A stretch of DNA of 64,000 nucleotides, taken from the NCBI RefSeq assembly GCF_900105685.1, contig NZ_LT629781.1, positions 1,178,001 through 1,242,000 on the forward strand, in the 5' to 3' direction. How positions within the stretch are numbered: the stretch's first letter is position 1; every line of letters starts with the position of its first letter. This DNA comes from Verrucomicrobium sp. GAS474 (GTDB lineage Bacteria > Verrucomicrobiota > Verrucomicrobiia > Methylacidiphilales > GAS474). The notes beneath the pieces were generated by a model. The model saw nothing but the letters and a program-made list of their open reading frames with translations, was not told where the DNA came from and searched no databases. The position numbers were made by a program, and so were the translations under genes. Below are positions 1 to 64,000 of this stretch, one piece after another.

Positions 1-457
1 GATCGCGGAGCAAACGTTGCTCTGTTACGACGGCAATCGCGCCGGGGACATCCCCCAACCGGAAATGGACGCCGGCAAGCTCTCGCCTTGCCCACATGCA
101 TTCCGGTTCCCTCTTCAGACGATCCCGATACAAATCCTCAATTGCGCACAGGGATCGAACGCCGCGATAATGGACGCTCAGATGCTCGTAGAGATAGGCC
201 AACTCGACCTCTCCGAGCAATCCTTTGAAGTTTTTTTCGATTTTCTTTAGCTGCCCCTTCGCCCGCTTCAAGGCTCCCATCTCGACAAGTTTCAGGAAAA
301 TGCCCTTCGCATGTCCGTAATTTCTGGGAAAAAAGAGGAAAGCGTGGCTTTTCATGGCCACTAGCGCTTCATCCTGGCTCTCGTAGAGAGATTCGTAAAT
401 CCAGCGGCGCATCCGCTTCAGGACCGGAATGTAAAGAGGTGGTAAGGGGATGCGCAT
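1..457 (-). CDS. Hypothetical protein, C-terminally cut by the window edge
   Basis: An open frame runs leftward from an ATG at 457 to the window edge without a stop (about 152 codons). The protein begins MRIPLPPLYIPVLKR and is rich in basic and aromatic residues, with helix-like segments such as FLKLVEMGALKRAKGQLKKI and a later stretch AYLYEHLSVHYRG. The amphipathic helical texture could fit a TPR-like repeat protein, but no family is recognised. There is no signal peptide. The frame stays open a little upstream of the ATG (to a TAA about 80 bases further), and a TTG lies four codons before it, so the start is likely but not certain. It is divergent from the heptose-type operon at 610 and has the same moderate GC, so it may belong to the same surface-glycan block. 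Confidence 0.6.
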   Translation of the reverse strand, partial: MRIPLPPLYIPVLKRMRRWIYESLYESQDEALVAMKSHAFLFFPRNYGHAKGIFLKLVEMGALKRAKGQLKKIEKNFKGLLGEVELAYLYEHLSVHYRGVRSLCAIEDLYRDRLKREPECMWARRELAGVHFRLGDVPGAIAVVTEQRLLRD

Positions 458-609
458 GAAGCTAGGCAAGAGCCGGGTAAATCTGTATTTCACCGGGATC
501 GTTTTTATTGACGATTCCGAAAAACAGTCTTTACCTGCCACCCTCAAAATTGAAATAGTTCAGTTTTTTTGTTGTTTAAAGGATTTTAGACATATAGCCA
601 TGTAGACGG
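458..609. promoter_or_regulatory. AT-rich divergent intergenic region
   Basis: These 152 bases separate the leftward partial gene from the rightward gmhA operon and are much richer in A/T than either gene, with T-runs near 564-570. A TTGAAA at 550-555 could be a -35 element for the rightward operon, but no convincing -10 box follows at 17 bases. The region most likely holds both promoters. No operator-like palindrome stands out. Confidence 0.4.
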
Positions 610-1200
610 ATGTCAGACAATACCTCATTTCTCGGCCCCCTTTCTTCCTATGGAGCCCGTTTGAGCGTCGCGCTGGGGGCGTTCGATTGGGAGCCTGTCT
701 CTCAAATGGCCTCCGATTTTCATGCTGCATGGCAGGAGGATCGCCAGATTTTCATCTGTGGCAATGGCGGCAGCGCGGCCAATGCCGTCCATTGGGGAAA
801 CGATTTCCTCTATCCTATCGCCAAAAAGGGGACGGCCCGCGGCATCCGCATTCATTCCCTCAACGGTAATGAAGCCGTCACCACCTGCCTGGCCAACGAC
901 ATCGGCTACGATCAAATTTTCTCCCATCAGCTGGCAACGTTCGCCCGCCGGGGAGATCTTCTCGTGACCCTTTCCGGGAGCGGCAATTCCTCCAATATCC
1001 TCGCCGTCCTCGATTCTGCCAAATCCTTGGGTCTCAAAAGCTACGCCATCGTCGGGTTCGACGGGGGCAAGGCGAAGGCCTTGGCCGATCTTCCCATCCA
1101 CATCGCGGTTCATGACATGCAGATAGCTGAAGACTTTCAGATGATCGTTTGCCACGCTCTCGTCCAATCCCTTCTCGCACACCCCGTTCCTTCTTTATGA
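610..1200 (+). CDS. gmhA: Phosphoheptose isomerase (sedoheptulose-7-phosphate isomerase, SIS domain)
   Basis: This 196-residue protein has the single SIS domain and length of GmhA, the cytoplasmic enzyme that converts sedoheptulose 7-phosphate into glycero-manno-heptose 7-phosphate, the first committed step of nucleotide-activated heptose synthesis. The phosphosugar-binding motif ICGNGGSAANAVHW lies near residues 48-61 and a second SIS motif, TLSGSGNSSNI, near 118-128. Both are typical of the family. It is the first gene of a tight operon, and its TGA overlaps the ATG of the next gene. The other genes (epimerases and a HldE-like kinase/nucleotidyltransferase) support a heptose role. Activity on another ketose phosphate cannot be excluded. 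Confidence 0.85.
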   Translation: MSDNTSFLGPLSSYGARLSVALGAFDWEPVSQMASDFHAAWQEDRQIFICGNGGSAANAVHWGNDFLYPIAKKGTARGIRIHSLNGNEAVTTCLANDIGYDQIFSHQLATFARRGDLLVTLSGSGNSSNILAVLDSAKSLGLKSYAIVGFDGGKAKALADLPIHIAVHDMQIAEDFQMIVCHALVQSLLAHPVPSL

Positions 1201-2198
1201 CCCCCCCTCCCGTCGTCGTCATCGGCAGCAACTCGATTTCCGGCGCCAGTTTTGTCGATTACCTTCTGAAAAAGGGCGAGTCCGTCATCGGTATGAGCCG
1301 TTCCCCCGAGCCCGTCGAGGCGCTCCTTCCTTACAAGATGTCGGGCCGTGCCGTTTCGGAAGCGTTCCGTTTCCTCCAGCTCGACCTCAACCACGATGTT
1401 GACCGGATCGCCGCCGAAATCAAAGCCGTCGAGGCTGCCTATGTGGTGAACTTCGCCGCGCAAAGCATGGTGGCCGAAAGCTGGCTTCATCCCGACCATT
1501 GGTACCAGACCAATGTTGTCGCGAACGTTCGACTGCACGAGAAATTGCGGCGTTTCGATTTCCTCAAGAAATACGTCCATATCTCGACTCCTGAAGTCTA
1601 CGGCTCCTGCAGCGGCAACGTGACGGAGGATGCCCCCTTCAATCCAAGCACGCCTTACGCCGCCTCCCGCGCCGCATGCGACCTGCACCTGCAGACCTTT
1701 TTCAAGAACTACAGATTCCCCGTCGTTTACACTCGCGCCGCAAACGTTTACGGTCCTGGCCAACAGCTCTACCGCATCATCCCCCGCACGATGCTCTTCA
1801 TCCGCCTCGGGCGGAAGTTGCAACTCCACGGCGGCGGACACTCGGTACGCTCCTTCATCCATCTGCGCGACGTCTCCGAAGGGACCTACCGGGTCCTGGC
1901 AGACGGCATTCCCGGCCAGTCCTATCACCTTTCCACCAAACGCTTCATCTCCATCCGCGACCTCGTCGCCCTCATTTGCCAAAGAATGGGGACGACGTTC
2001 GAGGAGGTCGTCGAAGTCGTCGGCGACCGCCCCGGCAAAGATGCCGCCTACCTTCTCGACGCCACGCGCGCCCGCACCGAACTGGGCTGGCAAGAGCAGG
2101 TCGACCTGGAGCCCGGGATCGACGAGATGGTCGCCTGGGTTGATCGTTATCTTCCTGCGCTGCGCGATCAGCCGTCGAATTACATTCACAAACCCTAG
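1197..2198 (+). CDS. NAD(P)-dependent sugar epimerase/dehydratase (SDR family, GDP-mannose 4,6-dehydratase-like)
   Basis: An extended short-chain dehydrogenase of 333 residues. The nucleotide-binding motif is GSNSISGASFV near residues 9-19. STPEVYG occupies the position of the Thr/Asp(Ser)-Glu motif of sugar-nucleotide 4,6-dehydratases. AAQSMVAESW and the late segment SVRSFIHLRDV are also dehydratase-like. The ATG at 1197 overlaps the gmhA stop (ATGA), suggesting coupled translation; an upstream in-frame start at 1149 would lie inside gmhA and is unlikely. The catalytic Tyr-x-x-x-Lys appears as YAASR (Tyr154...Arg158), so the usual lysine is replaced. By context it would act on an NDP-heptose, for example as a 4,6-dehydratase on the 6-deoxyheptose route, but the substrate is inferred. 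Confidence 0.75.
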   Translation: MTPPPVVVIGSNSISGASFVDYLLKKGESVIGMSRSPEPVEALLPYKMSGRAVSEAFRFLQLDLNHDVDRIAAEIKAVEAAYVVNFAAQSMVAESWLHPDHWYQTNVVANVRLHEKLRRFDFLKKYVHISTPEVYGSCSGNVTEDAPFNPSTPYAASRAACDLHLQTFFKNYRFPVVYTRAANVYGPGQQLYRIIPRTMLFIRLGRKLQLHGGGHSVRSFIHLRDVSEGTYRVLADGIPGQSYHLSTKRFISIRDLVALICQRMGTTFEEVVEVVGDRPGKDAAYLLDATRARTELGWQEQVDLEPGIDEMVAWVDRYLPALRDQPSNYIHKP

Positions 2199-2215
2199 TT
2201 TAACTCGCTCGCTCC

Positions 2216-3760
2216 GTGACCTCCACCCAAGCCAAAATTCTCCCCTACGAGACGGCTTCCGACGCTTTCGACGCCCTCCGCCTCCAAGGCAAGAGAATCG
2301 TGCAGTGCCATGGGACCTTCGACCTGATTCATCCGGGCCATATCTATCATCTGGAAGAAGCCCGTGAACTGGGAGATATTCTCGTCGTCACCGTGACGGC
2401 CGAACATTTCGTGAACAAGGGACCCGGGCGGCCCTTCTTTAACGATCTCCTTCGTGGCAAAAGTCTCGCGGCCCTCGCATGCGTCGATTATGTTGTCCTT
2501 ATTCCCCATCCCACGGCGCTCAAGGCCATCGAGTGCGTGAAGCCGGCGATTTACTGCAAGGGGGTCGAATATGCAAACCCCGACAACGATGTCACCGGCA
2601 ATATCCACGAAGATCTCCGTACCGTCGAAGCCTACGGTGGTGAAGTGCGTTACCTCGGATCGATCGTTTTCAGTTCCACCAAACTCATTAACGCCCACTT
2701 TGCCCCCGTCCCGCAGGGTGTGCGGGAATATTGCGCCGGATTGGCCAAAGAGTTCAGTCCCGATCGCTTTCGCGAAATCGTCGACTCCTTCTCCCGGCTA
2801 AAGGTCCTGATCGTGGGGGATGTGATCTACGACCGCTACTCCTACGTCAAAGTCCAGGGCCTCACCTCCAAGAACCGGATTCTTTCCTCCCGCCTCCTCT
2901 CCGAGGAAACCCAGACCGGAGGCGCCCTGGCCGTCTACCGGCATATCCGCCAATTTACCGAAAAAGTCGATCTTCTCAGCCTCGTCGGTACGGAGCCATG
3001 GATTAATGCGAATTTGGCGCTTTACGTCGACAAGGCGAATGACCGCCTCATTCGCACTCCTTCCTTTCAGACCATCGTGAAGCAACGTTTTGTTGAAACT
3101 GCAGGCGAAGGAAAAGAACTGAACAAGCTTTTCAGCGTCAACTTCATCGATGCCGATCCTCCTCAGGCCAAAGTGCAAGAAGAGATCCTCCGATCCCTCG
3201 AGGCGATCATCGGCGATTACGACCTCGTCGTTGTCACGGATTTCGGCCACGGACTCATGCAGGACGAAATGCGACGTCTCGTCGAGGCGAAGGCACCCTA
3301 TCTCGCCCTCAATTGCCAAACAAACAGCAACAACCACGGGTTCAACATCATCTCCAATCAGTATCGGCGAGCCGACTGCTTCTCCCTCGACGATCAGGAA
3401 CTCATGCTCTCCGTGGCCCGGAAGCACGTGAATCATTCCGTCGAAATCAAAGCCTTGCTCGCCCGATTTGATTCCGCACAGGCCTGGTTGACGCGAGGCG
3501 GTGTCGAGACGATCGGCGTGGCGAAGGATCGCAGCCCTTGTACCCTCCTGCCTTTGGAATCGAGGATCGTCGATACCGTGGGTGCGGGCGACGCCTTTTT
3601 CGCCGTGGCCGCGCTTGGAGCCAAGCTCGAGCTCCCCATCGCTTTCACCACCTTTCTGGGTCAGCTCGCGGGAGCCCAGGCCGTCCGCATTGTCGGCAAT
3701 ACCGAACCCATTTCAAAGCAAGGGCTCCTCAAGAGCGGGATGTCCCTTCTCAATCTTTAA
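2216..3760 (+). CDS. Bifunctional sugar nucleotidyltransferase / PfkB-type sugar kinase, HldE-like with reversed domain order
   Basis: This 514-residue protein joins the two activities of heptose activation. Residues ~28-165 are a cytidylyltransferase-fold domain with GTFDLIHPGH (the HxGH signature at 39-42) and the later TAEHFVNKGPGRP. Residues ~190-514 are a PfkB/ribokinase-fold kinase with GDVIYDRYSYV near its start and DTVGAGDAFFA near residue 455, which carries the catalytic Asp. In Escherichia coli HldE the kinase comes first and the nucleotidyltransferase second; here the order is reversed. The start is a GTG at 2216, 17 bases after the previous stop. The expected role is phosphorylation of a heptose phosphate at C1 and transfer of a nucleotide to it; whether ADP, GDP or CDP is used cannot be read. 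Confidence 0.8.
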   Translation: MTSTQAKILPYETASDAFDALRLQGKRIVQCHGTFDLIHPGHIYHLEEARELGDILVVTVTAEHFVNKGPGRPFFNDLLRGKSLAALACVDYVVLIPHPTALKAIECVKPAIYCKGVEYANPDNDVTGNIHEDLRTVEAYGGEVRYLGSIVFSSTKLINAHFAPVPQGVREYCAGLAKEFSPDRFREIVDSFSRLKVLIVGDVIYDRYSYVKVQGLTSKNRILSSRLLSEETQTGGALAVYRHIRQFTEKVDLLSLVGTEPWINANLALYVDKANDRLIRTPSFQTIVKQRFVETAGEGKELNKLFSVNFIDADPPQAKVQEEILRSLEAIIGDYDLVVVTDFGHGLMQDEMRRLVEAKAPYLALNCQTNSNNHGFNIISNQYRRADCFSLDDQELMLSVARKHVNHSVEIKALLARFDSAQAWLTRGGVETIGVAKDRSPCTLLPLESRIVDTVGAGDAFFAVAALGAKLELPIAFTTFLGQLAGAQAVRIVGNTEPISKQGLLKSGMSLLNL

Positions 3761-3785
3761 TCCATACACGCTTCGTCTACTCCCT

Positions 3786-4730
3786 ATGAAAATTCTCCTG
3801 ACCGGAGGGTGCGGCTACATCGGCACCCCCCTTGCGCAAAGCCTCCTCAAGGCAGGCCACGACATCACTGTTTACGATATCCAATGGTTCGGCAACCATC
3901 TCGAGCCTCACCCGAAATTGACGGTCATCCAGGGTGACATCCGCGATATCGACCGTGTTCCCATGGATGGTATCGAAAGCATCCTTCATCTGGCCAACGT
4001 CGCCAACGATCCCTGCAGCGATCTCAATTCTAAACTCAATTGGGAGGTCAACGCCCTCGCCACGATGCAGCTTGTCGAAAAGGCGATCGCCCACGGCGTC
4101 CGGCAGTTCGTCTTTGCCAGCTCCGGTAGCGTCTACGGCGTGAAAGAAGAGCCGGAAGTGACGGAAGACCTCTCCCTTGTCCCGATCTCCGACTATAACA
4201 AGACCAAGATGGTCAGCGAGCGCGTGCTCCTGAGCTACGCCGATAAAATCCTCGTCAATATCGTCCGTCCCGCAACCGTTTGTGGCTATTCCCCGCGGAT
4301 GCGCCTCGATGTCGCGGTGAACATGCTTACAATGCAGGCTCTCGCCAGCGGAAAGATCACTGTTTTGGGTGGCGATCAGACCCGACCCAACATCCACATC
4401 CGGGATATGGTTCGCGTCTACCACCATTTCCTTGCCAACGGTGCGAAGGCCCCCGGCATCTACAATGCCGGGTTCGAGAACATCTCCATTCTCGATATTG
4501 CCAACCGGGTAAAGGATCGTGTCCCGTGTGAAATCGTGGTGAGCGAATCGAATGATCCTCGATCCTACCGTCTCAGCTCGAAAAAGCTTCTCTCCACGGG
4601 ATTCGAGCCGAAGTATACCGTCGCCGACGGCATCGCCGAGGTTATCGCCGCTTTCCGCGACGGAAACCTCCGGATGGAAGACCGCTACTTCAACATCAAG
4701 ACGATGAAGAAGCTGACCAACCTTTCCTGA
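3786..4730 (+). CDS. NAD-dependent epimerase/dehydratase (UDP-glucose 4-epimerase-like)
   Basis: A 314-residue extended SDR protein starting at the ATG at 3786. The same frame is open upstream, but only through the end of the previous gene. It has the Rossmann motif TGGCGYIG (residues 6-13), the substrate motif SSGSVYG, and an intact catalytic YNKTK with Tyr137 and Lys141. That contrasts with the Arg-substituted paralogue at 1197. It likely epimerises or reduces the NDP-sugar made by the preceding genes. It lies 25 bases after the kinase/nucleotidyltransferase and 11 bases before the E1 alpha gene, so the operon is continuous. The exact substrate is not determinable. Confidence 0.8.
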   Translation: MKILLTGGCGYIGTPLAQSLLKAGHDITVYDIQWFGNHLEPHPKLTVIQGDIRDIDRVPMDGIESILHLANVANDPCSDLNSKLNWEVNALATMQLVEKAIAHGVRQFVFASSGSVYGVKEEPEVTEDLSLVPISDYNKTKMVSERVLLSYADKILVNIVRPATVCGYSPRMRLDVAVNMLTMQALASGKITVLGGDQTRPNIHIRDMVRVYHHFLANGAKAPGIYNAGFENISILDIANRVKDRVPCEIVVSESNDPRSYRLSSKKLLSTGFEPKYTVADGIAEVIAAFRDGNLRMEDRYFNIKTMKKLTNLS

Positions 4731-4741
4731 TCTTCCGTCCC

Positions 4742-5716
4742 ATGACCCCGACATCGCTGGCCAAGGACCTCTATCGCCGGATGGTGCGCATCCGGCGTGT
4801 CGAGGAAACCATCGCCGAGCTCTATGCGGAACAGCAGATGCGCTGCCCCGTCCATCTGAGCATCGGGCAGGAATCCGTCGCCGTGGCCGCCGGTGCGGCG
4901 GTGCGGCAAACGGATTATGCGATGAGCGGCCATCGCTCGCACGCCCACTATCTAGCCAAGGGCGGCAACCTGCGGGCCATGTTCGCGGAAATGTACGGTC
5001 GCGAGACCGGCTGTTGCTCCGGCCGCGGCGGCTCCATGCATTTGATCGATCTCGACGCCGGTTTCCTGGGTGCGGTCCCTATCGTTGGCAGCACGATCCC
5101 GATCGCCGTCGGCACCGCCTTCGCCATCCAGCGCCGGAAAGAGGACCGCGTCACTCTCACCTTTTTCGGAGAGGGGGCGACTGAGGAGGGTGTCTTCCAC
5201 GAGAGCATGAATTTCGCCTCGCTTCACAAGCTCCCCATCGTCTTCGTCTGCGAGAACAACCTCTACTCCGTCTACTCGCCCATGCGCGTGAGGCAGCCCG
5301 CCCACCGCGAGGTTTTTCACCAGGCCCAAGGCCACGGTGTCTCCGCCCTTCAGGCCGACGGGAACGATCTCCTCGGTGCCCACGCCCTCATGACCGAGGC
5401 TGTCGCCAAAGCCCGCGCGGGCCAGGGTCCCATCTTCATCGAATTCCTCACCTACCGCTGGCGGGAACATTGCGGCCCCGGTTACGACAACCACATCGGA
5501 TACCGCACCGAGGCCGAATACCTCGCCTGGAAAGAGAAATGCCCTGTCGCCCGGATGGAACGCGAATACGGCACCGCCATCCTTCTCACCACGGAAGAGG
5601 AAGCAGCCCTTCGGAATGAGATCGAAGATGCCGTCGCCTTCGCCAAAGCCAGCCCCTTCCCGAACCCCGAGACCATCGCGCGGCATCTTTACGCCGCTCC
5701 CATACCCTTCCACTAG
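4742..5716 (+). CDS. Thiamine-diphosphate-dependent dehydrogenase E1 component, alpha subunit
   Basis: A 324-residue homologue of the alpha subunit of pyruvate/acetoin/branched-chain 2-oxoacid dehydrogenases. The segment LYRRMVRIRRVEETIAELY opens the family domain. MSGHRSHAHYLAKGG and the GCCSGRGGSMH segment (near residue 93) are typical. The ThDP/Mg motif runs from GEGATEEG (about residue 143) to CENN about 25 residues later. The partner beta subunit follows after one base. There is no lipoyl-domain E2 or E3 gene in the window, and the genes sit inside a sugar-nucleotide operon. They may therefore perform a ThDP-dependent carbon-carbon bond reaction on a sugar intermediate rather than feed central metabolism; that is inference. 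Confidence 0.85.
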   Translation: MTPTSLAKDLYRRMVRIRRVEETIAELYAEQQMRCPVHLSIGQESVAVAAGAAVRQTDYAMSGHRSHAHYLAKGGNLRAMFAEMYGRETGCCSGRGGSMHLIDLDAGFLGAVPIVGSTIPIAVGTAFAIQRRKEDRVTLTFFGEGATEEGVFHESMNFASLHKLPIVFVCENNLYSVYSPMRVRQPAHREVFHQAQGHGVSALQADGNDLLGAHALMTEAVAKARAGQGPIFIEFLTYRWREHCGPGYDNHIGYRTEAEYLAWKEKCPVARMEREYGTAILLTTEEEAALRNEIEDAVAFAKASPFPNPETIARHLYAAPIPFH

Positions 5717-5717
5717 C

Positions 5718-6776
5718 ATGAGCCGCATCCTTTCCTACGCCCAGGCGCTTCTAGAGGGGACTGACCTGGCCCTGGCCGCCGATCCCAACGTCTACATCGT
5801 CGGCCTCGGGGTTCCCGATCCTAAGGGCCTTTTCGGAACCACGCTCGGCCTTGTCGAAAAATACGGCGAGTCCCGAGTCATGGATATGCCCTGCGCCGAA
5901 AATGCCATGACGGGAATCGCCATCGGCAGCGCCCTCTCCGGATTGCGCCCGATCCTCACCCATCAGCGCGTCGATTTCGCCACGCTGACGATGGAGCAGC
6001 TCGCGAACCAGGCGGCCAAATGGCACTACATGTTCGGTGGGCGCAAGAGCATCCCGCTCGTGGTGCGCATGATCCTGGGCCGGGGCTGGGGCCAGGGCCC
6101 ACAGCACTCCCAGAGCCTGCAGGCATGGTTTGCCCACATTCCGGGGCTCCGGGTCATCATGCCCACGACGCCCCACGACGCCAAGGGAATGCTGATTTCG
6201 GCTCTCGAAGACAACAATCCCGTCGTCTACCTGGAACATCGATGGCTCCACGCCGTCACCGGCCCCGTTCCCGAAGGCCTTTACCGCGTCCCCATCGGTC
6301 CCGTCCGCATCGCCCGGGAGGGAAAGGATGTCACTCTCGTCGCCACGAGCTACATGGTACTCGAAGCCCTTCGCTCCGCCGATCTCCTTGCCGCCCGTGG
6401 CATCGAAGCCGAGGTCCTCGACCTCCGCGCCATCGCGCCCCTCGATCGGCAAGGCATCCTCGCCTCCGTCAGGAAAACAGGCCGCCTCGTCGTCGCCGAT
6501 ACCGGAACTCACTCCTTCGGTATCGGTGCCGAAATCATCTCCAGTCTCGTGGAGGAAGGGTTGGAACTCTTCAAAGCCAAGCCCGCACGCGTTTCCTCCC
6601 CCGATTTTCCGTCGCCGACGAGTCCTGCCCTTTCCAACCACTACTATCCTCGAACCCCCCATATCGTCGCCGCCGTCCTGGCGCAGTTCGGCCAGCAGGC
6701 CGATTCTGCCTCCTTCGCCATCCCCGAAGGCACCTTTCTCGACGTCCCCGACAAAGCCTTCCAAGGCCCGTTCTAG
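5718..6776 (+). CDS. Thiamine-diphosphate-dependent dehydrogenase E1 component, beta subunit (transketolase-like)
   Basis: A 352-residue E1 beta protein beginning at the ATG at 5718, one base after the alpha-subunit stop. It has the pyrimidine-binding domain with the conserved Glu in MPCAENAMTG (about residues 56-65), the GRGWGQGPQHSQ segment typical of E1 beta, and the C-terminal transketolase domain (LEVLDLRAIAPLD-like segment near residue 240). The last ~30 residues (SFAIPEGTFLDVPDKAFQGPF region) extend past the usual fold and may be specific to this subgroup. With the alpha subunit it should form an alpha2beta2 decarboxylase or carboligase. It is the last gene of the operon and converges on the acylation genes. 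Confidence 0.85.
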   Translation: MSRILSYAQALLEGTDLALAADPNVYIVGLGVPDPKGLFGTTLGLVEKYGESRVMDMPCAENAMTGIAIGSALSGLRPILTHQRVDFATLTMEQLANQAAKWHYMFGGRKSIPLVVRMILGRGWGQGPQHSQSLQAWFAHIPGLRVIMPTTPHDAKGMLISALEDNNPVVYLEHRWLHAVTGPVPEGLYRVPIGPVRIAREGKDVTLVATSYMVLEALRSADLLAARGIEAEVLDLRAIAPLDRQGILASVRKTGRLVVADTGTHSFGIGAEIISSLVEEGLELFKAKPARVSSPDFPSPTSPALSNHYYPRTPHIVAAVLAQFGQQADSASFAIPEGTFLDVPDKAFQGPF

Positions 6777-6802
6777 GAAAAACGGTCGCTGGCACGAATG
6801 AA

Positions 6803-6821
6803 TGCGGCTTGCTCTGCCGCA
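6803..6821. terminator. Stem-loop between convergent operons
   Basis: TGCGGC (6803-6808) pairs with GCCGCA (6816-6821) around a seven-base loop, 26 bases after the E1 beta stop and 7 bases before the last codon of the convergent SGNH gene. It could serve both transcripts, but there is no clean T-run on either side. Confidence 0.35.
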
Positions 6822-6827
6822 AACGAA

Positions 6828-7865
6828 TCATTTCGCCTTTTTACGAACGGGAAATACGAGGGGTGAATCGAGCTTTTCCGCCTGCATCTGGAGAAAAAGC
6901 CTTTCCGTCACGATATCCCGGGAGGCGGAATCAAGATGGGTTCCTCCATCCCAATAGCCCATTCCATTTCCATTCAGAAAAATGAAGGGATGACCCACGG
7001 CATGGGCTTCTAAGGCTGCTTCCTGCGAATTGAATCCCAGAAATGGGATCAACGTCAGAAAGGGGGTCAAATGATTTTGCCTGATTACCGGCTCCAAGAA
7101 AGCGGCGTCTACCAATGAATTCGGAATATTTGGAATCGGCGGCGCAGCAGTGGAGTAGATCATCCCCGATGTTGGAGACCAAAAAGCAGAAGTGTCTCCT
7201 GTTTCCAAATTGCGAAACCAATACGCGTCATCGAGAAACTGCATGGGGTAGAAAAGAATATCCGACCTCGGATTTTGGGCATAGTGCTGGGCAATGGAAA
7301 TATGTGGAACGAAACGATAGAAGAGCCATTTTTCCATGTAGCCAGACCAGACATTGCCCGCCAGCACGGTGCTTTTCAGAGCATTCCCTGATCTAACCAC
7401 CTCAGCCCAAGGACTCATTCCATCGCCTCGAATGCCATAAAGGTCGAACAGGATTTTCTGGTTTTCGATCTGATTGTGCTGAATGACCTGCGAAATGAAT
7501 GCCCATCGCTCAGCATGGCCGAGGCCGGCGTTATAAACTCGGAAAGGACGTCCCAAGGCAGCCGACATCCGTCGGGACAGAATTTCAGCCGACAGCCCCA
7601 TGGCGACATGGGAAGTGCCAAGCAAGAGAAGGTCGGCGTCTCTCATTCGCTTCCCCGTTCCGAAAAGACCGTAGAGTAAGAGGCAATGGGCTAATTCACC
7701 GTCGTTTGCGGAACTCAGATAGGTACTGGAGGAAATCGGGAGGAAGGGAGGCGGTGCGGGAAGATGTCTTTCCTTCGGATTCCACCAGGAATGAAGCAGG
7801 AGGGAAGCGCCGATCAGCGTCGCAAGCAGCCCCACCCAAAACGAACGAATGGATCGGGTAAGCAT
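6828..7865 (-). CDS. SGNH-hydrolase-fold membrane-anchored protein, partner of the MBOAT acyltransferase (AlgJ/AlgX/DltD-like role)
   Basis: A 345-residue protein with one N-terminal membrane segment (SFWVGLLATLIGASLLLHSW). The SGNH block I-like motif LLLLGTSHVAMG lies near residues 80-91 and the block V-like DGGTHLD near residue 310, giving a plausible Ser/Asp/His set. The start ATG at 7865 forms TGATG with the stop of the upstream MBOAT gene. A longer reading frame upstream exists only because it crosses the MBOAT gene in another frame. In alginate, cellulose and teichoic-acid systems an MBOAT protein passes an acyl group to an SGNH partner that transfers it to the exported polymer. The same division of labour is inferred here. 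Sequence identity to any one of those partners is not claimed. Confidence 0.7.
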   Translation of the reverse strand: MLTRSIRSFWVGLLATLIGASLLLHSWWNPKERHLPAPPPFLPISSSTYLSSANDGELAHCLLLYGLFGTGKRMRDADLLLLGTSHVAMGLSAEILSRRMSAALGRPFRVYNAGLGHAERWAFISQVIQHNQIENQKILFDLYGIRGDGMSPWAEVVRSGNALKSTVLAGNVWSGYMEKWLFYRFVPHISIAQHYAQNPRSDILFYPMQFLDDAYWFRNLETGDTSAFWSPTSGMIYSTAAPPIPNIPNSLVDAAFLEPVIRQNHLTPFLTLIPFLGFNSQEAALEAHAVGHPFIFLNGNGMGYWDGGTHLDSASRDIVTERLFLQMQAEKLDSPLVFPVRKKAK

Positions 7866-9322
7866 CAGAATCGAAAGTAAATGAATGTCTTGGCCGGCGA
7901 GACGATCACGATATTCAGCAGGAGCACCAGCCCGGTGAGAACGCCCAGGGATAGTCCGAGATGCCGTCGGGGGACGAGCCGCAGGAACGACGGGGCGAAC
8001 TGATGTGCCAGGACCGGCAGCGAAGCCAATAAGGGGAACGCGATGTTCAAGTGCACCAAGTACCAATGGTGGCCGGAATAATGGACCATGCCTTTGAGGA
8101 AATGAAATGAGGTTGAAAGATCGGGGCACCGGAAGAAAATCCAGGCGATCAGAATCCATATCTGGGCGACGATCCATCCGGGGAAGATCATCAAGCTCTC
8201 GTGCGATCGGCCCGAACTTGCATCAGCAGTCCGAAGGCGCGTCCAAGCGAGGCTGAATCCTCCTGGAATTTTCCAGGCCAGCAATCCCCAGCTCCAGCGC
8301 CCTGCAAGGCGTTCCGCCGCCAATCCTATTCCGTGCAGAAAACCCCAGATAATAAAGCCCCATCCCGCTCCATGCCACAATCCTCCCAATATCATGGTGA
8401 TCAGGACGTTTAAGGCGCTGCGTATTTTAGAGGTGCGATTGCCGCCCAAGGGAATATAGAGATAATCCCGCAGCCATCGGGACAAGGTGATGTGCCACCG
8501 CTGCCAGAACTCCCGAAGGGTTCCAGCCAGCATCGGCGCCCGGAAGTTGGGGGGCAGGCGATAACCCAGCAGGCGAGCCATGCCAAGCGCCATCAGGGAG
8601 TATCCGGCGAAATCCCCGTAGATCTGGCAGTAATAAAGAAAAGGAAGGAGCCAGTAATCGACGGTCGACAGGGGCGAGATTCCTTCCCAGATAGGATCGA
8701 TCCCCTGCGCGATATTGTTGGCGGCAACGGCCTTAAGGAAAAACCCGATCACCATATAATGGAGGCCCATCGCCAGATTGCCCCGGATGCGGCGGATCTT
8801 CCCGATCTGGGGCATCAGCTGCCATGCCCGCACGATGGGCCCCGCGATGACATGGGGGAAAAAGCTGAGGTAGAAAAGGTATTCCCGAAAGGAGGCCAGC
8901 TTCACCCGCCCGGCCTGAAGATCGACCAGGTAGCTGATGAGATGGAAGGTATAGAAGGAGATCGCGAGCGGAATTCCCAACGGAAATTTAGGAAAGGTCA
9001 GCCCCGAAATGCTTCCAAGGTTATCGCTGAAAAAATCAGCATATTTGAATAGTGCCAGAACCAGGAGATCGAAGCCGATCAGAGCTCCCAACCACTTTTT
9101 GGAGGCGCTCCGGCTTGATTTGGACAAAGCAATAGCGCCGCCGAAGTTGACCAAAAGAATGATCAGGAAAAGGATCAGATCGTAATAACCCCATGTAGCG
9201 ATGACAAAGAGGCTGAATCCGATCAGGAGCCATTCTTTGAGGGCCGGCCAAGGACGCAGCAACATGGTCCCGAGCCAGAGCGCGAGAAAAAGAAGGACAA
9301 AAAAGACCTCGGTGTAAACCAT
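7865..9322 (-). CDS. MBOAT-family O-acyltransferase (AlgI-like)
   Basis: A multi-pass membrane protein of about 485 residues with the AlgI/MBOAT hallmarks. FWQRWHITLSRWLRDYLYIPLGG runs from about residue 273 (family His at ~277), and GGLWHGAGWGF carries the invariant catalytic His near residue 317. FFPHVIAGPIVR and YCQIYGDFAGYS are also characteristic. Long hydrophobic segments run throughout. The ATG at 9322 is preferred (GGAAG just upstream on this strand); an in-frame TTG at 9331 is the alternative. It should move an acyl group, commonly acetyl, across the membrane for O-acylation of a cell-surface or secreted glycan. It is translationally coupled to the SGNH-like gene downstream. Confidence 0.85.
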   Translation of the reverse strand: MVYTEVFFVLLFLALWLGTMLLRPWPALKEWLLIGFSLFVIATWGYYDLILFLIILLVNFGGAIALSKSSRSASKKWLGALIGFDLLVLALFKYADFFSDNLGSISGLTFPKFPLGIPLAISFYTFHLISYLVDLQAGRVKLASFREYLFYLSFFPHVIAGPIVRAWQLMPQIGKIRRIRGNLAMGLHYMVIGFFLKAVAANNIAQGIDPIWEGISPLSTVDYWLLPFLYYCQIYGDFAGYSLMALGMARLLGYRLPPNFRAPMLAGTLREFWQRWHITLSRWLRDYLYIPLGGNRTSKIRSALNVLITMILGGLWHGAGWGFIIWGFLHGIGLAAERLAGRWSWGLLAWKIPGGFSLAWTRLRTADASSGRSHESLMIFPGWIVAQIWILIAWIFFRCPDLSTSFHFLKGMVHYSGHHWYLVHLNIAFPLLASLPVLAHQFAPSFLRLVPRRHLGLSLGVLTGLVLLLNIVIVSPAKTFIYFRF

Positions 9323-9610
9323 AACTTCCAATAAGGAAAAAGACGCACCTGTATGCGGGCCCGGTTACGGATCGGTCAAGGAAATAAGAGAGGATAGCGG
9401 ATGTTCATGCCTCTTGCGGCGGTATCAAATAGGGTGCCAATAGCCGCAGCATGCCGACATATTACCGCAGTCGGCCAACATCGAATCCGTTTACTCTCAC
9501 GGCCCGCAGGGTGGGGGGCGAAGTGGAGGATTTTATTTTAACCTTCTTTCAAAAACTTTTCTCGGTGGATTTCCCGCGGCGGCGCGGCCTAGGCTGGGGG
9601 TTTCACGCTC
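9323..9610. other. Divergent intergenic region and composition boundary
   Basis: These 288 bases lie between the leftward MBOAT operon and the rightward ribokinase gene and hold no convincing gene. The frame starting at 9451 is out of phase with ribokinase and becomes Gly/Arg-rich nonsense. Base composition shifts here from the moderate GC of the glycan block to the high GC of the rest of the window. Promoters for both directions are expected. The run ATTTTATTTTAACC near 9531-9544 is the most AT-rich part. Confidence 0.4.
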
Positions 9611-10498
9611 ATGAAACGGATTTTCAATCTTGGCTCGATCAATATCGATCATGTCTATCAGGTTCCCCACTTCGTCCGTCCGGGGGAGACGCTGGCGAGT
9701 GGCGGGTATGCCAAGGGCGCGGGCGGGAAGGGGTTCAACCAATCGGTCGCCCTGGCGCGGGCGGGGGCTGCGGTTCGGCATCTCGGCACGTACGGGGCCG
9801 AGGCGGCCTGGCTGCGGGAGGCCCTGGCCGCCGAGGGGATCGACATTGCGGGTCTCCTCCCCAGCGCCCTTCCGGCGGGGCATGCCCTCATCCAGGTCAG
9901 CGATGCGGGGGAGAATGCCATCGTCCTTTTCGCGGGGGCGAACCACGGCGTGACGGCGGAGTTCTTCCCCTCGTTCTTCGAGGGGGCCGCGAAGGGGGAT
10001 TGGTTCCTGACGCAGAACGAAACGTCGTCGGTCCCGGAGGCGATCGGGGTGGCGGCGGCGCTCGGCCTCACGATCTGCCTGAATCCCGCGCCGATGACCG
10101 AGGCGGTGAAGGCCTATCCGCTGGAGCTGGTCGATTGGCTGATCGTCAACGAGACCGAGGGGGAGGAGCTCTCGGGCGAGAGCGAGCCCGGGGCGATGCT
10201 GCGGCGGCTGCGGCAGCTCTGCCCCCGCGCCTGGGTGGTCCTGACGCTCGGGGCCGAGGGGGTTCTCTGCCTCACTCCGGCGGGGGAAGAACTCCGGGCG
10301 GCCTCGCCCCGCGTCGTCCCGGTCGATACCACGGCCGCCGGGGATACCTTCATCGGCTATCTCCTGGCCGCGGCGATGGAGGGGAAGGAGCCCGCCGAGG
10401 CGCTCGGCCTCGCCTGCCGCGCCGCCGCCCTCGGCGTGACCCGTCGCGGGGCCTTCGATTCGATTCCCCGGCGGGGCGAGTTGGGTGAGCGGGCATAG
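9611..10498 (+). CDS. rbsK: Ribokinase (PfkB family)
   Basis: A 295-residue cytoplasmic sugar kinase. The N-terminal ribokinase motif GSINIDHVY is followed by the PfkB signature GGYAKGAGGKGFNQSVALAR (residues 31-50). The C-terminal signature DTTAAGDTFIGY lies near residues 237-248, with the catalytic Asp. NETEGEEL is the conserved N-x-x-E region. Length and motif order match ribokinases closely, so ATP-dependent phosphorylation of ribose, or of a similar pentose released by the nearby hydrolases, is expected. It stands alone between a divergent operon and the large adhesin gene; no ribose transporter is adjacent. A related pentose or nucleoside as substrate is possible. Confidence 0.8.
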   Translation: MKRIFNLGSINIDHVYQVPHFVRPGETLASGGYAKGAGGKGFNQSVALARAGAAVRHLGTYGAEAAWLREALAAEGIDIAGLLPSALPAGHALIQVSDAGENAIVLFAGANHGVTAEFFPSFFEGAAKGDWFLTQNETSSVPEAIGVAAALGLTICLNPAPMTEAVKAYPLELVDWLIVNETEGEELSGESEPGAMLRRLRQLCPRAWVVLTLGAEGVLCLTPAGEELRAASPRVVPVDTTAAGDTFIGYLLAAAMEGKEPAEALGLACRAAALGVTRRGAFDSIPRRGELGERA

Positions 10499-10538
10499 GG
10501 GGACCCCCGGGGGGGCCGTTCTCGGGAAAATTACTCAG

Positions 10539-10559
10539 AAGGCATAAGAGTTTTGCCTT
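10539..10559. promoter_or_regulatory. Inverted repeat upstream of the adhesin gene
   Basis: AAGGCA (10539-10544) and TGCCTT (10554-10559) form a stem, extended by an inner AA/TT pair after a T-T mismatch, with loop GAG. It lies 40 bases after the ribokinase stop and 68 bases before the adhesin start, so it could be a weak terminator of one or an operator or leader hairpin of the other. Confidence 0.35.
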
Positions 10560-10626
10560 CAGGAAAAGACCTGCTTCTCTATCTCCGATAGGTGTTTAAC
10601 GCCTGCTTAAGAGGAAAAGGGATTTC

Positions 10627-13600
10627 ATGAAGGGAAGCGCGATACAAGAGGCCCCGCGGGGACGGCTGGCTGGTATCTTTTTGTTGGGGATCATGGTGGG
10701 CCTCAGCGTCACCCCGTGGGAGCTACGGGCGAACCCCACCGGGGGCGACGTCGTGAGCGGCAGCGCGAACATCAGCAGCAGCGGCAACACCTTGACCGTC
10801 GTCAACAGCAACGGAGCCGTCATCAACTGGCAAGACTTCAGCATCGGGGCTGGGGAGTTGACCAAATTCATCCAGAGCGACGCCAACAGCACCGTCCTCA
10901 ACCGCGTCGTCGGGACCAACCTTTCCCAGATCTACGGCACGTTGAGTTCCAACGGCAAAGTCTTCCTCATCAACCCCAACGGCGTCATGATCGGCGCCAC
11001 CGGCATCGTCAACACCGCCGGGTTCATGGCGAGCACCCTCGACATCAACAACGCCGACTTCATCGCCAACAACGGGAGCGGCGCGATGCACTTCGTCGGC
11101 AATAGCACCGCCGCCATCACCAACCTCGGCACCATCAACGCCGTCGGCGGAGATGTCTACCTCATCGCCAAACACATCGACAACCAGGGCACCGTCAACG
11201 CCAGCGAAGTCGCGGGCAAAGGCGGCCTCGTCGGCGTCTACGCAACCGACGAACTTTATCTGACCACCGGCGTCCCCGAAGGCGGCCTCGTCCGCGTCGG
11301 GAGCGGCAGCCTCAGCAGCGGAGCCGGCACCGGCATCAACAACAGCGGCCTCATCAACGCCGTCCAGGCCGACCTCAAAGCCACCGGCAACCTCTACAGC
11401 CTCGCCATCAACAACACCGGCGTCGTCCGCGCCACCGGAGCCACGGCCAAGAACGGCGTCATCCACCTCAGCGCCGCGGGAGGCACCCTCAGCAGCAGCG
11501 GCACCCTCGCCGCCAAGAACGCCGACGGCAGCGGCGGCACCATCAAAGTCCAGAGCGGATCGGGCGGCACCACCCTCGTCAACGGCACCGTCGACGCCAG
11601 CGCCACCAGCGGCAAAGGCGGCCTCGTCGAACTGAGCGGCGACTACGTCGCCCTCTACGGCACCGGGAGCGTCACCGCGAGCGGCCCTGCGGGCGGCGGC
11701 GTCATCCACATCGGCGGCAGCCCCCACGGGACCGGCGACAGCACCGTCTACAACGCCATCAGCACCTACGTCGGGAGCGACACCACGATCAGCGCCGACG
11801 CCCTCGTCCTTGGCGACGGCGGCCAGGTCACCGTCTGGGCCAACGACACCACCCGCTTCTACGGGAACATCACCGCGAAGGGTGCGGGCGGCGGCAGCGG
11901 CGGCTGGGTCGAGACCAGCGGCGAGATCGATCTGCAGGCCCTCGGCACGGTCGACACCGGCGGCGGCACGTGGCTCCTCGACCCGAGCATCGTCTACATC
12001 GGCGACGCGGGCACCTTCACCATCAGCCTCGGCCCGCTGAGCTTCGACTTCAGCCTGAGCGGCGGCGGCATCGGCAACATCATCGGCAGCGCCTCGCTCA
12101 AGTCGGCCCTCCAGAGCAACAGCGTCGAGATCATCTCCGGTTCCGATATCCAGGTCGGCGGGGCCAGCGCCGGGAGTTCCTTCATGACGGGGATCACGGG
12201 GGGCCACACCCTCACCCTGACGGCGGCCAACGGCAGCATCATCGTCAACGGCGGATCGGGCGGGGTTTCCTGGACCGGCAATTTCAACCTCGCGATGACC
12301 GCCGGGGGAGGCGTGACCGTCACGTCGACCACGCTCCAGACGGGGACCGGCTCGATCAACGTCACGGCGGGGGCGGCAAGCTCCCTCACCGGGCTCCTGG
12401 TCTCGGGGGCCAACTTCTCCGCCTCGACCACCTCCGGCGGTCTCACCGTCGGCGGCCCCATCACCGAGACGGGGACGATCAACCTGGCCGGCGTCGGCGG
12501 GGCGACCGGTCTTTCGGTCGGCAGCCCCCTTTCCGCGGGCCAGGGGATCACGTTGAGCGGCACGGCCGATTCGGCTTCCGCGGTGACGTATGGGGTCAAC
12601 TTGGGCAGCTTCGCCCTGACCTCCTCCGGCAGCATCACGATCAACGGCACCGGCGGGAACACGATCAGCGGCGTCTACAACAGTTACGGCGTCTATGGAT
12701 CGAGCGCGACGCTTTCGGCCTCCGGGAACATCACCGTCAACGGCACCGGCGGCACGGCGGGCAGCACGGGGTACGGGGTCTCCCTGGTGAGCGTCGGGGC
12801 GACGGCGAGCGGCACGGGCGGCATCGTCCTTTCGGGAACGGGCGCGGTCTCGACGACCACCTACGGCGTCTCGCTGTCCGTCTTCAACGCGAAGGCCGAT
12901 TCGGGCAGCATCACGATCACGGGCAATGCGGCGGTGGGGACCAGCTCCTACGGCGTCTCCCTCTCGACTTCGACGGCGGCGACGACCTCGGGCAACATCA
13001 CGATCAACGGCACGGCCGGCACCGCCTCGACCGGCAATTCCTACGGCCTCTCCGTCTCCAATTCGACGGTGACGACGGTTTCGGGAAGCGGTTCCCTCAC
13101 CGGCACGGCCGGTTCGGCCTCGTCGGGCAGTTCCTACGGGATCTATTCGTCCTCGGGGAAATTCACGGCGACGGGAACCGGCTCGATGAACCTTCAGGGG
13201 ACGGCCTCCACCGCCGGAGGCTCTTCGGTCGGCATCGTGCTGACCGGGGCGAGCCTGGCCCAGACGGCCGGCGGCGCGCTGGGGCTTTCCGGCGCGGGCC
13301 TCGGCTACGGCCTCTACCTGGCGGGGGGCTCGCAGGTCCGGCAGACCGGCACCGGCAGCCTCACCCTCTCCGGCAGCGGCACCAGCACCGGCAGCAGCGT
13401 CGGCCTCTACGCGAACACCCTCGCCCTCAGCAACTCGGGCGGCTCGACCTCGATCACCGGCTACAGCGCGGCGGCCAGCAGCCCGAACGGGGTGAACGTC
13501 ACCGCCTCGACGATCGCCCTCGGCTCCGGCGCGGTGACGATCACGGCCGACGGGGCGCTCTCCCTCGCGTCGAACACCTCCTTCACGGGAACCGGCATCC

Positions 13601-16600
13601 TGACGCTGAGGCAGTCGGGCGGCGGCGACATCAATCTCGGCTCCTCCGGCGCGGCGTCGACCTCGACGGTCTACGTCGCCAGCGCCAGCCTCGCCTCGGT
13701 CTACGGCGCGGGCTTCACCGGCCTCAATGTCCTCTCGACCTCGGGGAACATCGCCTACACCGATGCGGGGATCGCCCTCGCGAACGCGACGTTCATCTCG
13801 ACGAGCGGCACCGTCACCCTCACGGCGACCGCGGGCAATATCACGCTGACGAACGACACCCTCACCGCCGGGGGCAGCCTTTCCCTCGTCGCCACGGGGG
13901 CCATCAACCTCTCCGCGGGCGATACCCTCACCGGAAGCGCCGTCAACCTCAACGGGACGACGCTGAACAACAGCGGGGCGACGATCGTCGTCACGAGCGG
14001 CTCCTTCGCGACCTCCTACGGCGGCGTCTCCTTCTCCGGGACGAGTTCCGACGCGACGAACACGGCGACGGCGATCGGCAACGGGACCCTCTCCTCCGGC
14101 CTCGGGACGAACGCGGGCGCGGTGACGATCACCGCCACCGACATCTACTGGACCGGCTCCTTCGTCTTCTCCTCCGCGGGGAGCCGCGACGTGACGTTCA
14201 ACGCGACGGGCGTGATCAAACTCGGCATCGACAGCGGCGGGACGACCGTCGGCCTGACCCTCGACAACACAACGGCCTCCCCGGCCTCCCTGACCTTCAA
14301 CGCGGGCGGCGCGATCACCATCGGCAACCTCGCCGTGAACGGGAACGGCGGGACGAGCGCGGTGAACCTCGCCTTCACCTCGACCGGCGGCGGGATCGCG
14401 ATGAGCGGCTCGACCCTTGCCGGATCGGGCTCGGTCTCGATGACGGCGAATGCGGGCGGCGTCTCGATCTCGGGCTCGACGATCGCGGCGGCGACGGGGG
14501 TGACGATCCACGGCGGGACGCCGCCCGGCTTCGACAGCGTCGGCGTCTCGATCTCCTCCTCGACGATCACCACGCTCGCCGGGGCGGTCTCGATCGCCGG
14601 GACGGCGGCGACCCAGGGCGGCCACAGCGCCACCGCCGTCTCGATCTCCGCAAGCACGATCGCGGCCTCCGGCACCGGGACGGTGACCGTGACCGGCGAC
14701 GGGACCAACTCCTACGGGCAGGACAACGACTACGGCGTGAAGATCGCCACGTCGACGCTCCGCACCGCCGACGGCGCGCTCCACGTCAACGGCCTCTCGG
14801 GCGCGGGCGGCAGCTCCGGCGCGTGGGGCCTCTCGATCTCGGCCTCGACGGTCCAGGCGACCGGCGGCGGGCTGATCACGCTCGAGGGGACGGGCGGCGG
14901 CTCGTCGGTCAACTCCTACGGCGTCCAGATCGCCTCGACCTCGGCGGTTTCGGCGGCGGGGGGCGGGGTCACGATCTCGGGGACGGGCGGCTCGGTTTCG
15001 GGCGGCACCTCCTACGGCGTCTCGCTCGGCGGCTCGACGGTCTCGGCATCGGGCGGGACGATCGCGGTCTCCGGTTACGGCTCGACCTCGACGGGCAGCG
15101 ATTCCTACGGCGTCTTCGTCGGCTCCTCCACCGTGCAGGCGACCGGGAGTGCCGCGGTCAAAATCGTCGGCACCGCCTCGGCGGCCGGCTACGATTCCGT
15201 CGGCATCGGCCTGAACGACGGGACGGCGAAGACGATCACCTCGGCCTCCGGCGCGATCACGCTCTCCGGCACCGGGAGCACGGCCTCCCATTCCTCCGTC
15301 GGCTTGACGAGCCAGCAGATGACGGTCTCGAGCACGTCGGGCGGGACGATCTCGATCTCCGGCGCGGGCGGCAGCGGCGGCGCGGCCTCCTACGGCCTCG
15401 GCTTCAATAGCGATTCCGTTCAGGGCACCGGGAGCAACATCGTCCTCTCCGGCACCGGCGACGCGGCGACCACCGGCGCCTCCTGGGGCATTGATTTCAA
15501 CGGCATCGCCGTCGGGACCACCGGGACGGGCGCGATCACGATCACCGGGACGGGCGGTTCGGCGGCGAGCGGCACCTCCTACGGCGTCGCGACGAACAGC
15601 GGTGTGGCCAACACGTTCTCCGCCGCCTCCGGCGCGATCGAGGTCTTCGGCACGGGCGGCGCGGGCAACGGCTCCTACGGCATCTACATCGACAGCGCCA
15701 ACACGATGAACTTCCAGACCACCGGCGGGGCGCTCGCGCTCTCCGGCACCGGCGGCACGGCGGCCGGGGGCGGCTCGATGGGCATCGGCGTGCGGGGCGG
15801 CAAGTTCCAGACGAGCGGCACCGGCTCGATCACGCTCTTCGGCACGGGCGACGTCGTCACTGGGACCTCCGCCTATTCGAGCGGTGTCGTCTTCATCGAC
15901 AGCGGGGTGAACCCCAGCTCCCTCGCCGCGCTCGGCTCGGGCGGCATCGAGATCACCGGCGTGGGCGGCCAGTCGGCGGGTTCGAGCCAGGGCGTCAGTT
16001 CCGACATCACGAATTTCTCGGTCGCGGGCGGCCAGCTCTCGATCTCCGGGACCGGCGGCGCGTCGGTGAACGGCTCCACGGGCGTCTGGTTCCTCCACAA
16101 CGCGATCACCTCGACGGGGGCGGGGAACATCGTCATCCGCGGGACGGCGGGGACGGCGACCGTCGGCGATTCGACCGGCTTCTGGATGGGGGGCGGCCCC
16201 ATGACGGCGGGCTCCGGCTCGATCACGTTCTCGGGCGCCGGCGCGGCGGCGGGGGGCAATTCGACCGGCGTCCTCATCGCGCAATATCCCTACGACCAGA
16301 ACCCGATCTACGTCGGCTCGGGCGGCCTCTCGATCTCCGGGACCGGCGGTGCCGCTTCGGGGGGGAATTCCGAGGGAGTCCATCTCTACGGCACCGGTTC
16401 GATCCAGTCGAGCGCCTCGGCGGCCTATGCGCTGGCGATCACCGGCGTCTCCAGCACCGCCTCGGGCTCGTCGAGCGCCATCGTCTCGATCATGGCGGTC
16501 ACCGACAACGGCGGGACGATGACCCTCTCCGGCACGGGCAACATCACGATGTCGAGCCTCGCCGTCACCGCCGTCTCGTTGAGCGGCACCCAGGGCGTCG

Positions 16601-17526
16601 TCGATTTGACCGGATCGGGCGCGACCGCCCTCGGCGGGACCGTCCAGGGCGATCTGACGGGCCACTTCTCCGGGAACATCACCCAGACGAGCGCCCTCCT
16701 GGTCACCGGGAACGTGACCCTCGCGGCGACGGCCGGGAGCGTCGTCCTCACCAACACGGGCAACCTCCTCGGGGGCACCGTCTCCCTGGCGGCATCGACC
16801 GGCGGCCAGATCCAGCTGGTCTACCGGAGCACCGGCTCCCAGGTGGCCGGGGTCAACGCCGTCAGCTCCAACGGGACGACGACGCTGAACACCACCTCGA
16901 GCGCCAACTCGATCAGCGTCGACGGAAGCGTCACGACGCTCACGATCTCGGGGAGTCTCGGCACCGCCTCGACCACCGTCTCCACCGGCGATTCCTCCGT
17001 GACGATCGCCTCGGGCTTCGGGGCCTCCGTCAGCGCCAGCACGAGCACCGGGGCCGACACGAGCTCGAGCGCCAGCTCGGCGGCGACCTCGGCCGCCATC
17101 CCCCAGGTCATCACGAAGACCGATCCGACCCTCCAGTCCTCCAATGCCGCCAACTCGTCGACGAACGCCACCAGCAGCACCCTCATCAAGACCGACGCGA
17201 CCGCGCCCACCGATCCCGTCCCGTCCCAGAGCGATCCCGATCAGGCGAGCACGAGCGCGGCGGGAAGCTCCTCCTCCGGCGCCGGCAGCGGCAAATCGAC
17301 CGCCTCGAACCGGGACAAGAAGGGCGCGACGCTCGGCAACAACGCCGGGCGGGACGGCGGCGCCGGCCAGGGCGGCGGCAAGGAAAGCGTCATCACGGCG
17401 GGGAGCTCCTCGATCATCAGCGCGGCCGGGATCGGCGCGGCGAACCTCCCGCCCCCGCCGCAGCTCATCCGCGCCCTCTCGTGGAACGTTCGGAACGACC
17501 TGAACCAGGCCATCTCCGGCCATTAG
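10627..17526 (+). CDS. Giant filamentous-haemagglutinin-type secreted protein (two-partner secretion TpsA-like)
   Basis: A 2299-residue exoprotein. After a signal peptide (LAGIFLLGIMVGLSVTPW, likely cut after ELRA) comes the TPS/haemagglutination domain at residues ~35-180. It has the typical VVNSNGAVINWQDFSIG, VLNRVVGTNLSQIYGTLSSN and NPNGVMIG (near residue 116). This domain directs secretion through a TpsB pore in known systems. The rest is low-complexity Gly/Ser/Thr/Ala sequence expected to form a long beta-helix, with SYGV-type repeats at about residues 650-900 and 1290-1940. The last ~200 residues are Ser/Thr- and Lys/Gly-rich and end in a short LSWNVRNDLNQAISGH tail. No TpsB gene is in the window. 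Likely roles are adhesion or a surface fibre. Confidence 0.85.
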   Translation: MKGSAIQEAPRGRLAGIFLLGIMVGLSVTPWELRANPTGGDVVSGSANISSSGNTLTVVNSNGAVINWQDFSIGAGELTKFIQSDANSTVLNRVVGTNLSQIYGTLSSNGKVFLINPNGVMIGATGIVNTAGFMASTLDINNADFIANNGSGAMHFVGNSTAAITNLGTINAVGGDVYLIAKHIDNQGTVNASEVAGKGGLVGVYATDELYLTTGVPEGGLVRVGSGSLSSGAGTGINNSGLINAVQADLKATGNLYSLAINNTGVVRATGATAKNGVIHLSAAGGTLSSSGTLAAKNADGSGGTIKVQSGSGGTTLVNGTVDASATSGKGGLVELSGDYVALYGTGSVTASGPAGGGVIHIGGSPHGTGDSTVYNAISTYVGSDTTISADALVLGDGGQVTVWANDTTRFYGNITAKGAGGGSGGWVETSGEIDLQALGTVDTGGGTWLLDPSIVYIGDAGTFTISLGPLSFDFSLSGGGIGNIIGSASLKSALQSNSVEIISGSDIQVGGASAGSSFMTGITGGHTLTLTAANGSIIVNGGSGGVSWTGNFNLAMTAGGGVTVTSTTLQTGTGSINVTAGAASSLTGLLVSGANFSASTTSGGLTVGGPITETGTINLAGVGGATGLSVGSPLSAGQGITLSGTADSASAVTYGVNLGSFALTSSGSITINGTGGNTISGVYNSYGVYGSSATLSASGNITVNGTGGTAGSTGYGVSLVSVGATASGTGGIVLSGTGAVSTTTYGVSLSVFNAKADSGSITITGNAAVGTSSYGVSLSTSTAATTSGNITINGTAGTASTGNSYGLSVSNSTVTTVSGSGSLTGTAGSASSGSSYGIYSSSGKFTATGTGSMNLQGTASTAGGSSVGIVLTGASLAQTAGGALGLSGAGLGYGLYLAGGSQVRQTGTGSLTLSGSGTSTGSSVGLYANTLALSNSGGSTSITGYSAAASSPNGVNVTASTIALGSGAVTITADGALSLASNTSFTGTGILTLRQSGGGDINLGSSGAASTSTVYVASASLASVYGAGFTGLNVLSTSGNIAYTDAGIALANATFISTSGTVTLTATAGNITLTNDTLTAGGSLSLVATGAINLSAGDTLTGSAVNLNGTTLNNSGATIVVTSGSFATSYGGVSFSGTSSDATNTATAIGNGTLSSGLGTNAGAVTITATDIYWTGSFVFSSAGSRDVTFNATGVIKLGIDSGGTTVGLTLDNTTASPASLTFNAGGAITIGNLAVNGNGGTSAVNLAFTSTGGGIAMSGSTLAGSGSVSMTANAGGVSISGSTIAAATGVTIHGGTPPGFDSVGVSISSSTITTLAGAVSIAGTAATQGGHSATAVSISASTIAASGTGTVTVTGDGTNSYGQDNDYGVKIATSTLRTADGALHVNGLSGAGGSSGAWGLSISASTVQATGGGLITLEGTGGGSSVNSYGVQIASTSAVSAAGGGVTISGTGGSVSGGTSYGVSLGGSTVSASGGTIAVSGYGSTSTGSDSYGVFVGSSTVQATGSAAVKIVGTASAAGYDSVGIGLNDGTAKTITSASGAITLSGTGSTASHSSVGLTSQQMTVSSTSGGTISISGAGGSGGAASYGLGFNSDSVQGTGSNIVLSGTGDAATTGASWGIDFNGIAVGTTGTGAITITGTGGSAASGTSYGVATNSGVANTFSAASGAIEVFGTGGAGNGSYGIYIDSANTMNFQTTGGALALSGTGGTAAGGGSMGIGVRGGKFQTSGTGSITLFGTGDVVTGTSAYSSGVVFIDSGVNPSSLAALGSGGIEITGVGGQSAGSSQGVSSDITNFSVAGGQLSISGTGGASVNGSTGVWFLHNAITSTGAGNIVIRGTAGTATVGDSTGFWMGGGPMTAGSGSITFSGAGAAAGGNSTGVLIAQYPYDQNPIYVGSGGLSISGTGGAASGGNSEGVHLYGTGSIQSSASAAYALAITGVSSTASGSSSAIVSIMAVTDNGGTMTLSGTGNITMSSLAVTAVSLSGTQGVVDLTGSGATALGGTVQGDLTGHFSGNITQTSALLVTGNVTLAATAGSVVLTNTGNLLGGTVSLAASTGGQIQLVYRSTGSQVAGVNAVSSNGTTTLNTTSSANSISVDGSVTTLTISGSLGTASTTVSTGDSSVTIASGFGASVSASTSTGADTSSSASSAATSAAIPQVITKTDPTLQSSNAANSSTNATSSTLIKTDATAPTDPVPSQSDPDQASTSAAGSSSSGAGSGKSTASNRDKKGATLGNNAGRDGGAGQGGGKESVITAGSSSIISAAGIGAANLPPPPQLIRALSWNVRNDLNQAISGH
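14509..16440 (+). repeat. Degenerate tandem coding repeats in the adhesin
   Basis: Within residues ~1294-1938 of the adhesin a unit of roughly 35-45 residues recurs: a strand like GTISISGTGG, a Ser/Gly spacer, then SYGV or a near variant (SVGI, SYGI, STGV), then a ST-rich strand. A similar array occupies about 12630-13330. The copies are diverged in DNA, so this looks like an old beta-helix rung repeat rather than a recent expansion. Confidence 0.65.
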
Positions 17527-17554
17527 TCCGCGCCTGCCCGACGTGGTGCGGCCG

Positions 17555-18841
17555 CTAGTCGCGGGCCGGGATTTCTTTGACGGCGAGGGCCTTGACCATT
17601 TTCTCGGGGATCTTTTTTCCGAGGAGGAAGAACTTCCGCTCGGGGTACCAGAGGATGAGGCCGTCGTCGGTCCGGGTGGTGCTGGCGTACATGGCGAGGT
17701 CGGTGCGGAGGATGGGGATGCCGCCGTTATCCATGAAGAACCACGGTTCCGAGAACCAGAGCGGTTGGCGTGCACCGGGGCGGAACTCGGCCCGCGCCAG
17801 GCAGATGGGGCGGCGATGGTCGGAGGTCTGCGCCGGGGTGTAGTGGAGGAAGTTCCCGTCGTGGTTGTGGTAGAGGAAGATGAAGTTTGAGGAATCGAGG
17901 GGGTAGATGGGGCAGGGGCTGCAGGGGTGGGGAAGGATCGGGCCGTCGTCGTATTGCCGGAGCGGCTCGGGGCGCGTCCAGGTCTCTCCTTCGTCGGCGG
18001 AGACCGTGTAGTAGGGGCTGCCGAGGGTGGTCCGCATGACGCAGAAGAGGCGCTGATCGGGAAGCTCGACCCAGCTCGGCTCCTGGATCACGGAAAGATC
18101 TGGATGGCCGAGGAGGCCGATCTGGAGGGCGTTCTCGTTCTGGCAGAGCCAGGTGAGCGAGAGATCCTGCGGTGCGGGATCGTCGTCGACGTTCTCGAAG
18201 CGGAGGAACTCCACGACGGTCGCCTCGGCCCACCACTCGCTGCGCGGTGTGGGGCGGTGGACCTGGGGGCTGACCCAGCGGGTGACGCCGGTGAAGTGCT
18301 GGCCGGTCGAGAGGCGGACTGGCTTCTGCCAGACGATCCAGTTCGCGGGGACGGCGGGGTCGGGGTTGTCCCACGAGGAGCGGGGCATGGGGAGGATCGT
18401 CTCGGCGCTCCAGCTCTTCCCGAGGTCGTCGCTGTAGATGCAGGCCATGAGGCCGGTGGTGTGGGTGAAGATATCGTTGACCCCGATGTGGCGGCTGTAG
18501 AGGACGTAGATGCGGCCCGATTTCGAGACTAGCGGAAAGCCCCAGCTCGTCATCCCCTGCTTCTTCGCCTCATCCGGCCCGGCGATGGTGGCCGGGGCCG
18601 ACCACGTTCGGCCCCCGTCGTGGGAGGTGGCGAAAACGATGTGCTGGTCGGGCTCGCCCTCGTGGCTGCTCTGGGTCCAGACGGCGAAGAGGCCGCCGCC
18701 GGGAAGGGGCTCGACGAGGAAGTGTTCATTGCCGGTCTGGCCCGTCGCCCGATCGGTGCTGTCGGGAAGATAGGCGATGTAATCGGGCTGGGTGCGGAGG
18801 ACTTCGATGTTCAGGTCGAGGGAGGCGGAGGGGGTGTGCAT
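17555..18841 (-). CDS. Sialidase-like exo-hydrolase with BNR/Asp-box repeats
   Basis: A 428-residue predicted six-bladed beta-propeller. Three Asp boxes (S-x-D-x-G-x-T/S-W) are visible: SHDGGRTW at 73-80, SDDLGKSW at 137-144 and SADEGETW at 281-288. The protein fits the 'sialidase family/exo-alpha-sialidase' group common in polysaccharide-degrading bacteria, but many members act on other sugars or lack known activity, so sialic acid as substrate is not assured. No signal peptide is visible, so it is probably cytoplasmic or exported by another route. It lies downstream of the GPH symporter gene but is separated by 107 bases that contain a palindrome, suggesting its own regulated promoter. Confidence 0.75.
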   Translation of the reverse strand: MHTPSASLDLNIEVLRTQPDYIAYLPDSTDRATGQTGNEHFLVEPLPGGGLFAVWTQSSHEGEPDQHIVFATSHDGGRTWSAPATIAGPDEAKKQGMTSWGFPLVSKSGRIYVLYSRHIGVNDIFTHTTGLMACIYSDDLGKSWSAETILPMPRSSWDNPDPAVPANWIVWQKPVRLSTGQHFTGVTRWVSPQVHRPTPRSEWWAEATVVEFLRFENVDDDPAPQDLSLTWLCQNENALQIGLLGHPDLSVIQEPSWVELPDQRLFCVMRTTLGSPYYTVSADEGETWTRPEPLRQYDDGPILPHPCSPCPIYPLDSSNFIFLYHNHDGNFLHYTPAQTSDHRRPICLARAEFRPGARQPLWFSEPWFFMDNGGIPILRTDLAMYASTTRTDDGLILWYPERKFFLLGKKIPEKMVKALAVKEIPARD

Positions 18842-18865
18842 CGGTGGGGGTGGCGGGGTTGAATA

Positions 18866-18881
18866 ATATGATCGATCAAAA
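18866..18881 (-). promoter_or_regulatory. Candidate operator upstream of the sialidase-like gene
   Basis: ATATGATCGATCAAAA contains the perfect 10-base palindrome TGATCGATCA and matches 14 of 16 positions of the perfect palindrome at 39174-39189. It begins 25 bases upstream of the sialidase-like start codon. A third copy precedes the FadR-type regulator gene. Confidence 0.5.
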
Positions 18882-18948
18882 TAAAGGAGAAGAAAAAAGC
18901 GACGGTGACGTTGGAAAGAGAGCGACGGATTGAGCGGCGGAAAACGGA

Positions 18949-20388
18949 TCAGATGACGCCACGCCGCGCTTCAAGGGCGGCACGGATCTCGGCCACTTTC
19001 TCCCGCGTGAGGGGATAGCGGGAGATCGCGAAAAGGGAGACGATGAGGAAGAGGAGAGGGGTGCCGATGTAGAAGAGCTTTAGGGTGGCGAGGACGTGGG
19101 GGTCCTGCGCGGCGTGGGGGCCGCTCTTGAAGCCGCAGAGGACGAGAAGCACCCCGCTCAGCCCGCCCGAGAGGGCGGTGGTCGCCTTGAGAGTCCATGA
19201 GAAGACGGCGGAGAAGCTCCCCTCGCGACGCTTGCCGCCCATCCACTCGTCGTAGTCGGCGACGTCGGCCTGCATCGAAGGGACGACGAGCCAGAGGCCG
19301 ATCCCGACCGGTCCCATGAGGAGGGGCGGGATCACCTGGAGCCACGGATGGGCGGGGGTGACGAAGACCGAGACGGAGAGGGAGCCGCAGAGGCCGCTGA
19401 GGACCGTGATGTAGAGGAGGGTCTTCTTGTCCCAGCGATTCGCGATCCAGGTGCAGAGGGGGATCGCCAGGAGGTTCGGCGCGAAGAGGGCCGTGGCGAT
19501 GACGCCGCCGATCTTCGTCGCCAGGTGGAGGTCCCCGCCACAGGCGTAATAGGCGTTGAGGTAGAAGCCGAGGGTGCCGATAAGGCCGAAGCCGAAGGTC
19601 TTCGTGAAGACGATGGTGATGATCCAGAGGAAGGGCCGGGTGGAGAGGGTCTGCTTCAACCCCTGCCAGAGCGGTTCCTTCGGCTGCCGACTGGCCTCCT
19701 TCGCATAGTAGCGCTCCCGCACGAAGAGGCCGGGGAGGACACCGAGGACGAGGGTCAACGCGGCGAGGCCGAGGCTGATGTAGCGCATGCCGTTGGCGAG
19801 GTCGGGTGCCCCGCCGGGAAGGCGGCTGAAGATCGGCAGCGAGGCGAGGGCGAGGATCCAGCCGCCCGCGAGCTGGAGGAATTGCTGGGCGTAGGCGCGG
19901 TAGGCGGTGATGTTCGTCCGCTCGTTGTAGTCGGGGGACATCTCCAGCTGGAGGCTGTAGTAGGGCATGGCCCAGATCGAGAAGCAGCTGTAGAAGAGGA
20001 TGCCACCGAGGAGGAGCCACGCGAACATCTGCCATTCGGGGAGGCCGTGGGGCATCCACCAGATGACCGGCATCGTGAGCGCGGTGAGGATCGCGCCGAG
20101 GACGATGAACGGTTTCCGCCGTCCCCAGCGCGTCCGCGCGTTGTCGGAGAAATTCCCCATCACCTGGTCGGCCGCCGCGTCCCAGATCCGCCAGCACATC
20201 AGGACGATGCCGAGGAGTGCGGGATTCAGGCCGAGGGCGATGTTGAAGACCGGCGTCAGGTTGCCCTGCGGAATCCAGATCGCGGTCCCCTCCACGGGGC
20301 CGCCGAGGCCGTAGGCGACCTTTTGCCAGAAAGGGACGCGGTCTTTTTCTGGAATCTTTCCGGGGCTCTGCGAGGGAGTCAGGTGCAT
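18949..20388 (-). CDS. GPH-family sugar:cation symporter (MFS superfamily)
   Basis: A 479-residue inner-membrane transporter with about 12 hydrophobic segments. The glycoside-pentoside-hexuronide signature is clear: MGNFSDNARTRWGRRKPF near residues 65-82, then IWAMPYYSLQLEMSPDYNERT. It should import a mono- or oligosaccharide with a cation. The ATG at 20388 lies five bases after the stop of the pseudopilin cassette protein A gene, so the two are probably cotranscribed. A much longer frame reading back to 23262 is an out-of-phase reading of protein A. The second GPH transporter at 58237 also lies downstream of a cassette and shares the same motif wording. The substrate cannot be read. Confidence 0.85.
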   Translation of the reverse strand: MHLTPSQSPGKIPEKDRVPFWQKVAYGLGGPVEGTAIWIPQGNLTPVFNIALGLNPALLGIVLMCWRIWDAAADQVMGNFSDNARTRWGRRKPFIVLGAILTALTMPVIWWMPHGLPEWQMFAWLLLGGILFYSCFSIWAMPYYSLQLEMSPDYNERTNITAYRAYAQQFLQLAGGWILALASLPIFSRLPGGAPDLANGMRYISLGLAALTLVLGVLPGLFVRERYYAKEASRQPKEPLWQGLKQTLSTRPFLWIITIVFTKTFGFGLIGTLGFYLNAYYACGGDLHLATKIGGVIATALFAPNLLAIPLCTWIANRWDKKTLLYITVLSGLCGSLSVSVFVTPAHPWLQVIPPLLMGPVGIGLWLVVPSMQADVADYDEWMGGKRREGSFSAVFSWTLKATTALSGGLSGVLLVLCGFKSGPHAAQDPHVLATLKLFYIGTPLLFLIVSLFAISRYPLTREKVAEIRAALEARRGVI

Positions 20389-20393
20389 TTCAT

Positions 20394-23300
20394 TTAATTG
20401 GCGACCGGTTCGAGGAATTGGGAGACGACTTTGCCGGTGTAGCGATCGATCGCGACGTGGAGCCAATAGCGGCGTTCCCCGTCGACGATGAAGTCGTTGA
20501 GCGTTTTCGCGTTGCTTCCGTAGCGGCCCGACTGGGCGATGACGTCGACGAGGAGATTCCACGTCCGCCCGTTGGCGATGTCGGCGAAGGAGCGGGTGAA
20601 GGCCTCGCGCTTGAACTTGAAGCGGTCGGGCAGCGAGGCGGCGATCTTGTCGGCCAGGAGGGGGAGGTCGGCGGCGCCGCGGACGACGAGGGTTGGATTG
20701 GTGACGGGGCCGAGCTGCGTGCGGATCGCCTGGGCGAGGGTCGTGGCATCGGAGGCGAGAAGGGGCGTCCCTCCGGCGACGGACGGATCGCGGTAGGCGT
20801 TGGTCAGGATGGTTGCGAGGACGGGCTGGCTGGCGCTGTTCAGGCTGACGACTCCGGCGCGGAGGGCCTCGGTGTTCTCGTTCACGCAGAAAAGGTCGAG
20901 GAGGCCGCCGTCGGCGCTGTCCTGCGAGGAGAAATTGAGCGACTTCCAGGGTGTGTCCCGGAAGGCGTACCCCATCTCGGCGACGGAACGGAAGGGCCGG
21001 TTCAGGACGACGGGGCGGGCGTCGTTCGTCGCCCCGGCGAGGGGGATGCCGAAGGGGCTGTAGACAGTGTGGCTGGCGGTGGTGGCGGGATTCGCATCGG
21101 CCTTGCGGATCGCAGCGTCGGGATCGGCGTAATGGCTGGAGGCGAGGGAGGAGGAGACATTGTAGGCGTAGTCGGCGAGGGGAATTGAGGTGGCCCCGGT
21201 TGTGTTGAAGGTCGGAATCGCGTTGTAGTTGAAGGGAACCCCCGAAGCGCTGTTCACGAGGTTCATGCTGTTGGAAAGCATGTTGAAGGTGGCACCGAGG
21301 AAGAAGCCGAAGCGACTGGAGCGCGGATCGGGATGGGTCATCGAGATGAGGGCCGCGCTGCCGTTGTTCGTGAAGCCGTTGGCGAGGTTGAGCTGGTTGC
21401 TCACGCTGGCGAAGTTGAGTCCGGTGTTGTTCGCCGTGACGTTGAAGTTCGGGATGATCTGATAGGGGATCCAATTCGCGCCGACCTGCTTCTCCAGCAC
21501 CATGGTCACGGGGGTCGGGAACGTGTTGGCGATGTAATTGCCCGAGGTGGGGAACTCCGGAAGCTTTGGCATCGTCACCTGGCCGATGAAGAGGCCGACC
21601 TCGCGGACGACGCCCGCGACGGCGGGATAGGGGAACTTCGCCATGTCGCTGCACGAGGCGAGGACGGCGTCGGTCGTGTGGAGGGCGTCGATGTCCTTGA
21701 AGGTCCGGGCCGTAGTCGTCTGGAAGGCGAGGACGGTGTTGAGGTGGGTGAGTGTCGGGCTCGTGAGCGTGAGCGGGATGGCGGTGTTGTAGGCGGTGAT
21801 CGAGGTCTTGCCGTTGAAGCGGATGTGGAATTGGCCGGGAAGCGCCGAGGCGGCGTTGCGATGGGGATTCCACAGGGTGAAGAAGAGGTAGCCGTCGATG
21901 TAGGCGTTGGTGTTCGGCGCGAGCACCGAGATCTGGTCGCGGAAATGGTCCTGGGCGAACCAGGCGATGTAGGGGAGGTTCTCGACGCCGGTGATCGAGA
22001 GGTCGGTGAGCTGGGCTGGGGTTGTCCCGCCGAGGCGGAGGACGGTGGGGGTGTCGTCGCTGTCGTACTGGTCGATGAGGTTGAGGCCGATGGCGAGGAG
22101 CTGGCGGGTGGCGCTCCCGTCCTGGGTCGTGGGGAGGCCGTTGAAGTTCCCGTTCGTGGCGCCGAGCGATCCGGCATAGATCCCCGCCTGGAGGACTTCC
22201 CAGAACGTCGGCTCCCGGCCCGAGATCTGGTCGAGGGTCTTGATCGTCGGGAGGGTGGTCGTCGGGGTCGGCGTCGGGACGTCGGGGTCGAGGTAATCCC
22301 ACTGGCCGTCGGCCCGCTGCTGCATGGAGAAATATTTCTGGAGCAGCGCGGCGTTTCCCGCGGGGTCGGCGAAGAGGGCGAGCCGGGAGAGGGGGAATCG
22401 GTGCTTGAGCAGCGGCTCCCCGACGACCGCGTCGGTATTGTCGGACCGGCGGAAGGCCTGGGTCACCCGGATTTTCAGGACGTTGGGATTGGTGATGTCG
22501 TTCCGGGCGGGCCGGGCCGGATCGGGGAGGAAGGCGGGGCCGTCGACGTCGCGTGAGGCGGTGCCGAGGTAGGGAAGGGCGGCGGTCCCGATCAGGCCGG
22601 GATTCGCCTTCACGTAGTCGATCAGGTCCTGTCGTCCGACGAGGGCCTGGTCCCCGCTCGCGACCTTGACGAAGCCGGTCGTCGCGGCGGCGACCGAGTT
22701 CGTGTAGGCGGCGGCGGTGGCGGCGGTCGTCGGATTGCGCCACGTGACGAAGGAGCCCGCGTTCTTCACGCCGGGAAGGGTCGAGAGATCGACCTGGGGG
22801 AGGAGGCCCCGCGTCGTCGCGAAGTCGGTGTTGTTGAGGGAGGCGGGGAAGCCCGCGACATTCGCGTCGAGGAGGCCGCCCTCGTCGTAGATCGCGTAGG
22901 CGAAGCGGCCGATGGCGCATTGGGGGTTCGAGGGGGCGGCGTCGGCAAGGGCCTGGAGTGTGGGGAGGGCGGTGACGGCGTTCGTGACTGTTCCGCCCCG
23001 GGTGACGACGATCCAGTCGGGCGGCGTGTAGCCGGAGGGGAGCGCCGGGGTCGTCCCCGTTCCGGGATCGCCGAGGAGGCCCGCCTTGTTCCAGCGGTTC
23101 GCGCCGATGAAGCGTCCGCCCGCCGCCGCCGTCCGGGTGCTGTTGTTCGCGGCGGCGCGGACGGGGGCGGGGGAGCCGGTGTAGGCGGCGCCGCTCCAGG
23201 AGGGAAGCCCGGCGGTGCTTTGCTTCACCAGGTTCGCGAAGCCCTGGTCGTTGACCCGGCACGGGAGCCCCGCGGCGGGGGTGGCGGGGAGGTAGAGGGT

Positions 23301-23573
23301 GGCGGTCCCGGCGGCGGTCGATTGGGAGCCGGAGACGATCTCGGTCCGCAGGTCGCCGTCGATCGTCTCGAGGGCGGCGCGGGCGACGAGGTCGGCACGG
23401 AACTGGCCGGCGCTGGAGAAGGAGATCTGCCGGTTGAGGGCGCTCTGGCTGAAGAAGGCGAGGAGGATCGCCGTGATCAGGACGAGGATCGCGAGGGTGA
23501 TGATGAGGGCGCTTCCCGTCTCCGTCGCGGCGGCGGCGCGGGCGGGGCGGCGGCCGGGGAGGTCAGGGGACAT
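20394..23573 (-). CDS. Verru_Chthon cassette protein A (large pseudopilin-complex component)
   Basis: A 1059-residue protein with an N-terminal type IV-pilin-like membrane helix, GSALIITLAILVLITAILLAFF, but without the Glu at position +5, as in the PilX/GspK type of minor pseudopilin. A long extracytoplasmic domain follows; FAYAIYDEGGLLDANVAGF is the kind of segment seen in this family. Its place after small pseudopilins of classes D, B and C identifies it as protein A of the Verrucomicrobia-specific cassette. The start overlaps the end of the class C gene by 11 bases. The molecular role of the family is unknown; a pseudopilus tip or scaffold is plausible by analogy with GspK. Confidence 0.8.
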   Translation of the reverse strand: MSPDLPGRRPARAAAATETGSALIITLAILVLITAILLAFFSQSALNRQISFSSAGQFRADLVARAALETIDGDLRTEIVSGSQSTAAGTATLYLPATPAAGLPCRVNDQGFANLVKQSTAGLPSWSGAAYTGSPAPVRAAANNSTRTAAAGGRFIGANRWNKAGLLGDPGTGTTPALPSGYTPPDWIVVTRGGTVTNAVTALPTLQALADAAPSNPQCAIGRFAYAIYDEGGLLDANVAGFPASLNNTDFATTRGLLPQVDLSTLPGVKNAGSFVTWRNPTTAATAAAYTNSVAAATTGFVKVASGDQALVGRQDLIDYVKANPGLIGTAALPYLGTASRDVDGPAFLPDPARPARNDITNPNVLKIRVTQAFRRSDNTDAVVGEPLLKHRFPLSRLALFADPAGNAALLQKYFSMQQRADGQWDYLDPDVPTPTPTTTLPTIKTLDQISGREPTFWEVLQAGIYAGSLGATNGNFNGLPTTQDGSATRQLLAIGLNLIDQYDSDDTPTVLRLGGTTPAQLTDLSITGVENLPYIAWFAQDHFRDQISVLAPNTNAYIDGYLFFTLWNPHRNAASALPGQFHIRFNGKTSITAYNTAIPLTLTSPTLTHLNTVLAFQTTTARTFKDIDALHTTDAVLASCSDMAKFPYPAVAGVVREVGLFIGQVTMPKLPEFPTSGNYIANTFPTPVTMVLEKQVGANWIPYQIIPNFNVTANNTGLNFASVSNQLNLANGFTNNGSAALISMTHPDPRSSRFGFFLGATFNMLSNSMNLVNSASGVPFNYNAIPTFNTTGATSIPLADYAYNVSSSLASSHYADPDAAIRKADANPATTASHTVYSPFGIPLAGATNDARPVVLNRPFRSVAEMGYAFRDTPWKSLNFSSQDSADGGLLDLFCVNENTEALRAGVVSLNSASQPVLATILTNAYRDPSVAGGTPLLASDATTLAQAIRTQLGPVTNPTLVVRGAADLPLLADKIAASLPDRFKFKREAFTRSFADIANGRTWNLLVDVIAQSGRYGSNAKTLNDFIVDGERRYWLHVAIDRYTGKVVSQFLEPVAN

Positions 23574-24357
23574 TGAAGAGGTGCTGGTAGAGATGGAGGC
23601 CCTGGATGGCCTGCTTCGGGACGCCGGGGGCGAAGTCGGCGCGGAGGATCTGGGCGCTCCACGTGGCGATCGGCTCCTCCCCCGCGACGCTGTCGGAGAG
23701 GGCGCGGGAGAGGGCGCCGAGCTGCGCCGGAGAAAGGAGGAGGCGGCTCTTCGCGTCGAGGACCGCGATGGCGACGATCACCGCGCCGACGTCGCTGTAA
23801 TCGCTCGCGGCGGCGAGGCTCACGCGGGTGGCGGGCGAGGCGGTGTTGAGGAGGTAGGAAAATTCGAGCCGTAGGACGCCCTGGGAGAGGACCTCGTAAT
23901 CTTCGGCGTTCGGCGAGGCCAATGCCTGGGTGAGGAAGAGGGGATGGCTTCCCCCGGCCAGCCAGTCGGCCCCCGTCGCCCCGCGCTCCAGCTGGAAGAG
24001 CCGTCCGGGGGCCGCCTCCTGGATCCGGTAGCCGATGAGCGAGACGTTGCGCGCGCCGCTGTAGCCGCCGACGGCGCTGTAGAAGCGGATCGCGTCGTTT
24101 CCCGCCGCCTTCGTCCACGTCATGCCGAGGTCGGCGCGCTGGGGCCGCGCGGCGAGGTCGGCGGCGAGGCGGTTGAAGAAGATGCGGGCCTGGCCCGCCC
24201 CGTCGAGTTTCTTCGTGTTGATCCCGATCGCCTGGCCCGTGAGGGTGATGACCTGCGCGAGGATCATCACGAGGATCGAGAGGACGGTGACCGAGACCAG
24301 CAGCTCCAGCAGGCTGAAGCCGACGGCGCTTCGGTGGAGGGGAGAAGGAAGGAGCAT
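23563..24357 (-). CDS. Verru_Chthon cassette protein C (pseudopilin)
   Basis: A 264-residue protein with a type IV prepilin leader: short basic start, cleavage before Phe in GFSLLELLVSVTV (Glu at +5), a hydrophobic helix to about residue 40, then a soluble domain. The helix continues into LDGAGQARIFFNRLAADLAAR, a feature shared with the homologous protein at 51788 (ARIESFQDARAAFEAVTRAL). It should be processed by a PilD-type peptidase, not found in the window. It lies 34 bases after class B and overlaps the protein A start, in one operon. Confidence 0.8.
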   Translation of the reverse strand: MLLPSPLHRSAVGFSLLELLVSVTVLSILVMILAQVITLTGQAIGINTKKLDGAGQARIFFNRLAADLAARPQRADLGMTWTKAAGNDAIRFYSAVGGYSGARNVSLIGYRIQEAAPGRLFQLERGATGADWLAGGSHPLFLTQALASPNAEDYEVLSQGVLRLEFSYLLNTASPATRVSLAAASDYSDVGAVIVAIAVLDAKSRLLLSPAQLGALSRALSDSVAGEEPIATWSAQILRADFAPGVPKQAIQGLHLYQHLFNVP

Positions 24358-24391
24358 GGCGGTGGGGTCGGGCCCGGATCGGCAGGTCGGT

Positions 24392-24850
24392 CTAGGGCTG
24401 GGGGAAGGAAGCGATGCCCTCCACCGATTCGGCGTTGGCCGTGCTGGCGGCGGGCCAGCTGATGCGGAAGCGGGCGAGGTAGGGCTGCAGGGTTCCCTTC
24501 GGCGGCGGCGTGAAAGTGTAGGAGACCCGCCAGCGGGCCTGCTCGAAGCGGGCCGTCGTCCGGTGATCGTCCCTCACCCCGAAGGAGGCGGAGACGGGGG
24601 CCATGGCGTTCGTGAGCGCGGGAAGGGCGTAGAGGGCCGAAGCGGCCGTCAGGGGAGTCGCCTTCCGGTCGGCGATCAACTCGCTCAGGATGTTCAGCGC
24701 CTCGCTTTCCTGGAGGGAATCGCGGGTCGACTGGAGGCCGGCGGGGAGGAGGGCGAGGATGGCGACCACCGCGAGGGTGGCGATGCCGAGGGCGAAGAGA
24801 ACCTCGATGAGGGAGAAGGCCGGGGAGGGGCGGGAGGGCGCGGGTCTCAT
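24392..24850 (-). CDS. Verru_Chthon cassette protein B (small pseudopilin)
   Basis: A 152-residue prepilin-like protein. The processing site and helix are AFSLIEVLFALGIATLAVVAILALLPAGL-type (leader of about 11 residues, Glu at +5), followed by QSTRDSLQESEALNILSELI and a short beta domain. It parallels the 148-residue homologue at 51355, which has the same LALIPVGL ending of the helix. ATG at 24850 overlaps the stop of class D (ATGA), so translation is probably coupled. Function within the cassette is unknown. Confidence 0.8.
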   Translation of the reverse strand: MRPAPSRPSPAFSLIEVLFALGIATLAVVAILALLPAGLQSTRDSLQESEALNILSELIADRKATPLTAASALYALPALTNAMAPVSASFGVRDDHRTTARFEQARWRVSYTFTPPPKGTLQPYLARFRISWPAASTANAESVEGIASFPQP

Positions 24851-25488
24851 CGGCGGAAAATCTGGACCTGTCCGGTGAGGGTCGCCACCTGGAGGACGGC
24901 GATGTCGCGTTCATTCGTGCTTCCGTCCCGCGTCGGCTGGAGGCCGATCTCGATCCAGTGGGAGGCGCCGCCGGTCGGCTTGATCGCCGCCTCGCCCTGG
25001 GGACCGAAGCGGAGGACCTTGGCGAAGGTGACGGTCTCGGCCCCCGCCTTGCGCTGGAAGGAGGGGAAGGCGGAGCCGGCGAGGTCGTCCCCGTTCGCCG
25101 CCATGCCGGAGAGCTGCGCCGCCAACCCCCCCGTCGTGCGGAGCGCGAAATGGTCGTAGGCATGGAGCTGGGCGATCGGGACGAGGTTCCCCGTGTCGAG
25201 GTCGTCGGACTGGCCGGTCGTCCCCGCCATGAGGGCGACGGTCAGCCGGTGGGCCGCGAGGTCCTCGCTGAAGCCGACCCAGACGTAGGTGTTGTGGGAC
25301 ATGGCATAGGAGCGCGATTCGTCGAGGAGCAACGGCAGGCCGTTCACGGCGCGATTGATTTCCGAGGAGCGACTGAGGCCGGTCATCGAGGGAAAGGCTG
25401 CCGCCGCTAAAATGGCAATGATACCTATCACAACTAGAAGTTCAACCAGAGTGAAAGCGCAACGGCAGGCTCGGGTCGAAGGTTTCAT
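24847..25488 (-). CDS. Verru_Chthon cassette protein D (pseudopilin)
   Basis: A protein of about 213 residues opening the leftward cassette. The prepilin site CAFTLVELLVVIGIIAIL (Glu at +5) is the classic GspG/H-like type, followed by a mature domain with SYAMSHNTYVWVGFSE, the strand region shared by class D proteins. The ATG at 25488 (MKPSTRACRC leader) is preferred over a TTG at 25512 because it gives a normal short basic leader. It heads the operon D-B-C-A-symporter, with its promoter in the AT-rich gap shared with the divergent beta-galactosidase gene. Confidence 0.8.
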   Translation of the reverse strand: MKPSTRACRCAFTLVELLVVIGIIAILAAAAFPSMTGLSRSSEINRAVNGLPLLLDESRSYAMSHNTYVWVGFSEDLAAHRLTVALMAGTTGQSDDLDTGNLVPIAQLHAYDHFALRTTGGLAAQLSGMAANGDDLAGSAFPSFQRKAGAETVTFAKVLRFGPQGEAAIKPTGGASHWIEIGLQPTRDGSTNERDIAVLQVATLTGQVQIFRR

Positions 25489-28899
<3,411 letters not shown>

Positions 28900-28935
28900 G
28901 AAAACTATTGAATAAACAGTCTATTTGCTATAAAG

Positions 28936-30609
28936 ATGGTTAAAACAGATTTCCACGGGCAAACGGGAGTCTGGCGATTTGAAATGCAGATAAATCATAA
29001 GTTTATGTATATCAATTGGTTTATTCCTTCTCGTCCTGCCTCATTCTTTAGGAGGTCACGCCTTTTAACCGGTCTATTCGCTCTCGGCCTATGGAGCGTG
29101 ATTGGCTTCAGCGGGGCAACCGCCTCGGCGCAATCGGTCTGGAACGGCGGCGGGACCGACGGGAACTTCTCGACGGCGTTGAACTGGGCTTCCGGCGTCG
29201 CGCCGACCAGCGCCGTGACGACGGTCCTCCAGATCGGCGGATCGTCGCAGACGGCCATCAACATCGACACCCCGTTCTCGGCCCAGAGCCTGACCTTCCT
29301 TAGCGGAGCCTCGGCCTTCACTCTCAGCGGAAATACGCTCAGCCTCACCGGGACGGGGGGGGTCAATGTCACGAACAGTTCGGCCAGCGTGCAGACGATC
29401 GCCGCGAGCATGTCGGTCGCCTCGGGCGGATTCGCCGCGACGGGGGCGAACATGACCGTCAGCGGGAACGTGGCGATCTCGGGAAACAATTTCACCCTCA
29501 CCGCGGGGGGCGGAAAGACGCTGACGGTCAGCGGGGCCCTCACCGGCGGCATCACCGCGGGGAACTTCGCGATCAATGCGGCGGGCGGCACGGTCGTCCT
29601 CAGCGGCGCGAGCACCATCGGAAACACGATCAACATCTGGAACGGCAATGTCGTCGCCGGGACGAGCTCCTCGACGACGACGGGCGGCGCGTTCGGCAAG
29701 GGAAGCGTCAGCCTCGGCCTTTCCGGGCAGTCGAGTTCCTCCATCCTGGTCTCCGGGGCCTACACCATCGGGAACAACATCCGGGTCATCACGAACACGA
29801 ACGGCGCCGTCTACACCCTCGGCGGCTCGACTGCCGACATTTCTACCTACAGCGGGGCGATCAGCCTCGGGACGAGCACCGCGGCGGGGACCGCGGGCAT
29901 GGGCGTCACCCTCACGGCGGCGAGCGGGGGGCGCGTGAACTTCACCGGCGGCATCAGGCACGAGACGACCTCGACGGCGGGCAACAGCTCCGACGCGGTG
30001 ACCAAGACCGGGGCGGGGATCGTCGCGATCTCGGGGACGAACAACACCTACCTCGGCATCACGACGGTCTCGGCGGGGACCCTGCTGGTCAACGGCACCC
30101 TGAGCGGCACCGGCGCGGTCAGCGTCGCCTCGGCGGCGGTGCTCGGCGGCAACGGGACGGTCTCCGGGGCGGTGACGGTGGCGAGCGGGGGCATCCTTTC
30201 GGCGGGCGACATGGACGCGTCGGGAACGAGCCTCACCGGGACGCTGACGCTCGGCGGCGGCCTCGCGCTCAACACGGGATCGACCCTGAAATTCGACCTC
30301 GGAAGCGCGAGCGACCTCGTCGCAGTCACCGGCAACCTCATCCTCGGCGGAACGCTGAGCCTCACGGCCGGGAGCGGTTTCGGCGCGGGGACCTACGAGC
30401 TCTTCAGCTATTCGGGAACCCTGACGGACAACACCCTGACCGTCGGGACGTCGCCCGCCGGTTACGCCTACACCGTCGATACCTCGACGGCGGGGGTGGT
30501 CAATCTCCAGGTGGTTGCGGTGCCGGAGCCCGCCCCGCTAGTCTTGATGGGCGCGGGGATGGCGGCCTTCCTCCTGCTGCGGCGGCGGCCGGCGCGGTGC
30601 GCGGCCTGA
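28936..30609 (+). CDS. Secreted beta-strand-repeat protein with PEP-CTERM anchor
   Basis: Up to 557 residues. A hydrophobic signal segment, LLTGLFALGLWSVIGFSGATASAQS, precedes a Gly/Ser/Thr-rich beta-helix region. It contains autotransporter-associated beta-strand repeats: VWNGGGTDGNFSTALNW near the start and GAGIVAISGTNNTYLGITTV near residue 360. The C-terminus carries a PEP-CTERM sorting signal: VPEPAPLVLMGAGMAAFLLL followed by RRRPARCAA. In PEP-CTERM systems an exosortase cleaves this and the protein ends at the cell surface or in the matrix. The start is unsure: ATGs at 28936, 28984 and 29005 are in frame, and 29005 gives the most normal signal peptide. Confidence 0.75.
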   Translation: MVKTDFHGQTGVWRFEMQINHKFMYINWFIPSRPASFFRRSRLLTGLFALGLWSVIGFSGATASAQSVWNGGGTDGNFSTALNWASGVAPTSAVTTVLQIGGSSQTAINIDTPFSAQSLTFLSGASAFTLSGNTLSLTGTGGVNVTNSSASVQTIAASMSVASGGFAATGANMTVSGNVAISGNNFTLTAGGGKTLTVSGALTGGITAGNFAINAAGGTVVLSGASTIGNTINIWNGNVVAGTSSSTTTGGAFGKGSVSLGLSGQSSSSILVSGAYTIGNNIRVITNTNGAVYTLGGSTADISTYSGAISLGTSTAAGTAGMGVTLTAASGGRVNFTGGIRHETTSTAGNSSDAVTKTGAGIVAISGTNNTYLGITTVSAGTLLVNGTLSGTGAVSVASAAVLGGNGTVSGAVTVASGGILSAGDMDASGTSLTGTLTLGGGLALNTGSTLKFDLGSASDLVAVTGNLILGGTLSLTAGSGFGAGTYELFSYSGTLTDNTLTVGTSPAGYAYTVDTSTAGVVNLQVVAVPEPAPLVLMGAGMAAFLLLRRRPARCAA

Positions 30610-30634
30610 GGCTCGATCCGGGATTTTTTACGAG

Positions 30635-32785
30635 ATGATTTTTTCTATGACGGCAATGGCTCGGCGGGGATCCTCCCGCATGCGGTGGTCGGCTTTTCTG
30701 GGGGCGGTCCTCCCGTTCCTCTTCTCCCTGGGCGGCATGGGCGGCGACGCCCGGGCCGAGGATGCCCAGCCGTTGACGGGCTCGCTCGAGGTCGACGCCT
30801 CGCAGGTGCTCGGGCCGGTGAACCGGCTGGTCTTCGGCCACAACATCGAGGCGGCCGATTCGGCGGGGATCTTCGGCCCCACCGTGAAGGACAAGATCTA
30901 CCGGGGCGACGGCCTATGGCTCCCGAACGAGGGGAAGCCCTCCGAGGTGATCCTCGGGAAGGCGCGCGAGATCGGGATCAGCATGCTCCGCTATCCCGGA
31001 GGGTGTCTGGTCCACAACTTCGACTGGCGCAAGGCGGTCGGCCCGCGCGACAAGCGCGGCGACTGGCAGTTCGGCGTCGACGAGTATCTCCAGGTCTGCA
31101 ACGAGCTGAACATCGAGCCCCTCATGATGGTCAGCGACTATGTCCTCCCCGCCGAGGAGATGCCCCGCTTTGCCGCCGACCTTGTCGAATACCTCAACGC
31201 CCCCGCGACGCCCGACCATCCCTGGGCGATGAAGCGGAAGGAATGGGGCCATGCCGAGCCCTACAAGGTGAAGTGGTTCGAGCTGGGGAACGAGTCCGAC
31301 CACGGCAACCACGACGTCGTCCCCCGGCGGCAATACACGCCCGACGGCTATGCGAAGTATGCCGTCGATTGCATGGCGGCGATGCGGGCCGTCGATCCGA
31401 CGATCAAGATCGGCATCCTCTCGGCGACCGGCGCGCCGCCCGAGTCGGAGTGGAACAAGATCGTCTACCGGACGGCGGGAAAGAAGGCCGACTTCATCGT
31501 CGCCCACATGTACCTCGGCGGCTCCGGCGTGACGATCAACGACGACAATGAGCGGCAGGCCTATCTCACGGGCTTTTCGACCACCCGCGCCTACCAGAAC
31601 ACCCTCGACCGCTACCGGGAGAAAATCCTTCTCGAATGCGGGCGGAACGTCCCCCTGGCGATCACCGAGTTCAACAACTCCCTGGGCGGCGACAAGCCGA
31701 AGCCCTACCGCTTCACCCTCGCGGGCGGGCTGATCGCCGCCGACGTCATCCGCCTCCTCCTCCTGCCGGAGAACAACATCGCGATGGCGAATTTCTGGCA
31801 GATGTTCAACGGCTACTTCGGCTCGATCCGCATCGATTTCAAGACGACCCCCGATTATCAGACGAAGGATCTCGCCGCCTTCCGGCTCTTCCGGCTGTGG
31901 GGCCAGCACTTCGGCGCCGACCTCGTGAAGACGACGGTCGACGGGCCGAAGATGGAGGTCGACGGGATGGGCGGGGTCTCTCCCTCGCGGGGAACCGACT
32001 TCCGTCCCCCCCTCCTGATCGCCGACATTCCCGTCGCGTCGGAGATCGATCTCGGCGCCCTCGACGATCCGAAGCTGAAAGGCGAGATGACGCCCGACGG
32101 CGTGCTGAAGGTCGACTTCGACCAGATCACCGGGAACCATTACCCCTGCATCGGCCACTACAGGAAGCCGGGCGAAGTCGGCCCCGACGGCGCCGACTAC
32201 ACGCTCTCCTGCGAGGCCCGTTTCGTCCCCGGTCCGGGGAGCGCCGACGCGCCCATCGCGATGGGCCTGGGCGACGACCGGGGTTGGGGGAAATCGCACA
32301 GCGCGATCACGATCACCGGGATCAACGGTCCGGAGTGGAAGGAGATCTCGGGCACCCTCCGGGGGCTCAAGGACGCGCCGGGAGTCCAGATCGTCCTCCG
32401 GTTCGAGTCGGGGGCGAAGGTCATCTCGGGCCATCTGGAGGTCCGCAACATGAAGCTCCGCGCCATGACGAAGGCGACTTTCCCCGCCTACGACCTCCTC
32501 ACCAGCTCGGCCAGCCTCTCCAAGGGCGGCGACCGGCTCTATGTGATGGTCTTCAACAAGAGCGAGAACAAGCCGATCGCGACCGAGGTGCGGGTGAAGG
32601 GTTTCGCCGCCGCCCGCGTCCTCCGCTGGGAGGTCAACGGACCCTCGCTTGGGGCGATCGACGGTGTCCGCGACACGAAGGTCGGCGAGGCCGCGCCGGT
32701 CGACGGCGAGGCCGTCGCGATGACCTTCCCCGCCCATTCGATGACCGCGCTCGAATTCGAGAAAGCCGACGGGGCCAGGAAATAA
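30635..32785 (+). CDS. Alpha-L-arabinofuranosidase, GH51-like, secreted
   Basis: A 716-residue protein with a signal peptide (RWSAFLGAVLPFLFSLGGMGGDARAED region). The GH51 features are FGHNIEAAD, RYPGGCLVHNFDWR, the acid/base Glu220 in WFELGNES and the nucleophile Glu345 in AITEFNNS. A beta-sandwich region with a carbohydrate-binding-like insertion follows (about residues 450-610), and HSMTALEF closes the protein as in GH51 C-terminal domains. It should release arabinose from arabinan or arabinoxylan side chains outside the cytoplasm. ATGs at 30635, 30647 and 30656 are possible starts. It is 15 bases before a lectin-fold gene and shortly before an AraR-type regulator, which fits an arabinose theme. 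Confidence 0.85.
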   Translation: MIFSMTAMARRGSSRMRWSAFLGAVLPFLFSLGGMGGDARAEDAQPLTGSLEVDASQVLGPVNRLVFGHNIEAADSAGIFGPTVKDKIYRGDGLWLPNEGKPSEVILGKAREIGISMLRYPGGCLVHNFDWRKAVGPRDKRGDWQFGVDEYLQVCNELNIEPLMMVSDYVLPAEEMPRFAADLVEYLNAPATPDHPWAMKRKEWGHAEPYKVKWFELGNESDHGNHDVVPRRQYTPDGYAKYAVDCMAAMRAVDPTIKIGILSATGAPPESEWNKIVYRTAGKKADFIVAHMYLGGSGVTINDDNERQAYLTGFSTTRAYQNTLDRYREKILLECGRNVPLAITEFNNSLGGDKPKPYRFTLAGGLIAADVIRLLLLPENNIAMANFWQMFNGYFGSIRIDFKTTPDYQTKDLAAFRLFRLWGQHFGADLVKTTVDGPKMEVDGMGGVSPSRGTDFRPPLLIADIPVASEIDLGALDDPKLKGEMTPDGVLKVDFDQITGNHYPCIGHYRKPGEVGPDGADYTLSCEARFVPGPGSADAPIAMGLGDDRGWGKSHSAITITGINGPEWKEISGTLRGLKDAPGVQIVLRFESGAKVISGHLEVRNMKLRAMTKATFPAYDLLTSSASLSKGGDRLYVMVFNKSENKPIATEVRVKGFAAARVLRWEVNGPSLGAIDGVRDTKVGEAAPVDGEAVAMTFPAHSMTALEFEKADGARK

Positions 32786-32800
32786 TCGGGAAGCAAAGCC

Positions 32801-33493
32801 ATGAAACGACTCCGTTGCGCCTCGCTTTTCCTCGGCCTCACCCTTGCCCTGGCCCGTGCCGAGACGACGGTGCAGGACGGCTTCAACAAGGAGTCCCGGA
32901 ACGCCCTCGACGGGGCGGCGACCGAGACCGGCGAGTCGAGCTGGGAGGCGACGCCGAACGTCCGGATCCTGAAACAGGACGACGGAGATGGCGCGGTGGG
33001 AGTGCGCGACGAGCAGGCCTTCCTCCTCCGGTTGCCGGTGACTGCCGAAGCGGAGAACGTGGCGATCGAGGCGCGGGTCCATCCCGACGCGAAGGACCCG
33101 AACCGGTGGATCGGGGTCGGCATGGGGGCGAAGGGAACCCTCGATGCCATGAACGTGAATATCAACTGGCCGCTGGGCGTCTACCTCGTCCTCGACGGGA
33201 AGGGGCACTATCAGTGCCTCTACAATCCGGGCAGGGAAGGGGTCGCCACCACGCAGCAAATCCAGGGCGGCGACGCCACCGGCTTCTCGCCGGGCGGCTG
33301 GAACCGGCTGAAGGTCGAGTACCACCGGAAGAACAATACGGTTTCGATGTGGGTCAACGGGGAGAAGGTTGTCAGCAGCGCGAATCTCGAGAAAAAGGGA
33401 TTCGTCTCCAGCATCGCCGTGGCGGGGCTCTCCGGTTACGGCATGAACCCGGACCAGCGGAACATCGACGATGTCGTCCTCACGACACCCTAG
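32801..33493 (+). CDS. Secreted concanavalin-like (LamG-type) protein
   Basis: A 230-residue protein with a signal peptide (MKRLRCASLFLGLTLALARA) and one beta-sandwich domain. WNRLKVEYHRKNNTVSMWVNGEKV is the hallmark strand pair of LamG/laminarin-like or DUF1080-type folds, and the ending NIDDVVLTTP is the usual last strand. It lacks recognisable catalytic residues, so glycan binding is the simplest reading. It follows the GH51 gene by 15 bases and probably shares its transcript. The N-terminal lectin-like units of the protein at 34760 end in a similar way (WIDDVLLYP). Confidence 0.65.
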   Translation: MKRLRCASLFLGLTLALARAETTVQDGFNKESRNALDGAATETGESSWEATPNVRILKQDDGDGAVGVRDEQAFLLRLPVTAEAENVAIEARVHPDAKDPNRWIGVGMGAKGTLDAMNVNINWPLGVYLVLDGKGHYQCLYNPGREGVATTQQIQGGDATGFSPGGWNRLKVEYHRKNNTVSMWVNGEKVVSSANLEKKGFVSSIAVAGLSGYGMNPDQRNIDDVVLTTP

Positions 33494-33565
33494 AACTCTT
33501 AGAGGCTTTGCCCGACCGGAACCCCTTTTATTCGGCAGTCTAATGTGGTAATTTGTGATCGAATT

Positions 33566-34660
33566 ATGGCTCCCCTTCAATCGACAACCAAATTGGACGA
33601 AATCTTCAAGATCCTTGAAGATCGCATTCTTCAGGGTGTGTGGCCGGTCAACGGCAAGATTCCGCCCGAAGTGGAGTTGGCCGAGGAATTGGGCTGCAGC
33701 CGGTTCACGGTGAGTCGGGCCATTACCCGACTGGCCCATGAGGGTCTGGTCGAGCGGCGCACCCGGACGGGAACGCGCGTGATCCGTTCCAATTCGCAGC
33801 GGGGTGCCGCCCTGCTCGAGCTGAACGCCTTCGCCTTCGTCTTCCCGAGTGACCGGCACGAAGGCATCGCGAAGACGGTGAGCGGATTTTCCGGGGCCGC
33901 CCATCAGGCGTCGCGCCGCATGGTGACCCTGACGACGGGGACCGATTTCCGCAAGGAAGCCGAGATGATCACCCGGCTCAAGGAATTCGACGTGAAGGGC
34001 GTCGTCCTTTACTCGTTGGCCGGGTGCGGGACGCCGGAGGACCAGATCAACGTCCTGCAGATCCTGGGCCGCTCCCAGGTGCCGATCGTCCTCGCCTGCA
34101 TCAGCATGCCGGGAATCGACCTGCCCGCGGTGATCTCCGACGATTTCGACGCCGGACGGATGATGACCGATTACCTGATCGGCAAGGGGCTCAAGCGGAT
34201 CGGCTTCTTCGGGCCGGGCCGGGCCGTCGGCGCGTTGATGGGGTACCAGTTCGCGATGGAAAACGCGGGGCTCCCCGTCGATCCCTCCCTGGTGAACCTC
34301 CCGACGACGATGCATCCGAATTTCGAGGACGCCTTCGCCGAGCCGACGCGGCTGGCCGAGGCCTATCTCAAGGGATGCCGCGGGCTGGAGGGCGTGGTCT
34401 GCAGCTTCGACCTTCTGGCGCGGGCGCTCCTTCGCGTAGCCAAGAAGAACGGCCTCCGCGTCCCGCACGATCTGAAGGTGGTCGGGGTCGACGACTTCGC
34501 CCAGGACCCCGGGGAAATTCCCCTGACCACCTACCATATTCCGTATGAGGCGATCGGCCGCCGCGCCTTCGAGCGGCTCGACGAAGTGGTGCGGGGGATT
34601 CCGCAGCCGATTCCGATCGAGCGGATCAAGGGACACGTGGTGGTGCGCGAGAGCGCCTAG
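33566..34660 (+). CDS. AraR-type transcriptional regulator (GntR winged helix with LacI-type sugar-sensing domain)
   Basis: A regulator of 364 residues from the ATG at 33566 (a GTG at 33545 adds seven residues). Residues ~8-75 are a GntR winged helix-turn-helix with PPEVELAEELGCSRFTVSRAI and the wing VERRTRTGTRVI. The remainder is a periplasmic-binding-protein-like sensor of the LacI type (VVGVDDFAQDPGEIPLTTY near the end). This hybrid is the architecture of Bacillus AraR. Lying just downstream of the GH51 arabinofuranosidase, it likely represses arabinoside genes until a sugar binds. The sequence TTTGTGATCGAATT immediately before its start could be an autoregulatory site. Confidence 0.82.
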   Translation: MAPLQSTTKLDEIFKILEDRILQGVWPVNGKIPPEVELAEELGCSRFTVSRAITRLAHEGLVERRTRTGTRVIRSNSQRGAALLELNAFAFVFPSDRHEGIAKTVSGFSGAAHQASRRMVTLTTGTDFRKEAEMITRLKEFDVKGVVLYSLAGCGTPEDQINVLQILGRSQVPIVLACISMPGIDLPAVISDDFDAGRMMTDYLIGKGLKRIGFFGPGRAVGALMGYQFAMENAGLPVDPSLVNLPTTMHPNFEDAFAEPTRLAEAYLKGCRGLEGVVCSFDLLARALLRVAKKNGLRVPHDLKVVGVDDFAQDPGEIPLTTYHIPYEAIGRRAFERLDEVVRGIPQPIPIERIKGHVVVRESA

Positions 34661-34693
34661 TTCGAGATTCGAGATTCCCAAAAAGGATGCATC

Positions 34694-34724
34694 AAAGGCC
34701 GGGGGGATTCTTCGGGCTTTTTTA
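34694..34724 (+). terminator. Imperfect Rho-independent terminator
   Basis: AAAGGCC (34694-34700) and GGGCTTT (34714-34720) form an imperfect stem followed by a run of T (34718-34723), 34 bases after the stop of the AraR-type gene. It marks the end of that transcript before the next secreted protein. Confidence 0.45.
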
Positions 34725-34759
34725 TTCCTAAATTTAAATAATTACAACCACTCCAATAT

Positions 34760-37567
34760 ATGAAGCTATCTGCCGGTTTTATGGGTAACATTCGAGCCCA
34801 TTTTATCTCGAATGGGCGGGTTCTTCTTTTTCTTCCCCTGGTGCTTCTGTGCGGAACCACCTCCCTGCGGGCGACGCAGGGCGGGCCGCTGAACGTCGGT
34901 TATCTCGTCGACGAGCAATTCGCCTACTTCGGGAATCCCTCGACGGGAGACGACAAGGTCTCCGATTGGGACATCGACTCGACGGGAGGGACGATCTCCT
35001 CGGTCTACTGGAAGTACGCCAGCCTCGGCGGCGCCCTCAAGATGAGGAAGAGCTTCATTCCGCAGGCGACGGGGTCGATCACGCTCGAGTTCTGCTTCAA
35101 TCTCCAGGCCAAGATCGACGGGAATATCTGGGCGATCCGCTCCGGGGATACCAACGCCGTTGTCTTCAAGACCTCGGGCGGGGCGTTCGGCTACGAGACT
35201 TCGACGGGCGGCTTCACCGCCCTCGTCGCGAACTATGCGGCGCAGACGAACTACGCCGTCCGGGCGACGCTCTATCCGGCGACTCACGGCTTCGACGTTA
35301 CGGTGAACGGCGCGCGGGCGGCGGGGATGCCGGTCGCCATGAGGAACACGGTGAGCCAGGTCGATTCCGTCTACATCGAAACGCCCGCGGGCCTCGGCGA
35401 ACAGCAGCTCTACTTCGTGACCGTCACGAAGGGGTACATCGTCAACGAACGCTTCACGTGCGCCACCGCCGGGATTACCCCCAGCGGCTGGGGAGCCACG
35501 ACGGCGGGCGGCCTCTGCAGCCCGCAGCTGCTCTCCACCCGCACGCCGATCCCGAATCCCAAGCAGCCGATGGGCTTCCGCATGGACGACACCTCGACGA
35601 CGGCGATGGCGACCCTCAATTACAGCTTCACGCCGAACGGCTCGAAACTGGCGTGGGAGTACAAGTTCCTCCTGCCGGCGAAGGTCGACGGGGTGATCAT
35701 GTATCTCCGCAACGGGAGCTCGGGCGGCGTGACGCTCACCACCTCGGGGGGGAACATCGCCTGTTACTCGACGACGTCCTCGACGACGACGGTATGGAGC
35801 AACTACGTGGCGAACGTCTGGTACGTGGTCCGCGTGGTCCTCGATCCCGCGACCGACCTGGCCGATGTCTACATCAACGGGAAATACCGCACCACGATCG
35901 GCTATTCCGGCGGCAACCTCAGCAGCATGGCCTTCGGCACCTCGATGTCGGGGATGGGGACGATGTGGATCGACGACGTCCTCCTCTATCCTTTCCAGGA
36001 ACGGGCCGCCGACTACGTGCCCGACGTCGCGCCGATCTCCCACGGCTCCCTCAAGGTCGGGATGCAGACCTTCTTTGCCGGATGGCGGAACGGGCAGCAC
36101 CTCGGCTGGGACTGGATCTACCGGTATCCGAATCACGATCCGGCCCTCGGCTTCTACGACGAGGGGAACAGCGAGGTGATGGATTGGGAGCTGAAGTGGA
36201 TGTCCGAGGCCGGCGTCGATTTCTTCATGGACTGCTGGTACGGGAGCACGAACGGCGATCCGATCAAGCAGCCGACCTTCGAGTCGACCCAGGGCGCGAT
36301 CCACGAGGGCTATTTCTACGCGAAGAACACCGGCAACGTGCAGTTCGCCATCGCCGATTTCTCCCTTTCCGGCGCGACGACCACGGCGGCGTTCCAGAAC
36401 GCGATCGTCCCTTACTGGGTCGAGTATTATTTCCGCGATCCCCGCTACATGCGGATCGACAACAAGGCGGTGGTCGCCTTCGGGAACGCCACCGACTGGG
36501 TCAACGGCCTGGGGACGGCGACGGCGCTGGCCGAAACCAATTTCCTGCGGACCCAGATTTCGGCCGCCGGGTACAGCGGCGCGATCCTCCTGGCCCGTTG
36601 CGGCGACGCGAACACCGCCATCCTGAGCCAGCTGAGCGCGGCCGGATTCGACGCCTGCTACACCTACGCCTGGATCTCCAACAACATCACGACGATCCAA
36701 AGCGCGTTGACGAGCCAGAAGACCGCCGGGGCGTCCGCCACGCCCCATGCGATCTACCCGATCGGCGTCTCCTCGCAGGGGCGCAGCGGCGAGGCGTGGG
36801 ACCAGACCGGCCCCGGTTACATCAGCCCCGCCGATTTCACGACGATGAACGGGTGGATGAAGAACACCTTCGCCCCCAGCATCTCCAGCGCCTCCGCGAC
36901 GGCGGCGGGAGGGAAGATGGTCCTCTTCGACAATTGGAACGAATTCGGCGAGGGCCACTACATCGCCCCGACGGCCCTGCTCGGCTACGGCGCCACCGAC
37001 GGCTTCGGCTACCTCAACGGAATCCGCAGCGTCTTCCTCCCCGCCTCGACGGTGACCAACGTGGTGCCGACGGCCACGCAGAAGGCGCGGATGAATATCC
37101 TCTACTCCCGTGCCTGGACGGGCCGGACCTGGGCCTTCGACTCGATCTATCCCGACACCGAGGGTTGGATGGCGAACTTCCAGGTCTCCAGCCTCGACCA
37201 GCAGGGCGGCTACCTCAAGGGCTACTCCGGGGGGGCCGACCCGTCGATCATCTCGGCCGACGGTTACAACATCCCCACCGCCACCTACCGCCACGTCGAG
37301 GTGCGGATGCAGACCGTCTCCTCGGGAACCGCCGCCCGGATCTACTTCACCTCCAATAGCGACGGGACGATGAGCCAGGCGAAGTCCCAGGCGGCCTCGA
37401 CCGCCCTCGTCAACGACGGGGCCTACCACGTCTACACGTTCGACATGTCGACGGTGCCGGGCTGGACCGGGGCGAGCGCCATCCGGCGGCTCCGTTTCGA
37501 TCCCATCGACATCGGCGCCTCGGCGAGCGACGTCTTCTCCATCGATTACATCAAGGTCCTGCCTTAG
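34760..37567 (+). CDS. Large secreted WbsX/GH99-like protein with N-terminal lectin-like domains
   Basis: A 935-residue protein with a signal peptide (VLLFLPLVLLCGTTSLRA). Residues ~45-220 and ~225-415 form two related concanavalin-like units, each opening with a phrase of the type 'DEQF/NERF' and containing paired strands (the second ends GTMWIDDVLLYPFQ). Residues ~430-790 are a TIM-barrel-like domain with FFAGWRNGQHLG, DFFMDCWYGST and, late, LFDNWNEFGEGHYIAPT, the signature of the WbsX/GH99-like group. The C-terminal ~140 residues are a beta-sandwich ending FSIDYIKVLP, resembling a carbohydrate-binding module. WbsX-type domains are thought to cleave or modify mannose- or rhamnose-rich glycans; the activity here is unproven. 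Confidence 0.7.
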   Translation: MKLSAGFMGNIRAHFISNGRVLLFLPLVLLCGTTSLRATQGGPLNVGYLVDEQFAYFGNPSTGDDKVSDWDIDSTGGTISSVYWKYASLGGALKMRKSFIPQATGSITLEFCFNLQAKIDGNIWAIRSGDTNAVVFKTSGGAFGYETSTGGFTALVANYAAQTNYAVRATLYPATHGFDVTVNGARAAGMPVAMRNTVSQVDSVYIETPAGLGEQQLYFVTVTKGYIVNERFTCATAGITPSGWGATTAGGLCSPQLLSTRTPIPNPKQPMGFRMDDTSTTAMATLNYSFTPNGSKLAWEYKFLLPAKVDGVIMYLRNGSSGGVTLTTSGGNIACYSTTSSTTTVWSNYVANVWYVVRVVLDPATDLADVYINGKYRTTIGYSGGNLSSMAFGTSMSGMGTMWIDDVLLYPFQERAADYVPDVAPISHGSLKVGMQTFFAGWRNGQHLGWDWIYRYPNHDPALGFYDEGNSEVMDWELKWMSEAGVDFFMDCWYGSTNGDPIKQPTFESTQGAIHEGYFYAKNTGNVQFAIADFSLSGATTTAAFQNAIVPYWVEYYFRDPRYMRIDNKAVVAFGNATDWVNGLGTATALAETNFLRTQISAAGYSGAILLARCGDANTAILSQLSAAGFDACYTYAWISNNITTIQSALTSQKTAGASATPHAIYPIGVSSQGRSGEAWDQTGPGYISPADFTTMNGWMKNTFAPSISSASATAAGGKMVLFDNWNEFGEGHYIAPTALLGYGATDGFGYLNGIRSVFLPASTVTNVVPTATQKARMNILYSRAWTGRTWAFDSIYPDTEGWMANFQVSSLDQQGGYLKGYSGGADPSIISADGYNIPTATYRHVEVRMQTVSSGTAARIYFTSNSDGTMSQAKSQAASTALVNDGAYHVYTFDMSTVPGWTGASAIRRLRFDPIDIGASASDVFSIDYIKVLP

Positions 37568-37599
37568 GGGGCAGCCGGGACCGGGTGCCCGTCGCTGGA

Positions 37600-38322
37600 T
37601 CAGGCCTTCCTGGCCGGCCGCCGGTCCCGCTTGTCGACGACTTCGATCGCGGCCGCCTTGTCGAGCAGCTCCTGCTGGTGCTTGGCGCCGTAGCGGACGT
37701 GGTCGCGCGTCGTCCGTTCGGCCTTGTCGGGATCGCCGCTCATGAGGGCGTCGAGGAGCTTCCGGTGCCAGTGGGCCGGGCTCGGCCACAGCTTGCCGCT
37801 GACCCAGGTGAAGAACATGAAGTGGCGGCGCCAGAGACGTTCCACTTCCCGGATAAGAAGGCGTGATTCGCTGAGGCGGGCCACGGCGAGGTGGAATTCC
37901 TGGTGGACCTCCATGTCGGCGCGGGAGTAGGTCCCGGCCTTCCGCAGGAGCGCGTCGACCCGGTCGGCCAGCGCCTCCAGCCGGGGAAGGTCGGAGGCCT
38001 TGATTTTCCGCGAGACGATGCGGGCCACCTGGCATTCCAGCGCCTCCCGGAGGATCGATTCGTCGGTCAGGCGCTGCGGGGTGACGCGGGTCACCCGCGT
38101 GCCGTACATGGGGGCGCTCTCGGCGAGGCCGTCGGTCTCCAGCCGCCACAGGGCTTCGGAAACCGTCGCCTGGCTCAGGTGGAACCGCTGGGTCAACTCG
38201 CGGCGGACGAGGCGCGTCCCGGGCGGCAGCTTGCCGCTCAGGATCTCGAATTCGAGGTTCCGGAAGAGGCGGACCGCCTGGGTTTCAAACTCAAATTCGG
38301 CACCTTCGGGCTTTAAATTCAT
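37600..38322 (-). CDS. FadR/FCD-type GntR transcriptional regulator
   Basis: A 240-residue regulator starting at the ATG at 38322; the frame remains open further upstream only by crossing the neighbouring gene. Residues ~15-80 are a GntR winged helix (LVRRELTQRFHLSQATVSEALWRLE, wing ESAPMYGTRVTRV). Residues ~90-225 are an all-helical FCD domain with the metal/ligand His residues in MEVHQEFHLAVA and TRDHVRYG. FCD regulators usually sense hexuronates, other sugar acids or short organic acids. It lies downstream of the D-lyxose isomerase gene on the same strand, with a palindrome-rich gap between them, so it may control that gene and itself. Confidence 0.8.
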   Translation of the reverse strand: MNLKPEGAEFEFETQAVRLFRNLEFEILSGKLPPGTRLVRRELTQRFHLSQATVSEALWRLETDGLAESAPMYGTRVTRVTPQRLTDESILREALECQVARIVSRKIKASDLPRLEALADRVDALLRKAGTYSRADMEVHQEFHLAVARLSESRLLIREVERLWRRHFMFFTWVSGKLWPSPAHWHRKLLDALMSGDPDKAERTTRDHVRYGAKHQQELLDKAAAIEVVDKRDRRPARKA

Positions 38323-38357
38323 GGGGAAGAACGGCTCCAGCCGTTCTAACCGGGAAC

Positions 38358-38398
38358 GTGTTTTGGTGAAATCAAATAAATGAGATCGATCAAAACAC
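38358..38398 (-). promoter_or_regulatory. Operator region of the FadR-type regulator gene
   Basis: GTGTTTTG (38358-38365) and CAAAACAC (38391-38398) are a perfect 8-base inverted repeat. Inside it, 38380-38395 reads ATGAGATCGATCAAAA, matching 13 of 16 positions of the palindrome at 39174-39189. It lies 36-76 bases upstream of the regulator start, as expected for autoregulation. Confidence 0.45.
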
Positions 38399-38417
38399 CC
38401 ATCCGCTACCCGCGAAG

Positions 38418-38441
38418 CCCCGCTTCCTCTCAGGAGCGGGG
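38418..38441 (-). terminator. Stem-loop at the end of the D-lyxose isomerase gene
   Basis: CCCCGC (38418-38423) pairs with GCGGGG (38436-38441); further pairs inside extend the stem. It overlaps the stop codon of the isomerase. There is no T-run on the minus strand, so it is a weak or Rho-type terminator at best, or a processing hairpin. Confidence 0.3.
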
Positions 38442-39158
38442 GGTCGGGTACTCGTGGCAGAGGTAGCAGGTGCGCGGCGCGTCCTCGAGGAGGGTGGGAA
38501 ACCGGCAGGCCCAGGGATCGGCGAAGACGTTGTCGTTCCAGTCGTCGCAGACCGAGGATACCTCGCTGCTGACGGCATAGCGCCCGCCGGCGATCGGGGT
38601 GCCGCTTCCCTCGGCGGCCCAGAATTGGTGGAACGTCCGGGGCGGGATGCTCAGGCTTTCGCCGGGACGGATGCGGATCTCCTCGCCCGCCGGCCTGGCG
38701 TGGGAGAAGCCGTCGATCTGGACGGTCAGCGGGCCGTCGCCGGGCCGCTCTCCCGGGCCGACGGGCCGGAGGACGATGATGACGTCGCCCCCGCCCCGAT
38801 TGATGATGTCTTCCCGCTTCGAGCGGTGGTAATGCATCGGCGATTTTTGTCCCTCCGGCTCGATCAGCAGCTTCTCGGCATACGATTTGGGATAGCGCGG
38901 ATCGCTCGGCCTGCCGTTGCGGAGAGTGAAGAGGCACCGGCCGATCTCCGAGAAGCGGCCGCTGCCGAAGTCGGTGACATCCCAGCCGAGCATGCAGTCG
39001 CGGATCTCGGCCGCCTTGGCCCCGGCGGCCCCGTCCCACTGGTCGACGCTCCAGTCGGCAAAGGGGGGAAGCGGGATGTGCAGTGCGGCGAGGACCGCCC
39101 GGGCAACCTCGACCGAGTGGTTCACCAGCGAGCGGGAAAGGGTGCCGGATGGAGTCAT
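38430..39158 (-). CDS. D-lyxose (D-mannose) ketol-isomerase, cupin family
   Basis: A 242-residue protein matching the D-lyxose isomerase family. The metal-binding cupin segment KSPMHYHRSKREDIINRGGG has the His-x-His...Glu ligands, and PPRTFHQFWA supplies the later His. The C-terminal EVSSVCDDWNDNVFADP is also typical. The ATG at 39158 gives the standard N-terminus; a longer frame reaches 39224 but would run through the palindrome at 39174. It converts D-lyxose to D-xylulose and usually also D-mannose to D-fructose, so it would feed hydrolysis products into central metabolism. Its probable regulator gene lies downstream. Confidence 0.85.
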   Translation of the reverse strand: MTPSGTLSRSLVNHSVEVARAVLAALHIPLPPFADWSVDQWDGAAGAKAAEIRDCMLGWDVTDFGSGRFSEIGRCLFTLRNGRPSDPRYPKSYAEKLLIEPEGQKSPMHYHRSKREDIINRGGGDVIIVLRPVGPGERPGDGPLTVQIDGFSHARPAGEEIRIRPGESLSIPPRTFHQFWAAEGSGTPIAGGRYAVSSEVSSVCDDWNDNVFADPWACRFPTLLEDAPRTCYLCHEYPTPRS

Positions 39159-39173
39159 TAAAGGATGATATCG

Positions 39174-39189
39174 ATTTGATCGATCAAAT
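39174..39189 (-). promoter_or_regulatory. Perfect 16-base palindrome upstream of the lyxose isomerase gene
   Basis: ATTTGATCGATCAAAT is a perfect palindrome 15 bases upstream of the isomerase start. Related sites precede the FadR-type regulator gene (38380-38395) and the sialidase-like gene (18866-18881). The position suggests a repressor operator overlapping the start of the transcript. Confidence 0.55.
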
Positions 39190-39256
39190 TCAAGAGGAGA
39201 GTAAGCTGCCTGCGGCAGTCCCATCCCTCCGCGCCCCTCCCCCAGTGTCGATCGCC

Positions 39257-40117
39257 CTACCCCGCGGCGCTGGCGCGGCGCTGGATCTTGCGGTAGGCGG
39301 CGGGGGAGAGGCCCAGGCGGGCCTTGAAGGTGCGGGAGAAGTGGAAGCGGTCGGTGAAGCCGGTTTCCTCGGCGACGGCGTCGATGGTCTTTCCTTCGGA
39401 GGTCAGGCGGCGGGCGGCGATCGAGATCCGCCGCTCGATGCCGTATTGGGCGGGAGTCATGCCGACGGCGCCCCGGAAGCGGCGGATGAAGTGGTCGGTG
39501 CTCATGTCGCAGAGGCGGGCCAGTACGGGATTGTCCGGAGGGGAGGCGAGCGAGCGGTCGATGGCCTCCAGGGCGGGGCCGATGTCGATCGATCCGGCGA
39601 GGGCGCGAAGGGAGGCTTCCCGGTCGTCGGCCGAAAGGGACTCCATCGCCATCGCCGTCGCGGCGTGGGCGAGGGCGCTCGCCCAGGCGAGGCCGGTGAA
39701 GCCGAGCTCCTTCTCCCCGTTGCCGCCGAGGCCCGCCTGCCAGCGGCGGCAGAGGGGATCGATCGCGCCGTCGGCGGGGAGGAGGAGGGGCCGGTCGAAG
39801 AGGCGGCGAATGAGGGAGGGGGGGAATCCGGTGACGTAGAAGTGGAGGAAATCCTGGAGGACCGGCCGGGTGGTCCCGGTCTGGAAGCGGACCCAGGAGG
39901 GGATCAGGTGGATCCGTCCGGGGAGGAGCGGGAAGGCGCGGCCCGCGCAGGTGACTGAAGCCCCGGAGCGTTGATGTGCATAAAGACGCCAGAACGGGCT
40001 TTGCAGATCGTAACGCCAGAGCGCGCCGATCTCCATCCGCTTGGATTCCACCACCTCGATCCGGAAGTGGCGGAGAAGGCCGTCGGCGAGGCTGACGGGG
40101 AGAGCGCCGGTTTCCAT
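39257..40117 (-). CDS. AraC-family transcriptional regulator
   Basis: A 286-residue regulator. The N-terminal ~150 residues are a cupin-like sensing domain (WRLYAHQRSGASV, GRIHLIPSWVRF). The C-terminal ~95 residues carry two helix-turn-helix units: LARLCDMSTDHFIRRFRGAVGM and IDAVAEETGFTDRFHFSRTFKARLG, followed by the typical LSPAAYRK. It is divergently transcribed from the GHL6-type hydrolase gene, with 73 bases between starts, and most likely activates that gene when a sugar is bound. Confidence 0.85.
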   Translation of the reverse strand: METGALPVSLADGLLRHFRIEVVESKRMEIGALWRYDLQSPFWRLYAHQRSGASVTCAGRAFPLLPGRIHLIPSWVRFQTGTTRPVLQDFLHFYVTGFPPSLIRRLFDRPLLLPADGAIDPLCRRWQAGLGGNGEKELGFTGLAWASALAHAATAMAMESLSADDREASLRALAGSIDIGPALEAIDRSLASPPDNPVLARLCDMSTDHFIRRFRGAVGMTPAQYGIERRISIAARRLTSEGKTIDAVAEETGFTDRFHFSRTFKARLGLSPAAYRKIQRRASAAG

Positions 40118-40190
40118 AAGTCGTAAAAATACATAAATCGGGCTCCCCTAGCCATACTCAAATGGGAGTGCGTTCGGCAGGCTTGATCCC

Positions 40191-42188
40191 ATGCGTCAAC
40201 GCCAGGTCCACCTCGATTTCCACACCTCGCCCTTTATCCCCGACGTCGCTTCGGAGTTCGACGCCCGCGCCTTCGCGAAGACGTTCCGGGAGGCCCACGT
40301 CGACAGCGTGACGGTCTTCGCGAAATGCCATCACGGCCAGTCCTATTACCCGACGAAGGTCGGGACGATCCATCCCGCCCTCGGAGGTCGCGACCTCCTC
40401 GGCGAGATGATCGAGGCGCTCCACCGCGAGGGGATCCGCGCGCCGGTCTACACGACCGTCGCCTGGGAAGAGGATGTGGCCGACAAGCATCCCGAGTGGC
40501 GGCAGATGCGGGCCGACGGGACCTTCGCCCGCTGCGGGAACGCCGACCCGAACCTCCCGCCCCATCCCGGCGGATGGCGGTACAACAACTTCCTTCATCC
40601 CGATTACCAGGACTACATCGAGGCCCACGTCCGCGAGTTGCTGGCGGGATACGAGGTCGACGGCCTTTTCTTCGACATCCTCTTCTTCGACGGGCGGTCG
40701 TGCTGGAGCGAGGCGAGCCGGACGTTCCGGGCGAAGCACGGCCTCCTTGCCGACGACCGGGAGACCCAGGTCCGCTTCGAGAGCCTCGCCCAGGCCGCCT
40801 TCTGCGGGCGCTTCACGAAGCTGATCCGGGGGCTGAACAGGGAGGCGACGCTCTTCTACAACTCGACGAACCCGATCTTCACCGACTCCCGCTTCGGCGT
40901 CCGCTCCCGACACGCCCTCCAGAGCCATTGGGAGCTCGAGTCGCTCCCCTCGGGCTTCTGGGGCTACCAGCACTTCCCCCGCCTCGCGCGGGCCTTCGGC
41001 AGCTGGGGGAAGCCGTGGCTCGGGATGACGGGCCGGTTCCAGAAGATGTGGGGCGACTTCGGCGGGCTGAAGCCGCTCCCGGCGCTCGAGTACGAATGCT
41101 TCCGCTCCCAGGCCCTCGGCGGGGCGAACTCGGTCGGCGACCAGCTCCCGCCGCGCGGCACGCCCGACGCGGGGGCCTACGACCTCATTGGTGCCGTCTA
41201 CGCCGCGTGCGAGAAGGCGGAGCCGTTCTACGCGGGCTCGGTCCCGCTGCCCCGCGTCGGCATCGTCGCCCCCGGCCATCCCGCTCTCCCGGGCGACGAG
41301 ACCGACAAGGCGCTCGAGGGGGCGGTCCAGATCTGCGAGGAGGCCCATTACGACGCCGTCGTCCTCGACGACGCGGGGAAGCTCGATTCCAGCGTGGCCC
41401 TCGTCCTCCTCCCCGACTCGGTCGTCTTCACCCCCGCGTTGCGGAAGCGCCTCGCGGCCTTCGTCGCCCGGGGCGGGAAAATCGTCTTCTCCGGCCGGAG
41501 CGGTTTCGCCGCCGACGGCACGTGCGGGGTTCCCGGCGCGGCGCTGCGGCGGACCGGGACCGTCGAGCTCTACCCGACTTATTGGCGGACGAAGGCGGCC
41601 TTCTCCCCGGCCCTGGCCCGGAGCGAGCGGGTCGTCTACCTGCCGGGGGAAAACATCGTCGCCGGAAAGGGGGCGACGATCTGGGTCGAGCGGGTCCTTC
41701 CTTATTTCAAGCGGACCGACCTCACCTTCTCCTCCCACTTCCAGACGCCGCCCCGGGCGCAGGCCGACGCCCATCCCGCCGTCGTCGGCGGAAAGCACTT
41801 CGCCTACTTCGCCGACCCGGTCTTCCGCGAGTATCGCCAGTCGGGGAACATCGCGGTGCGCGACGGCTGCCTGGAGGCGATCGCCCGCCTCATCGGGCCC
41901 GCCCCCTTCGGCGCGGGCCTGCCGTCGACGGTCCTCGCGGTTCCCCGCCGCCGGGGCCGCGACCTCCTCCTCACGCTCCTCCACTACATCCCGACGCGGA
42001 AGGCCCTCGACATCGACATGATCGAGGAGCGCTCTTCCTTCGCCGGGGAACGGCTGCGGCTCCCGCCGACGGCGAAGGAAGTCGTCGATTTCGAGACCAG
42101 CCTCCCGCTGCCGCGCGGCGACGACGGGGCGTTTCTGCTGCCCGCGAAAAAAGGCCGCCTGCTCCTTTCCGTGCCGCGTTTCTTTTGA
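40191..42188 (+). CDS. GHL6-type glycoside hydrolase-like protein (TIM barrel with trimerisation-like domain)
   Basis: A 665-residue protein without a signal peptide. The start MRQRQVHLDFHTSP and the segment VTVFAKCHHGQSYYPTKVG are characteristic of the 'hypothetical glycosyl hydrolase 6' barrel related to GH29/GH42 enzymes. YEVDGLFFDILFF supplies a candidate catalytic Asp. The middle (about residues 350-470) resembles the beta-galactosidase trimerisation domain (VGIVAPGHPALPGDETDKAL, VLLPDSVVFTPALRKRLAAFV), and the C-terminal part is beta-rich. Expected action is on an alpha-fucoside or beta-galactoside-like oligosaccharide in the cytoplasm, but no substrate is established for the family. 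It is divergent from its probable AraC regulator. Confidence 0.65.
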   Translation: MRQRQVHLDFHTSPFIPDVASEFDARAFAKTFREAHVDSVTVFAKCHHGQSYYPTKVGTIHPALGGRDLLGEMIEALHREGIRAPVYTTVAWEEDVADKHPEWRQMRADGTFARCGNADPNLPPHPGGWRYNNFLHPDYQDYIEAHVRELLAGYEVDGLFFDILFFDGRSCWSEASRTFRAKHGLLADDRETQVRFESLAQAAFCGRFTKLIRGLNREATLFYNSTNPIFTDSRFGVRSRHALQSHWELESLPSGFWGYQHFPRLARAFGSWGKPWLGMTGRFQKMWGDFGGLKPLPALEYECFRSQALGGANSVGDQLPPRGTPDAGAYDLIGAVYAACEKAEPFYAGSVPLPRVGIVAPGHPALPGDETDKALEGAVQICEEAHYDAVVLDDAGKLDSSVALVLLPDSVVFTPALRKRLAAFVARGGKIVFSGRSGFAADGTCGVPGAALRRTGTVELYPTYWRTKAAFSPALARSERVVYLPGENIVAGKGATIWVERVLPYFKRTDLTFSSHFQTPPRAQADAHPAVVGGKHFAYFADPVFREYRQSGNIAVRDGCLEAIARLIGPAPFGAGLPSTVLAVPRRRGRDLLLTLLHYIPTRKALDIDMIEERSSFAGERLRLPPTAKEVVDFETSLPLPRGDDGAFLLPAKKGRLLLSVPRFF

Positions 42189-42217
42189 GGGCTGCCGCCC
42201 AAAGTGCAGACCAGACT

Positions 42218-42892
42218 CTAAGGCGCCGGTGCGGGGGTCGAGGCGATGTGAAGGGTGAAGGTGCCGCTGCCGGGATGGGGGGCCAGGAGGTAGGAGAAGG
42301 TCCAGGAGAAGGCGGCCCAGGAGGCGCTGCGGAAATCGGTGAGGCCCTGCGTCTCCGAGGGGGCGGCGAGGGAGAGACGGGCCCCGGCGGGGGTGACGAG
42401 GAGGAAGGGGCCGGGTTGCCGGGTCTCGATGAATTTGCCGCCGGGTTCGCGGGGGAAAGGCTTGAGGACGGTTTCCGAACCCGGGGAGGCGTTGAAGGCG
42501 TAGCGCCCGCCGTCGCGGAAGGGGACGACGGGGATCATCATCGGGAACCAGAGGCCGCGCGCCGTGGCGGGCATCCCGGCGTAGGTGCAGACGAGGGTCC
42601 CTTCCTTTTCCAGGGCATAGCGGAAGGTCGCCCCGCACGGATAGGGGACGGTGAGGGTGGCGGCGTCGGAGACGAGCCGGGCGCGGATCGGGTTTTCCCA
42701 CGGGCCGTCGGCCTCCGGGACGATCTGGGGGAGCTCGAGGACGAGTTCGCCGAAGCCGGGGGCCTTGATGTGGATGCCGATGGAGAGGTGGTCGACGCGC
42801 GGGTCGGGATTCAGCGCGGAGAGGGAGAGGGCCTCGTCGGCGCGGAGGGTGCCGGTGGCGAGGAGAAGCGGGATGAGGAGCAGAAAGCGCAT
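42218..42892 (-). CDS. Secreted protein of unknown function
   Basis: A 224-residue protein with a clear signal peptide (MRFLLLIPLLLATGTLRA) and a beta-rich mature domain without recognised motifs. Segments such as GFGELVLELPQIVPEADGPW and FSWTFSYLLAPHPG suggest a beta-sandwich, perhaps related to glycan-binding or periplasmic accessory domains. Its ATG at 42892 lies five bases after the LacI-type regulator stop, so the two genes form an operon. Linkage to that regulator and to hydrolases nearby suggests a glycan role, which is inference. Confidence 0.6.
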   Translation of the reverse strand: MRFLLLIPLLLATGTLRADEALSLSALNPDPRVDHLSIGIHIKAPGFGELVLELPQIVPEADGPWENPIRARLVSDAATLTVPYPCGATFRYALEKEGTLVCTYAGMPATARGLWFPMMIPVVPFRDGGRYAFNASPGSETVLKPFPREPGGKFIETRQPGPFLLVTPAGARLSLAAPSETQGLTDFRSASWAAFSWTFSYLLAPHPGSGTFTLHIASTPAPAP

Positions 42893-42897
42893 CGCCC

Positions 42898-44058
42898 CTA
42901 GGATGAGGCGGGGGCGGAGGAGGAGGGAGTTTTTCGTCGCGAGACAGTCAAGGAGGCGGGGCCGGCGGTCCCCGGTTTGACCTGCGTCTTGTTCTTGGCG
43001 GTCCGCTTGTTTTTTTGCCCGGGCGGCGGCAGGAGGCGGGGGAGGGTCGGGCCGTCGCGCCAGGCGCCGTCGAGCTGGACGGTCTTGGCCTCGGCGGGGA
43101 GGCCGAATTCGTTGTTCTGGAGCTGGGTGACGACGAGGTCGACGGCGGCGGCGGCGACGGAGCGCGGCTGCTGGTCGATCCCGGCGAGCGCCTCGGTGCC
43201 GGGCGTGAGGGGAAGGTCGAGGCAGGCGTAGCCGATCCCGGCGGGGAGGCGGAGGGCGGCGTCGCGCAGGAGGGCGAGGGGCTCCACCTGGTTGCCGATG
43301 ACGGCGTCGGGCCGGTGGCGGCGGACCCACTCGGCGAAGGCCTTCCGGTTCCATTCCTCGGCGGTGAAGGGCGGGATCCGCTCGGCTGCGGGGAGGGTAT
43401 GGTGGTGGACGTAGTAGGCGGCGAGCCAGGCGTGGCTGACTCGGTTTTCCTGCCCGGCGACGTTGGCGTAGCCGATGCGCCGGTAGCCGAGCTGCTTCAG
43501 CCGGTGGAGCGTCATCCCCATCCCGTTGTAGTGGGAATGGGTGGTGCGATGGAGCTGGGGCCGGACGATGGTGTAGCTGATGGCGGCGGCGGCGAAGCGG
43601 GACCAGTCGAGGGAGAAATGGCCCTGCGGCCGGAGGAGGGGGGCGAGGACGAGGCCCCGGATGCCCCGCGTGTAGAGGATGTTCCCGAGGCGCTCGGCGG
43701 TCAGCCGCGGCTCGCGGGCCCAGAGGTGCTCCAGGTCGTAGCCGAGGTGGGAGGCGCGGGCCGAGGCCCCCTCGAAGAAGGCGACGTCGTTCGGCGAGAC
43801 GCGCCATCCCTCGCGCTGCGGCCAGAAGGTGAGGTAGACGAGTTTCTCGGCGGTGCGGCGGCTGCGCGAGGTCCGCAGCTGGTTCATGAGGGTGGCGACG
43901 AGGGGGTCGGTCCGGTAGCCCTGCCTCTCGGCCAGCTTCTTGATCCGTTCCCGCGTCAGGGCGGGGATGCTGGGATGGTTCCGCAGGCTGAGGGAGACGG
44001 TGGTCCGGGAGACGCCCGCCAGCGCGGCCAGTTGACGGATGGTGGGGGTCGCTCTCAC
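42898..44058 (-). CDS. LacI-family transcriptional regulator
   Basis: A regulator of about 386 residues. The DNA-binding head is TPTIRQLAALAGVSRTTVSLSL with the hinge region RIKKLAERQGYRTDP. The rest is a periplasmic-binding-protein-like sensor (RRIGYANVAG, AVIGNQVEPLALL, GYACLDLPL). The GTG at 44058 puts the helix-turn-helix nine residues from the start, as usual; a TTG at 44106 is the alternative. The C-terminus has an unusual Lys/Thr-rich tail (KNKRTAKNKTQVKPG). The small secreted protein gene follows after five bases. It may recognise the TTGAC-N-GTCAA-type sites upstream of nearby hydrolase genes. Confidence 0.82.
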   Translation of the reverse strand: MRATPTIRQLAALAGVSRTTVSLSLRNHPSIPALTRERIKKLAERQGYRTDPLVATLMNQLRTSRSRRTAEKLVYLTFWPQREGWRVSPNDVAFFEGASARASHLGYDLEHLWAREPRLTAERLGNILYTRGIRGLVLAPLLRPQGHFSLDWSRFAAAAISYTIVRPQLHRTTHSHYNGMGMTLHRLKQLGYRRIGYANVAGQENRVSHAWLAAYYVHHHTLPAAERIPPFTAEEWNRKAFAEWVRRHRPDAVIGNQVEPLALLRDAALRLPAGIGYACLDLPLTPGTEALAGIDQQPRSVAAAAVDLVVTQLQNNEFGLPAEAKTVQLDGAWRDGPTLPRLLPPPGQKNKRTAKNKTQVKPGTAGPASLTVSRRKTPSSSAPASS

Positions 44059-44179
44059 GGGCGGGGGGGAGCATGCCCGATTCCGGGCCGCCGGTTCAAG
44101 GGGCAAACGGCAGGTCCGCCCCGGGACCGGCGGAGCGCCCCATTGTCATCGTCCCGGAAAGGGACTATGAAGGGAGGGA

Positions 44180-45037
44180 GTGAGTTCGTCGTTCTATCAA
44201 CTCCAGCTCGAGGACTGGTCCCGCCTCCGGGTCGAGCTGGCCTGGGTCTACGACGGTCCGGTCGAGGCGGCCTACCTGGAGGAGAGCTCCCCCCACTACG
44301 GGCAGTCGATCTTCCTGATCCGCAGCGGCGGGGTCACCGTCCGCGCCGACGGGCGGGCCGAGGCGAAGCCGGGCGATTGGGTCCTGCCCCGGCAGGGGCC
44401 GCGCCGCCAGACCTTCGCCCCCGGCACCCACATCCTCTCGATCCACCTCAACCTCCACTGGCCGGGCGGGAAGCCGCTCTTCGACTGGAAGACGGCGCTC
44501 GTCTTCCCCTCGGCGCGGTTCCCGCAACTGGAGGTCCACTCCCGCAGGCTCGAACGGCTGGTGGGGAAGGAGTTCCCCGGCGCGCGCCAGGACCTCCGCT
44601 ACCGGCCCGCCTCGCTCGCCGTCGATTGCCGCCTCCGCCGCCACTTCGCGGCGTGGTTCGAGGTCTATTGCCGCGTCATGGAAGGGCTGGGAGTGAAGCC
44701 GTCGCAGATGGGCTCGATCGACCCGCGCGTCCTCGGGATCGTCGAATACCTCGACCACGCCTCCTTCGCCCTGCCGTGCCGGGAGGGCGACCTCGCGGCG
44801 AGGGCGGGCCTCAGCATCAGCCAGCTGAACCGGCTTTTCCTCCGCCACTTCGGCCTGACGCCGCGCCGCTACCTCGAGAAGCGCCGCCTCGACAACGCCC
44901 TCGTCCAGATCCACCGCAGCCGCCCGGTGAAGGAGATCGCCTACGAGCTCGGCTTCAAGTCCCTCCCCCATTTCTCCGCCTGGTTCCGCCAGCGGACCGG
45001 CTCCTCCCCCACGGCGGTGCGGCGGGGCGATGGGTAG
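44180..45037 (+). CDS. AraC-family transcriptional regulator
   Basis: A 285-residue protein beginning at a GTG (44180) preceded by AGGGAGGGA, a good ribosome-binding site. The N-terminal part is a cupin sensor (YGQSIFLIRSGGVTVRADG, KPGDWVLP). The C-terminal helix-turn-helix pair is DLAARAGLSISQLNRLFLRHFG and VKEIAYELGFKSLPHFSAWFRQRTG. It is divergent from the LacI-type gene (122 bases between starts) and may control it or the following surface protein. The sensed sugar is unknown. Confidence 0.85.
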   Translation: MSSSFYQLQLEDWSRLRVELAWVYDGPVEAAYLEESSPHYGQSIFLIRSGGVTVRADGRAEAKPGDWVLPRQGPRRQTFAPGTHILSIHLNLHWPGGKPLFDWKTALVFPSARFPQLEVHSRRLERLVGKEFPGARQDLRYRPASLAVDCRLRRHFAAWFEVYCRVMEGLGVKPSQMGSIDPRVLGIVEYLDHASFALPCREGDLAARAGLSISQLNRLFLRHFGLTPRRYLEKRRLDNALVQIHRSRPVKEIAYELGFKSLPHFSAWFRQRTGSSPTAVRRGDG

Positions 45038-45155
45038 GATCCCCCTTGGTAGTCTGGGGGATGCTACTCGGTGGTGACCGGATTTCGACACTCTTTGCTT
45101 AAAAGGGGCAACCGTCCCGAATGGAGTACCTACGCCTAAAGGTTAAAGTGGGGTA

Positions 45156-45986
45156 ATGCAAACGTCCCCCGTCTCGGCCTTCGGAAGCCCTCGTTTCCTT
45201 CGCTCCCGGGCCTTCCTCCCCCTCTTCCTCGCCGCCTGCTGGGCGGCCTCGGCGCTCCCCGCCCGGGCGGTGCTCCTCGAGTACTGGGATTTCAATAATG
45301 TCAGCCGCGCCTACAGCGCTCCCAATATCGGCCTCTTCTCTACCTCGGGCGGCAATGGCGAACTCTACGACGTGAACGCCAAGACCCTGTCGAGCAACAG
45401 CGCCAATGGAGCGATCTTCACCACCGGAAGCCTTAATCTCAGCAATGTGTTGGGAACCTATGGCGGATCGACCAGCTCTGCGCCTGCTTGGGGTGCGTAT
45501 GTCGGCGCCACGCCCACGAATACGTACACGGGCGATACGACGGGCAGCTCCCTTCTCATCGTGAATTCGATCAACAACGATGTCGATAAGCTGACCTTCT
45601 CCCTGACCAGCACCGGTTACACCTCGTTGACGTTCACGGCGTCGGAACGGCTCAGCTTCAATTCGACGAGCTTCCTTAGCACTATCGCGTGGTCCTACAG
45701 CACCGATGGGACGACGTGGACTTCGATCACGCCCAGCGGATCGATCGGCTTGAATTCGAGTTACGGGACGTTGACCCTCGCCCTGCCCGGCACGCTCGAC
45801 AATCTTTCGACCTTCTACATTCAAGAAGAGCTCGATTTCAAGACGACTCAGGGCAGCTTCGCCATCGACAACGTCCAGCTCAACGGCACCGCCCTCGCCG
45901 TGCCGGAGCCCTCGACCTGGGCCCTTCTCTTCCTCGGCGGCGGGCTGCTGCTGTGGAGGGCGCGCCGCCGCGCCGTCCGCGCCTAG
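45156..45986 (+). CDS. PEP-CTERM sorting-domain protein
   Basis: A 276-residue secreted protein with a signal peptide (FLPLFLAACWAASALPARA), a Ser/Thr/Gly-rich beta-sandwich body (LLEYWDFNNVSRAYSAPN opening; FAIDNVQLNGTALA closing strand), and a C-terminal PEP-CTERM signal, VPEPSTWALLFLGGGLLLW followed by RARRRAVRA. The body resembles the lectin-like domains common in verrucomicrobial PEP-CTERM proteins. Its substrate or partner is unknown. It lies upstream of the GH26-like gene, but an operator-like site separates them. Confidence 0.8.
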   Translation: MQTSPVSAFGSPRFLRSRAFLPLFLAACWAASALPARAVLLEYWDFNNVSRAYSAPNIGLFSTSGGNGELYDVNAKTLSSNSANGAIFTTGSLNLSNVLGTYGGSTSSAPAWGAYVGATPTNTYTGDTTGSSLLIVNSINNDVDKLTFSLTSTGYTSLTFTASERLSFNSTSFLSTIAWSYSTDGTTWTSITPSGSIGLNSSYGTLTLALPGTLDNLSTFYIQEELDFKTTQGSFAIDNVQLNGTALAVPEPSTWALLFLGGGLLLWRARRRAVRA

Positions 45987-46012
45987 AAAGGCGCGGGCCG
46001 ACTCTCGTTTGA

Positions 46013-46023
46013 TTGACTGTCCA
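46013..46023 (+). promoter_or_regulatory. Candidate operator upstream of the GH26-like gene
   Basis: TTGACTGTCCA, 65 bases before the GH26-like start, is the exact reverse complement of TGGACAGTCAA at 51245-51255 and one base away from the perfect palindrome TTGACTGTCAA at 51296-51306. The flanking GGGTGG is shared with the 51245 site. Confidence 0.45.
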
Positions 46024-46088
46024 CCCCAGGGTGATTTGCGGGGGCCTCTCCCGTCGATGCTAGCCTTGTGATAACCTCCCCCCACCCG

Positions 46089-47228
46089 ATGCACCTCCGC
46101 CGCCTTCTCCCCCTCCTTTCCCTCTTCCTCCTCGCCGTCCCGGCGCGGGCGCAGGAGGCGGCCCCCGCTCCGGCGGCAGGCGGCCTCCTCCCGGTCAACG
46201 ACAACACGGCGCCGCCCTACTTCGCCGTCTACCGCTGGGGCCAGGGCGGCGTCGGCAAGGGGCTCTACGACGCCTACGGGCCGTGGCTGAACCGGAAGGT
46301 GATGTGGGCCGAGGACTTCATGCCGAGCGAATCGTGGGACAAGGTCGAGGGCCAGGAATGGCAGCTCGGCACGTGGAAGGGTTGGGTGCAGAAGCAGGCG
46401 GGCCGCCGCCTCGTCCTCAGCGTCCCGCTCCTCGTCGGACCGTGGGACGGCAAGGGGCCGAAGGCGGGTCCCGGCGCGGGCGTCGCCGTCTCCCTCGCCG
46501 AGGGGGCGAAGGGAACATACAATGTCTACTTCCAGCACCTCGCCGAGAACCTGGTGAAGCAGCACCTGGGCGACACGATCCTCCGCCTTGGCTGGGAATT
46601 CAACGGCGGCTGGTACCAGTGGCGCGCGCAGAAGGAGCCCGAGGCGCTCAACTTCGCCGCCTACTTCAAGCAGATCGTCACGACGATGCGGGCCGTCCCC
46701 GGCGCGGAGAACCTGAAGTTCTGCTGGAACCCGGCGATGGAGCCGTGGTGGCCCTACTCCCCGGAGAAGGCGTGGCCCGGCGACGACGTGGTCGACTACG
46801 TCGGCGTCGACGTCTACGACCAGTCGTGGCAGAAGGAGACCTATCCCTTCCCCGAAGGGGCCGACGCGGCGACCCTCGCGGCGCGGCAGCAGAAGACGTG
46901 GGAGACCACGACGAACAGCCTCGGGAAGATGGGCCTCCCGTACTGGAAGAAATTCGCCGCCGACCACGGCAAGCCCCTCGCCATCCCCGAGTGGGGCGTC
47001 TGCCAGCGCCAGGACAAGCACGGCGGCATGGACAACGCCTACTTCATCGAGCAGATGTTCCGCTTCATCCACGACCCGGCGAACAACGTCTTCTTCCACT
47101 GCTACTTCGACGTGGGCGCGCCCGACGGGGACCACCAGCTTTGCCCGAATCCGAACAACGACAAGAAGACCCAGTTCCCGCTGGCGGCGGCGAAGTATGT
47201 GGAGTTGTTTGCGCTGCCGGGGCAGTAG
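46089..47228 (+). CDS. Glycoside hydrolase, GH26-like (beta-mannanase type), secreted
   Basis: A 379-residue enzyme with a signal peptide (LLPLLSLFLLAVPARAQE). The GH26 pattern is seen in LRLGWEFNGGWYQWR with the acid/base Glu170 and IPEWGV with the nucleophile Glu301, about 130 residues apart, as in the clan GH-A barrel. AAYFKQIVTTMRAV and VDYVGVDVYDQSW also fit. It should hydrolyse beta-1,4-mannan or a related beta-glycan outside the cell. The ATG at 46089 is chosen; a GTG at 46068 would weaken the signal peptide. The gene ends just before an interspersed repeat with a strong hairpin. Confidence 0.78.
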   Translation: MHLRRLLPLLSLFLLAVPARAQEAAPAPAAGGLLPVNDNTAPPYFAVYRWGQGGVGKGLYDAYGPWLNRKVMWAEDFMPSESWDKVEGQEWQLGTWKGWVQKQAGRRLVLSVPLLVGPWDGKGPKAGPGAGVAVSLAEGAKGTYNVYFQHLAENLVKQHLGDTILRLGWEFNGGWYQWRAQKEPEALNFAAYFKQIVTTMRAVPGAENLKFCWNPAMEPWWPYSPEKAWPGDDVVDYVGVDVYDQSWQKETYPFPEGADAATLAARQQKTWETTTNSLGKMGLPYWKKFAADHGKPLAIPEWGVCQRQDKHGGMDNAYFIEQMFRFIHDPANNVFFHCYFDVGAPDGDHQLCPNPNNDKKTQFPLAAAKYVELFALPGQ

Positions 47229-47247
47229 GGGGGAGCGGGGGGGGAGC

Positions 47248-47350
47248 GGCCCTTCGGGACTTGCGGGGTCGGCCCTGTACAGGTGGAGGCGATCCGCTTT
47301 ATAGCCCAAGAGGGGCTTCGCCCCTCCTCGAACCTCCCCTTCGGAGGGCC
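47248..47350. repeat. Interspersed intergenic repeat, copy 1
   Basis: This ~100-base segment is clearly similar to 63557-63662. Shared blocks are GCCCTTCGGGACT, GTACAGGTGG, ATCCGC, CAAGAGGGGCT-CGCCCCTCCT and ACCTCCCC. It contains the hairpin GAGGGGC-TTC-GCCCCTC (47310-47326) and a second stem CCTCC...GGAGG. It lies between convergent genes (GH26 and GH1), so it may also act as a terminator. Confidence 0.7.
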
Positions 47351-47494
47351 TTAGCTAGGCGGACGCGCTTTGGCGGCGCCTCGTCTCTTCACTGGATTAA
47401 AATTGGATGGTTCCGGTACGTCCGAGGGTACGGATTGCGGGGGGAGACGGAACCCATACGCCCAGACTCCCATTGGGAGAAGGAGGGGGGGCGG

Positions 47495-48883
47495 TTAAAG
47501 GGTGGCTCCGTGGCTGCGGATCACGTCTCGGTACCAGTAGCCGGAGTCTTTCACGGTCCGCTTCTGCGTGGCGTAGTCGACGTGGATCAGTCCGAAGCGG
47601 GCCTTGTAGCCTTCGGCCCACTCGAAGTTGTCGAGGATCGACCACTCGAAGTAGCCGCCGAGGGGGATCCCTTCGAAGGCCGCCCGCTTGAGGCCCTGGA
47701 GGTAGCGGTGGAGGAAGTCGATCCGCTGGGGGTCGTGGACTTTGCCGTCGAGGGAGGGCCAGTCGAGGTTGCAGATGCCGTTCTCGGTGACGACGAAGGG
47801 GATCTGTCCCTGGCCGTACCGCTCCGTCTGGAACCGCGCCGTCCAATAGAGGGCGTCGGGGGTGACCTGGAGCCAGTCGAGTTGGCCGGTGGCGCTGCCG
47901 TCGGCGTAGGGGATCTCCTCCGGCTTGCCGTTTTCCCCCGCCTTCACGTAGCTCCCGCCGTAGCAGTTGATCCCGATGAAGTCGATCGGGCGGGCGATCG
48001 CCCGGAGGTCGGCGTCGGAGAGGCCGGGCCAGTCGGGGCCGTAGACGGCGGCGACTCCTTCGGGCTCCTTGCCGAGGTAGAGCGGATCGGCCCAGACGCT
48101 CTGGCCCCAGAACGCGCCGGGGATGAGGTCGAAGTAGTTCTTCCGCGCCGCCTCGATGTCGGCGGGGTTCGTCTCGTCGAGCGGCATGCGGGCGCTGCCG
48201 TGGAGGGCGAGGCCGATCTTCGACGCGGCCCCCCGGGGGCTGTGGGCGCGGATCGCGTCGACCGCCGCGCCGTGGCCGAGAAGGACGTGGCGGTAGGCCT
48301 TGCCGAGGCGGGGGAGCGCGTAGCGGTAGCCGGGGGCGTGGTTGGCCGAGCTGTAGCCGAGATTGAGGAAGCACTGGGGCTCGTTTAGGGTCATCCAGTG
48401 GGCGACGCGGTCGCCGAGGCGGGCGGCGACGAGGGCGGCGAAGTCGCCCATCCACTTCGGGCTGTCGGGGTTGAGCCAGCCGCCCTGCTCGTGGAGGGCG
48501 AGGGGGTAGTCCCAATGGAAGAGGGTGACCCACGGCGTGATCCCGGCGTCGAGGATCGTGTCGACGAGGCGGTCGTAGAAGGCGAGGCCCTTCTCGTTGG
48601 CCGCGCCCTTCCCCTGCGGGAGGACGCGGGGCCAGCTCACCGAGAGGCGGTAGGACTGGAGGCCGATCTCCTTCATCAGTGCGACGTCCTCGGGGTAGCG
48701 GCGGTAGTGGTCGCAGGCGACCTCGCCGGTGTGGCCGAGGTAGGTCTTGCCCGGCTCGCGGGAGAAGGCGTCCCAGATCGAGGGCCCCTTGCCGTCCTCG
48801 TTCCACGCGCCCTCGATCTGATAGGCGGCGGCGGCGGCGCCCCAGGTGAAGTCGGGAGGGAAGGGAGAGGAGGGGGAGGTCAT
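47495..48883 (-). CDS. Beta-glucosidase/beta-glycosidase, GH1 family
   Basis: A 462-residue cytoplasmic enzyme of normal GH1 length. FPPDFTWGAAAAAYQIEGAWNEDGKG is the family N-terminal signature. The acid/base Glu168 is in MTLNEP and the nucleophile Glu367 in VVTENG. YFEWSILDNFEWAEGY binds the sugar in known members. The ATG at 48883 begins MTSPSSPF; longer frames upstream come from the neighbouring gene in another phase. It hydrolyses beta-linked oligosaccharides taken up by a symporter. It follows the GH50-like gene by 38 bases on the same strand, probably in one operon: extracellular cutting, then intracellular finishing. Confidence 0.92.
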   Translation of the reverse strand: MTSPSSPFPPDFTWGAAAAAYQIEGAWNEDGKGPSIWDAFSREPGKTYLGHTGEVACDHYRRYPEDVALMKEIGLQSYRLSVSWPRVLPQGKGAANEKGLAFYDRLVDTILDAGITPWVTLFHWDYPLALHEQGGWLNPDSPKWMGDFAALVAARLGDRVAHWMTLNEPQCFLNLGYSSANHAPGYRYALPRLGKAYRHVLLGHGAAVDAIRAHSPRGAASKIGLALHGSARMPLDETNPADIEAARKNYFDLIPGAFWGQSVWADPLYLGKEPEGVAAVYGPDWPGLSDADLRAIARPIDFIGINCYGGSYVKAGENGKPEEIPYADGSATGQLDWLQVTPDALYWTARFQTERYGQGQIPFVVTENGICNLDWPSLDGKVHDPQRIDFLHRYLQGLKRAAFEGIPLGGYFEWSILDNFEWAEGYKARFGLIHVDYATQKRTVKDSGYWYRDVIRSHGATL

Positions 48884-48921
48884 GTCTGGCGGGGTGGGTG
48901 GTTTGGGAAAATCGAGGAGGA

Positions 48922-51195
48922 TCAGGGAAGGAGTTTCAGTCGGCCCCAGCGGGTGCGGTCGCCGGAGTTCTTGTCGGTGCCGTTCCACATGAGCTGGGCG
49001 CGGCGGTTCCTGCCGTCGGCGCTGTCGTTGACGCCGAGGTCGAAGCGGAATTCGATGCCGGGCCGGGGCGGGGAGGCGAGGCCGAGGGCGGCCCACGGGA
49101 TCGCCGCCTCGATGGTGCAGCCGCTCCCGCCCGGGACGACGACGGCCTCGACGGGGGTCTGCTGCTCCGCCGTCCGGCCCGCGAAGTGGACGGCGGCCTT
49201 CCCCGGCCCCGTCGCGCCGACGAGGAGGTGGCGGTCGGTGAAGCGGAGGGGGCCGCCCGCGCCGACCTCCTCGGTGCCGAGGAAGATCTCGAGGCCGTCG
49301 CCGAGCCAGAGCGCGGCCCCTTTCTGGCCGTAGCCGTTCCGCATCGGCGTCGGGTCGGTCACGTCGGCGAGGAGATAGAGGTTCGCGTCGTCCCAGCAGA
49401 GCTTGAAGGTGGCGGCGAAGGTCTGGCCGTTCACGACGACGCCCTGGACGAGGCGGCTCGCGGGGACGATCTCGGGCGGGATGCCGGGCCAGTTTTTCGT
49501 CGTCCCGTCGACGCGGACGGGACCGGTGGCGCGGGGGGCGGTCGTCGTCTTGGTGTCGCCTCCCGCGGTCGAGAAGCGCGGGTTGTCGAAGGCGAACGGT
49601 TTCTTCCCGTCGAGCCAGACGGCGTAGATCGCGTCGTTCGTCTCGATCATGGGGGCGAGGGCCTCCTTGTAGGGGCGGCCGGTGACGCCGAGGAGGCCGC
49701 AGTTCGCCCGCTCGCCGCCGGGCCCCTCGAACCAGCGGCCCGAGGCCGCCTCGTCGATCAGCTGGAACCATTCGACCCCGACGACGCAGCCGAGCGCGGC
49801 GGCCTGCTCGACGTAGTTCCGGTAGGCGAGGCCGCGCTCCCGCTGGCTTGAGACGGAGCGGCCGCCGGAGAGGCCCGAGTCGGCGTCGGAGGCCCAGTAG
49901 AATTCGCTCAGCAGGAGCGGCTTCCCGGCCCACCCGGCGATCCGCTTCAGCAGGTCGCCGTCGACGGCGTCGGTGTAGTAGTTGAACGACATCACGTCGA
50001 CGTACTTCCCGGCGATCCGGCAGAGTTGCTCGTCGTTGATCGTCCCGGGCTGGAAGCGGCTGCCGAGGAGGAGGTGGCGGCTGTCGTACCGGTGGAACGT
50101 CTCGGCGACGAGGCGGTAGTAGGCCTCCTCGAAGCGGCCCGTGAAGGCGTGAAGGTCGTCGAAGGCGGCGCGGGTCGAGGCGGGGAGGGCGGTGTCGCCG
50201 AGGGCGTCGAACGAGGGGGCTGCCATCCCCCACGCGGCGTTGAAGGCGGCGAGGGTTCCGTACTTCTCCCGCAGGAAGGCGACGAGTTCCCGCTTGCAGG
50301 CGTGGTCGGCCTTCAGCGCGGGGATGACCTTCGGGAGGTCCTCGTAGAGCGGCTCGTTCGCGAGGAACCAGCCGACGAGGAGGGGATCGTCCCTCCGCGC
50401 GGCGACCGACTTCGCGAAGGAGCGGTCGATCCGTTCCCGGTTCGCCGCCTCGAAGGGATCCCACGCGCCCGGGATGCCGGGGAGGGCGGGGATGCCCGCC
50501 GTGCCGGGATCGAGCGGGAGGTGGGCGACGTAGGGCATCGCCTGCGCCTGGACGGCGGGAGGAAGCGGGGAGAACGCGCCGATCGCGTTGAAGCCCCACT
50601 GGCGGAGCCAGTCGATCATCCGCACCTCGAACTCGGCGGGATCGTGGGGGTGGTCGAACTTGCGGATCTCGTTGGCGAGGTAGAAGGAGAAGACGCCGGG
50701 GTTGCCCTCGCGCCAGGCCGACGGGTAGCGATCGGCTCCGTCGGCCGGGGGGAGCCACGCGAAGTCGCCCTCGCGGCCCTTCGTCACGGTGTAGGTGTCG
50801 CCGATGGCGACGCCGCAGACGCCGAGGTGGAAGTAGGCGTTCCCCAGCGGATCGACGAGGAGCCAGCGGTTCCCCTTTTTCTCCGTGTGGAAGAAGCCGT
50901 TGGCGGCGAGGCCGAGCTTCGCGCCGCTCCCGGGCAGGCCGCCGAAGGCGTCGAGGGTCGGGCGGGCGCGGGAGGCGAGGGCGTCGTGATAGGCGCGGTC
51001 GGCCCCGATGTCGGCGCGGAGCTCGGCCTCGGTCGCGACCTTCCCCGGCCAGGCGCCCGCAACGGGCTGGCCGAAGGCGTCGAGCGCGGCGCGGGCGGGG
51101 AGGAGCGGGAAAAAGGGCGAAGCGAGGAGAAGGGCCGCGCCGAGGCCGCGCCGGAGCGGAGAGAGGGGAGACGCGGGGCGTGCGGACGCTTGCAT
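48922..51195 (-). CDS. Secreted GH50-like glycoside hydrolase with C-terminal CBM9-like domain
   Basis: A 757-residue protein with a signal peptide ending near PARA (residue 36). GFFHTEKKGNRWLLVDPLGNAYF (from residue 100) is the opening strand pair typical of GH50 agarases. The barrel carries a candidate acid/base Glu281 (WFLANEPLYED) and nucleophile Glu431 (LLLSEFYW). Residues ~560-757 look like a CBM9-type module (CWDDANLYLLADVTDP, GDGLEIFLG, EAAIPWAALGL). The ATG at 51195 is preferred because it leads straight into the signal peptide. GH50 members cut beta-1,4-galactosidic bonds in agarose; the substrate here may be another beta-galactan. Two operator-like sites lie just upstream. Confidence 0.7.
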   Translation of the reverse strand: MQASARPASPLSPLRRGLGAALLLASPFFPLLPARAALDAFGQPVAGAWPGKVATEAELRADIGADRAYHDALASRARPTLDAFGGLPGSGAKLGLAANGFFHTEKKGNRWLLVDPLGNAYFHLGVCGVAIGDTYTVTKGREGDFAWLPPADGADRYPSAWREGNPGVFSFYLANEIRKFDHPHDPAEFEVRMIDWLRQWGFNAIGAFSPLPPAVQAQAMPYVAHLPLDPGTAGIPALPGIPGAWDPFEAANRERIDRSFAKSVAARRDDPLLVGWFLANEPLYEDLPKVIPALKADHACKRELVAFLREKYGTLAAFNAAWGMAAPSFDALGDTALPASTRAAFDDLHAFTGRFEEAYYRLVAETFHRYDSRHLLLGSRFQPGTINDEQLCRIAGKYVDVMSFNYYTDAVDGDLLKRIAGWAGKPLLLSEFYWASDADSGLSGGRSVSSQRERGLAYRNYVEQAAALGCVVGVEWFQLIDEAASGRWFEGPGGERANCGLLGVTGRPYKEALAPMIETNDAIYAVWLDGKKPFAFDNPRFSTAGGDTKTTTAPRATGPVRVDGTTKNWPGIPPEIVPASRLVQGVVVNGQTFAATFKLCWDDANLYLLADVTDPTPMRNGYGQKGAALWLGDGLEIFLGTEEVGAGGPLRFTDRHLLVGATGPGKAAVHFAGRTAEQQTPVEAVVVPGGSGCTIEAAIPWAALGLASPPRPGIEFRFDLGVNDSADGRNRRAQLMWNGTDKNSGDRTRWGRLKLLP

Positions 51196-51244
51196 GGACG
51201 GTCCACTCTCGCAGGTTTCGGGTCGAAATCCAAGGCCGGGTGGG

Positions 51245-51306
51245 TGGACAGTCAAACGGGGGGTTTTCCCTGGTGCTGCCTTGAGTGTTTTTAGGTTGAC
51301 TGTCAA
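51245..51306. promoter_or_regulatory. Paired operator-like sites between the GH50-like gene and cassette 2
   Basis: TGGACAGTCAA (51245-51255) and TTGACTGTCAA (51296-51306), each followed by ACGGG, lie about 51 bases apart in the 159-base divergent gap. The spacing and palindromic cores suggest a dimeric repressor, such as a LacI-type protein, binding twice to control both directions. The same motif precedes the GH26-like gene. Confidence 0.5.
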
Positions 51307-51354
51307 ACGGGTCGGGATTCGCAAAGGCCCCCCGGTTTGGCAATAATTGCAATC

Positions 51355-51798
51355 ATGTCGAATCGCGCGAAAGGTTTTCGTTTTACCGAGCGGGGCTTCA
51401 GCCTCATCGAGGTCGCCCTCTCGCTCGGGATCGTGAGCTTCGCGATGGTCAGCCTCCTGGCGCTCATCCCCGTCGGCCTCGGCTCCTTCCAGAAGGCGAT
51501 GAAGCTGACCGTCGAGGCCCAGATCGTCCAGGGCATCACCGCCGACCTCGGCCTGAAGAAATACAGCGACCTCGCCCCCGTCGACTATTTCTACGACGTC
51601 CAGGGCCTCCCCGTCACCTCGGCCTCGGGCCGCGTCTACACGGCCTCCCTTTCCTTTCGCAACGGATTGAGCAATGTGAAGGGGGCCGAAACCCTCGACA
51701 CGGCGGCGGGCACCCTCGCCACCATCGACATCACCAGCACGGCCAGTCCCGGACAGGTCCGCCATTACACCGTCCTCGTCGCGAACAATGGGCAGTAG
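51355..51798 (+). CDS. Verru_Chthon cassette protein B (small pseudopilin), cassette 2
   Basis: A 147-residue prepilin-like protein, MSNRAKGFRFTERGFSLIEV, with leader cleavage before Phe in GFSLIEVALSLGIVSFAMVSLLALIPVGL-type sequence and Glu at +5. It parallels the class B protein at 24392, including the Ile/Leu-Pro end of the helix. The ATG at 51355 is chosen over an upstream in-frame TTG at 51337. It is the first gene of the second cassette, which has the order B-C-A-D, unlike D-B-C-A in the first. Confidence 0.8.
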   Translation: MSNRAKGFRFTERGFSLIEVALSLGIVSFAMVSLLALIPVGLGSFQKAMKLTVEAQIVQGITADLGLKKYSDLAPVDYFYDVQGLPVTSASGRVYTASLSFRNGLSNVKGAETLDTAAGTLATIDITSTASPGQVRHYTVLVANNGQ

Positions 51799-52855
51799 CC
51801 TTTCCATGACGGGTCCCCGCCGGGACGCGCGTCTGCGGGCGTCGCGTCATCCCGGCCTTCCTCCCCGCCCCCTCCGGTCGGCCTTCACCCTCGTCGAGGT
51901 GATGGTCGGGATGGGGGTCCTCCTGATCATCATGGTCCTCATCCTCGGGATCATCAACGCGACGAGCCGCGCCTGGACCTCCTCCGTCGCCCGCATCGAG
52001 TCGTTCCAGGACGCCCGCGCCGCCTTCGAGGCGGTGACCCGCGCCCTTTCCGGGGCGACGCTGAACACCTACAGCGAGGTCACCTACGGCGGCTCCGTCC
52101 CCACCGGTTACGGCCGCGCCTCCGACCTCCAATTCGTCTCCGGCAGCGCCGCGGCGACGGGGGTGGCCGGGCAGCTCGGCCACGCCGTCTTCTTCCAGGC
52201 CCCGCTCGGCTACACCTCGGACAGCGCCGACGCCCCGCTCAACGGCCTCCTCAACGTCTGCGGATTCTACCTCGACTACTCCCGCAACTCCCTCCGCCCG
52301 GCCTTCCTCGACACGATCCTCGGCGCCCGCTCGAATCCCTACCGCTTCCGCCTCCACCAGGTCCTCCAGCCCTCGGAGTCCCTCGCGATCTACGCCCATC
52401 CCGCCGACAAGAAGTGGATCGCGCTCGCCCTCGCCGATTCCCGCCAGTTCGCCGCCAACGTCGTCGCCCTCGTCATCGTCCCGGAGAATCCGACGGAGGG
52501 CGGGATGGGGGCGACCAGCACCTCGGCGGCCACCTCGGTCTCGAGCGGTTACGACTACGATTCCCGCAGTTCCTCGGCCGCCTCCGCCTACCAGAACCAG
52601 CTCCCCCCCGTCGTCGAGGTCTTCATGGCGGCGATCGACGAGGTCTCCGCGCAGAAGGTCTGCACCACCGGCCATGCGCCCGAGCTGGGGCAGAACCTCC
52701 TCTTCAAGACCCCGGCCACCCTCGAGGCCGACATCGCCGCCCTCGACGCCATCCTCAACGCCGCCGACGGGAACCGCGCCGGGAACCGCATTCCGTTGAC
52801 CCACCGCTTTTTCCGTTCCAAAGTGGTCATCCAGGGGGCCAAATGGAGCGGCTGA
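51788..52855 (+). CDS. Verru_Chthon cassette protein C (pseudopilin), cassette 2
   Basis: A 355-residue protein (349 if the ATG at 51806 is used). A basic leader rich in Arg/Pro precedes the prepilin helix AFTLVEVMVGMGVLLIIMVLIL with Glu at +5, then ARIESFQDARAAFEAVTRAL as in class C, and a large soluble domain with LGHAVFFQAPLG and IYAHPADKKWIALAL. It overlaps the end of class B by 11 bases and ends three bases before the preferred start of protein A. It is longer than its counterpart in cassette 1 (264 residues). Confidence 0.8.
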   Translation: MGSSLSMTGPRRDARLRASRHPGLPPRPLRSAFTLVEVMVGMGVLLIIMVLILGIINATSRAWTSSVARIESFQDARAAFEAVTRALSGATLNTYSEVTYGGSVPTGYGRASDLQFVSGSAAATGVAGQLGHAVFFQAPLGYTSDSADAPLNGLLNVCGFYLDYSRNSLRPAFLDTILGARSNPYRFRLHQVLQPSESLAIYAHPADKKWIALALADSRQFAANVVALVIVPENPTEGGMGATSTSAATSVSSGYDYDSRSSSAASAYQNQLPPVVEVFMAAIDEVSAQKVCTTGHAPELGQNLLFKTPATLEADIAALDAILNAADGNRAGNRIPLTHRFFRSKVVIQGAKWSG

Positions 52856-52857
52856 AC

Positions 52858-55800
52858 ATGAACGGACCGTTTTCGCAGGGAGGCCGGAAGCCGCCGCGCG
52901 GGGTCGCCCTCCTCGTCGTGCTGGGAAGCCTCGTCTTCATCGCGGCGCTGATCCTCGCCTTCCTCTCCGGCGGCGGGTCGGAGATGCGGAGCTCGGCCAC
53001 CTACGCCGAGGGCGGCCGCGTCGCCCTCCTCTCCCAGACGGCGGTGAACCTCCTCGAGGCCGAGCTCGTCGACGCCACGCGGGGAGTCGACGCGAAGGGG
53101 AACGACCTCGCCTGGGCGAGCCAGCCCGGGATGGTCCGCACCTACGACACCGCCGGTTCCCTCGTCAAATATTACAAGCTCTACTCCGCCGCCGCGATGG
53201 TCGGCACCGGCGCGGTCGATCCCGCCGCCGATCTCCAGGCGATGAAGAACTGGTACGCCGACACCGCCTACTACACCGACCTCAACGCCCCCGTCCACAT
53301 CGGCGGGATCGACCGCTACCCGATCCTCGACGGCGCCCTCGTGAAGGATTCGACCGGGGCCTACACCTTCCCCACGGGAGGGTCGAACATCGCCCCCGCC
53401 GGGTTCAAGGTCACCGCGCCCCCCGTCGATCCCGCCGCCGCCATCGTCAACCGCGCCCCGTTCCCCGTCCAGTGGCTCCCCACGCCACCGACGACGACAG
53501 CCGGACCCCTTTCGACCGCCTCGTCGCCAACGCGGCGACCGTCAACCAGGTCCCCTACTACTTCACCCGTTCCGACTGGAAGAGCCCGAACGAGCTCGAC
53601 CTCGACCAGAACCGCTCCGTCCTGGGCTACCTCCGCTTCCTCTGCGGCAAGTCGATCCCCGGCTTCGTCGGCAAGCTCTCCGACAAATACAGCGCCTCGA
53701 ACACCAAGGGGACCGAGATCGACCAGATCCTCACCGAGATCTTCGACTACATCCGCTGCGTCAACCTCTGCGACACCTCGAAGGGGACCACCGGCTCCTT
53801 CAAGACCTTCACCCCCAGGCCGCCGGCCGCCGCCTCCGGCCAGGTCGTCCCGACCTACGATTCCAAGACCGACACGAAGGGCTTCGGCCGCTTCCCCACC
53901 CTCGCGAAGGCCGGCCTCTTCTTCATCGCCGCCGAGGACCCGAAGCACCTCACCACCGCCGCGACCTGGGCCGCGCCCGCCACGGGCAAGATCCGCGTCC
54001 AGGCGGCCCTCGTCTTCCAGCTCTTCGATCCCGGCCAGGGCTATCCCGGCCTCTACACCGACGTCAACCTCGCCGTGACCCCGAACCTGACCTGGGACTA
54101 CGGGTCGATGTTCGGCTCCGGCACCCTGAACGCGGCGGGCAATTCCGGCACCTCCGCCGTGATGCGCTATTGGGGCGGCACCCTCGGCTTCCGCCTCCTC
54201 CGCTTCTATCCCTACGGCGGGAGCGGGAGCCCCCTCGTCACGAAGCTCGACTCGACCCATCTCACCGAATTCCCCGACGCGGCGAACGGCGGCGTGATCC
54301 ACTTCAAGGGCGGGACGGTGAAGGTCGATCTTTCCTCGAACCTCGCGGGGACCTCGACCATCGTCCAGACGATCAACCTCACCTTCCCGGCGGGCGATTT
54401 CCCGGTCCCGAGCCTGGCCGCCGAGATCCCCACCACGATCCCCGTGCAGACGTCGTTCCAGATGTCGGGCGTCAACTACTACCCGAACGAGATGAGCTCC
54501 CGCCTCAGCCAGTCGAGCTTCGGCGGCGATCCGCGCGGCGACATCTTCACCTTCACCCAGAACGACGTCCTCCAGACCATCCAAAGCCCTTCGGGCGATT
54601 ACCGCCTCGTCGCGGGCCTGCAGACCGTCTCCGCCGCCGAGGGCTCGCAGCTCTTCGTCGCCCACCCCGATTGGGGCAAGCAGGCGCAGGCCCACAGCTT
54701 CAAGGAGCCCGACGGCACCGACTACAACGGCGCCTCCATCGGCCTCCTCGCCCCCGTCTCCGCCACCGGCTACGCCAACAGCAGCAACGTCGCCAACCCC
54801 TCCTCCCTCCCCCCGCGCCGCTACAACAACACGAACAAGCCGACCTACAGCGGGGCGAAGCCGGGCTGGACCGTCTCCATCACCCCGGACGGGACGCCGC
54901 CCGGCCTCAACGGCTCCACCGCGGGGAGCACGGCTTCCTTCACGACCGGGAATCCTCCCGGCGACTGGGACAACGGCACGGGCAACGTCCCCGACGGGGC
55001 CTACATCAACCGGCCCGACGAGGCGACGAACGACAGCCCCTCCTACTTCCCGAACAACGTCCGGACGAACCTCGTCGACGGGACCCGCTTCTTCTCGGCG
55101 AACCGGCTGATGCCCTCGGCGGTCATGTTCGGCTCCCTGCCGACCGGGGTGATCGCGAGCGCCGTCGGCAACGCGCCCCAGCCATGGCAGACCCTCCTGT
55201 TCCATCGGGACCCGACGGGAAAGCACAAGGGAGCGCAGGCCCCGATGGACCACCTCCTCCTCGACCTCTTCACGATGCCCGTCATCGAGCCCTACGCCAT
55301 CACGGAGCCCCTCTCCACCGACGGGCGGGTCAACATGAACTACCAGATCCTCCCCTTCACCTACATCAACCGGGACACCGGCGTCCGGGCCGTGCTGAAG
55401 TCGGAGCGGATGCTCGCCGTCGCGAACAAGTACGCGGGCCTCGGGCCGGGCGTCGTCGACCTCGCCGTCTACAAGCAGCTCTACACCGCGGGCGCGGTCC
55501 GGAAATACACCGTTTCCGACTTCCGCTTCGACATCAACGCCGACGAGACGCTGAAGGGCTTCCAGGCCCGCTTCGCCGCGAACGACCTCTTCCGTTCCGC
55601 GAGCGAGATCTGCGCCCTCGACCTCGTCCCGAACGACACCGGCGCGGCCTACGGCGGCACCACGATGCAGACCTACTGGGAGAACCACGCCCTCACCGGC
55701 GACAACAGCCGGGAGAAGCCCTACGCCGACCTCTATCCGCGCCTCACCACGAAATCGAACACCTTCACCGTCCACCTCCGCGTCCAGGCGCTGAAGCAGG

Positions 55801-56003
55801 CCGCCGGGGCCTCCGCCGACCCGGCGAAGTGGCGCGAGGGGGTCGACACCGTCACCGCCGAGTATCGCGGCTCCCGCGTCGTCGAGCGGTACGTCGATCC
55901 GGCCAACAAGCAGATCCCCGACTACACCAACACGGCGGTGAAGACCCCGCTGAGCCAGTTCTACCGCTTCCGCATCGTCGAGGCGAAATCGTTCCCCCAA
56001 TAG
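52858..56003 (+). pseudogene. Verru_Chthon cassette protein A, cassette 2, interrupted by a frameshift near 53470
   Basis: The gene opens at the ATG 52858 (GGAG nine bases upstream; an in-frame ATG at 52843 is the alternative) with the A-type membrane helix GVALLVVLGSLVFIAALILAFL, lacking Glu at +5. Good coding sequence continues to about VQWL at 53476. The frame then turns into Thr/Ser/Pro/Arg-rich nonsense, while normal coding sequence resumes one frame earlier (APHATDDDSRTPFDRLVANAA) and runs to the stop at 56003, including EIFDYIRCVNLCD and VSDFRFDINADETLKGF. One missing base, or a small deletion, between about 53460 and 53490 explains this. Joined, the protein would have about 1048 residues, close to the 1059 of cassette 1. 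A sequencing error, true inactivation or programmed frameshifting are all possible. Confidence 0.75.
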
Positions 56004-56007
56004 CCTC

Positions 56008-56679
56008 ATGCCCTGCCTCGCCCGCCCTTCCCGCGCCTTGCCTCCCAGGCCACGCCAATCAGGTGCCCCTCGCTTTTTCGGCGGCGCTGCCGCGACGGCC
56101 TTTTCCCTCGTCGAGGTGATGGTCGTCGTCGCCCTGGTCAGCCTTCTCGCCTTCTTCTCCCTCCCCGCCTTCCATTCGGCCCAGGCGGCCTCGAGCCTCG
56201 CCTCGTCGAAGCAGATTGTCGTCGCCGAGCTCAACCTCGCCCGCCAGACCGCCCTGTCCCGGGGCCTCGGCGTCGAGGTCCGCTTCTACGAGCTCCCCGG
56301 CTACGGCGAGCTGGCGCAGGCCGGCCCGTCGACCTTCCGGGCGATGCAGCTCTTCACCATCGACGGCGCGACGACCAACGTCCTCGACAAGGTCGCCTTC
56401 TTTCCCCGGCCCGCGAAGGGAAGCCCCGACCCGACGGCGTCGCCCCTCCTCCAGGGGGCCGCGGGCGGGACCTTCCGGCTTCCCGAGGTCGGGCTGAACT
56501 ACCGCTACACCTCGCTCTTCTTCGCCCCGGACGGCTCGCTCCAGGGGCTGGGCTCGACGAACGTCTTCCTGACCCTCGTCCTCGATCACGCGCCGATCCG
56601 GGAGGGGAACCTCCCGGCGAATTTCGTCACGGTGCAGATCGATCCGCTGACGGGGCGGGTGTTCACCTACTCGCCGTAG
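56008..56679 (+). CDS. Verru_Chthon cassette protein D (pseudopilin), cassette 2
   Basis: A 223-residue prepilin-like protein that begins four bases after the protein A stop. A long basic leader precedes AFSLVEVMVVVALVSLLAFF with Glu at +5. Then follow a class D mature domain with ASSKQIVVAELNLARQTALSRG and a C-terminal phrase VTVQIDPLTGRVFTYSP, echoing the ending VATLTGQVQIFRR of class D in cassette 1. It ends the pseudopilin set; the oxidoreductase and symporter genes follow on the same strand after about 110 bases. Confidence 0.8.
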   Translation: MPCLARPSRALPPRPRQSGAPRFFGGAAATAFSLVEVMVVVALVSLLAFFSLPAFHSAQAASSLASSKQIVVAELNLARQTALSRGLGVEVRFYELPGYGELAQAGPSTFRAMQLFTIDGATTNVLDKVAFFPRPAKGSPDPTASPLLQGAAGGTFRLPEVGLNYRYTSLFFAPDGSLQGLGSTNVFLTLVLDHAPIREGNLPANFVTVQIDPLTGRVFTYSP

Positions 56680-56787
56680 GGGAATCGAACTTCCGCCGTC
56701 TCCATGCGCGGAATTGACAACCTTTTGCGAAAATTCCGACGCTCCTTGATCTCGCTCCGGGGCGGCGGGGGGGCGCACACTGGAACC

Positions 56788-58197
56788 ATGTCTGCCGCCC
56801 CGTTCTCCTATTCGCTTCCGGCCCGCCCCATCCCGCTGGAGGGGGCCTGGGATGTCATCGTCGCCGGGGGCGGTCCCGCCGGGTGCGCGGCGGCGGCGGC
56901 GGCGGCCCGCGACGGAGCGAAGACGCTCCTCCTCGAGGCGACGGGGAGCCTCGGCGGCATGGGCACCTCGGCCCTCGTCCCCGCGTGGACTCCCTTCGGC
57001 GACGGCGAGCGGATCGTCTATCGCGGCATCGCCGGGAAGGTCTTCGAGGCGAGCAAGCGGGGCCTCCCCTATTCCAAGCAGGACGATGTCAACTGGGTCC
57101 CCATCGACCCGGAGCGGCTGAAGCGCATCTACGACGAGCTCGTCACCGAGGCGGGGGCCGAGGTCCGCTTCAACACGATGCTCGCCTCGGTGGAGCGGAA
57201 GGGGGAGAAGATCGACGCCCTCGTCGTCGCGAACAAGGGGGGCCTCACCGCCCTCCGCGCCAAGGTCTACATCGACGCCACGGGCGACGCCGACCTCTGC
57301 GCCTGGGGCGGCGTCCCGTTCCACAAGGGCGACGCGAAGGGGAAGAAGCTGATGCCCGCCACCCACTGCTTCTCCCTCTCCAACGTCGATATCGCGGCCC
57401 TGCAGCAAGGCCCCGCCCTCCACGCCTCGAACCCGGAGAGCCCGATCTTCGCGATCCTCAAATCGGGGAAATATCCCCTCATCCCCGACGCCCACATCTG
57501 CGTCTCCCTCATCGGGCCCGACACCGTCGGCTTCAACGCGGGCCATCTCTGGGACGTCGACGGCACCCGGCCCGAGACCGTCTCCCGCGCCCTCGTCCAG
57601 GGGCGGCGGATGGCCGCGCAATTCCGCGACGCCCTCGCCGAGTTCTTCCCCGCCGCCTTCGGCAACGCCTTCCTGGCGAACACCGGCTCCCTCATGGGGA
57701 TCCGGGAGACCCGCCGCATCGTCGGCGACTACGAGCTGACGCTCGACGACTACGTCGCCCGCCGCGCCTTCGACGACGAGATCTGCCGCAACGCCTACTT
57801 CATCGACGTCCATTGGGCGAAGGACGAGATCGCCCTCAATCCCGAGGAGCACGAGAACTGGGACGCGAACTGCCTCCGCTACGGCAAGGGCGAGTCCCAC
57901 GGCATCCCCTACCGTTCCCTCGTCCCGCAGGGGCTGGAGAACGTCCTCGTCGCGGGCCGCTCCATCTCGTGCGAGCAGATCGTCCAGGGGAGCGTCCGCG
58001 TCATGCCGGTCTGCCTCGCCATGGGCGAGGCGGCGGGGGCCGCCGCCGCCGAGGCGGCCCGGCTCCGCGAGGGGCGCGTCCGGCAGGTCGATGTCGGCGC
58101 CCTCCGGGAGCGGCTCCGCCGCGCCGGGGCCTATCTCCCGCCCCTCCCCTCGGAGGTCGAAAGTTTGGCCGGGGCTGAAGTCGGGGCGGCCGTTTAA
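56788..58197 (+). CDS. FAD-dependent oxidoreductase (FAD_oxidored family)
   Basis: A 469-residue protein without a signal peptide. The dinucleotide-binding motif VIVAGGGPAGCAAAAAAARDG runs from about residue 24, followed by LLLEATGSLGGMGT, typical of the family in which a flavin-linked enzyme binds near a glycine loop. VYIDATGDADLCAWGGVPF and the late GRSISCEQIVQGSVRVMPVCLAMGEAAG are also family features. The ATG at 56788 is chosen. Such genes are common beside glycan loci in this phylum and may oxidise a sugar or polyol, but no substrate is known. It precedes the GPH symporter gene by 39 bases, probably as one transcript. Confidence 0.8.
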   Translation: MSAAPFSYSLPARPIPLEGAWDVIVAGGGPAGCAAAAAAARDGAKTLLLEATGSLGGMGTSALVPAWTPFGDGERIVYRGIAGKVFEASKRGLPYSKQDDVNWVPIDPERLKRIYDELVTEAGAEVRFNTMLASVERKGEKIDALVVANKGGLTALRAKVYIDATGDADLCAWGGVPFHKGDAKGKKLMPATHCFSLSNVDIAALQQGPALHASNPESPIFAILKSGKYPLIPDAHICVSLIGPDTVGFNAGHLWDVDGTRPETVSRALVQGRRMAAQFRDALAEFFPAAFGNAFLANTGSLMGIRETRRIVGDYELTLDDYVARRAFDDEICRNAYFIDVHWAKDEIALNPEEHENWDANCLRYGKGESHGIPYRSLVPQGLENVLVAGRSISCEQIVQGSVRVMPVCLAMGEAAGAAAAEAARLREGRVRQVDVGALRERLRRAGAYLPPLPSEVESLAGAEVGAAV

Positions 58198-58236
58198 GCC
58201 CGGCCCCGGTTCCGTGTTTCCCTTCGTCCTTCCTTG

Positions 58237-59661
58237 ATGTCTTCCTCCCCCGAGATCCCGCCGGGCGACCGGATTCCGCTGCTGCAGAAAATCATGTTCA
58301 GCGCGGGCGGGACGATGGACTTCTTCTCGACCGGGCTCATCACCTCGGTTCTCTGGCTCCCCTACTTCAACATCGGCCTCGGGATCAGCCCGGCCCTCCT
58401 CGGCGTGGTCCTCATGGTGCTGCGCGGCTGGGACGCCTTCGTCGATCCGGTGATGGGGAATTTCTCCGACAACGCACGGACCCGCTGGGGCCGCCGCCGC
58501 CCCTTCATGGTCGTCGGCTCGGTCGCCACCGCCGCCCTCTCCCTCTTCATCTGGCGGCTCCCCGAGGGCCTCGGCGAGCACGGGAGGATCGCCTTCCTCA
58601 TCGTCGTCGGCATGGCCTTCTATACCGGCTTCAGCGCGTGGTCGATGCCCTACTACAGCCTCCAGCTGGAGCTGACCCCGAACTACGACGAGCGGACCCG
58701 GCTGACCGCCTGGATGTCCCTCTTCAGCAAGTTCTCGGGCCTCCTCGCGGGCTGGGCCCTCGCCCTCGTCACCTCCGCCTGGTTCGCCGATCCGGCCACG
58801 GGGAAGCCCGACATCGTGAACGGCGTCCGCTCCTGCAGCGGCTATATCGCGGCGGCGATCCTCCTCGCCGGGATCGTCCCCGCCCTCTTCGTGAAGGAGC
58901 GTTATTACCTCGCCGAGACGCGGCACCAGGCGAAGGACCCCTTCCTCCAGAGCGTCCGGGAATCGGCCCGCTGCGGCCCCCTCTGGCTCCTCATCGGCAT
59001 CTCCTTCTTCCTCGTCCTCGGCAGCGGCGCGGCGGGGACCCTCGGCCAGTACATCAACATCTATTACGTCAACGGCGGGAAGCTGGCCCACGCCTCGGTC
59101 GTCGGCGGGTGGATCTCGAGCGTCACCTTCCTCACCGGCATTCTGGCCATCCCCTTCTGGACGTGGGTGAGCGAGCGGCTCGACAAGAAGACCGTCCTGG
59201 CGATCCTCCTCTCGGGAAGCATGGCGGGCCACCTCCTCAACCTTCTCTGCCTCCGTCCCGGGCTGCCCTATCTCCAGCTCGTCCCCGGCGTCTTCAGCTC
59301 GATGGTCATCTCGGCGGTCTGGCTCTTCCTCCCCTCGATGAAGGGCGACGTCTCCGACTACGACGAGCTGCACAGCGCGCGGCGGCGCGAGGGCTCGCTC
59401 AACGCCTTTTACTCGTGGTTCATGAAGGCGGCCCTCACCGGCGCGGCGGGGCTCGGCGGCCTCCTCATCCAGCTCTCCGGCTTCCACGCGGCCTGGGCCG
59501 AGCAGCCGGGCGAGGTCCTCCAGCGGATGCGGTGGCTCTATCTCACCCTGCCCGTCCTCCTGTGGGGGGTCTCCCTCCTCTTCATCTGGAAGTATCCCCT
59601 GACGCGCCAACGGATGGGCGAAGTCCGCGCCGAGCTGGAACGCCGGCGCGGCACGCTCTGA
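58237..59661 (+). CDS. GPH-family sugar:cation symporter (MFS superfamily)
   Basis: A 474-residue inner-membrane transporter with about 12 hydrophobic segments. MGNFSDNARTRWGRRRPF and AWSMPYYSLQLELTPNYDERT match the GPH signature and are nearly word-for-word those of the transporter at 18949, so the two are paralogues. Starts at the ATG 58237 (the TTG just before is not needed). It probably imports a glycoside released by extracellular hydrolases. Its position after the pseudopilin cassette and the flavoenzyme mirrors the arrangement of the first cassette. The substrate is not readable. Confidence 0.85.
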   Translation: MSSSPEIPPGDRIPLLQKIMFSAGGTMDFFSTGLITSVLWLPYFNIGLGISPALLGVVLMVLRGWDAFVDPVMGNFSDNARTRWGRRRPFMVVGSVATAALSLFIWRLPEGLGEHGRIAFLIVVGMAFYTGFSAWSMPYYSLQLELTPNYDERTRLTAWMSLFSKFSGLLAGWALALVTSAWFADPATGKPDIVNGVRSCSGYIAAAILLAGIVPALFVKERYYLAETRHQAKDPFLQSVRESARCGPLWLLIGISFFLVLGSGAAGTLGQYINIYYVNGGKLAHASVVGGWISSVTFLTGILAIPFWTWVSERLDKKTVLAILLSGSMAGHLLNLLCLRPGLPYLQLVPGVFSSMVISAVWLFLPSMKGDVSDYDELHSARRREGSLNAFYSWFMKAALTGAAGLGGLLIQLSGFHAAWAEQPGEVLQRMRWLYLTLPVLLWGVSLLFIWKYPLTRQRMGEVRAELERRRGTL

Positions 59662-59680
59662 TTCCGACGAGGGGGGCGGC

Positions 59681-61633
59681 TTACGCCTGCTCTTCGGGCG
59701 CGGCCTCTTCGGCGGCGTATTCGCCTTCGGCGTAGCCTTCCTCGCCTTCGGCGGCACCCTCTTCGCCCTCGGCTCCCTCGGCGGTCTCGTCGACGGCGCG
59801 GCGGAGGCGGAGGGGGATGTCGTTGATGTCCTTGACGGTGAGGACTTCGGAGAGGTCGGCGATGAGGGTGGTGACGCTGACGAGGCGGGTCTTGAGGGTC
59901 TTATTCTGGCCGGAGAGCTCCTTGTGGGCGTCGGTGGCGGCCTGGCTGACGTCGGCGATGTCCCCCTGGAGGGTCGAGACCTTCGCGCGGAGCTGGTCGG
60001 CGTCGGTGACGGCGAATTCGAGGCGGCTCTTGAGGGCCTTCTGCTCGCGCGTCCACGCCTTCTGCTCGGCGACGTTCGACTGGACGGCGTCCTCGAGCTT
60101 CGTCTCGAGCTCGGTGATCTTCGCCCGGAACTTGGAGGAATCGGTCACCATGTCGGTGAGGCTGTTCTTCAGGAGGCGGTTCTCGTCGCTGAGGGCGGTC
60201 TTTTCCTTCGTGGCGGCCTCGGTGGCGGCGGAGAGCTGCCCCTGGAGGGAGGCGATCTTCTCGCGGTGCTGGTCGAGGTCGGCGCCGAGGGAGACGGCCT
60301 TTTCCTGGCCGCGCTTGATCTGCTCGTCGAGGAGCGCCGTCGCCCGCTGGTGGGCCTCGACGTTGTCGGAAATGGTCTTCTGGAGGTCGTTGATCTTGGC
60401 GCGGGACTTGTCGAGCTCCGCGTTGGCCTCGCCGAGGCGGACGGAAAGCTGGCGGATCTCGTCGCCGAGGGCGGCCTTTTCCTGGACGGTCTTGGCGAGC
60501 TGCGCCTCGATGGCGCCGGTCTTCGCCTTGACGCTCTCGATTTCGCTTTCGGCGGCGGCGAGGGTCCCCTTCGCGGTGGCGGCGTCCTTCTCGGACTCCT
60601 CGGCGCGGGCCTTCGCCTTGAGGAAGTCGGCCTCCAGGAGCTTGGCCTTCTCGGTCGCCCCGGCGAGGTCGACGCCGATCCGCTCCTTTTCCTTGGCCAG
60701 CTCCTCGTGCTTCGCCTCGACCTCGGTCAGGCGGAGGCGGAGCTTGTCGGTCTCGCCCTTCTGGCGCGCGGCTTCCTCTTTCTGGCGTTCGGCCTCGGCC
60801 TTGTGCTTGTCGATCTCGGCCTTGATGGTGTCGACCTCGACCTTCAGCTTGCCCGCCTCGGCCTTGACCGTGTCGGTCTCGGCCCGGACGCGGCCCAGTT
60901 CGGTCTTCGCGCTTTCGGCCTCGGCCTTGAACTTCGTCGTCTCGGTGTGGAGGGCGGTGAGCTCGCTCTTCAGCTGGATCGTTTCCGCGGGGACGGCGGC
61001 CGGCGCGGCGGGAGCGGCGGCGATGGGGGCGGGGGCGGGAGCCGCAATCGGAGCCGGAGCGGAAGCGGGCGCCGGGGCTGCCGCCAGGGGCGGCGGGAGC
61101 GGGGCCGCCGGTGCGGGCGCCGGGGCCGGGGTGGGAGGCATGGGTGCCGCCGCTTTCGGGGGGACGGGGATCGCCGCCGTGGGGGCGGGAACCTTCGGGG
61201 CCGAGGTGGCGGAGGCGAGGCCGGGAGGAAGCGGTTTCGCCGGGGCCGGGGTCAGGGTGACGCCGGGGGGAAGGGGCTTCGCCGTCGGAATCCCCGCCGT
61301 CGGCGGGGCGGGGGGCGCGGGAGGCTTCGGCGCGCCGGGGGCGATGGGAGCGGCAGGGACGCCGGGAATGCCGGGCGGCTTCGGCACGAGGGGGGCCGGG
61401 GCGGGCGCGGGAACCGGAGCGGTTGCGGCTGCGGGAGTCGAGACCGGGATGGCGGCGGTACCGGCCTTCGGGGCGGTTACCCCGGCAATCTTCACCACGG
61501 GAACCCACTCGGACAGCCCTTCGTGCCAGGCCTTCGCCGTCGGCTTGAGCGTCCCGGAGGCGAGCTGGTCGTTGAGTTGATCAGGGGTAAAGGGTCCGGT
61601 GTGCTGGCCTTTTTTGGCGACGTAGATATTCAT
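59681..61633 (-). CDS. GYF_2-domain protein with proline-rich linker and long coiled coil
   Basis: A 650-residue protein. Residues ~1-50 form a GYF_2 (DUF4339) domain: MNIYVAKKGQHTGPFTPDQL and LASGTLKPTAKAWHEGLSEWVPV. Residues ~55-215 are a Pro/Ala-rich linker (runs of AP and PAP). From ~220 to ~610 the sequence is a continuous Lys/Glu/Ala heptad coiled coil (KAEAGKLKVEVDTIKAEIDK; ELDKSRAKINDLQKTISDNV). An acidic tail (GEEGAAEGEEGYAEGEYAAEE) ends it. No signal peptide or membrane helix is seen, so it is probably a cytoplasmic scaffold; GYF-type domains often bind proline-rich partners. Function unknown. Confidence 0.75.
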   Translation of the reverse strand: MNIYVAKKGQHTGPFTPDQLNDQLASGTLKPTAKAWHEGLSEWVPVVKIAGVTAPKAGTAAIPVSTPAAATAPVPAPAPAPLVPKPPGIPGVPAAPIAPGAPKPPAPPAPPTAGIPTAKPLPPGVTLTPAPAKPLPPGLASATSAPKVPAPTAAIPVPPKAAAPMPPTPAPAPAPAAPLPPPLAAAPAPASAPAPIAAPAPAPIAAAPAAPAAVPAETIQLKSELTALHTETTKFKAEAESAKTELGRVRAETDTVKAEAGKLKVEVDTIKAEIDKHKAEAERQKEEAARQKGETDKLRLRLTEVEAKHEELAKEKERIGVDLAGATEKAKLLEADFLKAKARAEESEKDAATAKGTLAAAESEIESVKAKTGAIEAQLAKTVQEKAALGDEIRQLSVRLGEANAELDKSRAKINDLQKTISDNVEAHQRATALLDEQIKRGQEKAVSLGADLDQHREKIASLQGQLSAATEAATKEKTALSDENRLLKNSLTDMVTDSSKFRAKITELETKLEDAVQSNVAEQKAWTREQKALKSRLEFAVTDADQLRAKVSTLQGDIADVSQAATDAHKELSGQNKTLKTRLVSVTTLIADLSEVLTVKDINDIPLRLRRAVDETAEGAEGEEGAAEGEEGYAEGEYAAEEAAPEEQA

Positions 61634-61805
61634 GAACTTCCGTAGGGTTCGATTCCGGCGATTCCTGCAATTAAAACAGTAAAAACCAGACTCGTAAACA
61701 AGAACTGTGGGGGAGTTTTAAGGGGAGAAAGGCGGTTTGAATCGGTTCCGGCCGATCTCCTTCCTCCCCATTGCTTCGATTGACCGATAGGGCTACAGTG
61801 GGGGG

Positions 61806-62786
61806 ATGGAGACGACCCGACGCGCTTTCGTCCGCACGCTCTTCGTCGCCACCGCCGCCGGGACCGTCCTGCCCCATCTTCCCGCCTTCGCCGCCGAAGC
61901 GCCGGTCTCTTCCCCTGCGGAAACGGCCTTCCGCTTCTTCGCCGTCGGCGATTGGGGCCGGGGAGGGGAGCCGAGCCAGGCCGCCGTCGCCCTCCGGATG
62001 GGGGAGCTGGCGGCGCGGGAGCCGGTCCGCTGCGTCTTCGCCCTCGGCGACAACTTCTACGAGGACGGCGTTGCCTCGGCCGACGATCCCCAGTGGCAGA
62101 CCTCGTTCGAGAAGGTCTACGCCGCCCCCTCCCTCCAGGTGCCGTGGTACGCGATCCTCGGGAACCACGACTACCATACGGAGCCCGAGGCCGAGATCGC
62201 CTACGGCCTGCGGAACGGACGCTGGCGGATGCCCCGACGTTACTACGTCCAAGGCTTCCCCCTCGACCCGGCGGGGAAGGCCCGGGCCGATTTCTTCTTC
62301 GTCGACACGAGTCCGATGATCCGGGACTACCACGGCTCGACCCACCTCCGCCTCGGGACCAACACGCGCGGGCAGGACGTCGACGCCCAGGTCGCGTGGC
62401 TCCGGGAGGCGCTGCGGAAGTCGGACGCGGCGTGGAAGATCGTCGTCGGCCACCATCCGCTCTACTCCGGCGGCCTCCACGACACCGACCAGCTCGACGT
62501 CCGCGCGCGGCTCCTCCCCGTCTTCCGGGAGGGGGGCGTCCGCGCCTACTTCTGCGGCCACGACCACGACCTCCAGCACCTTTCCTCCGAGGGGATCGAG
62601 CACTTCGTCTCGGGCGGCGGCTCGACGGTGCGCGACGTCGAGAGGACGAAGGAATCGCTCTTCGCCGAGAAAGTCTCCGGCTTCGCCTCGGTCGCGCTCA
62701 CGGCGGAGACCCTCTGCCTCGCCTACGTCGACCTCCACGGGAAGACGATCTACCGCGCCGTCCTCCCCCGGATCGTCCCGGCCTGA
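61806..62786 (+). CDS. Tat-exported purple-acid-phosphatase-like metallophosphatase
   Basis: A 326-residue protein with a twin-arginine signal (TTRRAFVRTLFVATAAG, cut near AFA). All metallophosphoesterase motifs are present: FFAVGDWGRGG, ALGDNFYEDG, ILGNHDYHTE, IVVGHHPLYSGG and CGHDHDLQHL. The overall spacing and the YYVQG/FFVDTSP segments match the tartrate-resistant acid phosphatase group. It should dephosphorylate phosphate esters in the periplasm with a bimetal centre. It follows the divergent coiled-coil gene by 172 bases and precedes the DJ-1/PfpI gene by 21 bases, possibly cotranscribed. Confidence 0.88.
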   Translation: METTRRAFVRTLFVATAAGTVLPHLPAFAAEAPVSSPAETAFRFFAVGDWGRGGEPSQAAVALRMGELAAREPVRCVFALGDNFYEDGVASADDPQWQTSFEKVYAAPSLQVPWYAILGNHDYHTEPEAEIAYGLRNGRWRMPRRYYVQGFPLDPAGKARADFFFVDTSPMIRDYHGSTHLRLGTNTRGQDVDAQVAWLREALRKSDAAWKIVVGHHPLYSGGLHDTDQLDVRARLLPVFREGGVRAYFCGHDHDLQHLSSEGIEHFVSGGGSTVRDVERTKESLFAEKVSGFASVALTAETLCLAYVDLHGKTIYRAVLPRIVPA

Positions 62787-62807
62787 CCTCCCTCTCCACC
62801 CCTCCTT

Positions 62808-63515
62808 ATGTCCCAACATCCCCCCGATCCCCTGACCATCGTCGGCCTCGTCTTCCCCAAGATCGAGCAGCTCGACTTCACCGGCCCCTTCGGCGTCCTC
62901 GCCCGGCTCCCCCAGTCGACCTTCCACATCGTCGGGAAGACCGGCGAGCCGGTGGCCGACAGCCGGGGCTTCATCCTCACGCCGAACTGCTCCTACGCCT
63001 CGGCCCCGCCCGCCGACATCCTCCTCCTCCCCGGCGGCCCCGGCCAGAACGCCCTCATGGAGGACGAGGAGACCCTCGACTTCATCCGGCGTCAGGCGGC
63101 GGGGGCGAAGTACGTCTTCACCGTCTGCACCGGCGCCCTCCTCCTCGGCGCGGCGGGGCTGCTGAAGGGCGTCCGGGCGACGACCCATTGGGCCTTCCTC
63201 GACACCCTGAAATATTACGGCGCGATCCCCGTCGACGAGCGGACCGTCATCGACGGCGCGGTCGTCAGCGCCGCCGGGATCACGGCGGGGATCGACGCCG
63301 GGCTCCAGGTCGCCGCCCTCCTGCGCGGGGAGCGGGTGGCGAAGGGGATCCAGCTCGGGATGGCCTACTCCCCGCAGCCCCCCTTCCGCAGCGGCACCCC
63401 CTCCGAGGCCCCGCCCGAGATCGTCGAGCACTACCGCACCGCGATGGCCGGAATCATCGCGGAGCGGCGGGAGATCGCGGAGCGAATCGCCAAGCGGCTC
63501 GGCGTGGCGGTTTAG
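62808..63515 (+). CDS. DJ-1/PfpI-family protein, isonitrile-hydratase-like
   Basis: A 235-residue cytoplasmic protein. The nucleophile-elbow Cys is in VFTVCTGALLLGAAGLL (about residue 106), followed by RATTHWAFLD, as in isonitrile hydratase (InhA) and the sensor half of GATase1-type AraC regulators. DILLLPGGPGQNAL is the family strand-loop, and VSAAGITAGIDAGLQ completes the domain. There is no DNA-binding domain, so an enzyme rather than a regulator is expected. The exact reaction (isonitrile hydration, glyoxalase or deglycase) cannot be chosen from sequence alone. Confidence 0.8.
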   Translation: MSQHPPDPLTIVGLVFPKIEQLDFTGPFGVLARLPQSTFHIVGKTGEPVADSRGFILTPNCSYASAPPADILLLPGGPGQNALMEDEETLDFIRRQAAGAKYVFTVCTGALLLGAAGLLKGVRATTHWAFLDTLKYYGAIPVDERTVIDGAVVSAAGITAGIDAGLQVAALLRGERVAKGIQLGMAYSPQPPFRSGTPSEAPPEIVEHYRTAMAGIIAERREIAERIAKRLGVAV

Positions 63516-63556
63516 GGTGAGGCGGTATTCAAAGGGTTCGCGAAGTGGAGGAGAGT

Positions 63557-63662
63557 GCCCTTCGGGACTGGGTACAGACCCGGTACAGGTGGGTGTAATC
63601 CGCGCGTTTAAAGATGCAAGAGGGGCTGCGCCCCTCCTGCACCTCCCCCTCTGATAGGCCTG
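63557..63662. repeat. Interspersed intergenic repeat, copy 2
   Basis: Similar to 47248-47350, in the same orientation relative to the + strand. It has GCCCTTCGGGACT, GGTACAGGTGG, CAAGAGGGGCT-CGCCCCTCCT and CACCTCCCC, with the hairpin GAGGGGC-TGC-GCCCCTC at 63620-63636. It lies after the DJ-1/PfpI gene and before the convergent permease gene, again between convergent genes. The palindrome GTGGTACCAC follows at 63687-63696; beyond it nothing else is seen up to 63776. Confidence 0.7.
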
Positions 63663-63776
63663 AACTGGACAACTGTTTCTCTTAAAGTGGTACCACGTGA
63701 TGTGACCACTATCCGCTAGTTCCCCGCGGCGCTTGGGAGGAATCACGCGTCCGTGGGCTGGGGGGAGTTCGGGTCC

Positions 63777-64000
63777 TTATCTCCACAGCAGCTTCAGCGC
63801 TGCGAGCACGGAGAGCCATAGCGCCCCCTGCTCGAAGGCCTTCTGCGGGATCTTTGCCGCGATGCGGCGGCCCAGCCAGAGGCCGAGGGCGACGAGGGGG
63901 GCGAGGGCGGCGGCGAAGAGGAGGGAGTGGCCGGTGATGAGGCCCATCTTCGCGCTGAACGGGACCTTGCAGAGATTGGTGATGAGGAAGAGCCACGCGA
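63777..64000 (-). CDS. Sulfite exporter TauE/SafE (TSUP) family permease, 3' end only
   Basis: The frame enters from the right edge and ends at a TAA (63777-63779), giving the last ~74 residues. FLITNLCKVPFSAKMGLI and the following hydrophobic helix LLFAAALAPLVALGLWLG, then GRRIAAKIPQKAFEQGALWLSVLAALKLLW, match the C-terminal region of TSUP permeases, which export sulfite, sulfoacetate or related anions. The alternative frame over the same bases gives a His/Pro/Arg-rich nonsense peptide. The N-terminal part lies outside the window, so the substrate group cannot be narrowed. Confidence 0.78.
   Translation of the reverse strand, partial: AWLFLITNLCKVPFSAKMGLITGHSLLFAAALAPLVALGLWLGRRIAAKIPQKAFEQGALWLSVLAALKLLWR

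Follow-up and report, generated by a model that had tools for sequence, protein, structure and literature searches.

Gene content of the operon and its glycan locus

The stretch of DNA analysed here (the window, 64,000 nucleotides) covers positions 1178001-1242000 of the single-contig genome of Verrucomicrobium sp. GAS474 (3,763,444 bases). Close to its start lies a plus-strand operon of six genes, encoding a SIS isomerase, a 4,6-dehydratase-like SDR, a nucleotidyltransferase-kinase fusion, a second SDR and the alpha and beta subunits of an E1-type ThDP enzyme (E1a and E1b). The features of the locus are listed below in window coordinates, or in coordinates of the extended locus L159, whose position 10001 is position 1 of the window.

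L159:7024-8832, minus strand: second ThDP enzyme, acetolactate-synthase superfamily, 602 aa, 1.2-3.0 kb upstream of the window start
1..547, minus strand: 5' part of a TIGR04372-family glycosyltransferase gene that extends past the window start (L159:8904-10547)
610..1200, plus strand: SIS-domain sugar-phosphate isomerase, GmhA-like
1197..2198, plus strand: extended SDR, RmlB/GMD-like, motif STPEVYG; its ATG overlaps the stop of the SIS gene
2216..3760, plus strand: HldE-like nucleotidyltransferase (N-terminal, HPGH) fused to a PfkB kinase (C-terminal, GAGD)
3786..4730, plus strand: extended SDR, GalE-like epimerase or reductase, SSGSVYG
4742..5716, plus strand: E1 alpha, ThDP pyrophosphate-binding half, 324 aa (Pfam E1_dh, 3.4e-64)
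5718..6776, plus strand: E1 beta, pyrimidine-binding half, 352 aa (Transket_pyr and Transketolase_C)
6828-9331, minus strand: MBOAT O-acyltransferase gene and a neighbour with no Pfam match, convergent to the operon

The original prediction had recognized an E1 alpha/beta pair at 4742-6776 inside a sugar-nucleotide operon, and the Pfam domains confirm that the pair is real. The intergenic gaps it gave are also right, namely 11 nt ahead of E1a (4731-4741) and 1 nt between E1a and E1b (5717). The genes said to precede the pair, however, are not two epimerases: a single SDR (3786-4730) stands directly before E1a, and before it come the nucleotidyltransferase-PfkB fusion, the dehydratase-like SDR and the SIS gene. 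The convergent MBOAT gene and its neighbour mark the end of the operon; the MBOAT gene itself possibly serves in glycan O-acetylation.

None of the six operon proteins reaches an NCBIfam equivalog cut-off, and the labels NDP-heptose and 4-keto sugar used below therefore denote similarity below model thresholds. The operon has in common with the GmhA/HldE (ADP-heptose) pathway the SIS isomerase and the HldE-like kinase and nucleotidyltransferase domains, but the two HldE halves are swapped in order (nucleotidyltransferase at residues 19-158 of the fusion, kinase at 190-500), an HldD-type epimerase is absent at equivalog level, and the ADP-heptose models are not reached (gmhA, 109.8 of 209.45 bits for the SIS protein; HldE, 132.8 of 521 bits; heptose_epim, 55 of 274.6 bits). 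The product of the SDR at 1197-2198 is predicted from its sequence to be an NDP-4-keto sugar. We take the Glu of its STPEVYG motif to be that of the 4,6-dehydratases, and of the 35 members of cluster 2 (87 members in total) matched by the search pattern, 24 have STPEVYG or SSPEVYG.

The window cuts through a larger glycan locus (L159), which extends approximately 10 kb upstream of the window start and includes an ABC exporter, a methyltransferase, a Zn-dependent dehydrogenase, two TIGR04372 glycosyltransferases, a GT2 enzyme, an FkbM methyltransferase and the 602-aa ThDP enzyme. The exporter ATPase is nearest to the teichoic-acid/galactan type; the permease was named by eye, and the methyltransferase and GT2 were identified from the annotated locus clusters that they match. 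Beyond the operon, a 2299-aa ORF at 10627-17526 appears by eye to encode a filamentous-haemagglutinin-type adhesin, and the 2350-aa open frame on the opposite strand (10723-17775) is probably a composition artefact.

Residues and signature of the E1 pair

Both subunits have E1 folds with the ThDP residues present, as in the E1 of 2-oxo-acid dehydrogenases. E61 and H130 of E1b, which align with residues of solved E1 beta structures, are conserved, and we take them to be the ThDP Glu and the catalytic His of E1 beta, respectively. Against the PDH E1 models, E1a scores 299.2 of 393.85 and 218.8 of 411.35 bits and E1b 287 of 321 and 274.4 of 454 bits, all below the cut-offs, and against the transketolase models E1a and E1b score 27.5 and 56.1 bits, respectively, where the cut-off is 488. 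The folds, the subunit split and the ThDP residues are thus those of PDH and acetoin dehydrogenase E1, but the window pair stands without E2 and E3, carries an extra tail and is altered at W124, R84 and R175 of the beta subunit and in the EHCGPG loop of the alpha subunit. The loop and the tail map as follows.

5450..5506, plus strand: family-specific E1 alpha loop TYRWREHCGPGYDNHIGYR, replacing the PDH-type TYRY.GHS loop
6741..6773, plus strand: conserved E1 beta C-terminal tail with D342, P344, F348 and G350-P351-F352

Both elements characterize the family. The E1 alpha loop, written as R(W)xEHxGP, is found in 74 of 83 glycan loci, with near variants in eight of the other nine, and in none of 18 controls. 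The beta subunit ends in FxGPF in 76 of 84 loci and in YxGPF in two more, a tail that none of the 12 PDH-type E1 beta compared possesses; the remaining six are cut at contig ends (L090, L093 and L106), broken or short (L050), end in FAGPY (L108) or have no motif (L110). Two further E1 beta motifs, GxGWG and HxRx(D/E)F, each occur in 81 of 84 loci and in one of 16 controls. H82 and R84 lie just N-terminal to the residue that aligns with Phe85 of the Bacillus stearothermophilus enzyme, and W124 lies just before the catalytic His; on the functional roles that we assume for Phe85 and this His, the family-specific residues are probably placed around the active site. In an AlphaFold model of E1 beta alone, the mean pLDDT is 93.1 and residues 350-352 fall below 50, and the tail may depend on the partner subunit.

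E1 pairs with no tail are seen inside the clade (L110) and near its base (L011 and L115), and these three possibly show how the tail arose. Apparent natural fusions of E1a and E1b in L053, L073 and L078 were discarded, as the long ORFs consist of E1b and an out-of-frame upstream extension.

Distribution, neighbours and E2/E3 genes of the family

A scan of genome contigs retrieved at least 571 relatives, of which the best 80 (best-segment identity 48-72%) were used; with L107-L110 they make up the 84 glycan-type loci. These best 80 of at least 571 come from other genomes and carry the labels of approximately 22 phyla, two archaeal, and since many relatives are MAGs, single phylum assignments, the archaeal ones above all, may be binning errors. 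The spread is patchy, with matches in 12 of the 387 genomes from the window's phylum (E<=1e-120) and in 22 of the 398 from a second one, to which L040 belongs (E<=1e-130). An IQ-TREE tree of 115 rows, rooted at the midpoint and with a bootstrap short of full convergence, separates a group of 86 rows that includes the window from 29 PDH/Aco-type rows with a split support of 100/100. The viral contigs and phages searched hold no close relative, and the phage matches listed, at 26-34% identity, are acetoin-type, transketolase-like or lack annotation.

The statement of the original prediction that the window holds no E2 or E3 gene is borne out by whole-genome searches and by tblastn, in which five E2 and two E3 queries gave no match either within the window or over the 10 kb ahead of it. 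The genome has a complete PDH operon (E1a/E1b/E2 at 1.57 Mb); its E2 genes lie at 1571.9 and 1902.1 kb and its two lipoamide dehydrogenases above cut-off at 786.3 and 1903.2 kb, so that, with the window at 1178.0-1242.0 kb, no E2/E3 gene of the genome is closer than 387 kb to the operon. An E2/E3 operon beside the pair in related genomes had been named as the observation that would overturn the prediction, and tblastn detected neither gene in the 1.42 Mb of the 84 glycan-type loci. Of 21 control loci taken around PDH/Aco-type E1, 18 have E2 and six have E3, four of the 21 having supplied a query. In a second count, E2 was present in none of 80 glycan loci as against 15 of 18 controls, all 18 drawn from the window's own order, and five further verrucomicrobial loci likewise have neither E2 nor E3.

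The sugar genes, on the other hand, recur. Gene clusters over 86 loci comprise E1b in 84, E1a in 83, SDR2 in 60, EPI in 55 and NTK (nucleotidyltransferase-kinase) in 51, followed by DegT aminotransferases (39), methyltransferases (37), HAD phosphatases (22), Zn-dehydrogenases (21) and transaldolases (6). Using tblastn on the best 80 loci, of which 39 have flanks of approximately 10 kb on both sides, NTK was found in 54, EPI in 58, SDR in 56 and SIS in 35, compared to one, one, one and none of the 18 controls; within the 39 full-flank loci the numbers are 30, 27, 30 and 23, respectively. For example, a plasmid of Azospirillum oryzae (NZ_CP054615) carries in a row two SDR genes, the PfkB fusion, SIS, an SDR, E1a, E1b and two DegT genes. 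In the cultured soil strain KACC 14407 of this species, all six operon functions are encoded consecutively. The six-gene arrangement, which the original prediction had proposed to look for in other genomes, is thus found again in other phyla with E2 never nearby, and this recurrence points to more than a chance association of the E1 pair with sugar genes.

Relatives also occur among deoxysugar genes. Of 246 genomes from a single actinomycete genus, 27 have a match at E<=1e-100, and PF03559 (NDP-hexose 2,3-dehydratase) is present in 11 of the 21 of these that were checked. The best two matches, G438 and G497, are E1 pairs ending in FQGPF and FQGPY, share the tail and loop type of the window family and stand in deoxysugar clusters. 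PF03559 is approximately 1 kb distant from the pair in G438; in G497 it lies on the same contig at a distance of approximately 33 kb. The gene order in G438 is EryCIII-like glycosyltransferase, 2,3-dehydratase, E1a, E1b and RmlC-type epimerase, and an EF-G gene lies next to them, much as an EF-G gene (pau10) is described as adjoining pau11/pau12 in the paulomycin cluster (PMC4425429). E2 occurs in six of nine actinomycete regions and in neither of the two tail-bearing regions nor in L210. On plasmid pSGRIFU1 of Streptomyces griseofuscus (L108:20007-22053), an E1 pair with a FAGPY tail lies by genes for a condensation-domain protein, an ACP and SARP regulators.

Proposed sugar branching and alternative explanations

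Based on the above, we hypothesize that the E1 pair is an E2-independent carboligase that adds a pyruvate-derived two-carbon unit to an NDP-keto-sugar used for surface glycans, and we regard this as the probable function. The pair would act without E2 and E3, presumably as an alpha2beta2 ThDP enzyme, and would decarboxylate a 2-oxo acid, most likely pyruvate. The hydroxyethyl-ThDP carbanion would then attack a nucleotide-activated sugar at its keto group, the putative acceptor and site of the branch, and the product, a sugar carrying an acetyl branch of two carbons, would go into a cell-surface polysaccharide. The acceptor is plausibly supplied by the SIS isomerase and the nucleotidyltransferase-kinase, which would yield an NDP-heptose-like sugar, and by the dehydratase-like SDR, which would convert it to the 4-keto form. 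The branch ketone would be reduced by the Zn-dehydrogenase module in this genome and elsewhere transaminated by DegT enzymes, and glycosyl transfer and ABC export would be the last steps. Near the E1 genes of 80 loci, a DegT gene alone is found in 27, a reductase alone in 26, both in three and neither in 24 (Fisher p 1.2e-4, with the reductase clusters picked after the layouts had been seen and kinship uncorrected); such rare co-occurrence is the pattern expected from two alternative fates of the branch ketone.

Carboligation by E1-type pairs has precedents in antibiotic biosynthesis. In the accounts cited, disruption of pau11 abolishes paulomycins (PMC4425429), pairs of this type are proposed to add a pyruvate-derived acetyl branch (PMC4753412, PMC10338323), and KbDH-alpha/beta couples pyruvate with cyclic ketones in vitro (PMC12247030), while other pairs have been assigned by gene disruption or by proposal (PMC4425429, PMC4753412, PMC10338323, PMC12247030). 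The branches made by alphaKADH2 enzymes are described as C2 units that are afterwards reduced, methylated, oxidised or transaminated (PMC12247030). Like AviB1/AviB2 of avilamycin, Pau11/Pau12 of paulomycin, EvdU5/EvdS3 of everninomicin and KbDH-alpha/beta of kibdelomycin, as described there, the window pair is a two-gene E1 pair without E2/E3 that adjoins genes which, by similarity, make an NDP-keto-sugar, whereas its setting is a surface-glycan operon, accompanied by an ABC exporter and a heptose-type activation set, in a family labelled with approximately 22 phyla. We suggest that it works like these pairs, an analogy in which AviB, Pau and KbDH are compared by description. The carboligation to a branched sugar put forward by the original prediction fits the constant absence of E2/E3, the adjoining gene for a keto-sugar-forming dehydratase-like SDR, the relatives in deoxysugar clusters and the branching pairs as far as published in these accounts. 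Its view that this is an uncommon use of E1-type enzymes is half right, as such pairs are reported from approximately 120 antibiotic clusters (PMC12247030) and the related family occupies glycan loci of approximately 22 phyla. The 2025 review connects YerE-like enzymes with LPS and alphaKADH2 branching mainly with specialised natural products (PMC12247030), and in the literature searched E1 pairs were not described from surface-glycan loci.

Several other functions would place an E1 pair among sugar genes. As a dedicated transketolase, it would produce sedoheptulose 7-phosphate for isomerization by the SIS protein and activation to NDP-heptose by the nucleotidyltransferase-kinase. The GmhA-like SIS, the HldE-like fusion and the HAD phosphatases (22/86 loci) do hint at heptose, and transaldolase genes accompany the pair in 6/86 loci, but the match to the transketolase models is weak where that to the PDH E1 models is strong (299.2 and 287 bits), and both the DegT/reductase pattern and the tail-bearing pairs of deoxysugar clusters, which have neither SIS nor NTK, would be left unexplained, so that we consider a transketolase rather improbable. 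Loading of a carrier with a two-carbon acyl group, or formation of a free aldehyde, has been proposed in some antibiotic pathways, and an E1 pair that charges an ACP, CoA or another thiol in this way, or frees the aldehyde, could have its acyl group later decorate the sugar. The S. griseofuscus pair, with its condensation-domain and ACP neighbours, agrees with such a role and indicates that other acceptors may exist in the family; the larger annotated neighbour clusters of the glycan loci, however, include no carrier gene, and the nearest sugar-linked relatives stand among deoxysugar genes, and we view it as unlikely for the window pair.

An ordinary 2-oxo-acid dehydrogenase E1, located here by chance and served by remote PDH/OGDH E2 and E3, would account for the conserved ThDP machinery, and the genome does encode E2 and E3. 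We reject this as highly improbable given the absence of E2/E3 from all 84 loci, the recurrent sugar genes, the separate clade and the altered signature, which extends to the C-terminus of E1 beta, the E2-binding region in PDH. ThDP carboligations are reversible in principle, and the original prediction had offered a shortened sugar as an alternative product. Cleavage of a keto-sugar finds no support in the neighbouring genes, which are for activation and keto formation, and we know of no E1-type pair that cleaves or shortens keto-sugars in sugar biosynthesis; we think it hardly credible.

If the pair is indeed a carboligase, E1-type sugar branching would extend from antibiotic clusters to ordinary cell surfaces, and the lack of E2 together with the EHxG loop, GxGWG and the (F/Y)xGPF tail would tell carboligase-type E1 from the PDH E1, in place of the current annotation of such pairs as 'thiamine pyrophosphate-dependent dehydrogenase E1'. 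The signature would then predict which bacteria make new branched, possibly heptose-derived, surface sugars, and the family would offer new enzymes to make tertiary alcohols.

The second ThDP enzyme of the locus (L159:7024-8832) matches the acetolactate-synthase models with scores under their cut-offs, and the solved structure to which it is best related is 8rph (1.4e-94), reported to be JanthE, a YerE-like carboligase (PMC12188165). YerE, ErwE and JanthE have the same predicted job as the E1 pair, namely to introduce a C-branch into an NDP-keto-sugar destined for LPS or a surface glycan, but they are single-chain enzymes of the decarboxylase superfamily (ALS-type), and the E1 pair, which does not have their TPP_enzyme N/M/C architecture, belongs to another superfamily. 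The YerE/JanthE-like enzyme could by itself make a branch, and its presence in the E1 locus renders the assignment of each branch to either enzyme ambiguous. It also permits a bolder and decidedly speculative reading, in which E2-free E1 carboligases with the signature tail are a general surface-glycan branching module of bacteria and perhaps archaea, and in which two unrelated ThDP carboligases build at this locus, as at 15 of 80 related ones, a doubly branched sugar of nine or more carbons from an NDP-heptose; a class of doubly branched, higher-carbon surface sugars was not met in the literature searched. A YerE/ALS-like ThDP enzyme is present in 15 of the 80 related loci, and the gene clusters over 86 loci likewise place it in 15. 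The counterparts in the verrucomicrobial locus L028 are 74.5% (methyltransferase), 72.4% (dehydrogenase) and 66.9% (ThDP enzyme) identical to those of the window's locus.

Follow-up and report, generated by a model that had tools for sequence, protein, structure and literature searches.

Three similar 16-mer palindromes lie ahead of three genes in the Verrucomicrobium sp. GAS474 genome, and their likeness raises the question of which protein, if any, acts at them. The window, the whole stretch of 64,000 nucleotides that we analysed, covers bases 1178001-1242000 of the complete genome (3,763,444 bp). In our reading, which we hold with high confidence, the palindromes are operators of an autoregulated FCD/GntR (VanR-type) repressor encoded at 37600-38322. 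Since the sites travel with the regulator and the target genes in distant relatives, all three very probably belong to this one local regulator, which would use them to control its own gene, that of a sugar isomerase and a sialidase-like one. The "FadR-type" label given to it in the initial annotation stands for the FCD/VanR group of the GntR family and not for the fatty-acid regulator FadR.

Three palindromes precede three linked genes

The proposed operators and the genes behind them are:

39174..39189, no strand: operator 1, ATTTGATCGATCAAAT, a perfect palindrome, 15 bp ahead of the lyxose isomerase start
38380..38395, no strand: operator 2, ATGAGATCGATCAAAA, the weaker site, 57 bp ahead of the regulator start, predicted to serve autoregulation
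18866..18881, no strand: operator 3, ATATGATCGATCAAAA, 24 bp ahead of the sialidase-like gene start
37600..38322, minus strand: transcriptional regulator of the FCD/GntR type (VanR group), proposed to bind all three operators (Pfam, fold, comparative loci)
38430..39158, minus strand: gene of the D-lyxose isomerase family (PF07385), predicted regulated target (Pfam and PDB 3kmh)
17555..18841, minus strand: BNR-repeat sialidase-like gene, 428 aa, predicted regulated target, with no obvious signal peptide by eye

The initial annotation had reported the three 16-mers, and all were confirmed in the sequence at its coordinates. It had also claimed a shared placement relative to the genes. With corrected start codons (ATG at 39158 for the lyxose isomerase, 38322 for the FadR-type gene and 18841 for the sialidase-like gene) this holds, and the placement is remarkable because all three sites lie 15-57 bp 5' of a start, within 20.3 kb and beside functionally related genes. 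The shared orientation that it had noted carries no information, since a palindrome has none.

When the whole genome (3.76 Mb) was scanned with WTTTGATCGATCAAAW, we found 22 places with up to three mismatches, namely one each with zero, one and two mismatches and 19 with three. Up to two mismatches left only the three sites described above, so that the genome-wide scan proposed earlier returned places that are all directly 5' of gene starts in one 20-kb stretch. An order-4 Markov background built from 139 kb of DNA leads one to expect 3.3 such places per genome, and three were observed. The exact TGATCGATCA occurs four times in the genome: at two of the sites, at 1139078, which is clearly intragenic, and at 3422484, within an open reading frame. 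The observed count of TGATCGATCA with one mismatch was equalled in 14 of 100 shuffles of the window. The number of sites is at chance level, while their placement and conservation exceed chance.

A weight matrix built from other genomes only gave its three highest scores in the window to the same sites (30.1 at 18866, 29.9 at 39174 and 20.9 at 38380), and operator 2 is clearly weaker than the other two. Among the eight best matrix scores in the window we found no further operator 5' of the Verru_Chthon-like cassette, the AraC-type or the AraR-type gene, barring a poor match at 33553 (8.7, near the AraR start). Three near matches were rejected as operators: 1169165 is within an ABC-transporter-like gene, 3601969 also looks intragenic, and window positions 5040-5055 are inside an E1 dehydrogenase gene.

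Proposed operator 1 fills the spacer of a predicted promoter

The isomerase product matches PF07385 (7.6e-71) and the solved D-lyxose isomerase PDB 3kmh (E 3.3e-52), which places it in this family. Its 210 bits are below the NCBIfam equivalog cut-off of 350, hence the label is kept at family level. A promoter could be predicted ahead of the gene:

39165..39193, minus strand: sigma-70-like promoter TTGAAT-17-TATCAT, spacer filled by operator 1 (1 found against 0.1 expected by shuffling)

Its -10 box ends 6 bp before the ATG, and therefore the predicted transcript would be nearly leaderless. By the same criteria, no equally clear promoter was found at the 38380 and 18866 sites. An operator between predicted -35 and -10 boxes has the layout of a repressor site, as with the VanR-type regulator Atu1419.

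The regulator combines a GntR helix-turn-helix (PF00392, 2.6e-12) with an FCD domain (PF07729, 1.8e-18), the domain make-up of the VanR-type FCD group. Its predicted fold (pLDDT 86.8) matches the solved FCD regulators PmiR, Atu1419, McbR and TM0439 with E values of 1e-10 to 1e-8. The predicted sites also agree with the FCD subgroup in being a short palindromic operator near the regulator's own and its target promoters. The recognition helix reads S-Q-A-T (residues 50-53). Four histidines, His140, His144, His186 and His208, are invariant among 11 aligned homologs and have spacings of 4 and 22 as in Atu1419, with His and not Asn as the first putative ligand; by analogy, this spacing suggests a metal-assisted small-molecule site. 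At the cut-offs used, the regulator, the isomerase and the BNR gene each have a single match in the GAS474 genome.

From these features we infer physical binding, repression rather than activation, an inducer and a metal. A regulator dimer would bind TGATCGATCA, each TGAT half-site taking one recognition helix. At the isomerase promoter the operator fills the -35/-10 gap, so the bound regulator would exclude RNA polymerase, and at the sialidase-like gene binding 24 bp before the start codon would have the same effect. The weaker copy ahead of the regulator's own gene would provide autoregulation. The inducer, a small molecule, would most likely come from the sugar or sugar-acid pathway of the isomerase, the propeller protein and perhaps a GPH symporter, as one of its intermediates. 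It would bind the all-helical FCD domain, probably at the His-rich metal site, and the DNA would then be released.

The direction of control in this mechanism is drawn from site position, and the regulator might instead bind the same sites and activate, or both repress and activate. We consider this improbable, since the positions are polymerase-blocking ones (between -35 and -10 at the isomerase promoter of the window; in relatives, 6-16 bp ahead of the isomerase gene) and the related Atu1419 is a repressor.

Sites, regulator and isomerase recur together

The case for an autoregulated FCD repressor was followed into other genomes with a profile search, which retrieved 80 loci with regulator homologs. 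The nearest are L061, L062, L063 and L066 (64%, 55%, 51% and 42% identical). At all four, the regulator is divergent from a D-lyxose isomerase 56-68% identical to that of the window, a BNR gene of the 605-aa type is present, and TGATCGATCA lies between regulator and isomerase. The operator core is 18 bp from the isomerase start in the window and 16, 11, 11 and 6 bp from it in L061, L062, L063 and L066. The initial annotation had made its proposal depend on conservation in related genomes, and this was found: four further genomes have TGATCGATCA just ahead of the isomerase gene, at 6-16 bp from its start.

A second site is present in L062 and L063, ahead of the gene that immediately follows the regulator, and at L113 two sites are 4.8 kb from the regulator. 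Homologs farther from the window regulator have TGATATATCA in their own upstream regions. The general form TGATNNATCA is present upstream of 24 of the 80 homologs, and an exact match was not found there in the remaining 56 loci. It makes up 25 sites in 34 kb upstream of regulators, compared with 30 sites in the 746 kb of surrounding DNA, an enrichment of about 18-fold. L064 and L065/L073, homologs with BNR or isomerase genes linked to them, have no detectable TGATNNATCA; their helices are different ones (PIP, AIA). Both BNR types adjoin the regulator at L067, with TGATATATCA sites, and in genome G326 homologs of both are in one same-strand gene run; the two TGATATATCA sites that precede this run are some 6.4 kb away from the regulator.

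At L152 and L246 (G326:C181), three TGATATATCA sites lie between the regulator and GH123/esterase, lectin-like and BNR genes, an arrangement that suggests a larger polysaccharide regulon in that family.

The regulator is present in 7 of 78 sampled near relatives, its own genome counted, and absent from both congeners; a close homolog occurs in 5 of 387 genomes sampled from the phylum. Because of this rarity among near relatives, conservation was tested mainly in distant, patchy ones. A 14-mer scan of the 78 relatives gave scattered matches in 37 genomes, which are uninformative without the regulator.

The site follows the FCD regulator

The sites could belong to the target genes rather than to the regulator, and control loci separate the two. 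Among 30 isomerase loci, the site was found in both of those with an adjacent close relative of the regulator and in none of the 28 without one (in one of these 28, a stretch resembles a distant regulator homolog weakly, at 35%). It was found at none of 29 loci with homologs of the window BNR gene and no adjoining regulator, and at AraR-type homologs TGATNNATCA was upstream in 1 of 30. Taken together, these counts mean that the site follows the FCD regulator and not the target genes.

The same counts bear on the AraR-type GntR/periplasmic-binding regulator at 33545-34660, which the initial annotation had offered as a second candidate. It is encoded in the same region as the sites and shares the GntR-type helix family, and the outer ATTTG/CAAAT agrees with the AraR box, which has the outline ATTTG...CAAAT. 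However, the inner six bases differ from that box at four positions, the gene has no TGATNNATCA upstream and only that one homolog locus does, and the conserved clusters yielded no close AraR relative. We therefore regard binding by the AraR-type protein as very unlikely. This regulator belongs to a group that, in family f9 of the same order, is expanded to 13-17 copies per genome at E 1e-40 (G010, G020).

Action of the AraC-type regulator (39257-40117) through the palindrome finds hardly any room: it is a neighbouring regulator gene just upstream of the isomerase gene, but AraC-type proteins usually bind direct repeats, and its homolog was not found in the conserved clusters, where the FCD gene is always present. 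Chance likeness among GATCGATC palindromes in a GC-rich genome would agree with the site counts, but we give it almost no credence, as the three best places all precede linked genes, and the motif, which tracks the regulator, is found ahead of the same genes in four other genomes.

The operator centre covaries with the recognition helix

Binding by the FCD regulator is also consistent with a covariation between operator centre and recognition helix, in which Ala/Ser-Thr goes with CG and x-Pro with AT. Thr is present at HTH position 40 in six regulators (QAT, QST, LST), of which five have CG-centred sites nearby and the sixth (L113) has them at 4.8 kb. Regulators with Pro at this position that have sites are nearly all of the AT-centred type; L069, with the helix PMP, has TTTGACATGTCAAA. 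In the tree, one change separates CG-type from AT-type regulators (94/86), so the covariation counts as a single evolutionary event rather than many independent ones. For the FadR subfamily, published correlations connect the central bases with position 39 and set Pro against Ser at position 40 (PMC4494728).

The earlier proposal of a FadR-type regulator running a small autoregulated regulon is thus supported: TGATCGATCA recurs along with the regulator, the isomerase and the BNR gene, and a different helix goes with a different operator centre. A broader reading, to which we assign about even chances, is that Verrucomicrobiota and their neighbours hold an FCD/GntR clade with the non-canonical operator TGAT-NN-ATCA, the centre of which goes from AT to CG with HTH positions 39-40 (x-Pro to Ala/Ser-Thr). 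This clade would control a so far undescribed catabolic pathway, based on a lyxose-isomerase homolog and on sialidase-like propellers that act on a substrate other than sialic acid.

The sialidase-like gene and its surroundings

The product of the sialidase-like gene matches BNR_2 (5.8e-21), and its model, of low confidence (pLDDT 64.5), is similar to sialidases with some 15% identity; the label describes a fold class. With 23-26% identity to the 605-aa type, the 428-aa protein of the window represents the other branch of the superfamily. Its neighbour likely belongs to the same pathway:

18949..20397, minus strand: sugar symporter of the GPH type (MFS_2), immediately 5' of operator 3, neighbour of the BNR gene

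A correspondence between the MFS genes in L063 and those of the window was considered and rejected, as they are not alike. At L220/L248 (G398:C333), a 57% homolog of the window BNR gene adjoins a lyxose isomerase homolog and the regulator is not next to the BNR gene; the two enzymes are therefore linked independently.

Other genes of the window were noted in passing. On the minus strand, a run at 20394-25512 encodes three pseudopilin-like proteins and one protein of 1059 aa; it resembles a Verru_Chthon cassette through weak TIGR02599, TIGR02598 and TIGR02596 matches, all under cut-off. L061 has homologs of all four genes beside its regulator/isomerase cluster. The genes at 51295-56676 (plus strand), possibly a second cassette of like kind, have homologs in L065, where these adjoin the regulator and the isomerase. 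Several long reading frames without Pfam match are located at 40325-48806.

The regulons of Verrucomicrobiota are little described. Our literature searches found no paper for the combination of Verrucomicrobia, GntR and regulon and none for lyxose isomerase with GntR, and the search for the operator motif returned only papers whose titles and abstracts point to other subjects. The sites tie a lyxose isomerase, a sialidase-like family and a regulator into one testable unit, which gives a handle on the role of sialidase-like propeller proteins. They also offer a natural case of a GntR helix and an operator centre changing together.

Comparison with known systems

AraR has a GntR-type helix and an ATTTG...CAAAT outline in common with the present system, but it differs in its LacI-type ligand domain, and the site is missing upstream of nearly all AraR-type homologs. 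E. coli FadR is likewise a GntR-type regulator with an all-helical ligand domain, but its ligand is acyl-CoA and its operator is of the TKGT/ACMA type, the consensus of the FadR subfamily (PMC4494728). The GT...AC core of this consensus is absent from TGATCGATCA and TGATATATCA. A precedent for such an exception to the TKGT/ACMA rule is BioR, also of the GntR family, whose operator TTATMKATAA is a 10-bp TNAT-N2-ATNA palindrome without the GT/AC core. BioR, compared here by operator form, differs in the second base and in serving the biotin genes of alphaproteobacteria.

The VanR-type Atu1419 (PDB 6za3) is alike in its GntR helix-turn-helix, its FCD domain and a 10-bp palindrome. Its palindromes are at or between the -10 and -35 boxes (PMC7797058), and sites that overlap -10 or sit between -10 and -35, together with autoregulation, are predicted from sequence here as well. 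The metal ligands of Atu1419, Asn137/His141/His192/His214, correspond to putative His140/144/186/208, with the same spacings of 4 and 22 residues. The two differ in the operator (ATGTATACAT there, TGATCGATCA here), in HTH position 38 (Arg there, Gln or Leu here), in the first metal ligand (Asn there, a putative His here) and in their target genes.
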